NCBI RefSeq assembly: GCF_040183065.1
Contig: NC_091122.1
Span: 77,298,955 to 77,362,954 of the forward strand
Length of the DNA stretch: 64,000 nt
Reading direction: 5' to 3'
Origin: Periplaneta americana
Lineage: Eukaryota > Arthropoda > Insecta > Blattodea > Blattidae
Below the pieces are notes generated by a model, which saw only the letters and a list, made by a program, of their open reading frames with translations, was not told the origin of the DNA and ran no database searches. Positions 1 to 64,000 of the stretch are shown here, one piece after another (the stretch's first letter is position 1; each line of letters opens with the position of its first letter). A program made the position numbers and the translations under genes.

Positions 1-1604
1 ATTTTTAAGAGAAATTTTGTCCGTGTGGAAAATCGAAACGAGTGATAATATGTGGTCTCATTGTGAATGTTAAACTCATTCAGAAGGAATTAGCAAAATC
101 GTTTGGAATATGTTGGTTTTATTAATTTAAGTACAAAAAAAACGCATTTCTAGCTCGAGAAACGTCGATTTTTTCACTTTAAACATTTGCACTAACAAAC
201 ACAACTCTTTCGAATGCGAACATAAATTTTCGGATAGAAAAACGTGTATCCACACGAATTTGACATTTTTTTAAGAAACTAGACATGTCGGATGGGATTT
301 GTAGACTTTATTCACGATTATATTGCTTAAAATGTCGCAAAAACCAAATTTGTTGATAAATTTTGTCTGAGTGGAAAATCGAAACGAGTGATAAAATGCG
401 GTCTCATTCTGTATGTTAAACCCATTCAGAAGGAATTTTAATAATGCATATACAGAGAAACGCATTTCTATCTCGAGAAACGACGATTTTTTCCACTTTA
501 ACTAATTACACTAACAAACATATCTCTTTCTAGATGCGAACATCATTCTTTGGTTACATATACGTGTGTCCACACGAATTTGACATTTTTTTAAGAAATT
601 AGAGAAATCCGATGGGATATGTAGATTTTATTTATGGGTATAAAGCTTAAAATCTCGCAAATAATCTAATTTTTAGAGAAATTTTCTATGAGTGGAAAAT
701 GGAAACGAGTGATAAAATGTGGTCTCATTGAGAATGTTAACCCCATTCAGAAAGAATTAGCACAATCGTTTGGAATTTGTACGCTTTATTAATATATGTA
801 CAAAATAACTCATTTCTAGCTGGAGAAACGAAGATTTTTCCACTTTAACGAATTACACTAACAAACACATTCCTTTCTCAACGTGAACATCTATCTTTGG
901 ATAGAAATACGTGCTTCCACACGAATTTGACATTTTTTAAGAAACTATAGAAATCGGATTCGATTTGCAGCTTTTATTCATGATTATATAGCTGAAAATC
1001 TTGCAAAACCCCAATATTTAGAGAAATTTTTTCTGAGTGGAAAATGGAAACAAGTGATAAAAAGCGGTCTGATTGTGAATGTTAAAGCCATTCAGAGAGA
1101 TTTAGCACAATCGGTTGGAATTTGCAGGTTTTATTAAAGTATATACGAAAAAACGCATTTCTAGCTCGAGAAACGACGATTTTTTCACTTTAACATTTTA
1201 CACTAAAAAACACAGCTTTTTCTGGACGCGAACATGAATCTTTGGATAGAAATATGTGTGTCCACACGAATTTGACATTTTTTTTTAGAAACTAGAGAAA
1301 TCGGATGGGATTTGTTGATTTTATTCATTATGATATAGCTTAAAATCTCGCAAAATCCAAATCAATAGAGAAATTTTGTATCAGTGAAAAATCTAAACGA
1401 GTGATATAATGAGGTCTCATTGTGAATGTTAAACCCATTCAGAAGGAATTAGCACAATCGTTTGGAATTTGTAGGTTCTATTAATGCATATACAAAAAAA
1501 AAACGCATTTCTAACACTAGAAACGACGATTTTTCCACTTTTACGATTTACACTAACAAACTCATAACTTTCTGGACGCGAACATGAATCCTTGGACAGA
1601 TATA

Positions 1605-1618
1605 CGTGTGTCCACACG
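1605..1618. repeat. Example of the conserved dyad in the satellite monomer
   Basis: CGTGTGTCCACACG has 6-bp inverted arms around TC. The same dyad, or a GTGTGTCCACAC version, occurs once in most monomers at the same position. Confidence 0.8.
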
Positions 1619-4600
1619 AAATTGACATTTTTTGAAGAACTAGAGAAATCCGATGTGATTTGAAGATTTTATTCTTAATTATATAGCTTAAAATCTCGGA
1701 AAAAAAAATACAAATTTTTAGAGAAGTTTTGTATGAGTGGAAAATCGAACCGAGTGATAAAATGTGGTCTCAATGTGAATGTTAAACGCATTCTCAAAGA
1801 ATTAGCACAATCGTTTCGATTTTGTAGGTTTTATTAATGTATATACAAAAAAACGTATTTCTAGCTCGAGAAACGACGATTTTTCCACTTTAACGATTTA
1901 CACTAACAAACTCATTTCTTTCTGGACACTAACATGAATCTTTGGATAGAAATTCGTGTGTCCACACGAATTTGACATTTCTTAAGAAACTAGAGAAATC
2001 CGATGGGATTTGTAGACTTTATTCATGATTATATAACTTAAATTATCGCAAAAAAAAACAAATTTTAGAGAAATTTTGTATCAGTGGAAACGCGAAACGA
2101 GAGATTAAATTCTGTCTCATTGTGAATGTTGAACCCATTCAGCAGGAAATAGCAGAATCTTTTGCAATTCCTTGGCTTTAGTAAAGTATATACAAAAAAA
2201 ATCATTTCTAGCTCGAGAAACGACGATTTTTCCATTTTTACGAATTACACTAACAAACACACCACTTTGTGGACGTGAACATCAATCCTTGGATAGAAAT
2301 ACGTGTGTCCAGACGAATTTGAATATAATTTATGAAACTAGAGAGATCGGATGGGATTTGTAGACTTTATTCATGATTATATAGCTGAATTTCTCGCAAA
2401 AACTAAACTCTTAGATAAATTTTGTCTGAGTGGAAAATCGAAACGAGTGATAAAATGGAGTCTCATTGCGAATATTAAACCTATTCAGAAGGAATTAGCA
2501 CAATCGGTTGGAATTTGTATTTTTATTAATGTATATACGAAAATATGCATTTCTAGCTCGAGAAACGACGATTTTTCCACTTTCAATATTTACACTAAAA
2601 AACTCACCTCTCTCTGGACGCGAACATGAATCTTTGGGTAGAAATACGTGTGTCAGCACGAATATGACATTTTTTTAAGAAACTAGAAAAATCCGATGGG
2701 ATTTGTAGATATTATTCCTGATTTTATACCTTAAAATATCGTAATAACCAAATTTTTAGATAACATTTGTCCGAGTGGAAACTAAACGAGTGATGAAATG
2801 CGGTCTCAATGTGAATGTTAAACCCATTCGAAAGGAATTAGCACAATCGGTTGGAATTTGTAGGTTTTATTAATTTATATACAAAAAAACGCATTTCTAG
2901 CTCGAGAAACGACGATTTTTCCACTTTAATCATTTACACTAACTAACACAGCTCTTTCTTGATGCGAACATCAATCTTTGGGTAGAAATACGTGTATCCA
3001 AACTAATTTGACATTTTTTAAGAAACTAGAGAAGTCGGATGGGTTTTGTAGATTTTATTCATGATTATATAGCTTAAAATGTCGCAAAAACCAAATTTGT
3101 GGAGAAATTTTGTCCGAGTGGAAAATCGAAACTAGTGATAAAATGCGGTCTCATTCTGAATGTTAAACCCATTCAGAAGGAATTTTATTAATGCATATAC
3201 AAAGAAACGTATTTCTATCTCGAGAAACGACGATTTTTTCCACTATAACTAATTACACTAACAAACATATCTCTTTCTGGATGCGAACTTCATTCTTTGG
3301 ATAATATACGTGTGTCCACACGAATTTGACATTTTTTTTAGAAATTAGAGAAATCCGATGGGATATGTAGATTTTATTTATGATTATATAGCTTAAAATC
3401 TCGCAAAAAATCTAATTTTTAGAGAAATTTTCTATGAGTGGAAATTAGAAACGAGTGATAAAATGTGGTCTCATTGAGAATATTAAACCCGTTCAGAAAG
3501 AATTAGCACAATCGTTTGGAATTTGTAGGTTTTATTAATATATGTACAAAATAACTCCTTTCTAGCTCGAGAAACGACGATTTTTTCACTTTAACGAATT
3601 ACACTAACAAACACAATTCTTTCTTGAAGTGAACATCTATCTTTGGATAGAAATACGTGTTTCCACAAGAATTTGACATTTTTTAAGAAACTATAGAAAT
3701 CGGATTGGATTTGTAGATTTTATTCATGATTATATAGCTGAAAATCTTGCAAAAACCTAATATTTAAAGAAATTTTGTGGGTGTGGAAAATAGAAACAAG
3801 TGATAAAAAGCGGTCTGATTGTGAATGTTAAACCCATTCAGAGAGATTTAGCACAATCGGTTGGAATTTGCAGGTTTTATTAATGTATATACGAAAAAAC
3901 GCATTTCTAGCTCGAGAAAGGACGATTTTTCAACTTTCTCCTATTACACTAACAAACACAGATCCTTCTGGACGCGAACATGAATCTTTGGATAGAAATA
4001 TGTGTGTCCACACGAATTTGACATTTTTTTAATAAATTAGAGAAATCCGATGGGATTCATGGCCTTTATTCATGATTATATAGCTTAAAATCTCGCAAAA
4101 AAAAAAAACAAATTTTTAGAGAAATTTTGTAAGAGTGGAAAATCGAAACGAGAGATACAATGAGGTCTCATTGGGAATGTTAAACCCATTCAGCAGGAAT
4201 TAGCACAATCGTTTGCAATTTGTGGGATTTATCAATGTGTATATAAAAAACTCACTTCTAGCTCGAGAAACGACGATATTTACACTTTAAAGAATTACAC
4301 TAACAAACACTCATCTTTGTCGAGGTGTACATCAATCTTTGCATAGAAATTCGTGTGTCCACACGAATTTGATAAAATTTAAGAAACCAGATAAATCGGA
4401 TGTGATTTGTAGATTTTATTCATGATTATAGAGCTGAAATTCTCGCAAAAACCAAATTTTTTGAGAAAATTTGTCTGAATGGAAAATCCAAAACGACTGA
4501 TAAAATGCAGTCTCCTTGTGAATGCTAAACCCATTAAGAAAGAATTATCACAATCGGTTGGAATCTGTCGGTTTTATTAATGTATATAAGAAAAAACGCA

Positions 4601-6020
4601 TTTGTAGCTCGAGAAACGACGATTTTTCCACTTTAACCATTTTCACTAACAAACTCATATCTTTCTGGACGCGAACATGAATGTTTGAATAGAAATAGGT
4701 GGGTCCACACGAATTTGACATTTTTTAAAAAAACTAGAGAAATCCGCTGGGATTTGTAGATTTTATTCTTGATTATATACCTTAAAATCTCGCAAAAATG
4801 AAACGAATTATTGGAGAAATTTTGTATGAGTGGAACAGCGAAACGAGTGATAAAATGTGGTCTTATTGTGAATGTTAAACCCATTCGGAAGGAATTAGCA
4901 CAATCGTTTGCAATTTGTAGGCTTTATTAAGGTATAAAGAAAATAACTCATTTCTATCTCGAGAAATGATGATTTTTCCACTTTAACGAATTACACTAAC
5001 AAATACAGCTCTTTGTGTACATGTACATCAATCTTTGGATAGAAATACGTGTGTCCACACGAATTTGAAAAAAAGGTTAAGAAACTAGAGATATCGGATG
5101 GGAATTGTAGATTTTATTCATGATTATAGAGCTGCAAATTCTCGCAATAACCAAATATTTAGAAAAATATTGTCTGAGTGGAAAAGAGAAACGAGTGATA
5201 AAAAGCGGTCTCACTGAGAATGTTAAACCCATTCAGAAGTAATTAGCACAATCGTTTGCAATTTGACATTTTTTATGAAATTAGAGAAATCCGATGGGAT
5301 ATGTAGATTTTAATTATGATTATATAGCTTAAAATCTCGCAAAAAATCTAATTTTTAGAGACATTTTCTATGAGTGGAAAATAGACACGAGTGATAAAAT
5401 GTGGTCTCATTGAGAATATTAACCCATTCAGAAAGAATTAGCACAATCGCTTGGAATTTGTAGGTTTTATTAATGTATATACAAAAAACGCATTTCTAGC
5501 TCGAGAAACGACGATTTTTTCACTTTAACGAATTACACTAACAAACACACCTTTTTGTTGACGTGAACATCAATCTATGGATAGAAATACTTGTGTCCAC
5601 ACGAATTTGACATTTTTTTTAAGAAACTAGAGATATCCGATGGGATTTGTATATTTTTTCATGATTTTATATCTTAAAATCTCGCAAAAACCAAATTATT
5701 TGAGAAATTTTTTCTGAGTGGAAAATCGAAACGAGTGATGAAATACGGTCAGATTGTGAATTTTAAACCCATTCAGAAGGAATTAGCACAATCGTTTGGA
5801 ATTTGTATTTTTTATTAATGTATAAACGAAAAAACGCATTTCCAGCTCCAGAAACGACGATATTTCCACTTTAACGATTTACACTAACAAACTCATAACT
5901 TTCTGGACGCGATCAGGAAACTTTGGATAGGAATACGTGTGTCCACACGAATTTGACAGTTTTTGAAGATACTAGAGACATCCGACGGGATTTGTAGATT
6001 TTATTCATGATTATATAGCT

Positions 6021-6021
<1 letters not shown>

Positions 6022-6058
<37 letters not shown>
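6022..6058. repeat. Poly-A tract inside a satellite monomer
   Basis: There are 37 consecutive A residues at the monomer position that normally reads CTCGC followed by 4-6 A. It is an expansion of the satellite's own A-run, not a retroposon tail, because satellite sequence continues in register on both sides. Confidence 0.95.
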
Positions 6059-6061
<3 letters not shown>

Positions 6062-9000
6062 AGAGAAAATTTGTATGAGTGGAAAATAAAAACGAGTGAT
6101 AAAAAGCGGTCTCATTGTGAATGTTAAACCCAATCAGAAAGAATTAGGACAATATAATGGAATTTTTAGCTTTTTTAACGTATATACAAAAAAACGCATT
6201 TCTAGCTCGAGAAACGACGATTTTTCAACTTTGACCAATTACAGTAACAAACTCACCTCTCTCTGGACGTGAACATGAAACTTTGGATACAAATACGCGT
6301 GTCCACACGAATTTGACATTTTTTTAAGAAACTAGAAAAATCGGATGGGATTTGTAGATTTTATCCATGATTATATAGCTTAAAATCTCGCAACAACCAA
6401 AGTTTAAGAGAAATTTTGTCTGAGTGGAAAATCGAAACGAGTGATAAAATGCTCTCTCATTGTGAATGTTAAACCCATTCAGAAAGAATTAGCACAATCG
6501 GTTGGAATTTGTAGGTTTTATTAATGTATAAAACAAAAGACGCATTTCTAGCTCGAGAAACGACGATTTTTCCACTTTAAAGAATTACACAAACAAACAC
6601 ACCTCCTTCTGGACGTGAACATCTATCTTTGGATAGAAATACTTGTTTTGAAACGAATTTGAGATTCTTTTAAGAAACTAGAGAAATCGGATGGGATTTG
6701 TAGATTTTATTCATGATTATAGAGATGAAAATCTCGCAAAAACCAAACCTTTAGAAAAATTTTTTCTGAGTGAAAATCGAAACGAGAGATAAAATGGAGT
6801 CTCATTGTGAATCTTAATCCCATTCGGAAAGAATTAGCACAATCGGTTGGAATTTGTAGGTTTTATTAATGTATATACAAAAAAAACTACTTTCAAGCTC
6901 GAGAAACGACGATTTTTCCACTTTCACCATTTAAACTAACGAACACACCTCTTTCTGGACGCGAATATGTATCTTTGAATAGAAATAGGTGTGTCCACAC
7001 GAATTTGACATTTTTTTAAGGAACTAGATAAATCCGCTGGGATTTGTAGATTTTATTCTTAATTATATAGATTAAAATCTCGCAAAAAAAAAAAACAAAA
7101 AAACAAATATTTGGAGAAATTTTGTATGAGTGGAAAAGCGAAACGAGTGATAAAATGTGGTCTCATTGTGAATGTTAAACCCATTCAGAAGAAATTAGCA
7201 CAATCGTTTGCAATTTGTATGCTTTATTAATGTATAAAAAAAACACATTTCTAGCTCGAGAAATGACGATTTTTTAACTTTAACGAATTACAGTAATAAA
7301 TACAACTCTTTGTGGACATGAACATCTACCTTTGATAGATATACGTATGTCCAAACGAATTTGAAAAAATTTTAAGAAACTAGAGACATCGGATGGGATT
7401 TCTAGATTTTATTCATGATTATAGAGCTGAAATTCTCCCAAAAACCTAAATTTTTAGAGAAATATTGTGTGAGTGGATAATAGAAACGAGTGATAAAAAG
7501 CACTCTCATTGAGAATGTTAAACCCATTCAGAAGGAATTAGCACAATCGTTTGCAATTTGTAGGTTTTATTAATGTATATACAAAAAAAAACTTTTCAAC
7601 CTCGAGAAATGACGATTTTTCCACTTTCATCAATTACACCAACAAACACACCTCTTTTTGGACAAGAACATCAATCTTTGGATAGAAATACGTGTGTCCA
7701 CACGAATTTGAAAAAAATTGTAACAAACTAGAAAAATCCGAAGGGATTTGTAGATTTTATTCATGATTATAGAGCTGAAATTCTCGCAAAAACCAAATAA
7801 TTAGAAAAATTCTATCTGAGTGGAAAATCGAAACGTGTGATAAAATGTGGACTCATTGTGAATGTTAAACCCGTTCAGAAGGAATTAGCACAATCGTTTG
7901 GAATTTGTAGGTTTTTATGAATGTATATACAAAAAAACACATTTTTTGCTCGAGAAACGACAATTTTTTAAACTTTAACTAATTATACTAACAAACACAT
8001 CTCTTTCTGGACGCGAATATCAATCTTTGAATAGATATACGTGTGTCCACACGAATTTGACATTTTTTAAGATACTAGAGAAATCGGATGGGATTTGCAG
8101 ATTTTATTCATGATTATATAGCTTAATCTCCCAAAAACCAAATTTTAGAGAAAATTTGTCAGAGTGATAAATGGAAACGAGTGATAAAATGCGATCTCAT
8201 TGTGAATGCTAAACCAATTAAGAAAGAATTAGCCCAATCGGTTTGAATTTGTATGTTTTATTAATGTATATAAAAAAAACTCATTTCTAGCTCGAGAAAC
8301 CACGATTTTTCCACTTTAACGATTTACACTAACAAACTCATATCTTTCTGGACGCGAACATGAGTGTTTGGATAGAAATAGGTGTACGCACACGAATTTG
8401 ACATTTTTTAAAAGAAACTAGAGAAATCCGATGGGATTTGTAGATTTTATTCATGATTATATAACTTAAAATCTCACAAAAGAAAAAATTTTTAGAAAAA
8501 TTTTGTATGAGTGGAAATTCGAAACGAGTAACAAAACGCGTTCTCATTGTGAATGTTAAACCCATTCAGAAGGAATTAGTACAATCGTTTGGTATTTGTA
8601 GGTTTTTTAAAGTATGTACAAAAAAACTCATTTCTACCTCGAGAAACGACGATTTTTCCACTTAAACTTTTTACACTAGCAAACGCATATCTTTCTGGAC
8701 GCGAACATGAATCTTTGGATAGAAATACTTGTGTCCACACGAATTTCACATTTTTTTAAGAAATGAGAGAAATCGGATGTGATTTGTAGATTTTATTCAT
8801 AATTACATAGCTTAAAATCTCACTAATAACAAATTTTTTGAGAAACTTTGTATGAGTGGAAATTCGAAACGAGTAATAAAACGCGGTCTCATTGTGAATG
8901 TTAAACCCATTCAGAAGGAATTACCACAATGGTTTGGAATTTGTAGGTTTTTCTTATTGCATATACGAAAAAACGCATTTCTAGCTCGAGAAACGACGGT

Positions 9001-9488
9001 TTTTACACTTAAGCTATTTACACTAACTAACTCACTTCTTTCTGGACGCGATCATGAATCTTTGGATAGAAATACGTGTGTCCACACGAATTTGACATTT
9101 TTTTTAAAAAACTAGAGAAATCCGATGGGATTTGTAGATTTTATTCATGACTATATAACTTAAAATCTCGTAAAAACCAAATTTTTGAGAAATTTTGTTT
9201 GAGTGCAAAATCGAAACGAGTGATAATATATGGTCTCATTGTGAATGGTAAACCCATTCAGAAGGAATTAGCACAATCGTTTGGAATTTGTATGTTTTAT
9301 TAATGTATATACAAAAAAAAGCTCCTTTCTAGCTCGAGAAACGACGATTTTTCCACTTTGACGAATTACACTAACAATCACAACTCATTGTGGACGTGAA
9401 CATTAAACTTTGGATAGAAATACGTGTGTCCACACGAATTTGAAAAAATTTAAAAAACTAGAGACATCGGATGGGATTTGTAGATTTT

Positions 9489-9738
9489 GTATGATTTGAG
9501 GCTTTCTCGGCGTTGGTTCGCTAATATGTTTTCGCGGGATATCAGCCGAGTTAAGATTTTGGAATGCTCCAAGCTTTCGACTGCTATCTCTGCAGCCATC
9601 TTCAGGGAAGTGATGTCCGAACAGAAAGTCGAAAGGTTATATAGATGTGGCTGTCTCAGGTGAAACGGGATTGGTTGGCGGATCGGCCAATCCGGGGCCG
9701 GGAATTGTGATCGCTCGTAAGCTCCGCCCCTCTCGGGA
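9489..9738 (-). other. 3' untranslated/terminal region of the Penelope-like element
   Basis: This non-coding 3' end follows the endonuclease stop. On the minus strand it includes a CCTGAAGATGGCTGCAGAGA segment close to the end, as is common near Penelope termini, and a TATATAA sequence near 9640. A minus-strand frame across 9450-9818 overlaps the endonuclease in another frame and runs into satellite DNA; I do not regard it as a gene. Confidence 0.7.
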
Positions 9739-10437
9739 TTACTGCGTGAAGTTTGGCGGGCGGCGAGCCCTGTTCCGCCGGTTGGAATCGGTTGCCGTCC
9801 TCGGTCCGTGATCTTCATGACCTTGATTGTAAGAGGGCCTGAGTTGGTCTAAGGCCGGTGTCCATGCCTGACTGAGCTGGAGTCCACTGTCTCTGTTAAA
9901 GTTGTTTTTCTCCAGCTTGATCTCTATGGCCTCCTTGATTGTACGATCCCAGTAGTGGCTTGATTTGTTAATGACCTTGGTGTGGTCAAACAGTATTTTA
10001 TGCTCCTTTTCTATGCTGTGTTGCGCCACTGCAGATTTTTCCGGGTAATACAGCCTCAGGTTCCTCTTATGTTCTTTGATTCTGTCTTCTATTGTGCGGC
10101 CAGTCTGCCCTATGTATACTTCGCCACACTCGCATGGAATCTTGTAAATCCCTGGAGTCCTTAAGCCCTGACTGTCTTTAACCTGACGTAGATGACTCCG
10201 GATTTTGCTCTGTGGTTTATGGATGGTTTTGATATTAACCTTCTGGAGGATTCTGCTTATTTTGTGTGACACGCTCCCGCAGAATGGAATGAAAGCTTTC
10301 TTTGTCGGTTCTTGCTTGCTGTCTAAGTCTATTGTGTTACATCTCGTGGTAACTTGTTTGAGGGCTTTGCTGATGTCTCTCCGGCTGTAGTTGTTTTGTT
10401 GTAGTGTTCTACGAAGATGGTCCATTTCTGCAGGCAA
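9739..10437 (-). pseudogene. Penelope-like GIY-YIG endonuclease fragment
   Basis: This 232-codon open frame covers the C-terminal part of a Penelope-like element protein. Residues 1-25 (AEMDHLRRTL and following) match the end of the RT-endonuclease connector. The GIY-YIG nuclease starts at about residue 95, with GIY at 96-98, a Cys pair at 102 and 104, YIG at 108-110, the conserved TGR at 112-114, RIKEHKR at 119-125 and a Glu-containing IKEAIEIKL near 167-175 that would supply the metal-binding Glu. The domain nicks target DNA for priming in this family. It lies head-to-head with the RT fragment, whereas in intact elements both are on one strand in the order RT then endonuclease. The ATG is internal, so the frame is a fragment despite being open. 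Confidence 0.94.
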
Positions 10438-10439
10438 GT

Positions 10440-11252
10440 TGTTGATATCGGAAATGACTATGGCGCGAGTATAGTCGTTCTCCAGGCCGACAAAGGAAAC
10501 GCTACGGTGGTGTTGGACTCTTCAACGTACCACCAGAAAATTGTTGAACTACTAGCAGACACGACCTACAAGAAACTGACACGTGATCCCACTAACAGGA
10601 TCATAAGAAGAACCACCACGCTGCCGGAATCTTCCTCGCTGCCTGCCGAGGTTATGAAAGTTCTACTACCACACTCGACCACACCACCTCGGATTTACGG
10701 GCTCCCCAAGATCCACAAACAAGGGCTACCATTACGACCCATTGTTAGCACCATCGGGTCGCCCACATACCACCTGGCCAAGCATCTAACCAACATGCTC
10801 CAACCCCTGATTGGAACGTGTGAACATCATGTGAAAAACTCTACAGAATTTGTTAGAATTCTGGAGAACATCACAGTGGTCCCATCAGATCTACTAGTGA
10901 GCTTCGATGTAATTTCACTCTTCACAAAGGTTCCGATAAAAGAGGCTCTTGAACTGGTAGCGGAACAATTCCCGGATAATATTCTACAACTTTTCCGACT
11001 GGCCTTGACTACTACTTACTTCACGTACAACAGTGAGTTCTACGAACAAACTGACGGCGTGGCAATGGGCTCCCCGCTGTCACCTGCTATTGCTAACTTT
11101 TACATGCAGCACTTCGAACACCAGGCCCTAGACTCAGCCACACACAAGCCGAGCCACTTCTTCCGCTACGTAGACGACACCTTCGTGGTCTGGCCGCACG
11201 GACAAGACAAGCTACAAGAGTTCCTACAACATCTCAACAGCATCCACGCGAA
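10440..11252 (+). pseudogene. Penelope-like reverse transcriptase fragment
   Basis: This is an open frame of about 270 codons from a Penelope-like RT, the enzyme that copies element RNA at the target site. The nominal start at 10417 is an artefact: its first codons are the antisense of the neighbouring endonuclease fragment, and RT homology begins near 10440. Counting from 10417, visible motifs are ADKGNATVV (24-32), YGLPKIHK (94-101), RPIVST (107-112), SFDVISLFTKVP (162-173, with the first catalytic Asp), GVAMGSPLSP (214-223) and RYVDDTF (250-256, with the catalytic DD). The frame runs into satellite DNA just after residue 280, so the thumb and connector are absent. It has no promoter and cannot make a complete enzyme. 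Family assignment is very secure from YGLPKIHK plus YVDD. Confidence 0.95.
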
Positions 11253-13398
11253 TATTTTTTTAAGAAACTAGAAAAATTGGATGGGATTTGTAGATTTTAT
11301 TCATGATTATAGAGATGAAAATCTCGCAAAAACCAAATTTTTAGAAAAATTGTGTCTGAGTGGAAAATCGAAACGAGTGATAAAATACAGTCTCATTGTG
11401 AATCTTAATCCCATTCAGAAAGAATTAGCACAATCGGTTGGAATTTGTAGGTTTTATTAATGTATATACGAAAAAACGCATTTCTATCTCGAGAAACGAC
11501 GATTTTTCCACTTTCACCATTTAAACTAACGAACTCACCTCTTTCTGGACGCGAACATGTGTCTTTGGAAAGAAATAGGTGTGTCCACACGAATTTGACA
11601 TTTTTTAAGGAACTAGATAAATCCGCTGGGATTTGTAGATTTTATTCTTAATTATATAGCTTAAAATCTCGCAAAAAAAAAAAATAACAAATTTTTGGAG
11701 AAATTTTGTATGAGTGGAAAAGCGAAACGAGTGATAAAATGTGGTCTCATTGTGAATGTTAAACCCATTCGGAAGGAATTAGCACAATCGTTTGCAATTT
11801 GTAGGCTTTATTAATTAATAAACAAAAAAACTCATTTCTAGCTCGAGAAATGACGATTTTTTAACTTCAACGAATTACAGTAACAAATACAACTCTTTGT
11901 GGACATGAACATCTATCTTTGAATAGAAATACGTGTGTCCACACGAATTTGAAAAAAATTTTAAGAAACTAGAGACATCGGATAGGATTTGTAGATTTTA
12001 TTCATGATTATAGAGCTGAAATTCTCGCAAAAAACAAATTTTTAGAGAATTATTGTCTGAGTGGAAAATATAAACGAGTGATAAAAAGCGATCTCATTGA
12101 GAAAGTTAAACCCATTCGGAAGGAATTAGCACAATCGTTTGGAATTTGTAGGTTTTATTAATGTATATACAAAAAAATCATTTCAAGCTCTAGAAATGAC
12201 GATTTTTCCACTTTAATCAATTACACCAACAAACACATCTCTTTGTGGACAAGAAAATCAATCTTTGGATAGAAATACGTGTGTCCATACAAATTTGAAA
12301 AAATTGTAACAAACTAGAAAAATCCGAAGGGATTTGTAGATTTTATTCATGATTACAGAGCTGAAATTCTCGCAAAAACCAAATATTTAGAAAAATTTTA
12401 TCTGAATGTAAAATCGAAACGAGTGATAAAATGTGGATTCATTGTGAATGTTAAACCCGTTCAGAAGGAATTAACACAATCGTTTGGAATTTGTAGGTTT
12501 TATGAATGTATATACAAAAAAACTCATTTCTAGCTCGAGAAACGACGATTTTTCAACTTTAACTAATTACACTAACAGACACATCTCTTTCTGGACGGGA
12601 ACATCAATCTTTGAATAGAAATACGTGTGTCCACACGAATTTGACATTTTTTAAATTACTAGAGAAATCGGATGGGATTTGCAGATTTTATTCATGATTA
12701 TATATCTTAAAATCTCGCAAAAACCAAATTTTTAGAGAAAATTTGTCTGAGTGATAAATCGAAACTAGTGATAAAATGCGATCTCATTGTGAATGTTAAA
12801 CCAATTAAGAAAGAATTAGCACAATGGGTTGGAATTTGTATGTTTTATTAATGTATATAAGAAAAAACTCATTTCTAGCTCGAGAAACGACGATTTTTCC
12901 ACTTTAACGATTTACACTAACAAACTCATATCTTTCTGTACGCGAACATGAGTGTTTGGCTAGAAATAGGTGTGCGCACACGAATTTGACATTTTTTAAG
13001 TAACTAGAGAAAGCCGATCGGGATTTGTAGATTTTATTCATGATTATATAGCTTAAAATCTCGGAAAAGAAAAATTTTTAGAGAAATTTTGTATGAGTGG
13101 AAATTCGAAACGAGTAGTAAAACGCGGTCTCATTGTGAATGTTAAACCCATTCAGATGGAATTAGCACAATCGTTTGGAATTTGTAGGTTTTTTAAAGTA
13201 TGTACAAAAAACTCATTTCTACCTCGAGAAATGTCGATTTTTCCACTTTAACGATTTACACTAACAAACGCATATCTTTCTGGACGCGAACATGAATCTT
13301 TGGATAGAAATACGTGTGTCCACACGAATTTCACATTTTTTTTAAGAAACGAGAGAAATCGGATGGGATTTGTAGATTTTATTCATAATTACATAGCT
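11253..13398. repeat. 345-bp satellite array, block 2
   Basis: About six monomers follow the Penelope insertion. From 11265 they repeat the variant series seen at 6660-8820: first GAGATGAAAATCTCGC with AATCTTAATCCC, then the CGCTGGGATTTG variant, then the AATGACGATTTTTTAACTT variant, then ATGAGTGTTTGG with GTGCGCACAC. This marks the block as a second copy of that higher-order unit. It stops at ATTACATAGCTT, where the LINE has inserted. Confidence 0.96.
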
Positions 13399-13627
13399 TT
13401 TTTTTCCGGTTTAATTATCACCATGCCCCATGACGCGTAATCATATTACGTGGTTTATTGAAACTTGTTTATAAATTTTGTGTTCATAGGTTTCCCATTG
13501 TCTTTTGCTTCACTGTTTCGTGGTTTTGTTGATATTCATTATTGTGTTGTATTATTTAATGTTATTCACTGTTGAATGTTTTCTATCACTATCACTATTT
13601 TTGAGTTAATTATACTTGTTCTATTTG

Positions 13628-13681
<54 letters not shown>

Positions 13682-13927
13682 TTTTGGTAATTGGATCTTC
13701 ACTATCACTCTCTTTCACTTAATGAAACTAATATCTTCACTATCATTCTCTTTCACTTATTGAAACTATTTCTATTTACACTATTTACATATATACACTT
13801 TAAGTAATTATAACTATAGTGTTTATAATATATTGCTAATTGAGTGTGTTTACGCATGTTACGAAACTGAGACATATATTTACAATTGTTCAAAGTTTGT
13901 AGCTTTAATATAGTGCACAAATGACCT
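13399..13927 (-). other. LINE 3' untranslated region
   Basis: AT-rich non-coding 3' end between the ORF2 stop and the short terminal A-run. It contains the (TA)n tract and, at about 13695-13768, two direct copies of a 37-bp segment beginning ATCTTCACTATCA. Confidence 0.8.
13631..13678. repeat. (TA)n microsatellite in LINE 3' UTR
   Basis: About 24 uninterrupted TA dinucleotides. Confidence 0.98.
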
Positions 13928-16459
13928 CTAATGCTGTTTTATGATGTCCCTATAATTTATTGGCCAATTTCTTCCACTCCTTGTTGCTTCCTTGAAGACA
14001 GTGCGCTGTTGGTTCAAGATTTGGCAATCCCACAGAAGATGATCGACTGTTTGGTCAGCTGCTCCGCAAGGACATCCTGGGTTTTCCGAAATTCTGAATC
14101 TATAGTAATAATATCTGAGTTTCCCATGACCAGTTAGTATTGATGTAAGGTTTGGTGTAGCTGGTATATTGATTTTCATCCTATCCGTCACTGAAGGAAA
14201 AAATCTCTTCGTTAGTGCTCCTTTTGTTGTGTTTGACCACATCCTTTGCCATTTTTCAGTGCTTTTCTTTTTCCCTGCGTCTATTATTGTACTCTTAGGT
14301 ATTTTATTGTAGATTACTGGTATGTGATCTTCTTCTGTTGCTTGCTTAGCTAATTTATCAGCTATTTCATTTCAATGGATGCCAACATGTGCTTTTATCC
14401 ATTTAAAGTTAATCTTCCAATGCTGACTAAAGAGGATTTTAAGATTTTGCCTAATTTGCTCTATTATGTATCCATGTTTGTCGTTGTTCCTCAGTAAATC
14501 TATTGTGACTTTGCTGTCTGTGTAAATTGCCACTGTTCGTTCAATATTTGGTATGTCCATTTCCGTTATTATCTTTAGAGCTTGTAGGATTGCTATCTGT
14601 TCCGCTTGATTATTTGAGCATTTATTGTTTAGCCTGAATTTTTGTTGTTGGACTACTGTTTTGTTTCTAAATATGACTGCTGCTGCTCCTACTTTTCCAT
14701 TAATTTTGCTGCCATCTGTGAACACTTCTATTTCGTATTGTTCATTTGTAGCTTCACAGATCTCTATTATTTCTGCAGGATGCATCCACTGTGTTGTATC
14801 TACTGGTTCGTCGTACTCCTGTAGCAATCCGTGTGTGGCCTTATATATGTTTATCTTCTCTTCTATTATAATCTTTATTGGCTCGACTCCAGCTATGATA
14901 CAAGATGCATCGTAAGATAGGGTCCTGTATGCTTTCGCCATTTTGATGTTGATTAGTCTTTGGACCCTTTGGTATTTCTTGATGTTATTTCCTTTTGTTA
15001 GTGCCTTCTCCCAGACGGGTGCTCCGTACACTAACACAGGAATGATAGCACCTCGATAGATAGTTTTGAGGGCTTCGTGTCCTAGTCCCCACTGGAGTCT
15101 TGCAGATTTTGTAAGTTGGTGGATTAGGCCTGTGCACTTTTGCGAGACATATTCTATATGTCGATCAAAGGTCAGTCTACTATCCAGAAATATTCCTAAA
15201 TATTTCATGGTTTTAACCTATTCTAGTGGTTGATGATTCATGTAGATTCTAACTTTTGCATTATTTCCAATTCTTCTTCTTGTTACCAATAGGACCTTGG
15301 ATTTCTCGCTGTTGAAGTGTATTTTGTAGCTTTTTGCCCAATTTTCTATTTTCTTTAGGTCTTGATTAGCAAAGTTTTCAGCTTCTGCTATACTTTGTCC
15401 TTTTGTAAGGGTGACTAAGTCGTCTGCAAATGCAATTACTTTGGTTTTATCCGTGAATTTCAGGTTTAATAACGAATTATATAATACATTCCAAAAACCT
15501 GGACCGCAGCAAGAACCTTGTGGGCATCCTTTGTTCAGCTCTTTCTCTATTTTATAGGTGTTGAGCCTTAAACTTGCTTTCCTTTGAGAGAAGTAGTTTC
15601 GTGACAAGCGATAAAGATTCCTAGGGCATTGTAGCTCCCTTAAGTTAGCCATAATGCCGGGCCACCACGCTGCGTCGAACGCTCTTTTGACATCTAAACT
15701 TACTACAATAGTGAAGTTCATTAGGGTATTTTCTTCTATGGTCTCTTTAACAGCCATCGCTGCATCTATCGTGCTTTTCTGAGGAGTAAATCCCTATTGG
15801 TTTGTGTTGAACTTCTTTTTGGTATTGATGTGGTGGAGTATCCTATCAATCATTAGCTTTTCTAGGACCTTTCCTCTTATATTCAGTAAGCTGATAGGCC
15901 TAAATTTTGAAGCATCTTTACTGTCTTCTTTCCCAGGTTTGGCAATAGGAATGATTACGGAAGTTTTCCATATTCTTGGAAAAAGTCCCATACTTAGACA
16001 CTCGTTATACATTTTTGTTGTAAATTTAGGAAAGTGTCTGAATGCGCGGAAAAGTATCTCGCATGTCAGGCCATCTTCTCCCGGTGCTTTTTTAGGATCA
16101 AACTTCTTCAATACTAGAATTATTTCTTCCTGTGTGAATTCTCCGTCATCTTCTGTATTTATTTCTTCATTCATCAATTCTTGAATTTCCCTCTGTTGTT
16201 TATTATCGGTCAGTGGGTCGTCATCTGGAGTGAAGTGATGAATCATGAGGTTTATTGTACTTGCAGTATCAGCAGTGAAAGTTCCATCTGGCTTCAGGAG
16301 TGTAGTTAGGCTAGTTGGGCTTCTCAGTTTCCCTGCTGCTATTTTGTATATGGCGTTCCATGGATTGGACTCTTCAGTTAGAGTGCAGTACTTCTTCCAG
16401 GAGGAGAGTTTTTCGTAGTGTAGTTTCATCTCGTATATTCTCTTTCCGTCTAAGTATTT
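13928..16459 (-). pseudogene. LINE ORF2 remnant: RT, RNase H and CCHC end, with three nonsense codons
   Basis: Four open segments (15794-16459, 15218-15757, 14372-15208, 13928-14242) lie in one reading frame, separated only by in-frame stops: TAG at 15794-15796, TAG at 15218-15220 and TGA at 14372-14374. The frame is open to the truncation point at about 16459. RT motifs: KAPGEDGL (near 16085), FRPISLL, SLDVKRAFD (near 15690), CPQGSCCGP (near 15515) and FADDL (near 15420). RNase H: FTDGS, QAEQ, YTDSKV and AHVGIH, followed by the TGA stop and NEIAD, so the last catalytic Asp lies beyond the stop. The C-terminus has CPCG-x6-H-x4-C (near 14065). An intact protein would nick, reverse-transcribe and degrade template RNA. 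This copy lacks the endonuclease and cannot be translated whole. Confidence 0.94.
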
Positions 16460-19400
16460 AAAATCTCACAAATAACAAATTTTTTGAGAAACTTTGTATG
16501 AGTGGAAATTCGAAACGAATAATAAAACGCGGTCTCATTGTGAATGTTAAACCCATTCAGAAGGAATTACCACAATGGTTTGGAATTTGTAGGTTTTTTT
16601 AAATGCATATACGAAAAAACGCATTTCAAGCTCGAGAAACGACGGTTTTTCCACTTTAACAATTTACACTAACAAACTCATTTCTTTCTGGACGCGATCA
16701 TGAATCTTTGGATAGAAATACGTGTGTCCACACGAAATTGACATTTTTTTTTTTTTAACTAGAGAAATCCGATGGGATTTGTAGATTTTATTCCTGATTA
16801 TATAACTTAAAATCTCGTAAAAACCAAATTTTTGAGAAATTTTGTTTGAGTGGAAAATCGAAACGAGTGATAATATATGGTCTCATTGTGAATGGTAAAC
16901 CCATTCAGAAGGAATTAGCACAATCGTTTGGAATTTGTAGGTTTTATTAATGTATATACAAAAAAACGCATTTCTAACTAGAGAAACGACGATTTTTTCA
17001 CTTTAACCATTTACACTAACAAACTCACCTCTTTCTGTAAGCGAACATGAATCTTTGGATAGATATAAGTGTGTCCACAAGAATTTGACATTTTTTTTAA
17101 GAAACTAGAGAAATCCGATGGGATTTGTAGATTTTATTCATGATTTTATAACTTAAAATTTCCTAAAATCAAAATATTTTGTGAAATTTTGTCTGAGTGG
17201 AAAATCGAAACGAGTGATGAAATGCGGTCTCATTGTGAATGTTAAGCCCATTCGGAAGGAATTAGCACAATCGGTTGGAATTTGTAGGTTTTATTAATGT
17301 ATATACAAAAAAAACGCATTTCTAGCTCGAGAAACGACGATTTTTCCACTTTAACGATTTACACTAACAAACAAAGCTCTTTCTGGATGCGAACATCAAT
17401 CTATGGATAGAAATACGTGTGTCCACGAGAATTTGATATTTTTTTCAGAAACTAGAGAAATCGGATGAGATTGTAGATTTTATTCTTGATTATATAGCTT
17501 AAAATCTCGCAAAAACCAAATTTTTAGACATATTTTGTCTGAGTGGATAATCGAAACAAGTGATAAAATGCGATCTCATTGTGAATGTTAAACCCATTTA
17601 GAAAGATTTATCACAATCGGTTTTAATTTGTAGGTTTTATTAATGTATATAAGAAAAAACGCATTTCTAGCTCGAGAAACGACGATTTTTCCACTTTAAC
17701 GCTTTACACTAACAAACTTATATCTTTCTGGACGCGAACATGAATCCTTGGATAGAAATATTTGTTCCCACACGAATTTGACACTTTTTAGAGATACTAG
17801 GGAAATCCGCTGGGATTTGTAGATTTTATTCTTGATTATACAGCTTAAAAACTCGCAAAAAAAAAAACAAATATTTGGAGAAATTTTGTATGAGTGAAAA
17901 AAAAAACGAGTGATAAAATGTGGTCTCATTGTGAATGTTAATCCCATTCTGCAGGAATTAGCACAATCGTTTGGAATTTGTAAGTTTTATTAATTTACAT
18001 ACAAAAAATCGCATTTCTAGCTCGAGAAACGACGATATTTCTACTTTAACTATTTACACTAACAAACTCATATCTATCTGAACGCGATCAGGAAACTTTG
18101 GATATGAATACGTGTGTCCACACGAATTTGACCTTTTTTTGAGAAACTAGAGAAATCCGATGGGATATGTAGTTTTTATTTATGATTACATAGCTTAAAA
18201 TCTCGCAAAAAAAAAAAAACAAAAAACAAAATTTTAGAGAAATTTTGTATGAGTGGAAAATCGAAACGAGTGATAAAATGTGGTCTCTTTGTGAATGTTA
18301 AACCCATTCAGAAAGAATTAGGACAATCGTTTGGAATTTGTAGGTTTTATTAATGTATGTACAAAAAAACTCATTTCCAGCTCGAGAAACGACGATTTTT
18401 CCACTTTAACGAATTACACTAACAAACACACCTCTTTCTGGAAGTGAACATCAATCTTTGCATAGAAATACGTGTTTCCACATGAATTTGAGATTATTTT
18501 AAGAAACTAAAGAAATCGGATGGGATTTGTACTTTTATTTCATGATTACATAGCTGAAAATCTTGCAAAAACCAAATTTTTTGAGAAATTTTGTCTGAGT
18601 GGAAAATATAAACTAGTGACAAAAAGCGGTCTCATTGAGAATGTTAAACCCATTCAGAAGGAATTAGCACTATCGTTTCGAATGTGTATGTTTTATTAAT
18701 GTTTATACAAAACAATCCTTTCTAGCTCGAGAAACGACGATTTTTCCACTTTACCGAATTACACTAACAAACACAACTCTTTGTGTACGTGAACATCAAT
18801 CTTTGGATAGAAATACGTGTGTCCACACGAATTTGAAAAAATTTTATGCAACTAGAGAAATCGGATGTGATTTGTAGGTTTTATTCTTGATTACAGAGAT
18901 GAAAATCTCGCAAAAACCAAATTTTTAGAAAAATTTTTTCTGAGTGGAAAATCGAAACGTGTGATAAAATGGAGTCTCATTGTGAATCTTAATCCCATTC
19001 AGAAAGAATTAGCACAATCGGTTGGAATTTGTAGGTTTTATTAATGTATATACGAAAAAACGCATTTCTAGCTCGAGATACGACGATTTTTCCACTTTCA
19101 CCATTTGAAGTAACGAACTCACCTTTTTCTGGACGCGAACATGTATCTTTGGATAGAAATAGGTGTGTCCACACGAATTTGACATTTTTTTTAAGAAACT
19201 AGATAAATCCGCTGGGATTTGTAGATTTTATTCTTAATTATATAGCTTGAAATCTCGCAAAAAAAAAAAATTTTTTGGACAAATTTTGTATGAGTGGAAA
19301 AGCGAAACCAGTGATAAAATGTGGTCTCATTGTGAATGTTAAACCCGTTCGGAAGGAATTAGCACAATCGTTTGCAATTTGTAGGCTTTATTAATGTATA

Positions 19401-21340
19401 AACAAAAAAAACTCATTTCTAGCTCGAGAAATGACGATTTTTTAACTTTAACGAATTACAGTAACAAATACAACTTTTTGTGGACATGAACATCAATCTT
19501 TGAATAGAAATACGAGTGTCCACACGAATTTGAAAAACTTTTAAGAAACTAGAGACATCGGATTGGATTTGTAGATTTTATTCATGATTATAGAGCTGAA
19601 ATTCTCGCAAAAACCAAATTTTTAGAGAAATATTGTGTGAGTGGAAAATAGAAACGAGTGATAAAAAGTGGTCTCATTGAGAATGTTAAATCCATTCAGA
19701 AGAAATTAGCACAATCGTTTGCCATTTGTAGGCTTTATTAATGTATAAACAAAAAAAACTGATTTCTAGCTCGAGAAATGACGACTTTTTAACTTTAACG
19801 AATTACAGTAACAAATACAACTCTTTGTGGACATGAACATCTATCTTTGAATAGAAATACGTGTGTCCACACGAATTTGAAAAAATTTTAAGAAACTAGA
19901 GACATCGGATGGGATTTGTAGATTTTATTCATGATTATAGAGCTGAAATTCTCGCAAAAACCAAATTTTTAGAGAAATATTGTGTGAGTGGAAAATATAA
20001 ACGAGTGATAAAAAGCGGTCTCATTGACAATGTTAAACCCATTCAGAAGGAATTAGCACAATCGTTTGCAATTTGTAGGTTTTATTAATGCATATACAAA
20101 AAACTCATTTCTAGCTCGAGAAACGACGATTTTTCCACTTTAACGAATTACACTAACAAACACACCTCTTTGTGGACGTGAACATCAATCTTTGGATAGA
20201 AATACGTGTGTCCACACGAATTTGACTTTTTTTTAAGATACTAGAGAAATCCGATGGGATTTGTAGATTTTTATTCATGATTTTATAACTTAAAATCTCG
20301 TAAAACCAAATTTTTTGAGAAATTTTGTCTTAGTGGAAAATCGAAACGAGTGATGAAATGCGGTCTCATTGTGAATTTTAAACCCATTCGGTAGGAATTA
20401 GCACAATCGGTTGGAATTTGTAGGTTTTATTAATGTATATACAAAAAAACGCATTTCTAGCTCGATAAAAAATGATTTTTCCACTTTAATAATTTACTCT
20501 AGCAAACACAGTTCTTTCTGGATGCGAACATCAATCTTTGGATAGAAATACGTGTATCCACACGAATTTGACATTTTTTTAAGAAACTAGAAAATTCGGA
20601 TGGGACTTGTAGATTTTATTCATGATTATATACAGTAGTTTAAAATCTCGCAAAAAAAAACAAATTTTTAAAGATGTTTTGTCTGAGTGGAAAATCGAAA
20701 CGAGTGATAAAATGCGGTCTCATTGTGAGTGTTAAACCCATTCAGAAGGAATTAGCACAATCGTTTGGAATTTGTAGGTTTTATTAATGTATATACAAAA
20801 AAACGCATTTCTAGCTCGAGAAACGATGATTTTTCCACTTTAACTAATTACACTGACAAACACATCTCTTTTTGGACGTGAACATCAAACTTTGGACAGA
20901 AATACGTGTGTGTACAGGAATTTGAAAAAAATTTAAGACACTAGATAAATCGGATGAGATATGTACATTTTATTCATGATAATAGAGCTGAAATTATCGC
21001 AAAAACGAAATTTTTAGAAAAATTTTGTCTGAGTGGAAAATCGAAACTAGTGAAAAAAATGGAGTCACATTGTGAATCTTAAACCCATTCAGTAGGAATT
21101 AGCACAATCCTTTGGAAATTGAAGGTTTTATTAATGTATATTCGAAAAAACGCATTTCTAGCTCGAGAAACGGCGATTTTTCCACTTTAACCATTTACAG
21201 TAACAAACTCACCTCTTTCTGGACGTGAACATAAATCTTTGGATAGATATAAGTGTGCCCACAAGAATTTGACATTTTTTTTAAGAAACTAGAGAAATCC
21301 GATGGGATTTGTAGATTTTATTCATGATTTTATAACTTAA
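16460..21340. repeat. 345-bp satellite array, block 3
   Basis: About 14 monomers. The first three (16460-17150) continue the variant series broken by the LINE and match 8811-9480, including the shared TACCACAATGGTTTGG and GATAATATATGGTCTC variants. A third copy of the GAGATGAAAATCTCGC/AATCTTAATCCC series starts near 18895. Two adjacent monomers at about 19370-20060 are close copies, evidence of recent one-unit duplication. The block ends in TATAACTTAA, the target of the piggyBac insertion. Confidence 0.96.
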
Positions 21341-21472
21341 CCCGTCTTAGCCCAAACTCATTACAGATGTACAAATTGTTTATTAATGATTAAATAATGT
21401 TTACTATAGCCTATAGAAGTATTGTTTATTGAGAATTAATGGAAAATCATATTTACAAACGGACTGTAGATG

Positions 21473-21490
21473 TGTCACCTCTGGGTGACA
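21473..21490. repeat. Subterminal palindrome of the piggyBac element, left side
   Basis: TGTCACCTCTGGGTGACA is an inverted repeat with 7-bp arms, about 130 bp inside the left end. ATTGGG follows it, as at the right-terminal copy. Confidence 0.8.
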
Positions 21491-21556
21491 TTGGGCAATA
21501 AATCTTATTGTCACATTTAATGACTGCAATATCATATTTTATTCAGTGGTGAATAT

Positions 21557-23078
21557 TTAAGATAGCATATATGTAATAATACTACTGGATGGGACTGAAT
21601 CGCTGGCTGGATGTCTGTATGGATCTTTCCCATAGAGACCACAACATACTTGCACGATATTTCGCCGGAATTCACAATATGTCAAGTCTTTTTGTATTGC
21701 ATCTCTTCTTGATATTAACCACGCATTATGACAGGCTGCATCGAGATCAAATGCGAAATTAGGTACCACCATTTCGTTCCATGAAAGCTCACTTTCAAAG
21801 AATGAACATTTTCGTCAAATATATCTACTCCCAAGTATTTGATGTACTATTCAATAGCCGAAGGGCAATCCACTTGAATTTTGCTTCGTTTCCCTGCAAT
21901 AGTACTGACTCGATCTGCTTTCAAAATTGGAGTTACATTGAGTCAGTTTGAAGCAAGAGTGACAATATTATTATCATGCCATCGAACAACAGCATCATCC
22001 TGTGTCACAGCGAAAGATATTGCACCACGATTGCGCTTTTTCATGTGCTTAGCGAGGTAGCCAAGACGTGTAGCTGCTGACCATAGTTTATATCCAAAAC
22101 GCATAAATATGAATATGCTGATTGTCACTGTCTCCCATGATAGGGAACCATTGTTTCATGAATAGATTTGTGACTCCACCATATCTTTTCAAACTGTTGG
22201 CCAAAATTGCCAATTAGAATCTCGAAGTATCTTCGGACTTTACCAAATTCATTATTAGGAGAAAGATTGAAATTGTCCGAAAGATGTAAATACTTATGGA
22301 TTTCTGTAAACCTACTTCTCCTCATGGTATTGGATACAAGTTCATTGTGTACATTTGATTTTGTTTCGCAAAACATTGTTATGCTTTGGGAAGACATGTA
22401 GCCCGTCAGTAAGGGAATGACAATGTAAACTTTTTATATAATTTTTGTCCAATTCAATAGAATGATTCCTTTGGAAGGCATACAATTTTGACATTTTACA
22501 CATAACAGCGAGTATTTCTTCACTGAACAGGAGCTCGAAACATTAGACAGGAGTAAGTTTTGATTCATTATAATCTGTAAATGTTTCATATACGTCGCCT
22601 CTTCCAGATTTACAAGTAAAGATTTCTTCTTTGTCAGACCATTCTTTATTACGAAAAGAAATATTAGAAGTAGATTTTTTTTCTCTGCTGAAGTCTAATA
22701 CTAGAAATAGATTGTATTTCATCGCGAGAAATGTTAGAATAACACTGTGTTCTTTCGTAGACCATAAATATTTCTTCCAAGTATATTCATATCTGATTCC
22801 GGTAGTTTGTTTTTGTCTGTAGAAACTCCAGTGTTTATTTCCTCAATATAAGAATTGGACATTGTTATCTCGTCAATTGTTGATAGTCTCGGGTTACTTC
22901 CTTCATAATTATCTATTAGTACGTCATTGGCAGAAGTAATGTTGACTTCAAATGTAGGTGAGAATTCTTCCTGGAAGATGATTGATGTCACTGGTTGTTT
23001 TGTCACCACGTTCCTCATCGATAACAGGTCCATCAGCCGGTGGAAATATGGTAATATCAATAACAGACGAAGCTCCAA
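21557..23078 (-). pseudogene. piggyBac transposase remnant
   Basis: Fragments in three reading frames follow the piggyBac transposase order. The N-terminal acidic part is at 22734-23078. At 22125-22397 are SNTMRRSRFTEIHKYLHLSD, then KVRRYFEIL and IHETMVPYHGR. RFGYKLWSAATRLGYL is at about 22045-22105, and RWHDNNIVTLASN near 21950. GVDIFDEN is near 21808-21835 in a third frame, and the C-terminal NAWLISRR and EFRRNI near 21640-21735. The first catalytic Asp is lost: the family's IDE reads IHE. Between GYL and KKRNRG about 75-100 residues are missing, including the FDNFFTS segment with the second Asp. With frameshifts as well, no active cut-and-paste enzyme can be made. Confidence 0.93.
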
Positions 23079-23132
23079 CTGTATCTAACTATACTAATAT
23101 AATGAGATCGGACTTTGAATGTATCTGACCAA

Positions 23133-23150
23133 TGTCACCTGGAGGTGACA
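23133..23150. repeat. Subterminal palindrome of the piggyBac element, inner right copy
   Basis: TGTCACCTGGAGGTGACA is a perfect palindrome, about 370 bp inside the right end, just upstream of the transposase remnant. Confidence 0.85.
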
Positions 23151-23484
23151 TGTCACTTTGTAGTCCCTATTTACACTATATGCAATTTTTTATTCGTTTT
23201 TGAATATTGCATATAAAATATCAATAGTTTAGTAATGTATATATGGAAACAAAAATAAAACTACTTAAATCTTAGTACTATTTTCACAAGCCATTATGTG
23301 AAATGCGCACAAAGTTGAGATTATTTTGCATCCACGCTGATGTTTTCTTCTCTACTGCTGCAGATTTAAGAGCTAGTCGCCAAAAATGATTGAAATTCAG
23401 TTACCAGATGTCTAATAAGGCATTGTCGACGGCGATTTACGTTTAAATATATTTATTGGTAATTTTGGACAGCTTGATAGGGAG

Positions 23485-23506
23485 CGCCACCTTTAGGTGA
23501 CATTGG
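23485..23506. repeat. Subterminal palindrome of the piggyBac element, outer right copy
   Basis: GCCACCTTTAGGTGACATTGG lies about 15 bp inside the right end. It is a slightly imperfect copy of the same palindrome and overlaps the terminal inverted repeat. Confidence 0.8.
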
Positions 23507-23517
23507 GACATCAAGAG

Positions 23518-25498
23518 TTAAAATCTCCTAAAAACCAAATTTTTTATAAATTTGATCTGAGTGGTAAATCGAAACGAGTGTTGAAATGCGGTCTCATTGT
23601 GAATGTTAAACCCATTCGGAAGTAATTAGCACTATCGGTTGGAATTTGTAGGTTTTATTAATGAATATACAAAAAAACGCATTTCTAGCTCGAGAAACGA
23701 CGATTTTTCCACTTTAACCATTTACACAACAAACTCACTTCTTTCCGGACGTGAACATGAATCTTTGGATAGAGATACGTGTTTCCACAAGAATTTGAAA
23801 TTTTTTTAAGAAACTAGAGAAATTGGATGGGATTTGTACACTTCATTCATGATTATATAGCTGAAAATCTCGCAAAAACCATATTTTTAGAGAAATTTTG
23901 CCTGAGTGGAAAATCGAAACCAGTGATAAAATGCGGTCTCATTTTGAATGTTAAACCCATTCAGAAATAATTATCACTATCCGTTGGAATTTGTAGCTGT
24001 TATTAATATATAAGTATGAAAATACGCAGTTCTAGATCGAGAAAAGACGATTTTTCCACTTTAACCATTTACACTAACAAACTCACTTCTTTCCGGACGC
24101 GAACATGAATCTTCAGATAGAGATCGGTGTGACCACAAGAATTTGACATTTCTTAAAGAAACTAGAGAAATCCGATGGGATTTGTAGATTTTATTCATGA
24201 TTATATAACTTAAAATTTCGTAATAACCAAATTTTTTGAGAAATTTTGTTTGAGTGGAAAATCCAAACGAGTGATAAAATATGGTCTCATTGTAAATGTT
24301 AAACCCATTCAGAAGGAATTACCACGATCGTTTGGAATTTGTAGGTTTTATTAGTGTATATACAAAAAAACGCATTTCTAGCACGAGAAACGACGATTTT
24401 TCCACTTTAACGAATTACACTAACAAACACACCTCTTTCTGGACGTGAACATCAATCTTTGGATAGAAATACGTGTTTCTACTACAATTTGACATTTTTG
24501 TTAAGAAACTAGAGAAATCGGATGGGATTTGTGAATTTTATTAATGATTATACACCTGAAAATCTCGCAAAAACCATATTTTTAGAGAAATTTTGCCTGA
24601 GTGGAAAATCGAAACCAGTGATAAAACGCGGTCTCATTGTGAATGTTAAACCCATTCAGAAAGAATTTCCACAATCGGTTGCGATTTGTAGGTATTATTA
24701 AAGTATATACGCTAAAACGCATTTCTAGCTCGAGAAACGACGATTTTTCCACTTTAAAGATTTACACTAACAAATTCATATCTTTCTTGACGCGAACATC
24801 AATATTTGTATAGAAATAGGTGTGTCCACACGAATTTGACAATTTTTAAGAAACTAGAGAAATCCGATGGGATTTGTAGATTTTATTCATAATTATACAG
24901 CTTAAAACCTCGCAAAAAAACAAATTTTTAGAGAAATTTTGTATGAGTGGAAAATCGAAACGAGTGATAATATGCGGTCTCATTTTGAATGTTAAACCCA
25001 TTCAGAAATAATTATCACTATCCGTTGGAATTTGTAGCTTTCATTAATATATAAGTACGAAAAAACGCATTTCTAGCTCGAGAAACGACGATTTTTCCAC
25101 TTTAACGATTTACACTAACAAACTCACAACTCTGTGGACGTGAAAATGAATCTTTGGATAGAAATAGGTGTGTCCACAAGAATTTGACATTTTTTAAATA
25201 AACTAGAGAAATCCGATTGGATTTGTAGATTTTATTCATGATTATATAGGGTATATCTTGTAAAAACCTAATTTTTCGAGAAATTTTGTTTGAGTGGAAA
25301 ATCGAAACCAGTGATAAAAAGCGTCTCGTTGTGAATGTTAAACCCATTCAGAAAGAATTAGCACAATCGGTTGCAATATGAAGGTTTTATTAATGTATAT
25401 ACGAAAAAACGCTTTCTAGCTCCAGAAACGACGATTTTTCCACTTTAACCATTTACACAACAAACTCATATCTTTCTGGACGAGAGCATGAAACTTTC
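23518..25498. repeat. 345-bp satellite array, block 4
   Basis: Nearly six monomers between the piggyBac relic and a short retroelement fragment. Register is maintained across the piggyBac insertion. Confidence 0.96.
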
Positions 25499-25880
25499 AT
25501 TCATTCATTCATTCATTTATTGTATTCCATAGATCTTATATGAGCAATGAAGCTTTTTAGATGTGGAACATGTCAACATTTTACAATATTACAATTACAA
25601 TTTTTACAAATTTTTATAGTTTTACAATTTAGTAAATTTCTACAATTTTTACAATGTTGTACAATTTTTTTACATTTTGGCGAGATGTAGTGAGATGAAA
25701 TGAGGTCCGAGGATTCGCCAAAATATTACCCGGCTAACTTAATAATTTGGCGGTTAAACTCCGTTTACATTTCTAATTTATATAGTTTAAAGATATCCAA
25801 AAAACTACATTTTCACTGTAGAAATAAAGGAAACTTTTATAAATATTATAAATACTTAAAGATTAAATAAATCTCATTAA
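25499..25880 (-). mobile_element. 3' fragment of a retroelement with (AATG)n tail
   Basis: This 382-bp non-satellite insertion, read on the minus strand, ends in ACAATAAATGAATGAATG and further AATG units (25499-25520). A short tandem 3' tail of this kind is seen on CR1/L2-type LINEs and the SINEs they mobilise. The interior is AT-rich with repeated TACAATTTTT words. At 25677-25732 it has a segment (GAGGTCCGAGGATTCGCC core) that matches the body of the SINE at 56305-56572. No coding potential is visible. The parent element cannot be named from this fragment. Confidence 0.7.
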
Positions 25881-28800
25881 CATCTTTGGATAAAAATAGG
25901 TGTGTCCACACGAATATGACATTTTTTAAGAAACTAGAGAAATCGGATGGGATTTGTAGATTTTATTCATAATTATACAGGTTAAAACCTCGCAAAAAAC
26001 AAATTTTTAGAGAAATTTTGTATGAGTGGAAAATCGAACCGAGTGATAAAAAGCGGTCCCATTCTGAATGTTAAACCAATTCCCAAAGAATTAGCACAAT
26101 CCGATGGAATTTGTAGCTTTTATTATGTATATATGAAAAAAACGCATTTCTAGCTCGAGAAACGAAGATTTTTCCCACTTTGAAAATTTACACTAACAAT
26201 CTCACCTCTCTCTGGAAGTGACCATGGACCTTTGGATAGAAATACGTGTGTCCACACGAATTTGACATTTTTTTAAGAAACTAGAGAAATCGGATGGGAT
26301 TTGAAGAACTTATTCATGATTATATAGCTTAAAATCTCGCAAAAACAAAAGTTTAAGAGAAATTTTGTCTGGGTGGAAAATCGAAACGAGTGATAAAATG
26401 CTGTCTCATTGTGAATGTTAAACCCAATCACAAAGAATTAGCTCAATCGGTTGGAATTTGTAGCTTTTATGAATATTTATATACGGAAAAACGCATTTCT
26501 AGCTCGAGAAACGACGATTTTTTCTCATTGACCATTTACAATAACATACTCACCACTCTCTGGACGCGAACATGAATCTTTGGATAGAAATAATTGTGAC
26601 CACACGAATTTGACATTTTTTAAGAAACTAGAGAAATCGGATAGGATTTGTAGATTTTATTCATGATTAAATAGCTTAAAATCTCCCAAAAACCAAAGTA
26701 TAAGAGAAATTTAGTCTGAGTGGAAAATCGATACGAGTGATAAAAAGCGGTCTCATTGTGAATGTTAAACCCATTCAGAAAGAATTAGCACAATAGTTTG
26801 CAATTTGTGGGTTTTATTAATGTATATCCAAAAAACGCATTTCTAGACGGAGAAACGACGACTTATTCACTTTGACAATTTACACTAACAAACTCACCTA
26901 TCTCTGGACTTGAACATGAAACTTTGGATAGAAATACGTGTGTCCACACGATTGTGACATTTTTTTTTTAACTAGAGTAATCGGATGGGATTTGTAGTTT
27001 TAATTCATGATTATATATAGCTAAAAATCTCGCAAAAACCAAAGTTTAAGAGATATTTTGTCTGAGTGCAAAATTGAAACGAGTGATAAAATGCGGTCTC
27101 ATTGTGAATGTTAAACCCATTCAGAAAGAATTAGCACAATCGGTTGGAATTTGCAGGTTTTATTAATGTACATACAAAAAACGCATTTCTATCTCGAGAA
27201 ACAACGATTTTTTCACTTTAATCATTTACACTAACAAACACAGCTCTTTCTGAATGCGAACCTAAATCTTTCGATAGAAATACGTGTTCCCACACGAATT
27301 TGACATTTTTTTAACAATCTAGAGAAATCGGATCGGATTTTTTTTTTATTCGTGATTATATAGCTGAAAATCTCGCAAAAACCATATACTTAGAGAAATT
27401 TTGCTAGAGTGGAAAATCCAAACCAATGATAAAAAGCGGTCTCATTGTGAATGTTAAACCCATTCAGAAATAATTAGCACAATGGGTTGGAATTTGTAGG
27501 TTTTATTAATGAATATACGGAAAAACTCATTTCTAGCTCGAGAAATGAAGATTTTTCCACTTTGACCATTTACACAAACATAGTCACTTCTCTCTGGACG
27601 CGAACATGAATCTTTGCATAGAAATACGTGTGTCCACACGAATTTGACATTTTTTTAAGAAACTAGAGTAATCGGATGGGATTTGTGTATTTTATTCATG
27701 ATTATATAGCTTAAAATCTCGCAAAAACCAAAGTTTAAGAGAAATTTTGTCAGAGTGGAAAATCGAAACCAGTGATAAAAAGCGGTCTCATTGTGAATGT
27801 TACACCCATTCAGAAGGAATTTCCACAATCGGTTGCAATTTGTAGGTTTTATTAAAGTATATACGCAAAAACGCATTTCTAGCTCGAGAAACGAAGATTT
27901 TTCCACTTTGACCATTTACAATAATATACTCATTTCACTCTGGACGCGAACATGAATTTTTGCGTAGAAATACGTGTGTCCACACGAATTTGACATTTTT
28001 TTAAGAAACTAGAGTAATCGGATGGGATTTGTATATTTTATTCATGATTATATAGCTTAAAATATCTCAAAAACCAAAGTTTAAGAGAAATTTTGTCTGA
28101 GTGGAAAATCGAAACGAGTGATATTATGCGGTCTCATTTTGAATGTTAACCCATTCAGAAAGAATTACCACTATCTGTTGGAATTTGAAGGTTTTATTAA
28201 TGAATTTAAGATAAAACGCATTTCTAGCTCGAGAAACGAAGATTTTTCCACTTAATCGATTTACACTAACAAACTCATATTTTTCTGGACGAGAAAATGA
28301 ACCTTTGGATAGAAATAGGCGTGTCCACACGAATTCGACATTTTTTGAAGAAACTAGAGAAATCCGACGGGATTTGTAGATATTATTCATAATTATATAG
28401 CTTAAACTCTCGAAAAAAAAAAAAACAAATTTTTAGAGAAATTTTGTACGAGTGGAAAATCGAGACGAGTGATAAAAACGGTCTCGTTGTGAATGTTAAA
28501 CCCATTCAGAAAGATATAGCACAATCGGTTGCAATTTGTACTTTTATTAATGTATATACGAAAAAACGCATTTCTAGCTCGAGAAACGACGATTTTTCCA
28601 CTTTAACGATTTACACTACCAAACTCATATCTTTCCGGACGCGAACATGAATCTTTGGATAGAAATAGATGTGTCCACACGAATTTGACATTTTTTGATG
28701 AAACTAGAGAAATCCGATGCGATTTGTAGATTTTATTCATATTTATATAGCTTTAAATCTCGCAAAAACCAAAGTATAAGAGAAATTTAGTCAGAGTGGA

Positions 28801-30534
28801 AAATCGAAATGAGTGATAAAATGCGGTCTCATTGTGAATATTAAACCCATTCAGAAGGAATTAGCACAATCGTTTGGAATTTGTAGTTTTTATTATTGTA
28901 TATACAAAAAAAACGCAATTCTAACTTGAGAAACGATGATTTTTCCATTTTAACGATTTACACTAAAAAACTCAGAGATCTTTCTGGACGCGAACATGAA
29001 TCATTTAATAGAAATACTTGTGTCCACACGAATTTGACATTTTTTGAAAAAACTAGAGAAATCGGACGGGATTTGTAGATATTATTCATAATTATATAGC
29101 TTAAAATTTCGCAAAAAAAAAACAAATTTTAGAGAAATTTTGTGGTTATGGAAAATCGAGACGAGTCATAAAAACGGTCTCGTTGTGAAAGTTAAACCCA
29201 TTCAGAAAGAATTAGCACAATCGGTTGCAATTTGTACTTTTAATAACGTATATACAAAAAACCGCATTTCTAGCTCGAGAAACGACGATTTTTCCACTTA
29301 AACGATTTACACTATCAAACCCATATCTTTCTGGACGCGAACATGAATCTTTGGATAAAATAGGTATGTGCTCACGAATTTGACATTTTTTGGAGAAACT
29401 AGAGGAATCCGATGGGATTTGTAGATTTTATTCATAATTATATAGCTTAAAATCTCGCAATAAAACAAATTTTTAGAGAAATTTTGTATTAGGGGAAAAT
29501 CGAAACGAGTGATAAAAAGCGGTCACGTTGTGAATGTTAAACCCATTCAGAAGGAATTACCACTATCGTTTGGTTTTTGTAGGTTTTATTAGTGTATTAC
29601 TAAAAAACGCATTTCCAGCACGAGAAACGAAGATTTTTCCACTTTAACGTTTTACACTAACAAATTCATATCATTCTTGACTCGAACATTAATCTTTGTT
29701 TAGAAGTAGGTGTGTCCACACGAATTTGATATTTTTTTAAGAAACTAGAGAAATCCGATGGGATTTGCAGCTTTTATTCATAATTATAGAGCTTAAAATC
29801 TCGCAAAAAGACAAATATTTAGAGAAAATTTATATGAGTTAAAAATCGAAACGAGTGATAAAAAGCGGTCTCATTGTGAATGTTTAACCCATTCAGAAAG
29901 AATTAGCACAATCGTTTGGAATTTGTAGGTTTTATTAATGTATATAAGATAAAACGCATTTCTGACTCGAGAAACGACGAATTTTCCACTAACAAAGTCA
30001 TATCTTTCTCGAGGCGAACATGACTCTTTGGATAGAAATAGGTGTGTCCACACGAATTTGACATTTTTTGAAGAAACTAGAGAAATCCGACGGGATTTGT
30101 AGATATTATTCATAATTATATAGCTTAAACTCTCGCAAAAAAAAACAAATTTTTAGAGAAATTTTGTATGAGTGGAAAATCGAGACGAGTGATAAAAACG
30201 GTCTCGTTGTGAATGTTAAACCCATTCAGAAGGAATTAGCACAATCGCTTGGAATTTGTAGGTTTTATTAATGTATATACAAAAAAAACGCATTTCAAAC
30301 TCGAGAAACGACGATTTTTCCACTGTAACGATTTACACTAACAAACTCATATCTTTCTGGCCGCGAGCATGAATCTTTGGATAGAAATAGGTGTGCCCAA
30401 ACGAATTTGACATTTTTTTTAAGAAACTAGAGAAATCCGCTGTGATTTGTAGGTTTTATTCATAATTATGTAGTTTAAAATCTCGCAAAATATCAAATTT
30501 TTAGAGAAATTTTGTATGAATGGAAAATCGAAAC
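25881..30534. repeat. 345-bp satellite array, block 5
   Basis: About 13 monomers. From about 29110 to the end, this block is nearly identical to 61672-63097. Confidence 0.96.
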
Positions 30535-30663
30535 AGTAGATAAGAAATGATGCTTACGTCACAGGTGTAAGTTAGGTGTTAGGGGGCGTGGGAAGTGACG
30601 TCATTGTGGGCGTGGCCAAAGTATTACATCAGAAGTGGGCGGGGCCAAAGTATGGCGTCATGG
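30535..30663 (+). repeat. Left terminal inverted repeat of the 4.9-kb element
   Basis: It carries TGACGTCA once plus related TTACATCA and TGGCGTCAT words, alternating with GGGCGTGGCC and GGGCGGGGCC. Relative to the right arm and to the copy at 63098, it lacks 8 bp in the GGTGTAAG repeat. Confidence 0.9.
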
Positions 30664-30809
30664 GATGAATTTAATCTGGGTAATAATGTATGGCTTAAAT
30701 TAATTACACTAATATTTATTTTGATGTACCGAAGTACATATGATATTTCCATGCAGATATTCTGCTTTCTCAGATGATGAGAGAGAGATGGAAAGGAGAA
30801 AAATTCTCT

Positions 30810-30878
30810 CCGGCGCCGGGATTTGAACCCGGGTTTTCAGCTCTCCGTGCTGGTGCTTTAACCACTAAGCCACGCCGG
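30810..30878 (-). other. tRNA-like head of the left SINE arm
   Basis: This 69-nt tRNA-like sequence has ends CCGGCG and CGCCGG that pair as an acceptor stem, an A box (TGGCTTAGTGG), a B box (GGTTCAAATCC) and a CCGGG/CCCGG T-arm. The CAGC/GCTG anticodon stem holds a loop reading ACGGAGA, without the U33 of functional tRNAs. It is a Pol III promoter relic, not a tRNA gene. Confidence 0.85.
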
Positions 30879-30932
30879 ATACAATCCCGACACCGTTGAG
30901 AATCGTCTCTGATTAAGCTCCATCTCTTGGGT

Positions 30933-30944
30933 TCCCTCTAGTGG
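30933..30944 (-). promoter_or_regulatory. CTCF-core-like motif, left SINE arm
   Basis: The minus strand reads CCACTAGAGGGA, 11 of 12 positions of the conserved CTCF core CCAsyAGrkGGC. The match is from sequence only; binding is not shown. Confidence 0.3.
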
Positions 30945-31359
30945 CCGCCCTCTGCACTACGTTATAGATGTCTATGCACGCAGGACCGAAGTCCATACAT
31001 GTGTAGAGGTGCACTCAGATGAGTGACTGGTTGGCCGGGGTCCGACGGTATGCGCGCCGTCTTTAAATCACAAAGTGATTTATTACGCATATCATATTTA
31101 TTTTGATGTACCGAAGTACATATGATATTTCCATCTCTCTCTCATCATCTGAGAAAGCAGAATATCTGCATGGAAATATCATATGTACTTCGGTACATCA
31201 AAATAAATATGATATGCGTAATAAATCACTTTGTGATTTAAAGACGGCGCCCATACCGTCGGACCCCGGCCAACCAGTCACTCATCTGAGTGCACCTCTA
31301 CACATGTATGGACTTCGGTCCTGCGTGCATAGACATCTATAACGTAGTGCAGAGGGCGG

Positions 31360-31371
31360 CCACTAGAGGGA
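31360..31371 (+). promoter_or_regulatory. CTCF-core-like motif, right SINE arm
   Basis: CCACTAGAGGGA on the plus strand, divergent to the left-arm copy. Confidence 0.3.
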
Positions 31372-31425
31372 ACCCAAGAGATGGAGCTTAATCAGAGACG
31401 ATTCTCAACGGTGTCGGGATTGTAT

Positions 31426-31494
31426 CCGGCGTGGCTTAGTGGTTAAAGCATCATCACGGAGAGCTGAAAACCCGGGTTCAAATCCCGGCACCGG
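31426..31494 (+). other. tRNA-like head of the right SINE arm
   Basis: Same structure as the left arm, on the opposite strand. A box at 31432-31442 and B box at 31475-31485 are intact. The anticodon stem differs (CATCATCACGG), so it has diverged from the left arm and no longer pairs well. About 45 bp further, the unit ends in CTCTCTCATCAT. Confidence 0.85.
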
Positions 31495-33430
31495 AGAGAA
31501 TTTTTCTCCGTTCCATCTCTCTCTCATCATAAATACACTAAACAATCCACTCAAAATGTATTACTTCTTCAATTTTGGTGAAAACATTATCACAATTGGG
31601 ATTCACTAACTGAAAATATATTTCAATACTCAGTGCATTGTATTTCTTTTTATGAATAAATATATACGCATAATTTTACGTTGTTACTATTTTCTTTTAC
31701 CAAGCACATCCCCATCCTCAATGACTAGATTCAGTTTAATCATTGACATTCCCTCAATCATCCTCAGGTTTTATCATACAATCATGTAATGAATCCACCA
31801 CTCCCAAATCAATAAGCTACCACTGGAATTATGTTATATTCTGGTAACATATATGTTTAGAATAATCTCAACTTATACACCAATTCTTAAGGATTATTAA
31901 TATTTGAAAACCTATATACCAATTCTTAATATTGGAAAAGGATTTCTAATATTTGAAAGGAAAGTGTTATAGGTTAATTCTCTAAACGAACCCAACCCTT
32001 TGGTTATGTGGGATGGAAATGGATGGTTAAGACATAGAAGAAATTACAGTGCAAATCTATTTCCAAAAAGAACATTTATTACAATTCGAACATTCTTCAT
32101 AATCAAGCTTAACATTCACCACGCTTCATCATGGTCACTGTTTTTTACACTCAGAGCATTTAAATTGTGCGATTTCTTCTTCTTCAGCTCAAACCGAGAC
32201 TGGAGATGCAGCATCATCTAAATTAAAATTAAAAATAAATATTGTGAGACATTATTAACGCTATGGCTGCTATTACGCTACCAAATTTTTTTGACATAGA
32301 TCTTTTATAAAATATGTAATAGTGTAATAGTTGTGTAAATTCGAGCGTATTATTCATCATCTTGCCCCCCCTCCCACTGCTGTCTAAACTTGTTCAATGT
32401 CAATTATTCCAAACTGCAATACTTCTTTCATTACACTTCTAAATAATTCACCTCATCATCCAGCCATATTACCTCCAAGGTCATTATAAAAAACATGTTT
32501 TTTATCATTACTCAGTAATTTCATCGTCGGATGTGACATTGCATAATATTTGCACACATAGCAGATAGCTATTATTTACTTGTAATCAATACAATATTTG
32601 TGTAACATAAGACGCTGAGAGAACAATCGCCGGATGTTTGCATCATGCAATATTTGTGTAATATAACACGTTCCAGATGCTTCAGAAACATATTTTTATC
32701 ATTACTCAGCAATTGCATCGTCGCCGGAAGTGATTCAGCAAGCTTGCATAATATTTGCACACTTATACATATGTAATAACATATACATCTACATTGATTT
32801 ATCTGCTACAATTACTGCTCTAAATCATAATAATGTCACATTCTGATGAATTTAATGTTGGTAATAATGTATTAAATACGCTAAACAAACTACTCAATTT
32901 TACTTCAAAATGTATTACATTGGAATAATAATAATATGAGAAGAATGTATGTGTTTAATTTACAAGTGTGCTAGATTAATTTTTTTATCAATTGGCTTAA
33001 AGTACAACCATTTACGCCATCAATAATTCCCCCATTCCAATTTCAATTAACACTTGCGAATTTCCCTTACCCATTACTATTTATCAAATAAATTACTATT
33101 ACATTAGAATTTTATCACATTCCCCCCCCCCATTTCCAACTTCAATTACAAATTTATAACATCACACTTTAAGTTATGACGTATGTATTTCAAATTATAA
33201 ACAGCCATCACCCATTTCCAACTTCAATTACAAATTTATAACGTCACACTTTAATCTTCTTTATGACGAATAATAATAATAATGAGAAGAAGAAGAAGCA
33301 ATTGCTATATTACGAACAGCTTCGGTAATAATGTATGGCATAAAATAAATCCAATAAATGTTACTTCAAAGTGTATTAAATTATTAATCAATCCAATAAA
33401 TGTTACTTCAAAATGTATTAAATTGGAACC

Positions 33431-33482
<52 letters not shown>
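33431..33482. repeat. (TAA)n microsatellite
   Basis: About 17 uninterrupted ATA/TAA trinucleotides, inside the 4.9-kb element between the first and second long repeats. Confidence 0.97.
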
Positions 33483-33485
33483 GGT

Positions 33486-34595
33486 GGCCATTATTCAGCA
33501 CTTGCGTCTTCACCGGATGTGAATTAACAGCTTGCATATTATTAGCATCATGCAATATTTGTGTAATATGACACGTTGCAGATGCTTCAAAAACATGCTT
33601 TTATCATTACTCAGCAATTGCATCGTCGCCGGAAGTGATTAAGCAAGCTTGCATAATATTTGCACGCTTCAACATATACATCTACATTGATTTATCTGCC
33701 ACAATTACTGCTCTAAATCATAATAATGTCACATTCTGATGAATTTAATGTTGGTAATGATGTATTAAATACGCTAAACAAACCACTCAAAATGTATTAC
33801 TTTGGAATAATATGAGAAGAATGTATGTGTTTAATTTACAAGTGTGCTAGATTAATTTTTTTTATAAATTGGCTTAAAGTACAACCATTTACACCATCAA
33901 TAATTCCCGCATTCCAATTTCCATTTCCCATTACTATTTATCAATTCAATTACCAGTACATTAGAATCTTAATATTTTTTATCAATTACTCAACAATTGG
34001 CTTAAAGTACAACCAGTTTCAGGACATCCATTGGACAGCTGGCCATTATTCAGCACTTGCGTCTTCACCGGATGTGAATTAACAGCTTGCATATTATTTG
34101 CATCATGCAATATTTGTGTAATATGACACGTTGCAGGTGCTTAAAAAACATGCTTTTATCATTACTCAGCAATTGCATCGTCGCCGGAAGTGATTCAGCA
34201 AGCTTGCATAATATTTGCACACTTATGCATTACACAACATATACATCTACGTTGATTTATCTGCTACAATTACTGTATTACGAAATAATAATGTCACATT
34301 CTGAATGTTGGTAATAATGTATTAAATACGCTAAACAAACCACTCAAAATGTATTACACTAGAATAATGTGAGAAGAAAGTATATGTTTAATTTACAAGT
34401 GTGCTAGATTATTTTTTTTTATAAATTGGCTTAAAGTACAACCATTTACGCCATCAATAATTCCCCCATTCCAATTTCCATTTCCCATTACTATTTATCA
34501 ATTCAATTACCAGTACATTAGAATCTTAATATTTTTTATCAATTACTCAGCAATTGGCTTAAAGTACAACCAATAAAATTAGCAACCTTGCATAA
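33486..34595. repeat. Two tandem 555-bp units inside the 4.9-kb element
   Basis: Starts at 33486 and 34041 (GGCCATTATTCAGCACTTGC). Both run through CACCGGATGTGAATTAACAG and a TCAATTGGCTTAAAG-type end. A third, partial, more diverged unit lies at about 32620-33010. Confidence 0.8.
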
Positions 34596-35199
34596 TATTT
34601 GCACACATAGCAGATAGTGATTATTTTAACATTCACAACTCACTTTCAAAAATACAAACATGTATCAACTTGTCTATTCCCCCTCCCCACTATACAAACT
34701 TGCATGAACATGTGCATTTCAAATTATTACATTTCCAACTTCAATTAAAAATTTATGACGCCACACTTTAAGTTATGCCGTTCGTATTTCAAATTTTTAC
34801 CCCCCCCTCCCCCATTTCCAACTTCAATTACAAATTTATAACGTCACTTCAGCCACATCCTGTTTAATTTACAAGTGTGCTAGATTAATTTTTTATCCAT
34901 TTATGTCCCACATTCCAACACCCATTCCCCAATCAATTAAATTACCATTACATTAGAATCTTAAGAAAAAGAATGTATGTGTTTATGTGTGATAGATTAA
35001 TTCTTCGCCGGATGTGACCTTGCATAATATTTGCACACATAGCAGTTTTCAAACATGTATGAACTTGTGTCTTTCACCTGAGAACAATTGCCGGATATGA
35101 CTCAGCATTATATTTGCACACATAGCAACATTGATGAGATAAACATGTATGAACTTGTCATACCACAACTTCAATTACATACCTGCATGACGTCACACT

Positions 35200-35385
35200 T
35201 TAACCTTGAACGCTTATGACGTAATTTAAGTTACGCCCCATTCCTACGTCATACTTTAAGCCCGCCACCCCCTCCGTGCTGTCATACTTTAAGCCCCGCC
35301 CCCTTCATGACGCCATACTTTGGCCCCGCCCACTTCTGACGTAATACTTTGGCCACGCCCACAATGACGTCACTTGCCACGCCCC
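35200..35385. repeat. ~36-bp tandem repeats at the right end of the 4.9-kb element
   Basis: Four to five degenerate units carry TGACGTmATACTTTrrGCC followed by a CGCCC-rich half. The outermost are part of the inverted repeat. They place ATF/CREB-type TGACGTCA half-sites next to GC-box-like CCGCCC words. Confidence 0.75.
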
Positions 35386-35441
35386 CTAACACCTAGCTTA
35401 CATCCTTACACCTGTGACGTAAGCATTATTTCTTATCTACT
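35305..35441 (-). repeat. Right terminal inverted repeat of the 4.9-kb element
   Basis: The reverse complement matches the left arm base for base over long stretches and keeps the double GTGTAAG/ATGTAAG motif missing from the left arm. Confidence 0.9.
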
Positions 35442-38400
35442 AAAAAACGACTGATAAAAAGCGGTCACATTGTGAATGATAAACCCATTCTGAAAGAATT
35501 AGCACAATCGGTTGGAATTTGCAGCTTTTATTAATGTCTATACGGAAAAATGCATTTCTAGCTCGAGAAACGACGATTTTTCCACTTTAACCATTTACAC
35601 TAACAAACTTAGACATTTCTGGACGCCAACATGAATCTTTGGATAGAAATACGTGTGTCCAAACGAATTTGACACTTTTTAAGAAACTAGAGAAATCCGA
35701 TGGGATTTGTAGATTTTATTTTTGATTATATAGCTTAAAATCACGCAAAGAAATAAATTTTTAGAGAAATTTTGTATGAGTGGAAAAAAGAAACGAGTGA
35801 TAAAATGTGGTCTCATTGTGAATGTTAAACACATTCAGAAGGAATTAGCACAATCGCTTGGAATTTGTAGGTTTTATTAATGTCAACAAATTATTAGAGA
35901 TATTTTGTATTAATTGAAAATCGAAACGAGTGATAAAAAGCGGTCTCATTGAGAATGTTAAACCCATTCTGGAAGAATTACTACAATCGGTTGCAATTTG
36001 CAGGGTTTATTAAAGTATTTACGCAATAACGCATTTCTAGCTCGAGAAACGACGATTTTTCCACTTTAACGATTTACACTAAAAAACTCATATCTTTCTT
36101 GAAGCGAACATCAATCTTTGTATAGAAATATGTCTATCCACATGAATTTTACATTTTTTTAAGAAACTAGAGAAATCCGATGGGATTTGTAGATTTTATT
36201 CTTAATTATATAGCTTTAAATCTCTCAAAAAGACAAATATTTAGAGAAATTTTGTATGAGTAGAAAATCGAAACGAGTGATAACAAGCGGTCTCATTGTG
36301 AATGTTCAACCCATTCTGGAAAGAAGTAGCACAATCGTTTGGAATTTGTAGGTTTTATTAATGTATATACGAAAAAACGCATTTCTAGCTCGAGAAACGA
36401 TGATTTTTCGACTCTGACAATTTACACTAACAAACTCACCTCTCTCTGGACGTGAACATGAATCTTTAGATAGAAATAGCTGTGTCCACACCAATTTGAC
36501 ATTTTTTTAAGAAACTAGAGAAATCGGATAGTATTTGCAGATATTACTCATGATTATATAGAGTAAATCTTCGCGAAAACCAAAGTATAAGAGAAATTTG
36601 TCTGAGTGGAAAATCGAAACGAGTGATAAAATGCCGTCTCATTTTGAATGTTAAAGCCATTCAGAAAGAATTAGCACAATCGGTTGGAATTTGTAGCTTC
36701 TATTAATGTATATACGAAAAAACGCTTTTCAAGCTCGAGAAACGACGAATTTCCACTTTAACAATTAACACTAATATACTCACCTTTCTCTGGACGCAAA
36801 CATGAATCTTTGGATAGAAATACGTGCGTCCACAGCAATTTGACATTTTTTTAAGAAACTAGAGAATTCGGATAGGATTTGTAGATTTATTCATGATTAA
36901 ATACCTTAAAATCTCGCAAAAACCCAAGTATAAGGGAAATTTAGTCCCAGTGCAAAATCGAAACGAATGATAGAATGTGGTCTCATTGTGAATGTTAAAC
37001 CCATTCAGAAGGAATTAACACAATCGTTTGGAATTTGTAGGTTTTATTATTATATATACTAAAAAACGCATATCTAACTCGAGAAACAAAGATTTTTCCA
37101 CTTTAACAATTTACACTAACAATCTCACATCTCTCTGGACGTGGACATGAAACTTTGGATAGAAATACGTGTGTCCACACGAATTTGACATTTTTTTAAG
37201 TAACTACAGAAATCGGAGGGGATTTGTAGATTTTATTCATAATTATATAGCTTAAAACCTCGCATAGAAACAAATTTTTAGAGAAATTTCATATGAGTGG
37301 AAAATCGAAACCAGTGATAAAAAGCGGTCTCATTGTGAATGTTAAACCCACTGAGAAAGAATTAGCACAATCGGTTGGAATTTGTAGGTTTTATTAATGT
37401 ATATACGAAAAAAACGCATTTCTAGCTCGAGAAACGACGATTTTTCCACTTTCGCGATTTACACTAACAAACTCATATCTTTCTGGACGCGAACATGAAT
37501 CTTTGGATAGAAATCGCTGTGTCCACACAAATTTGACATTTTTTGAAGAAGCTACAGATATCCGGTGGGATTTGTAAATTTTATTCTTAATTATATAGCT
37601 TAAAATCTCGCAAAAAAATCAAATTTTTAGAGAAATTTTATATGAGTGGAAAATCGAAACGAGTGATAAAAAGGGGTCTCATTGTGAAAGTTAATCCCAT
37701 TCAGAAAGAATTAGCACAATCGCTTGGAATTTGTACCCTTTATTAATATATATACGAAAAAACGCATTTCTAGCTCGAGAAACGACGATTTTTTCCACTT
37801 TGACTATTTACACTAACAAATTCACCTCTCTCTGGACATGAACATGAATCTTTGGATAGTAAGAAGTGTGCCCAAAAGATTATGACATTTTTTTTAAGAA
37901 ACTAGAGAAATCAGCTGGGATTTGTATAACTTAATCATACTTATATAGCTTAAAATCTCGCAAAAAAGAACAAATTTTTAGAGAAATTTTGTGTGAGTGG
38001 AAAATCAAAAACGAGTGATAAAATGAGGTCTCATTGTGAATGTTAACCCCATCCAGAAGGAATTAGCACAATAATATGGAATTTGAAGGTTTTATTAATG
38101 TATATAGAAAAAAACGCATTTCTAGCTCGACAAAACGACGATTTATCCACTTCGAAAATTTACACTAACAAACTCACCTCTCTCTGGACGCGAACATGAT
38201 TCTTTGGATAGAAATACGTGTGTCCACAAGAATGTGAAATATTTTAAAAACTAGAGTAATAGGATGGCATTTGTAGGTTTTATTCATGATTATATAGCTT
38301 AAAATCTCCCAAAAACCAAAGTTTAAAAAATTTTGTCATAGTGCAAAATTCAACCGAGTGATAAAATGCGGTCTCTTTGTGAATGTTAATCCCTTTCAGA

Positions 38401-38654
38401 AAGAATTAGCACAATCGGTTGGAATTTGCAGGTTTTATTAATGTACATACAAAAAACGCATTTCTAGCTCGAGAAACGACGATTTTTTCACTTTAATCAT
38501 TTACACTAACAAACACAGCTCTTTCTGGATGCTAACCTGAATCTTTTGGATAGAAATACGTGTGTCCACACGAATTTGATATTTTTTTAAGAAACTAGAG
38601 AAATCCGCTGGGATTTGTAGATTTTATTCATAATTATATAGTTTAAAATCTCGC

Positions 38655-38677
38655 AAAAAAAAAAAAAAAAAAAAAAA
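38655..38677. repeat. Expanded A-run in a satellite monomer
   Basis: 23 A residues directly after CTCGC, the same monomer position as the run at 6022. Equivalent 23-base runs lie at 44943-44965 and 50521-50543. Confidence 0.9.
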
Positions 38678-40521
38678 CAAAAAATTAGTGTTAATTTGTA
38701 TGAGTGGAAAATCGAAACGTGTGATAAAATGTGGTCTCAATGTGAATGTTAAAGCCATTCAGAAGGAATTAGCACAATCGTTTGGAATTTGTAGGTTTTA
38801 ATAATGTATATACAAAACAACGCATTTCTACCTCCACAAACGGCGATTTTTCCACTTTAACGATTTACACTAACAAACTCAGAACATTCTAGACGCGAAC
38901 ATGAAACTTTGGATAGAAATAGGTGTGTCCACACGAATTTGACATTTTTTGAAGAAACTAGAGAAATCCGACGGGATTTGCAGATATTATTCATAATTAT
39001 ATAGCTTAAAAACTTGCCAAAAAACAAATTTTTAGAGAAATTTTGAATGAGTGGAAAATCGAGACGAGTGATAAAAAGCGGTCACATTGTGAATGTTAAA
39101 CCCATTCAGAAAGAATTAGCACAATCGGTTGCAATTTGTACTTTTATTAATGTATATACGAAAAAACGCAATTCTAGCTCGAGAAACGAAGATTTTTCCA
39201 CTTTAACGATTTAAACTAACAAACTCATATCTGACTTGAGGCGAACATACATTTTTGTATAGAAATAGGTGTGTCCACACGAATTTGACATTTTTTTAAA
39301 AAACTAGAGATATCCGATGCGATTTGCAGATTTTATTTTTGATTATATAGCTTAAAATCTCGCAAAAAAACAAATATTTAGAGAAATTTTGTATGAGTGG
39401 AAAATCGAGACGAGTCATAAAAAGCGGTCACTTTGTTAATGTTAAACCCATTCGGAAAGAATTAGCACAAGCGGTTGCAATTTGTGATTTTATTAATGTA
39501 TATGCGAAAAAAACGCAATTCTAGCTCGAGAAACGACGATTTTTCCACTCTAACGAATTACACTAACAAACACACCACTTTCTGGACGTGAACATCAATC
39601 CTTCGATAGAAATACGTGTTTCCACACGAATGTGACATTTTTTTTTTAAATCTAGAGAAATCGGATGGGATTTGTAGATTTTTCATGATTATATAGATAA
39701 AAATCTCGCAAAAACCAAATTTTTAGAGAAATTTTGCCAGAGTGGAAAATCCAAACCAGTGATAAAAAGCGATCTCATTGTGAATGTTAAACCCATTTAG
39801 AAAGAATTAGCGCAATCTCTTGGAATTTGTATGTTTTGTTAATCTATATACGAAAAAACGCATTTCTAGCTCGAGAATCGACGATTTTTCAACTTTAACG
39901 ATTTACACTAACAAACTCATATCTTTCTGGACACGAACATGAATCTTTGGAGAGAATTAGATGTGACTTCACGAATTTGACATTTTTTGAAGAAACTAGA
40001 GTAATCCGATGGGATTTGTAGAAATTATTCATAATTATATAGCTTAAAATCTCGCAAAAAACAAAGTATAAGAGAAATTTAGTCTGAGTAGAAAATCGAA
40101 ACGAGTGATAAAATGCGGTCTCATTGTGAATGTTAAACCCATTCAGAAGGAATTAGCACAATACTTTGGCATTTGTACGTTTTATGAATGTATATACAAA
40201 AAAAACCCAATTCTCACTCGAGAAACGACGATATTTCCAATTTCACGAATACACTAACAAACACACCTCTTTGTGGACGTGAACATCAATCTTTGGATAG
40301 AAATACGTGTTTCCACACGAATTTGACATTTTTTAAAGAAACTAGAGAAATCGGATTGGATTTGTAGATTTTATTCATGGTTATATAGCTTAAAATCTCA
40401 CAAATAAAAAATTCTCAGACTAATTTTGTCTGAGTGGAAAATCGAAACCAGTGATAAAAAGCGGTCTCATTGTGAATGTTAAACCCATTCAGAAAGAATT
40501 AGCACAATCTGATGGAATTTG

Positions 40522-40603
40522 TATGTTTTGTTAATCTATATACGAAAATACGCATTTCTATCTATGTTTTGTTAATCTATATACGAAAAAACGCATTTCT
40601 ATC
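40522..40603. repeat. 41-bp direct duplication within a monomer
   Basis: TATGTTTTGTTAATCTATAT and the following 21 bases occur at 40522 and again at 40563 with one base changed. Only this monomer shows it. Confidence 0.9.
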
Positions 40604-43600
40604 TCTAGAATAGACGATTTTTCAACTTTAACGATTTACACAAACAAACTCATATCTTTCTGGACGCCAACATGAACCTTTGGATAGAAATAGGTGTGTC
40701 CACACGGATTTCACATTTTTTGAAGAAACTAGAGAAATCCGATGGGATTTGTAGATTTTAATCATAATTATATAGCTCAAAATCTCGCAAAATTACAAAT
40801 TATTAGAGATATTTTTTATGAGTGGAAAATCCAAACGAGTGATTAAATGTGGTCTCATTGTGAATGTTAAACCCATTCAGAAGGAATTAGCACAATCGTT
40901 TGGAATTTGTAAGTTTTATTAATGTATATACAAAAAAACGCATTTCTACCCCGACAAACGGCGATTTTTCCACTTTAACGAATTACACTAACAAACACAC
41001 CTCTTTCTGGAAGTGAACATCAATCTTTGTATAGAAATACGTGTTTCCACTCGAATTTGAGATTTTTTTAAGAAACTTGGGAAATCGGATGGGATATGTA
41101 GATTTTATTCTTGATCATATATCTAATTATTTCGCAAAAATCAAATTTCTACAGAAATTGTGTCAGAGTGGAAAATCGAAACCAGTGATAAAAAGCTGTC
41201 TCACTCTAAATGTTAAACCCATTCAGAAAGAATTAGCACAATCGTTTGGTATGTATAGGTTATATTAATATATATACGAAAAAACGCATTTCTACCTCGA
41301 GAAACGACGATTTTCCACTTTAACGATTTACACTAACAAACTCATATCTTTCTGGACGCGAACGTGAACCTTTGGATAAACATAGGTGTGTCCACACGAA
41401 TTTGACAATTTTTGAAGAAACTAGAGAAATCCGACGGGATTTGTAGATATTATTCATTATTATATAGCTTAAAATCTCGCAAAGAAACAAATATGTATAG
41501 AAATTTCGTATGAGTGGAAAATCGAGACGAGTGATAAAAAGCGGTTTCATTGTGAATGTTAAACTCATTCAGAAAGAATTAGCATAATCGGTTGCAATTT
41601 GTTCTTTTATTAATGTATATACGAAAATACGCATTTCTAGATCGAGAATGACGATTTTTCCACTTTAACGATTTACACTAACAAACTCATATATTTCTGG
41701 ACAAGAACATGTATCTTTGGATATAAATAGATGTGTCCTCACGAATTTGACATGTTTGCAAGAGACTAGAGAAATTCCATGGGGTTTGTAGATTTTATTC
41801 ATAATTATATAGCTTAAAATCTCGCAAAAACCAAAGCATAAGAGAAATTTAGTCTGAGTGTAAAATCGAAACGAGTGATAAAATGCGGTCTCATTGTGAA
41901 TATTAAACACATTCAGAAGAAATTAGCACAATCGTTTGGAATTTGTAGGTTTTATTATTGTATATACAAAAAAACGCATTTCTAACCCGAGAAACGACGA
42001 TTTTTCCACTTTAACGATTTACACTAACAAACTCAGATCTTTCTGGACGCGAACATTAAGCCTTTAATAGAATCACGTGTGTCCACACGAATTTGACATT
42101 TTTTTAACAAACTAGAGAAATCCGATGGGATTTGTAGATATTATTTTTGATTATATAGCTTAAAACCTCGCAATGAAACAAATTTTTAGAGAAATTTTGT
42201 ATTTGTGGAAATTTCAAACGAGTGATAAAAATCGGTCTCTTTGTCAATGTTAAACCCATTCAGAAAGAATTAGCACATGCGGTTGGAATTTGTAGGTTTT
42301 ATTAATGTATATACGAAAAAAACGCATTTCTAGCTCGAGAAACGACGATTTTTCCACTTTAGCGGTTTACACTAACAAACTCATATCTTTCTGGACGCGA
42401 ACATGAATCTTTGGATAAAAATCGGTGTGTCCACACGAATTTGAAATTTTTTTAAGAAACTAGAGAAATCCGATGGGCTTTGTAGATTTTATTCATAATT
42501 ATATATCTTAAAATCTCGCAAAAAACAAAGTTTTAGGGAAATTTAGTAAGAGTGGAAAATCGAAACGAGTGATAAAAAGCTGTCTCATTATGAAATTTAA
42601 ACCCATTCAGAAAGAATTAGCACGTTCGGTTGAAATTTTTAGCTTTTATTAATGTATATACGAAAAAACGCATTTCTAGCTCGAGAAACAACGATTTTTC
42701 CACTTTGAACATTTACACTAACAAATGCCTCTCTCTCTGGACGTGAACATGAATCTTTGGATAGTGATAGGTGTGCCACACGAATTTGTCATTTCTTTAA
42801 GAAATTAGAGGATTCGGATGGGATTTGTAGGTTTTTATTCAAGACTAAATAACTTAAAATCTCGCAGAAACCAACGAATAAGGGAAATTTATTCTGAGAT
42901 GAAAATCGAAACGAGTGATAAAATGCGGTCTCATTGTGATCTTTAAACCCATTCGGAAGTAATTAGCACAATCGTTTGCACTTTGCAGATTTTATTATTG
43001 TATAAACAAAAAAACGCATTTCTAACTCGAGAAACGACGATTTTTCCACTTTAACGATTTACTCTAAAAAACTCAGAAATTTCTGGACGCGAACATGAAT
43101 CTTTTAAAAGAAATACGTGTGTCCACAAGAATTTGACATTTTATTAATAAACTAGAGAAATCCGATGGGATTTGTAGATTTTATTTTTCATTATATAGGT
43201 TAAAATCTCGCAACGAAACAAATATTTAGAGAAATTTTGTATGAGTGGAAAATCGAAACCAGTGATAAAATATGGTCTCTTTGTGAATGTTAAACCCATT
43301 CAGCAGGAATTAGCACAAGAGTTTGGCATTTGTAGGTGTTATGAATGTATATACAAAAAAAATCATTTCTAGCTCGAGAAACGACGATTTTTCCACTTTA
43401 ACGAATTACAATAACAAACACACCTCTTTCTGGACGCGAACATCAATCTTTGGATAGAAATACGTGTTTCCACACGAATTTGACATTTTTTTTAAGAAAC
43501 TAGAGTAATCGGATTGGATTTGTAGATTTTATTATTGATTATATTGCTGAAAATCTCGCAAAAACCAAATTTTTAGAGAAATTTTGTCTGAGTGGAAAAT

Positions 43601-46600
43601 CGAAACCAGTGATAAAAAACAGTCTCATTTGAATGTTAAACCCATTCAGAAAGAATTAGCAGAGTCGGTTGGAATTTGTGGGTTTTGTTGTTGTATATAC
43701 AAAAAAAAAACGCATATCTAGCTCGAGAATCGACGATTTTTTCACTTTAAAGATTTACACGAACATACTCACCTCTCTGGACGCGAACATGAAACTTTGG
43801 ATAGAAATACGTGTGTCCACACGAGTTTGACATTTTTTAAGTAACTAGAGAAATCGGATGGGATTTGTAAATTTTATTCATGTTTATATAGATTAAATCT
43901 CGCAAAAACCAAAGTTTAAAAGAAATTTTGTCTGAGTGGATAATCGAAACGAGTGAAAAATGTAGTCTCATTGTGAATGTTAAAACAATTCAGAAAGAAT
44001 TAGCACAATGGGTTGGAATTTGTACGTTTTAATAATGTATATACGAAAAAACGCATTTCTAGCTCGAGAATCGACTATTTTTCCACTTTAGCGATTTACA
44101 CTAACTAACTCATATCATTCTGGACGCCAACATGAACCTTTGAATAGAAATAGGTGTGTCCACACGAATTAGACATTTTTGTTAGAAACTAGAGAAATCC
44201 GCTGGGATTTGTAGATTTTATTCACAATTAAATAGCTTGAAATCTCGCAAAAAACAAATTATTAGAGAAACGTTGTAAGAGTGGAAAATCGAAACGAGTT
44301 ATAAAAAGCGGTCTCATTGTGAATGTTAAACCCATTCTGAAAGAATTAGCACTATCGGTTGGAATTTGTAGGTTTTATTAATGTATATACGAAAAAACGC
44401 ATTTCTAGCTCGAGAAACGACGATTTTTTTACTTTAGCGAATTACACTAACAAACTCATTTCTTTCCTGAAGCCAACATGATCCTTTGGATAGAAATAGG
44501 TGTGTCCACACGAATTTGACATTTTTTGAAGAAACTAGAGAAGTCCGATGGGATTTGTAGATTTTATTCATAAATATATAGCTAAAAATCTCGCAAAAAA
44601 AATCGAATATTTAGAGAAATTTTGTATGACTGGAAAATCGAAACGAGTAATGAAAAGCGGTCTCGTTTTGAATGTTATACACATTCAGAAAGAAGTTAAC
44701 ACAATCGGTTGGATTTTGTACGTTTTATTAATGTATATATGAAAAACGCATTTCTAGCTCGAGAAACGACAATTTTTCCACTTTGACCATTTACACTACC
44801 AAACTCAACTCTCTCTGGACGCGAACATTAATCTTTGGATAGTAATACGTGTGTCCACACGAATGTGATTTTCTTTAAGAAACTAGAGAAATCGGATGAG
44901 ATTTGTAGACTTTATTCATGATATTATAGCTTAAAATCTCGCAAAAAAAAAAAAAAAAAAAAAAACAAATTTTTGGAGAAATTTGTATGAGTGGAAAAGC
45001 GAAAAGTGTGATAGAAAGCTGTCCCTTTGTGAATGTTAAACCCATTCAGAAAGAATTAGCACAAGCTGTTGGAATTTGCCGGTTTCATTAATGTATATAG
45101 GAAAAAAACGCATTTCTAGCTCGAGAAACGACGATTTTTCCACTTTAGCGGTTTACACTAACAAACTCATATCATTCTGGACGCCAACATGAATCTTTGG
45201 ATAGAAATAGGTGTGTCCACACGAATTTGAATTGTTTTTAAGAAACTAGAGAAATCCGCTGGGATTTGTAAATTTTTTTCATAATTATATAGCATAAATT
45301 CTCGCAAAAACCAAATTTTAAGAGACATTTTGTGTGAGTGGAAAATCGAAACGAGTGAGAACAAGCGGTCTCATTTGGAAAGTTAAACCCAATCAGAATG
45401 AATTAGCAAAAGCGTTTCGAATTTCTAGGTTTTATTAATATATATACGAAAATACGCGTTTCCAGATCGAGCAACGACGATTTTTCCACTTTAACCATTT
45501 ACACTAACAAACTCACCTCTCTCTGGACGTGAACAATAATCTTTGGATAGAAATACGTGTGTATACACGAATTTGACATTTTTTTTAAGAAACTAGAGAA
45601 ATCGGTTGGGATTTGTATATTTTATTCATGATTATATAGATTAAAATCGCGCAAAATCCAAAGTTTAAGTGAAATTTTCTCAGAGTGGAAAATGGAAACG
45701 AGGGATTAAATGCGGTCTCATTGTAAATGTTAAAATAATTCAAAAGAAATAACGCAATCCATTGGAATTTGTTGGTTTTATTAATGTATATAGGAAAAAA
45801 CGCGTTTGTAGCTCGAGAAACGACGATTTTTCCACTTTGTCTATTTACACGAACATACTCACCTCTCCCTGGACGCGAACATGAATCTTTGGATAGAAAT
45901 TCGTGTGAACACGAATTTGAGATTTTTTTGAAGAAACTAGAGACATCGGATGGCATTTGTAGATTATATTCATGATTATACAGCTTAAAATCTCGCAAAA
46001 ACCAAAGTATAAGAGAAATTTTGTCTGAGTGGAAAATCGAAACGAGTGATAAAATGCGGTCTCATTGTGAACGTTAAACCCATTCAGAAGGAAATAGCAC
46101 AATCCTTTGGAATTTGTTAGTTTTATTATTGTATATACATAAAAACGCATTTCTAACTCGAGAAACGACGATTTTTCCTCTTTAACGATTTACTCTAACA
46201 AACTCAGATATTTCTGGACGCGAACATGAATGTTTTAAAAGAAATGCGTGTGTCCACAAGAATTTGACATTTTCTTAATAAACTAGAGAATTCCGATAGG
46301 ATTTGAAGATTTTATTTTTGATTACATAGCTTAAAACCTCGCAAAGAAAAAAATTTTTAGAGAAATTTTTTATGAGTGGAATATCGAAACGAATGATAAA
46401 TTGTGGTCTCATTGTGATTGTTAAACCCATTCAGAAGGAATTAGCACAAGAGTTTGGCTATTGTAGGTTTTACGAATGTATATACAAAATAAAATCATTT
46501 CTAGCTCTAGAAGCAACGATTTTTCCACTTTAACGAATTACCACTAACAAACACACCTCTTTCTGGACGTGAACATTAATCTTTGGATAGTGATAGGTGT

Positions 46601-49600
46601 GCCCACACGAATTTGTCATTTTTTAAGAAACTAGAGAATTCGGATGGGATTTGTAGGTTTTTATTCATGATTAAATAGCTTAAAATCTCGCAAAAACCAA
46701 AGAATAAGGGAAATTTAGTCTGAGAGGAAAATCGAAACGAGTGATAAATTGCGGTCTCGTTGTGAACGTTAAACTCGTTCAGATGTAATTAGCACAATCG
46801 TTTGCAATTTGTAGGTTTTATTATTGTATATACAAAAAAACGCATTTCTAACTCGAGAAACAACGATTTTTCCACTTTAACGATTTACTCTAACAAACTG
46901 AGAACTATCTGGACGCGAACAAGAATCTTTTAAAAGAAATACGTGTGTCCACAAGAATTTGACATTTTTCTAATAAGCTAGAGAAATCCGATGGGATTTG
47001 TGGTTTTTATTTTTCATTATATAGCTTAAAACTCGCAAAGAAACAAATTTCTAGAGACATTTTGTCTGAGTGGAAAATCGAAACGAGTGATAAAATGTAG
47101 TCTCATTGTGAATGTTAAACCCATTCAGAAAGAATTAGCACAATCGGTTGGAATTTGTAGCTTTCATTAATGTATATACGGAAAAAAACGCATTTCTAGC
47201 TCGAGAAAGACGATTTTTTCACTTTAAACATTTACACTAACAAAATCATATCTTTCTGGACGCGAACTTGAATCTTTGGATAGAAATAGATGTACCCACA
47301 CGAATTTGACATTTTTTTAAGAAACTAGAGAAATCCGATGTGATTTGTAGATTTTATTCATAATTATATAGCTTAAAATCTCGGAAAAAAGAAAACAAAT
47401 TTTTAGAGAAAATTTGTATGAGTGGAAAATCGAAACGAGTGATAAAAAGCGGTCTCATTGTGAATGTTAAACCCATTCAGAAAGCATTAGCACAATAGTT
47501 TGGATTTTGTAGTTTTATTAATGTATATATGAAAAAACGCATTTCTAGCCCGAGAAACGACGATTTTTTCACTTTAACCATTTACACTAACAAACTCATA
47601 TCTTTCTGGACGCGAACATGAATCTTTGGATAGAAATAGGTGTGTCCCCACGAATTTGTCATTCTTTTAAGAAACTAGCAAAAACCGCTGGGATTTGTAG
47701 ATTTTATTCTTCATTATATAGCTTAAAATCTCGCAAAATAACAAATTATTAGAGAAATTTTGTATGAGTGGAAAATCGAAATGAGTGATAAAAAGCGGTC
47801 TCATTGTAAATGTTAAACCCATTCAGAAAGAATTAGCACAATCGTGTTTAATTTGTAGCTTTTGTTAATGTATATACGAAAAAACGCATTTCTAGCTCGA
47901 GAAACGACGATTTATTCACTTTAACAATTTTCACTAACATACTCACCTCTCTCTGGACGTGAACATGAATCTTTGGATAGAAATCGGTGTGTCCACATGT
48001 ATTTCACATTTTTTGAAGAAACTATAGAACTCCGATGGGATTTGTAGTTTTTATTCATAAATATATAGCTTAAAATCTCGCAAAAAAGAACATTTTTAGA
48101 GAAATTTTTTTGAGTGGAAAATCGAAACGTGTGATAAAAAGCGGTCTCTTTGTGAAAGTTAAACCCATTCATATAGAATTAGCACAATCGGTTGGAATTT
48201 GTAGCCTTTATTAATATTTAACGAAAAAACGCATTTCTAGCTCGAGAAACGACGATTTTTCCACTTTGACCATTTACACTAACACTCTCACGTCTCTCTG
48301 GACGTGGAAATGAATCTTTGGATAGAAATAGGTGTGCCCACACGAATTTGACATTTTTATAAGAAACCAGAGAAATCCGCTGGGATTTGTAGATCTTATT
48401 CTTAATTATATAACTTAAAATCTCGCAAAACAAACAAAAAAAAACAAATTTTTAGACAAATTATGTGGGAGTGGAAAATCGAAACGAGAGATAAAATGTG
48501 GTTTCAATGTGAATGTTAAACCCATTCAGAAGGAATTAGCACAGTCGTTTGGAATTTGTAGGTTATATTAATGTATATACAAAAAAACGCATTTTCATCT
48601 GGAGAAACGACGATTTTTCCACTTTAACGATATACGCTAACAAACTCACCTCTCTCTGGACGCGAACATGAATCTTTGGATAGAAATACGTATGTCCACA
48701 CGAATGTGACATTTTTTTATGAAACTAGTGTAATCGGATGTGATTTATAGGTTGTATTCATGATTATATAGCTTAAAATCTCGAAAAAAACAAAAAATTA
48801 CAGATATTTTGTATGAGTGGAATATTTGAAACGAGTGATAAAATGCGGTCTCATTGTGAATGTTAAACCCATTCAGAAGAAATTAGCACTATCGTTGGGA
48901 ATTTGTAGATTTTATTAATGTATATTAAAAAAAACGCATTTCTAACTCGAGAAACGATGATTTTTCCACTTTAACGATTTACTCTAAAAAACTCAGAACT
49001 TTCTGGACGCGAACATGAATCTTTTAAAAGAAATACGAGCGTCCACAAGAATTTGCCATTTTTTTAATAAACTAGAGAAATCCCATGGGATTTGTAGATT
49101 TTATTTTTCATTATATAGCTCAAAACTCGCAAAGAAACAAATTTTTAGAGAAATTTTTTATGAGTGGAAAATCGAAACGAGTGATAAAATGTGGTCTCTT
49201 TGTGAATGTTAATCCCATTCAGCAGGAATTAGCACAAGAGTTTGGCATTTGTAGGTTTTATGAATGTATATATAAAAAAAATCATTTCTAGCTCGAGAAA
49301 CGACGATTTTTCCACTTTAACGAATTACAATAACAAACACACCTCTTTCTGGACGCGAACATCAATCTTTGGATAGAAATACGTGTTTCCACACGAATTT
49401 GACATTTTTTTTAAGAAACTAGAGTAATCGGATGGGATTAGTAGATTTTATTAATGATTATATTCCTGAAAATTTCGCAAAAACCGAATTTTAGAGAAAT
49501 TTTGTCTGAATGGAAAATAGAAATCTGTAATAAAAAACAGTCTCATTGAGAATGTTAAACCCATTCAGAAAGAATTAGCAGAGTCGGTTGGAATTTGTAG

Positions 49601-52600
49601 GTTTTGTTGATGTATATACGAAAAAACCCATTTCTAGCTAGAGAATCGACGATTTTTTCACTTTAACCATTTACACTAAGAAACTCATATCTTTCTGGAC
49701 GCCAACATGAACCTTTGGATAGTAATAGGTATGTCCACACGAATTTGACATTTTTTTTAAGAAACTAGTGAAATCCGCTGGGATTTGTAGATTTTATTCA
49801 TAATTAAATAGCTTAAATTCTCGCAAAAAACAATTTATTAGAGAAACTTTGTATGAGTGGAAAATCGAAACGAGTGATAAAAAGCGGTCTCATTGTGAAT
49901 GTTAAACCCATTCAGAAAGAATTAGCACAATCGTTTGGAATTTGTAGGTTTCATTAATGTATATACGAAAAAACGCATTTCTAGCTCGAGAAACAACGAT
50001 TTTTCCACTTTGGCGAATTACACTAACAAACTCATTTCTTTCCTGAAGCCAACATGATCCTTTGGATAGAAACAGGTGTGTCCACACGAATTTGACATTT
50101 TTTGAAGAAACTAGAGAAATCCGATGGGATTTGTAGATTTTATTCATAATTAAATAGCTTAAAATCTCGGAAAAAAAAAACAAATATTTAGAGAAATTTT
50201 GTATGAGTGGAAAATCGAAACGAGTGATGAAAAGCGGTCTCATTGTGAATGTTATACGCATTCAGAAATAATTAGCACAATCGGTTGGAATTTGTACGTT
50301 TTATTAATGTATATATGAAAAAACGCATTTCTAGCTCGAGAAACGACAATATTTCCACTTTGACCATTTACACTACCAAACTCAAATCTCTCTGGACACG
50401 AACATTAATCTTTGGATAGTAAATACGTGTGTCCTCACGAATGTGATTTTCTTTAAGAAACTAGAGAAATCGGATGGGATTTGTAGATTTTATTCATGAT
50501 ATTATAGCTTAAAATCTCGCAAAAAAAAAAAAAAAAAAAAAAACAAATTTTTAGAGAAGTTTGTATGAGTGGAAAAGCGAAACGAGTGATAAAAAGCTGT
50601 CCCTTTGTGAATGTTAAACCCATTCAGAAAGAATTACCAGAGTCGGTTGGAATTTGTAGGTTTTGTTGATGTATATACGAAAAAAAGCATTTCTAGCTCG
50701 AGAATCGCCGATTTTTTCACTTTAACGATTTAACACTAACAAACTCATATCTTTCTGGTCGCCAACATCAATCTTTGGACAGTAATAGTTGTGTCCACAC
50801 GAATTTGACATTTTTTGAAGAAACTAGGGAAATCCGATGGGATTTGAAGATTTTATTCATGATTATATAGCTTAAAATCTCGCAAAAAATAAAAAATTTA
50901 GAGAAATTTTTTATGAGTGGAAAATAGAAACGAGTGATAAAAAGCGGTCTCATTGCGAATGTTAAACCCATTCAGCAAGAATTATCACAATCGGGTGGAG
51001 TTTGAAGCTTTTATTAATATATATACGAAAAAACGTTTTTCTAGCTCGAGGAACGACAATTTTACCACTTTGTCCATTTACACGAACATACTCACCTCTC
51101 TCTGGACGCGAACATGAAACTTTGGATAGAAATACGTGTGTCCACACGAATTTGACGTTTTTTTAAGAAACTAGAGAAATCGGATGGGATTTGTAAATTT
51201 TATTTATGTTTATATAGCTTAAATTCTCGCAAAACCCAAAGTTTAAAAGAAATTTTGTCTAAGTGGAAAATCGAAACTAGTGATAAAATGTAGTCTCATT
51301 GTAAATGTTAAACCCATTCAGAAAGAATTAGCACAATGGGTTTGAATTTGTAGGTTTTATTAATGCACATACGAAAAAACGCATTTCTAGCTCGAGAAAC
51401 GACGATTTTTCCACTTTAGCGATTTACACTAACAAACTGATATCTTTCTGGACGTCAACATGAACATTTGGATAGAAAAAGGTGTGTCCACACGAATTTG
51501 ACATTTTTTGGAGAAACTAGAGAAATCCGATGGGATTTGTAGATTTTATTCTTAATTATATAGCTTAAAATCTCGCAAAAAAAACATAAATTTAGAGAAT
51601 TTTGTATGAGTGGAAAATCAAAACGAGTGATAAAATGTGGTTTCATTGTGAATGTTAAACCCATTCAGCAGGAATTAGCACAAGTGTTTGGCATTTGTAG
51701 GTTTTATGAATGTATATACAAAAAAAATCATTTCTAGCTCGAGATACGACGATTTTTCCACTTTAACGAATTACACTAACAAACACACCTCTTTCTGTAC
51801 GCGAACATCAATCTTTGGATAGTAATACGTGTGGCCACACGAATGTGACTTTTTTTAAGAAACTAGAGAAATCGGATGCGATTTGTAGATTTTATTCATG
51901 ATTATATAGCTTAAAATCTCGCAAAAAAAACAAATTTTTAGAGAAATTTTGTATGAGTGGAAAATCGAAAAGAGTGATAAAAAGCTGTCTCATTGTGAAT
52001 GTTAAACCCATTCAGTAAGAATTAGCACAAGCGGTTGGAATTTGTAGGTTTTATTAATGTATATACGAAAAAAAAATTTTCTAGCTAGAGAAACGACGAT
52101 TTTTCCACTTTAGCGATTTACACTAACAAACTCATATCTTTCTGGACGCGAACATGAATCTTTGGATAGAAATCGGTGTGTCCACACGAATTTGACATTT
52201 TTTTTAAGAAACTAGAGAAATTCGCTGGGATTTGTAGATTTTATTCATGTTTATATAGCTTAAAATCTCGGAAAATAACAAATTATTAGAGAAATTTTGT
52301 ATGAGTGGAAAATCGAAACGAGTGATAAAAAGCGGTCTCATTGTGAATGTTAAACCGATTCAGAAAAAATTGTTACAATCGGGTGGAATTTGTAGCTTTT
52401 ATTAATGTATATACGAAAAAACGCATTTCTAGCTCGAGAAACGACGATTTTTCCACTTCGACCATTTATACTAACAAATTCACCTCTCTCTGCACGTGAA
52501 CATGAATCTTTGGATAGTGATAGGTGTGCCCACTCGAATTTGACATTTTTTTAAGAAACTAGAGTATTCGGATGGGATTTGTAGGTTTTTATTCATGTTT

Positions 52601-55600
52601 ACATAGCTTAAAATCTCGCAAACACCAAAGTTTAAGTGAAATTTTGTCAGAGTGGAAAATCGAAACGAGTGATAAAATATAGTCTCATTGTGAATTTTAA
52701 ACCCATTCAGAAAGAATTAGCACAATCGTTTTGAATTTGTAGGTTTTATTAAACTATATAAGAAAAAACGCATTTCTAGCTCGACAAAAGACGATTTTTC
52801 CACTTTAACCATTTACACTAACAAACTCATATCTTTCTGGACGCGAACATGAATCTTTGCATAGAAATAAGTGTGTTCACACGAAATAGATATTTTTTTA
52901 AGAAACTAGAGAAATCGGCTGGAATTTGTAGATTTTATTCATAATTATATAGCTTAAAATCTCGCAAAATAACAAATTATTAGAGATATTTTGTATGAGT
53001 GGAAAATCGAAACGAGTGATAAAAAGCGGTCTCATTGTGAATGTTAAACCCATTCAGAAAGCATTAGCACAATAGTTTGGATTTTGTAGTTTTATTAATG
53101 TATATATGAAAAAACGCATTTCTAGCCCGAGAAACGACGATTTTTCCACTTTAGCGATTTACACTAACAAACTGATATCTTTCTGGACGTCAACATGAAC
53201 ATTTGGATAGAAAAAGGTGTGTCCACACGAATTTGACATTTTTTGAAGAAACTAGAGAAATCCGATGGGATTGGTAGATTTTATTCATAATTATATAGCT
53301 TAAAATCTCGCAAAAAAAAAATCGAATATTTAGAGAAATTTTGTATGATTGGAAAATCGAAACGAGTGATGAAAAGCGTTCTCATTATGAATGTTATACG
53401 CATTGAGAAAGAATTTAACACAATTGGTTGGAATTTGTACGTTTTATTAATATATATATGAAAAAACGCATTTCTAGATCGAGAAACGACAATTTTTCCA
53501 CTTTGACAATTTACACTACCGAACTCACCTCTCTCTGGACGCGAACATTAATCTTTGGATAGTAATACTTGTGTCCGCACGAATGTGACTTTCTTTAAGA
53601 AACTAGAGAAATCGGATGGGATTTGTAGATTTTATTCATGATTATATAGCTTAATATCTCGCAAAAAAGAAAAAAACAAATTTTTAGAGAAGTTTGTATG
53701 AGTGGAAAAGCGAAACGAGTGATAAAAAGCTGTCCCATTGTGAATGTTAAACCCAATCAGGAAGAATTAGCACAAGCGGTTGGAATTTGTAGGTTTTATT
53801 AATGTATATACGAAAAAAACGCATTTCTAGCTCGAGAAACGACGATTTTTCCACTTTGACCATTTACACTAACAAAATCCTCTCTCTCTCTGGACGTGAA
53901 CATGATTCTTTGTATAGTGATAGGTGTGCCACACGAATTTGTCATTTTATTTAGGAAACTAGAGAATTCGGATGGGATTTGTAGGTTTTTATTCATGATT
54001 AAATAGCTTAAAATCTCGCAAAAACCAAAGAATAAGGGCAATTTAGTCTGAGAGGAAAATCGAAACGTGTGATAAAATGCGGTCTCTTTGTGAACTTTAA
54101 ACCCATTCAGAAGTAATTTGCACAATCGTTTGCAATTTGTATGTTTTATAATTGTATATACAAAAAAACGCATTTCTAATTAAGAAACGACGGTTTTTCC
54201 ACTTTAACGATTTACTCTAAAAATCTCAGAACTTTCTGGACGCGAACATGAATCTTTTAAAAGAAATACGTGTGTCCACAAGAATTTGACATTTTTTTAA
54301 TAAATTAGAGAAATCCGATGGGATTTGTAGATTTTATTTTTCATTATATAGCTTAAAACTCGCAAAGAACAAATTTTTAGAGAAATTTTGTATGAGTGGA
54401 AAATCGAAACGAGTGATAAAATGTGGTCTCTTTGTGAATGTTAAACCCATTCAGCAGGAATTAGCACAAGAATTTGGCATTTGTAGGTTTTATGAATGTA
54501 TATACAAAAAAAAATCATTTCTAGCTCGAGAAACCACGATTTTTCCACTTTAACGAATTACACTAACAAACACACCTCTTTCTGTACGCGAACATCAATC
54601 TTTGGATAGTAATACGTGTGACCACACGAATGTGACTTTTTTTAAGAAACTGGAGAATTCGGATGGGATTTGTAGATTTTATTCATGATTATATAGCTTA
54701 AAATCTCGCAAAAAAACAAATTTTTAGAGAAATTTAGTATGAGTGGAAAGTCGAAACGAGTGATAAAAAGCTGTCTCATTGTGAATGTTAAACCCATTCA
54801 GAAAGAATTAGCACAAGCGGTTGGAATTTGTAGGTTTTATTAATGTATATACGAAAAAACGCATTTCTAGCTCGAGAATCGACGATTTTTCCACTTTAGC
54901 GATTCACACTAACAAACTCATATCATTCTGGACGCCAACATGAACCTTTGGATAGAAATAGGTGTGTCCACACGAATTTGACATTTTTTTAAGAAACTAG
55001 AGAAATCCGCTGGGATTTGTAAATTTTATTCATAATTATATAGCTTAAAATCTTGCAAAAAAACAAATTATTAGAGAAACGTAATATGAGTGGAATATCG
55101 AAACGAGTGATAAAAAGCGGTCTCATTTTGAAAGTTAAACCCATTCAGAAAGAATTAGCACAATCGGTTGGAATTTGTAGGTTTTATTAATATAGATACG
55201 AAAATACGCGTTTCCAGATCGAGAAACGACGATTTTTCCACTTTAACCATTTACACTAACTTACTCACCTCTCTCTGGACGTGAACAAGAATCTTTGGAT
55301 AGAAATACGTGTGTATACACGAATTTGTCATTTTTTTAAGATACTAGATAAATCGGATGGGATTTGTAGATTCTATTCATGATTATATAGCTTAAAATCT
55401 CGCAAAATCCAAAGTTTAAGTGAAATTTTGTCAGAGTGGAAAATCGAAACGAGGGATAAAATGCGGTCTCATTGTGAATGTTAAAATCATTCAGAAAGAA
55501 TTAGCACAATCCGTTGGAATTTGTTGGTTTTATTAATGTATATACGAAAAAACGCATTTCTAGCTCGAGAAACGACGATTTTTCCACTTTGTCCATTTAC

Positions 55601-56084
55601 ACGAACATACTCACCTCTCCTGGACGCGAACATGAATCTTTGAACAGAAATTCGTGTGCACACGAATTTGACATTTTTTGAAGGATCTAGAGAAATCGGA
55701 TGGCATTTGTAGATTATATTCATGATAATATAGCTTAAAATCTCGCAAAAACCAAAGTATAAGAGAAATTTTGTCTGAGTGGCAAATCGAAACGAGTCAT
55801 AAAATGCGGTCTCATTGTGAATGTTAAAACCATTTAGAAAGAATTAGCACAATCGGTTGGAATTTGTAGGTTCTATTAATGTAGGGTAAACTGTATAGTG
55901 ATTGACCACTTAAGCTAATGAATAATAAAACAATGTAATAGCGGAAGACGGTGGTAATTTATTGAGAGAATTTTAAAGGCATTGGTTCAAGTGAAGATTC
56001 AGAAACAAATCTAAATCAATAAACAAAAGAAAAAATAAAATTTTAATGCAAACATAAATTAAATAAACTCAACAAGTCCACTTT

Positions 56085-56235
56085 TACAGTTATTGACCGT
56101 CTACTGCACAGTTATTGACCACACGCTTATTAGTGATTGACCGTCTACTGCACACTTATTGACCACACGCTTATTTGTGATTGACCGTCTACTGCACAGT
56201 TATTGAATACTCATTTACTAGTGATTGAACAACAC
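56085..56235. repeat. Subterminal 44-bp repeats of the pogo-like element
   Basis: The word ATTGACCGTCTACTGCACA recurs at about 56093, 56137 and 56181 (period 44 bp), alternating with TTATTGACCACACGCTTATT. Single AGTGATTGACCAC copies occur at about 55896 and 57030, and a reverse copy sits in the right terminus. Transposase binding is a reasonable inference. Confidence 0.85.
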
Positions 56236-56895
56236 ATTTTCACAATTTTCACTTTTTTCTTGTCTGTTTCGTTTCTCTTCTTCTGATCTTTCTCATTAAG
56301 AACTATTCGCCACCGGCGTAGCTCTGTCGGCAAAGGTGTCTGCCTGCCGATCCGAAGTTTCGTTCGGGCGCGGGTTCAATTCCAGCTTGGGCTGATTACC
56401 TGGTTGGGTTTTTCCGAGGTTTTGCCCAACCGTAAGGCAAATTTCAGGTAATCTATGACGAATCCTCGGCCTCATCTCGCCAAATACCATCTCGCTACCA
56501 TCAATCCCATCGACGCTAAATAACCTCATAGTTGATACAGTGTCGTTAAATAACCAAGTTAAAAAATAAGAAAAGAACTCTTCTCGCTGCCTTTTCTTTC
56601 ATTTCTTATTCGCTTCCTTCCTTCTCTTGCCTCTTCTTCCATTTTTCTCTTTTGTGCCTTATCAGAAGCAAGTGTGTGTCATTTCTCTGATGTTATTACA
56701 AATGGCTTCACCCAGCACTGGACGGGGACCAAAGAACACTTTTCCTTCAACGGGATATTTGCTTCTGGACGCTAAGGTTGCTTTTAGGACACCAAACTAC
56801 TTGGCAGCTTCATTTAAATCAAATCCACTGTCGACAGGTTCTGTAGCGTTTCATAAAGCTTCCCCTGTATAATGCACTTTACATGGCTTAGGCAT
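56211..56895 (-). pseudogene. pogo-like transposase remnant: N-terminal psq helix-turn-helix and basic C-terminus
   Basis: On the minus strand, ATG at 56895-56893 starts MPKPCKVHYTGEAL. After an in-frame TGA it continues NATEPVDSGFDLNEAAK, a TAG stop and FGVLKATLASR, then FFGPRPVLGEAICNNIREM. This is the Psq-type DNA-binding domain of pogo/Tigger transposases (EAAKxFGVPKxTL pattern). About ten residues later a +1 frame change leads into a Lys/Arg/Glu-rich tail (QKRKMEEEAREGRKRIR). That tail resumes beyond the nested SINE as NEKDQKKRNETDKKKVK and stops at 56213-56211. The DDE catalytic domain expected between the two parts, some 300 codons, is absent. Function is impossible. Family assignment rests on the helix-turn-helix and the TA target. 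Confidence 0.8.
56305..56572 (+). mobile_element. tRNA-derived SINE nested in the pogo-like element
   Basis: A 268-bp SINE lies between 7-bp direct repeats AAGAACT (56298-56304 and 56573-56579). The tRNA-like head has an A box (TAGCTCTGTCGG, 56319-56330) and a B box (GGTTCAATTCC, 56373-56383). The body contains GGTTGGGTTTTTCCGAGG, its inverted partner TTTTGCCCAACC and the segment ATCCTCGGCCTCATCTCGCC. The 3' end is GTCGTTAAATAACC followed by an A-rich tail. The sharp target duplication and intact promoter boxes suggest a fairly recent insertion. Confidence 0.92.
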
Positions 56896-57434
56896 TATAA
56901 TATAGTATCAGTCCTGTAAAAATCCCCATCATTTAACCGATAACATATATAGAATTGGAGCAAATTGGTCATTACTCTAACAAATAATTTATGAACGACC
57001 AATCAATGTAGTTTGCGGCCATTCACTTTATAGTGATTGACCACGGGGCATGTTATGTCATATAAAAACTTTAACAAAATAATATTCTGTGCACGGAAAC
57101 CTTATACCTTTTCTCACACTGTGAGTGTAAAAACGAGCACCAGAATTTATGAATCCTTTGCAGAATAAATAAATTATTGCGTGCATTATTCTTAGCAATT
57201 TCTATAGTTATTTACACTTGTTTACATTCAGTTGCATTTCCAATCGATTTCAGAACTCTCAGACAACAGACACTAACTCAGTGGGATGAACAGCGACAAC
57301 TAACCACAAATAAGGGTTGCAACTAGAGATATATGCAGCAAAAAGTGAAATCACGATCGTGGTTTATTCACAATATACTTGAAAAAAAAACCGGACAGTC
57401 ACAGTATACTGGTCAATAACTACCTAGTTTACCC

Positions 57435-60400
57435 TATATACGAAAAAACGCGTTTCTAGCTCGAGAAACGACGACTTTTCCACTTTAACCATTTACACTA
57501 ACAAACTCATATCTTTCTGGACGCCAACATGAACCTTTGGATAGAAATACGTGTCTCCACACGAATTTGACATTTTTTTTAACATACTAGAGCAATCAGA
57601 TGGGATTTGTAGATTTTATTCACGATTATATAGCTTAAAATCTCGCAAAAACCAAAGTTTAAGAGAAATTTTGTCTGAGTGGAAAATCGAAACGAGTGAT
57701 TAAATGCGGTCTCATTGTGAATGTTAAACCCATTCAGAAAGAATTAGCTCAATCGGTTGGAATTTGTAGCTTGTATTAATGTATATACGAAAAAACGCAT
57801 TTCTAGCTCGAGCAACGACTATTTTTTCACTTTGACTCTTTACACTTACACACTCACCTCCCTCTGGACGTGAACATGAATCTTTGAATAGAAATACGTG
57901 TGTCCACACGAATTTGACACTTTTTTAAGAAACTAGAGAAATCGGATGGGATTTGTAGATTTTATTCATGATTAAATAGCTTAAAATCTCGCAAAAACCA
58001 AAGTAAAAGACAAATTTAGTCAGAGTGGAAAATCGAAACGAGTGATAAAATGCGGTCTCATTGTGAACGTTAAACCCATTCAGAAGGAATTCGCACAATC
58101 GTTTCGAATTTGTAGGTTTTATTATTGTATATACAAAAAACGCATTTCTAACTCGAGAAAAGACGATTTTTTTCACTTTTACTCTAACAAACTCAGAACT
58201 TTCTGGACGCGAATATTATTCCTTTAAAAGAAATGCGTGTGTCCTCAAGAATTTGACATTTTTTTAATAAACTAGAGAAATCCGATGGGATTTGTAGATT
58301 TTATTTTTGATTACATAGCTTAAAACCTCGCAAAGAGACAAATTTTTAGAGAAATTTAGTATGAGTGGAAACTCGAAACGAGTGATAAAATGTGGTCTCA
58401 TTGTGAATGTTAAACCCATTCAGAAGGAATTAGCACAAGAGTTTGGCATTTGTAGGTTTTATGAATGTATATACAAAAAAATCATTTCTAGCTCGAGAAA
58501 CAACGATTTTTCCACTTTAACGAATTACCACTAACAAACACACGTCTTTCTGGGCGCGAACATCAATCTTTGGATAGAAATACGTGTTTCCACACGAATT
58601 TGACATTTTTTTTACGAAACTAGAGTAATCGGACGGGATTTGTAGATTTTATTCATGTTTATATTGCTGAAAATCTCTCAAAAACCAAATATTTAGAGAA
58701 ATTTTGTCTGAGTGGAATATCGAAAACAGTGATAAGAAGCAGTCTCATTGTGAATCTTAAAACCAATCAGAAAGAATTAGCGCAATCGGTTGGAATTTGT
58801 AGGTTTTGTTGATGTATATACAAAATACGCATTTCTAACACGAGAATCGACGATTTTACCACTTTAACGATTAACACTAAGAAACTCATATCTTTCTGGA
58901 CGCCAATATGAATCTTTGGATAGAAATAGGTGTGTCCACACGAATTTGACATTTTTTTTAAGAAACTAGAGAAATCCGATGGGATTTGTAGATTTTATTC
59001 ATAATTATATAGCATAAAATCTCGCAAAAAAAAAAAATTTTTAGAGAAATTTTGTATTAGTGGAAAATCGAAACGAGCGATAAAAAGTGGTCTCATTTAC
59101 ACTAACATTCTCACCTCTCTCTGGACGTGAACAAGAATCTTTGGATAGAAATACGTGTGTATACACGAATTTGTCATTTTTTTAAGATACTAGATAAATC
59201 GGATGGGATTTGTAGATTCTATTCATGATTATATAGCTTAAAATCTCGCAAAAAAACAAATTTTTAGAGAAATTTTGTATTAGTGGAAAATCGAAACGAG
59301 CGATGAAAAGCGGTCTCATTTTGAATGTTAAACGCATTCAGAAAGAATATAACACAATCGGTTGGAATGTGTAGGTTTTATTAATGTAAATATGATAAAC
59401 CGCATTTCTAGCACGAGAAACGACGATTTTTCCACTTTGACAATTTACACTTCCAAACTCACCTCTCTCTGGACGCGAACATTAATCTTTGGATAGAAAT
59501 ACGTGTGTCCACACGAATTTGACATTTTTTTAAGAAACTAGAGAAATCGGATGGGATTTGTAGATTTTATTCATGTTTATATAGCTTAAAATCTCGCAAA
59601 AACCAAAGTTTAAAAGAAATTTTGTCAGAGTGGAAAATCTAAACGAGTGATTAAATTTAGTCTCATTGTAAATATTAAACCCATTCCGAAACAATTAGCA
59701 CAATCGGTTGGAATTTGAAGCTTTTATTAATGTATATACGAAAAAACGCATTTCTAGCTCGAGAAACGACAATTTTTCCACTTTAGCGATTTACACTAAC
59801 AAACTCATATCTTTCTGGACGCCAACATGAACCTTTGGATAGAAATAGGTGTGTCCACACGAATTTGACATTTTTTGAAAAAACTAGAGAATTCGGATGG
59901 GATTTGTAGGTTTTTATTCATGATTAAATAGCTTAAAATCTCGCAAAAACCAAAGAATAAGGGAAATTTAGTCAGAGAGGAAAATCGAAACGAGTGATAA
60001 AATGCGGTCTCATTGTGAACGTTAAACCCATTCAGAAGTAATTAGCACAATCGTTTGGAATTTGCAGGTTTTATTATTGTATACACAAAAAACCGCATTT
60101 CTAACTCGAGAAACGACGATTTTTCCACTTTAACGATTTACTCTAACAAACTCAGAACTTTCTGGAAGCGAACATGAATCTTTTAAAAGAAATACGTGTG
60201 TCCACAAGAATTTGACATTATTTTAATAAACTAATGAAATCCGATGGGATTTGTAGATTTTATTTTTCATTATATAGCTTAAAACTCGCATAGAAACAAA
60301 TTTTAGAGCAATTTTGTATGAGTGGAAAATCGAAACGAGTAATAAAATGTAGTCTCATTATGAATGTTAAACCCATTCATCAGGAATTAGCACAAGAGTT

Positions 60401-63097
60401 TGGCATTTGTAGGTTTTATGAATGTATATACATAATACACCATTTCTAGCTCGAGAAACGACGATTTTTCCACTGTAACGAATTACACTAACAAACACAC
60501 CTCTTTCTGGACGCGAACATCAATCTTTGGATAGAAATACGTGTTTCCACACGAATGTGACGTTTTTTTAAGAAACTAGAGTAATCGGACGGGATTTGTA
60601 GATTTTATTCATGATTATAGTGCTGAAAATCTCTGAAAAACCAAATTTTTAGAGAAATTTTGTCTGAGTGGAAAATCGAAACCAGTGATAAAAAACAGTC
60701 TCATTGTGAATGTTAAACCCATTCAATGAGAATTAGCAGAGTCGGTTGGAATTTGTAGGTTTTGTTGATGTATATACGAAAAAACGCATTTCTAGCTCGA
60801 GAATCGACGATTTTTTCACTTTAACGATTTACACTAACAAACTCATATCTTTCTGGACGCCAACATGAACCTTTGGATAGTAATAGGTGTGTCCACACGA
60901 ATTTGACATTTTTTGAGGAAACTAGAGAAATCCGATGGGATTTGAAGATTTTATTCATGATTATATAGCTTAAAATCTCGCAAAAAATAAAAAATTTAGA
61001 GAAATTTTGTATGAGTGGAAAATCGAAACGAGTGATAAAAAGCGGTCTCATTGCGAATGTTAAACCCATTCAGCAAGAATTAGCACAATCGGGTGGAATT
61101 TGTAGCTTTTATTAATATATATACGAGAAAACGCATTTCTAGCTCGAGAAACGACAATTTTACCACTTTGTCCATTTACACGAACATACTCACCTCTTTC
61201 TGGAAGCGAACATGAAACTTTGCATAGAAATACGTGTGTCCACACGAATTTGACATTTTTTTAAGAAACTAGAGAAATCGGATGGGATTTGTAAATTTTA
61301 TTCATGTTTATATAGCTTAAAATCTCGCAAAAACCAAAGTTTAGAAGAAATTTTGTCTGAGTGGAAAATCGAAACGAGTGATAAAATGTAGTCTAATTGT
61401 GAATGTTAAACCCATTCAGAAATAATTAGCACAATCGGTTGGAATTTGTAGATTTTATTAATGTATATACGAAAAAACGCATTTCTAGCTCGAGAATCGA
61501 CGATTTTTCCACTTTAGCGATTTACACTAACAAACTCATATCATTCTGGACGCCAACATGAATCTTTGGATAGAAATAGGTGTGTCCACACGAATTTGAC
61601 ATTTTTTTAAGAAACTAGAGAAATCCACTGGGATTTGTAGATTTTATTCATAATTATATAGCTTAAAATCTCGCAAAAAAAAAAACAAATTTTAGAGAAA
61701 TTTTGTGGTTATGGAAAATCGAGACGAGTCATAAAAACGGTCTCGTTGTGAAAGTTAAACCCATTCAGAAAGAATTAGCACAATCGGTTGCAATTTGTAC
61801 TTTTAATAACGTATATACAAAAAACCGCATTTCTAGCTCGAGAAACGACGATTTTTCCACTTAAACGATTTACACTATCAAACCCATATCTTTCTGGACG
61901 CGAACATGAATCCTTGGATAAAATAGGTATGTGCTCACGAATTTGACATTTTTTGGAGAAACTAGAGGAATCCGATGGGATTTGTAGATTTCATTCATAA
62001 TTATATAGCTTAAAATCTCGCAATAAAACAAATTTTTAGAGAAATTTTGTATTAGGGGAAAATCGAAACGAGTGATAAAAAGCGGTCACGTTGTGAATGT
62101 TAAACCCATTCAGAAGGAATTACCACTATCGTTTGGTTTTTGTAGGTTTTATTAGTGTATTACTAAAAAACGCATTTCCAGCACGAGAAACGAAGATTTT
62201 TCCACTTTAACGTTTTACACTAACAAATTCATATCATTCTTGACTCGAACATTAATCTTTGTTTAGAAGTAGGTGTGTCCACACGAATTTGATATTTTTT
62301 TAAGAAACTAGAGAAATCCGATGGGATTTGCAGCTTTTATTCATAATTATAGAGCTTAAAATCTCGCAAAAAGACAAATATTTAGAGAAAATTTATATGA
62401 GTTAAAAATCGAAACGAGTGATAAAAAGCGGTCTCATTGTGAATGTTTAACCCATTCAGAAAGAATTAGCACAATCGTTTGGAATTTGTAGGTTTTATTA
62501 ATGTATATAAGATAAAACGCATTTCTGACTCGAGAAACGACGAATTTTCCACTAACAAAGTCATATCTTTCTCGAGGCGAACATGACTCTTTGGATAGAA
62601 ATAGGTGTGTCCACACGAATTTGACATTTTTTGAAGAAACTAGAGAAATCCGACGGGATTTGTAGATATTATTCATAATTATATAGCTTAAACTCTCGCA
62701 AAAAAAAACAAATTTTTAGAGAAATTTTTTATGAGTGGAAAATCGAGACGAGTGATAAAAACGGTCTCGTTGTGAATGTTAAACCCATTCAGAAGGATTT
62801 AGCACAATCGCTTGGAATTTGTAGGTTTTATTAATGTATATACAAAAAAAACGCATTTCAAACTCGAGAAACGACGATTTTTCCACTGTAACGATTTACA
62901 CTAACAAACTCATATCTTTCTGGCCGCGAGCATGAATCTTTGGATAGAAATAGGTGTGCCCAAACGTATTTGACATTTTTTTTAAGAAACTAGAGAAATC
63001 CGCTGTGATTTGTAGGTTTTATTCATAATTATGTAGTTTAAAATCTCGCAAAATATCAAATTTTTAGAGAAATTTTGTATGAATGGAAAATCGAAAC
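57435..63097. repeat. 345-bp satellite array, block 7
   Basis: About 16 monomers. 60730-61520 closely resembles 50630-51420 (offset about 10.1 kb, including the pogo-like insertion). 59100-59240 repeats the rare series at 55256-55390 (ACAAGAATCTTTGG, GTGTATACACG). One shortened unit has its junction near 59095. From about 61672 it is the second copy of the 29.11-kb duplication. Confidence 0.96.
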
Positions 63098-64000
63098 AGT
63101 AGATAAGAAATGATGCTTACGTCACAGGTGTAAGGGTGTAAGTTAGGTGTTAGGGAGCGTGGGAAGTGACGTCATTGTGGGCGTGGCCAAAGTATTACAT
63201 CAGAAGTGGGCGGGGCCAAAGTATGGCGTCATGGGATGAATTTAATCTGGGTAATAATGTATGGCTTAAATTAAATACACTAATATTTATTTTGATGTAC
63301 CGAAGTACATATGATATTTCCATGCAGATATTCTGCTTTCTCAGATGATGAGAGAGAGATGGAAAGGAGAAAAATTCTCTCCGGCGCCGGGATTTGAACC
63401 CGGGTTTTCAGCTCTCCGTGCTGGTGCTTTAACCACTAAGCCACGCCGGATACAATCCCGACACCGTTGAGAATCGTCTCTGATTAAGCTCCATCTCTTG
63501 GGTTCCCTCTAGTGGCCGCCCTCTGCACTACGTTATAGATGTCTATGCACGCAGGACCGAAGTCCATACATGTGTAGAGGTGCACTCAGATGAGTGACTG
63601 GTTGGCCGGGGTCCGACGGTATGCGCGCCGTCTTTAAATCACAAAGTGATTTATTACGCATATCATATTTATTTTGATGTACCGAAGTACATATGATATT
63701 TCCATCTCTCTCTCATCATCTGAGAAAGCAGAATATCTGCATGGAAATATCATATGTACTTCGGTACATCAAAATAAATATGATATGCGTAATAAATCAC
63801 TTTGTGATTTAAAGACGGCGCCCATGCCGTCGGACCCCGGCCAACCAGTCACTCATCTGAGTGCACCTCTACACATGTATGGACTTCGGTCCTGCGTGCA
63901 TAGACATCTATAACGTAGTGCAGAGGGCGGCCACTAGAGGGAACCCAAGAGATGGAGCTTAATCAGAGACGATTCTCAACGGTGTCGGGATTGTATCCGG
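63098..64000. mobile_element. Second copy of the 4.9-kb TIR element (left 0.9 kb only)
   Basis: Starts AGTAGATAAGAAAT after the same satellite context (GGAAAATCGAAAC) as the copy at 30535. Because flank and insertion point are shared, this copy arose by duplication rather than by independent transposition. It includes the left SINE arm and nearly all of the right arm, ending just inside the right tRNA-like head. Confidence 0.95.
63381..63449 (-). other. tRNA-like head of the left SINE arm, second copy
   Basis: Identical in visible sequence to 30810-30878, with intact A and B boxes. The matching right-arm head starts at the window edge and is cut off. Confidence 0.85.

Follow-up and report, generated by a model that had tools for sequence, protein, structure and literature searches.

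A 2.3-kb near-identical recurrence at 32.56-kb spacing in a 346-bp satellite array, consistent with a recent tandem duplication

The window analysed here, a stretch of 64,000 bases of Periplaneta americana DNA with no N, is made up for the most part of a 346-bp satellite family, for which a monomer search of the whole window gave 149 matches, all on the + strand. Pairwise identities were taken from the 136 near-full monomers (9180 pairs), with the 13 partial ones excluded, and have a mean of 84.8% and a standard deviation of 2.6%. As adjacent monomers are 85.0% identical, and so barely closer than distant ones, the array as a whole appears to have seen no recent homogenisation. Pattern scans of viral and genome contigs for a source or for relatives of the sequence returned no matches, though viral, bacterial and archaeal collections are unlikely to contain an animal satellite.

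Within this array one segment recurs nearly unchanged at a spacing of 32.56 kb, as had been predicted from the letters of the sequence, and we refer to the left and right occurrences as copy A and copy B (Table 1). Their global alignment has 2317 columns with 8 substitutions (0.35%), in keeping with the prediction of fewer than ten, and one 8-bp gap at copy A position 30564, opposite which copy B has the extra bases 63127–63134. The four duplicated monomer pairs are 99.1–100% identical and are the top four among all 9180; the best pair outside the duplication, which ranks fifth, reaches 96.5%. When the window was scanned without gaps at offsets 150 to 63699, asking for at least 288 matches in 300-bp windows, 7 offsets qualified, the two of the duplication with 1192 and 578 windows and the next best with 106. 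The identity of the duplication is far beyond that of the rest of the array. A BLAST self-comparison filtered at 95% did not show the direct repeat, which BLAST had merged with diverged satellite into a single alignment of 93%.

Table 1. Positions in the window of the recurring segment, of the features it contains and of an older block in the same array.
Feature	Positions	Strand	Description
Candidate duplicated unit	29113–61675	+	32,563 bp, if tandem; predicted extent, recurrence covers the first 2.3 kb
Copy A, comparable part	29113–31429	+	~4.1 satellite monomers and the first 895 bp of the element; from alignment with 61676–64000
Copy B, cut by the window end	61676–64000	+	From alignment; offset from copy A 32563 before the 8-bp indel, 32571 after it
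Left edge, copy A	29100–29122	+	Run of 10 A (29113–29122), from the sequence
Element of 4907 bp	30535–35441	+	Imperfect terminal inverted repeats 30535–30662 and 35306–35441
Start of the same element, copy B (903 bp)	63098–64000	+	Satellite left flank the same as in copy A
Palindrome	30774–31530	.	361-nt arms, 35-nt spacer, 5 arm mismatches
tRNA-Ser-like sequences, copy A palindrome arms	30808–30879; 31425–31496	-; +	
tRNA-Ser-like sequence, copy B palindrome	63379–63450	-	Partner would fall beyond the window end
Older tandem duplication	6741–17163	+	Monomers 6741–9493 vs 11331–17163, offset 8

The element that begins within the recurring segment has terminal inverted repeats that match at 91.9% (136 columns) and no clear target-site duplication in its flanks; all its open frames are shorter than 120 amino acids. 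Copy B contains 903 of its 4907 bp within the window, together with part of the palindrome. At the left junction between satellite and element 46 printed bases are identical in the two copies, and the 1.42 kb of satellite to the left of the junction is near-identical as well, so that a single insertion was copied. Two separate insertions of the element, each at an equivalent position in the satellite, were also considered and are ruled out by this near-identical flank. The original prediction had called the structure inside the element a SINE palindrome. The palindrome is present and carries a tRNA-Ser-like sequence in each arm; since the two tRNA-like sequences face outward, with most of each arm on their 5′ side, the name SINE stays unconfirmed.

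On its left side the duplication has a sharp edge. At 29113 the identity drops from ~100% to ~88%, and to the left of it, at the same offset, it ranges from 80 to 93.5% (19 bins of 100 bp, 27213–29112). The two monomer pairs that flank the edge are 88.4% and 89.0% identical, which ranks them high among all pairs (93rd and 96th percentile); this is no more than expected from how close they are to the consensus (residual z 0.4 and 0.2), so the edge is a real junction. Its counterpart in copy B lies at ~61662–61685 with a run of 11 A. The phase of the monomers is unbroken across both 29113 (28768–29114/29121–29460) and 61676 (61333–61676/61684–62023), so that the junctions are in register, as had been proposed. 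The same proposal placed both breakpoints just before the A-run; the A-run does mark the edge in each copy, but this is one left edge seen twice, and the right edge lies beyond the window. Given the sharp fall in identity and the phase kept in both copies, homologous recombination between satellite and satellite seems likelier than transposition or end-joining, and the unbroken phase is what an exchange at homologous sites of the satellite would leave behind.

What can be read directly from the window is the high identity of the two copies, their sharp left edge, the continuous monomer phase and the element junction that they share. The simplest account of these, and the best fit, is a recent two-copy tandem duplication of ~32.56 kb by unequal exchange in the satellite array, to which we give slightly better than an even chance. 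The inverted-repeat element and its palindrome would already have been inserted in the array before the duplication. Misaligned sister chromatids (or homologues) would then have recombined between one monomer near 29.11 kb and another near 61.68 kb, leaving an in-register tandem duplication of ~32.56 kb in two copies, each with ~75 monomers and two inserted elements, and the element and palindrome would have been carried along passively. The support includes the contrast between 8 substitutions in 2317 columns and a background divergence of ~15% between monomers. The duplication of the whole 32.56 kb, and unequal exchange as its route, are what we infer from this; of these 32.56 kb no more than 2.3 kb can be seen in both copies, and a shorter patch would look the same.

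Such a patch, a few kilobases long and no less than 2.3 kb, might have been moved from one part of the array to another by gene conversion or repair copying, and would involve no tandem unit of 32.56 kb. All the visible features agree with a tract whose end lies shortly beyond 64000, and conversion, too, would preserve the phase of the satellite on either side. We nevertheless consider it rather unlikely, as the tract would presumably have had to import the element into a recipient that did not have it, and as the one clear older block in the same array is a tandem duplication and not a displaced patch.

This older block joins 7 to 8 monomers, of 93.8% mean identity over 8, and is interrupted by insertions at 9494–11240 and 13400–16473. 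Seven of its pairs are at 93–95% and the eighth is at 89%, close to the 88.8% of the ninth, hence the range of 7 to 8. Of all the diagonal blocks it has the best score (0.476, compared to 0.436 for the recent duplication), whereas shuffling the monomer order gave at most 0.229 (1000 permutations, copy B excluded) and 0.245 (200 permutations, copy B included). Since the length of the block equals or nearly equals its offset, it is a tandem duplication, and one older than the recent duplication; the process therefore has a precedent here. Blocks at offsets 13 (0.233) and 21 (0.193) exceed the 95% level of both sets of permutations (0.179 and 0.168) and are borderline to, or inside, the maxima; the offset-32 block (0.170) exceeds only the lower 95% level, and a run at offset 5 (~91%, 0.138) is non-significant against the permutations.

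A tandem duplication of two copies is the smallest reading, and the original prediction went further, raising the possibility of a giant tandem unit. Counted in monomers, the 32,563-bp offset amounts to 71 near-full ones, or ~75 by length after removal of the element and of the insertion at 55.9–57.4 kb. When the four duplicated pairs are set aside, the 71-monomer diagonal has no excess identity (mean residual -0.0025, z -1.2; 61 pairs, all upstream), which rules out a periodicity of 71 monomers older than the event. Similarly, this duplication aside, nothing joins the upstream part to the supposed unit among the 25 best monomer pairs or among the 20 best diagonal blocks listed. A very recent duplication in register is supported, and the giant tandem unit fails on the left, where these 61 pairs give no preceding unit in 1–29112; if a tandem array exists, 29113 is for this reason at most its left end. 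That position could indeed be where an array begins, with the two copies as the first units of a 32.56-kb period that continues rightward, either as a higher-order repeat or through rolling-circle/eccDNA amplification. We think this very unlikely, as the same 61 pairs reveal no preceding unit in the 29 kb left of 29113, and give just as slim a chance to its more specific form, in which 29113 starts an array of 32.56-kb units, each of ~75 monomers with fixed transposable elements, that would be a young higher-order repeat near its origin.

The recurrence could also be an assembly artefact, in which two haplotypes of one locus were placed end to end, or in which the repeats induced a misjoin at 61676. 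The divergence of 0.35% is at the level of ordinary heterozygosity, reported as 0.22–0.95% in three tabulated species (PMC9516828), and the interior of a satellite would be a likely place for an assembler to err. The same report describes false heterotype duplications as the main kind in the older assemblies it studied, with false duplications amounting to 4 to 16% of the sequence in earlier assemblies of three vertebrates (PMC9516828). Gaps between the two members of a pair are listed there as a mark of false duplication (PMC9516828), whereas the window has no gap. A misjoin would moreover seem to require an overlap of monomers that are only ~88% alike. Plain long-read error is unlikely because the sole gap in the alignment is an indel of one 8-bp tandem unit and because all 8 interior homopolymers of at least 6 bases have the same length in both copies. 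We regard an artefact as a rather unlikely source of the pair.

The differences between the copies are unevenly distributed. Five of the differing sites lie in the satellite. There the copy A base is the common one of the family, present in 108 to 127 of the other 128 near-full monomers, and the base of copy B is rare, with 1 to 9 occurrences among the same 128. Two further sites, in the inverted repeat and in the palindrome arm, were compared with the partner sequence, and both indicate copy B as the changed copy. The outgroup for the eighth site, 30704, is no more than a weakly related sequence within the element, judged by eye, and it favours copy B as the unchanged one. Copy A seems to have lost the 8 bp of the indel, since the longer form is present in the right inverted repeat. 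The imbalance toward copy B is thus 7 to 0 (p 0.016) if only the seven more securely polarised substitutions are counted, 7 to 1 (p 0.07) with the eighth and 7 to 2 (p 0.18) with the indel as well, which, set against the even split expected of copies of equal age, seems a mild oddity. It might suggest that just one of the copies was made by an error-prone process, for instance break-induced replication, though the eighth site and the indel count against such a pattern; base errors in copy B, as part of an artefact, could yield the same lopsided changes.

If it is a tandem duplication, one of its closest parallels is the model of Smith, in which satellite arrays reportedly undergo unequal exchange between sister chromatids. 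As in that model, a block of monomers is duplicated in register, with the junction within a monomer and the phase kept; unlike in the model, the duplicated stretch would have the size of ~75 monomers by length, which is large, transposable elements lie within it, and the first part alone is seen twice. Elements inside satellites are also known to multiply in this way, for instance ATHILA in Arabidopsis, which was duplicated after its integration into satellite centromeres. The same is reported for CRM in Brachypodium (PMC10910784). The likeness lies in an element of a satellite array being copied by recombination of the array and not by transposition, here together with its satellite flank; the difference is that the present element has no long open frames, and that the array is known as a satellite and not as a centromere.

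A further comparison is with the higher-order repeats of alpha satellite, which, like the candidate unit of the present case, have many monomers per unit and a divergence between copies far below that between monomers. For the alpha-satellite 59mer, reported as the longest higher-order repeat of primates, these values are 0.1% between unit copies and 22.4% between monomers, and six canonical and two variant copies are described (PMC11276891). Here, in contrast, there is one partial recurrence, with no upstream unit. Were the longer array true after all, its unit would have more monomers than this longest reported primate repeat (PMC11276891). The event itself is an ordinary satellite process, notable only for its size and, by the standard of this window, its recency. 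If the whole 32.56 kb was duplicated, it would be a well-preserved recent example of satellite arrays growing by long steps with transposable elements aboard, and would bear on the size that exchanges in such arrays may have, leaving the known mechanism unchanged.

Several other insertions lie in the array. That at 9494–11240 looks like the remains of a Penelope-like element, a name we take from the pairing of reverse-transcriptase and GIY-YIG domains. The reverse-transcriptase frame (10405–11268, +, PF00078) overlaps the GIY-YIG frame (9742–10521, -, PF01541, barely over the cut-off) on the other strand, and thus the two parts are oppositely oriented. The remains of a retrotransposon at 13400–16473, with frames for reverse transcriptase and RNase H on the - strand, are probably of the non-LTR kind. 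Two more interruptions of the array lie at 21344–23532 and 25498–25881. The insertion at 55884–57434 has, by eye, short inverted ends (GGGTAAACT...AGTTTACCC) with TA on the flanks, and a tRNA-like SINE at ~56.31–56.56 kb, which resembles the SINEs of cockroaches and termites. ARAGORN and Rfam both returned no tRNA for this SINE-like stretch, and two short strings sought for it have 0 occurrences in the main text of PMC9191728. The same insertion contains 44-bp tandem repeats. Repetition is also found in the interior of the 4.9-kb element, where 32487–35130 is built from diverged internal repeats, for example 33482–34015 and 34037–34572, which are 92% identical.
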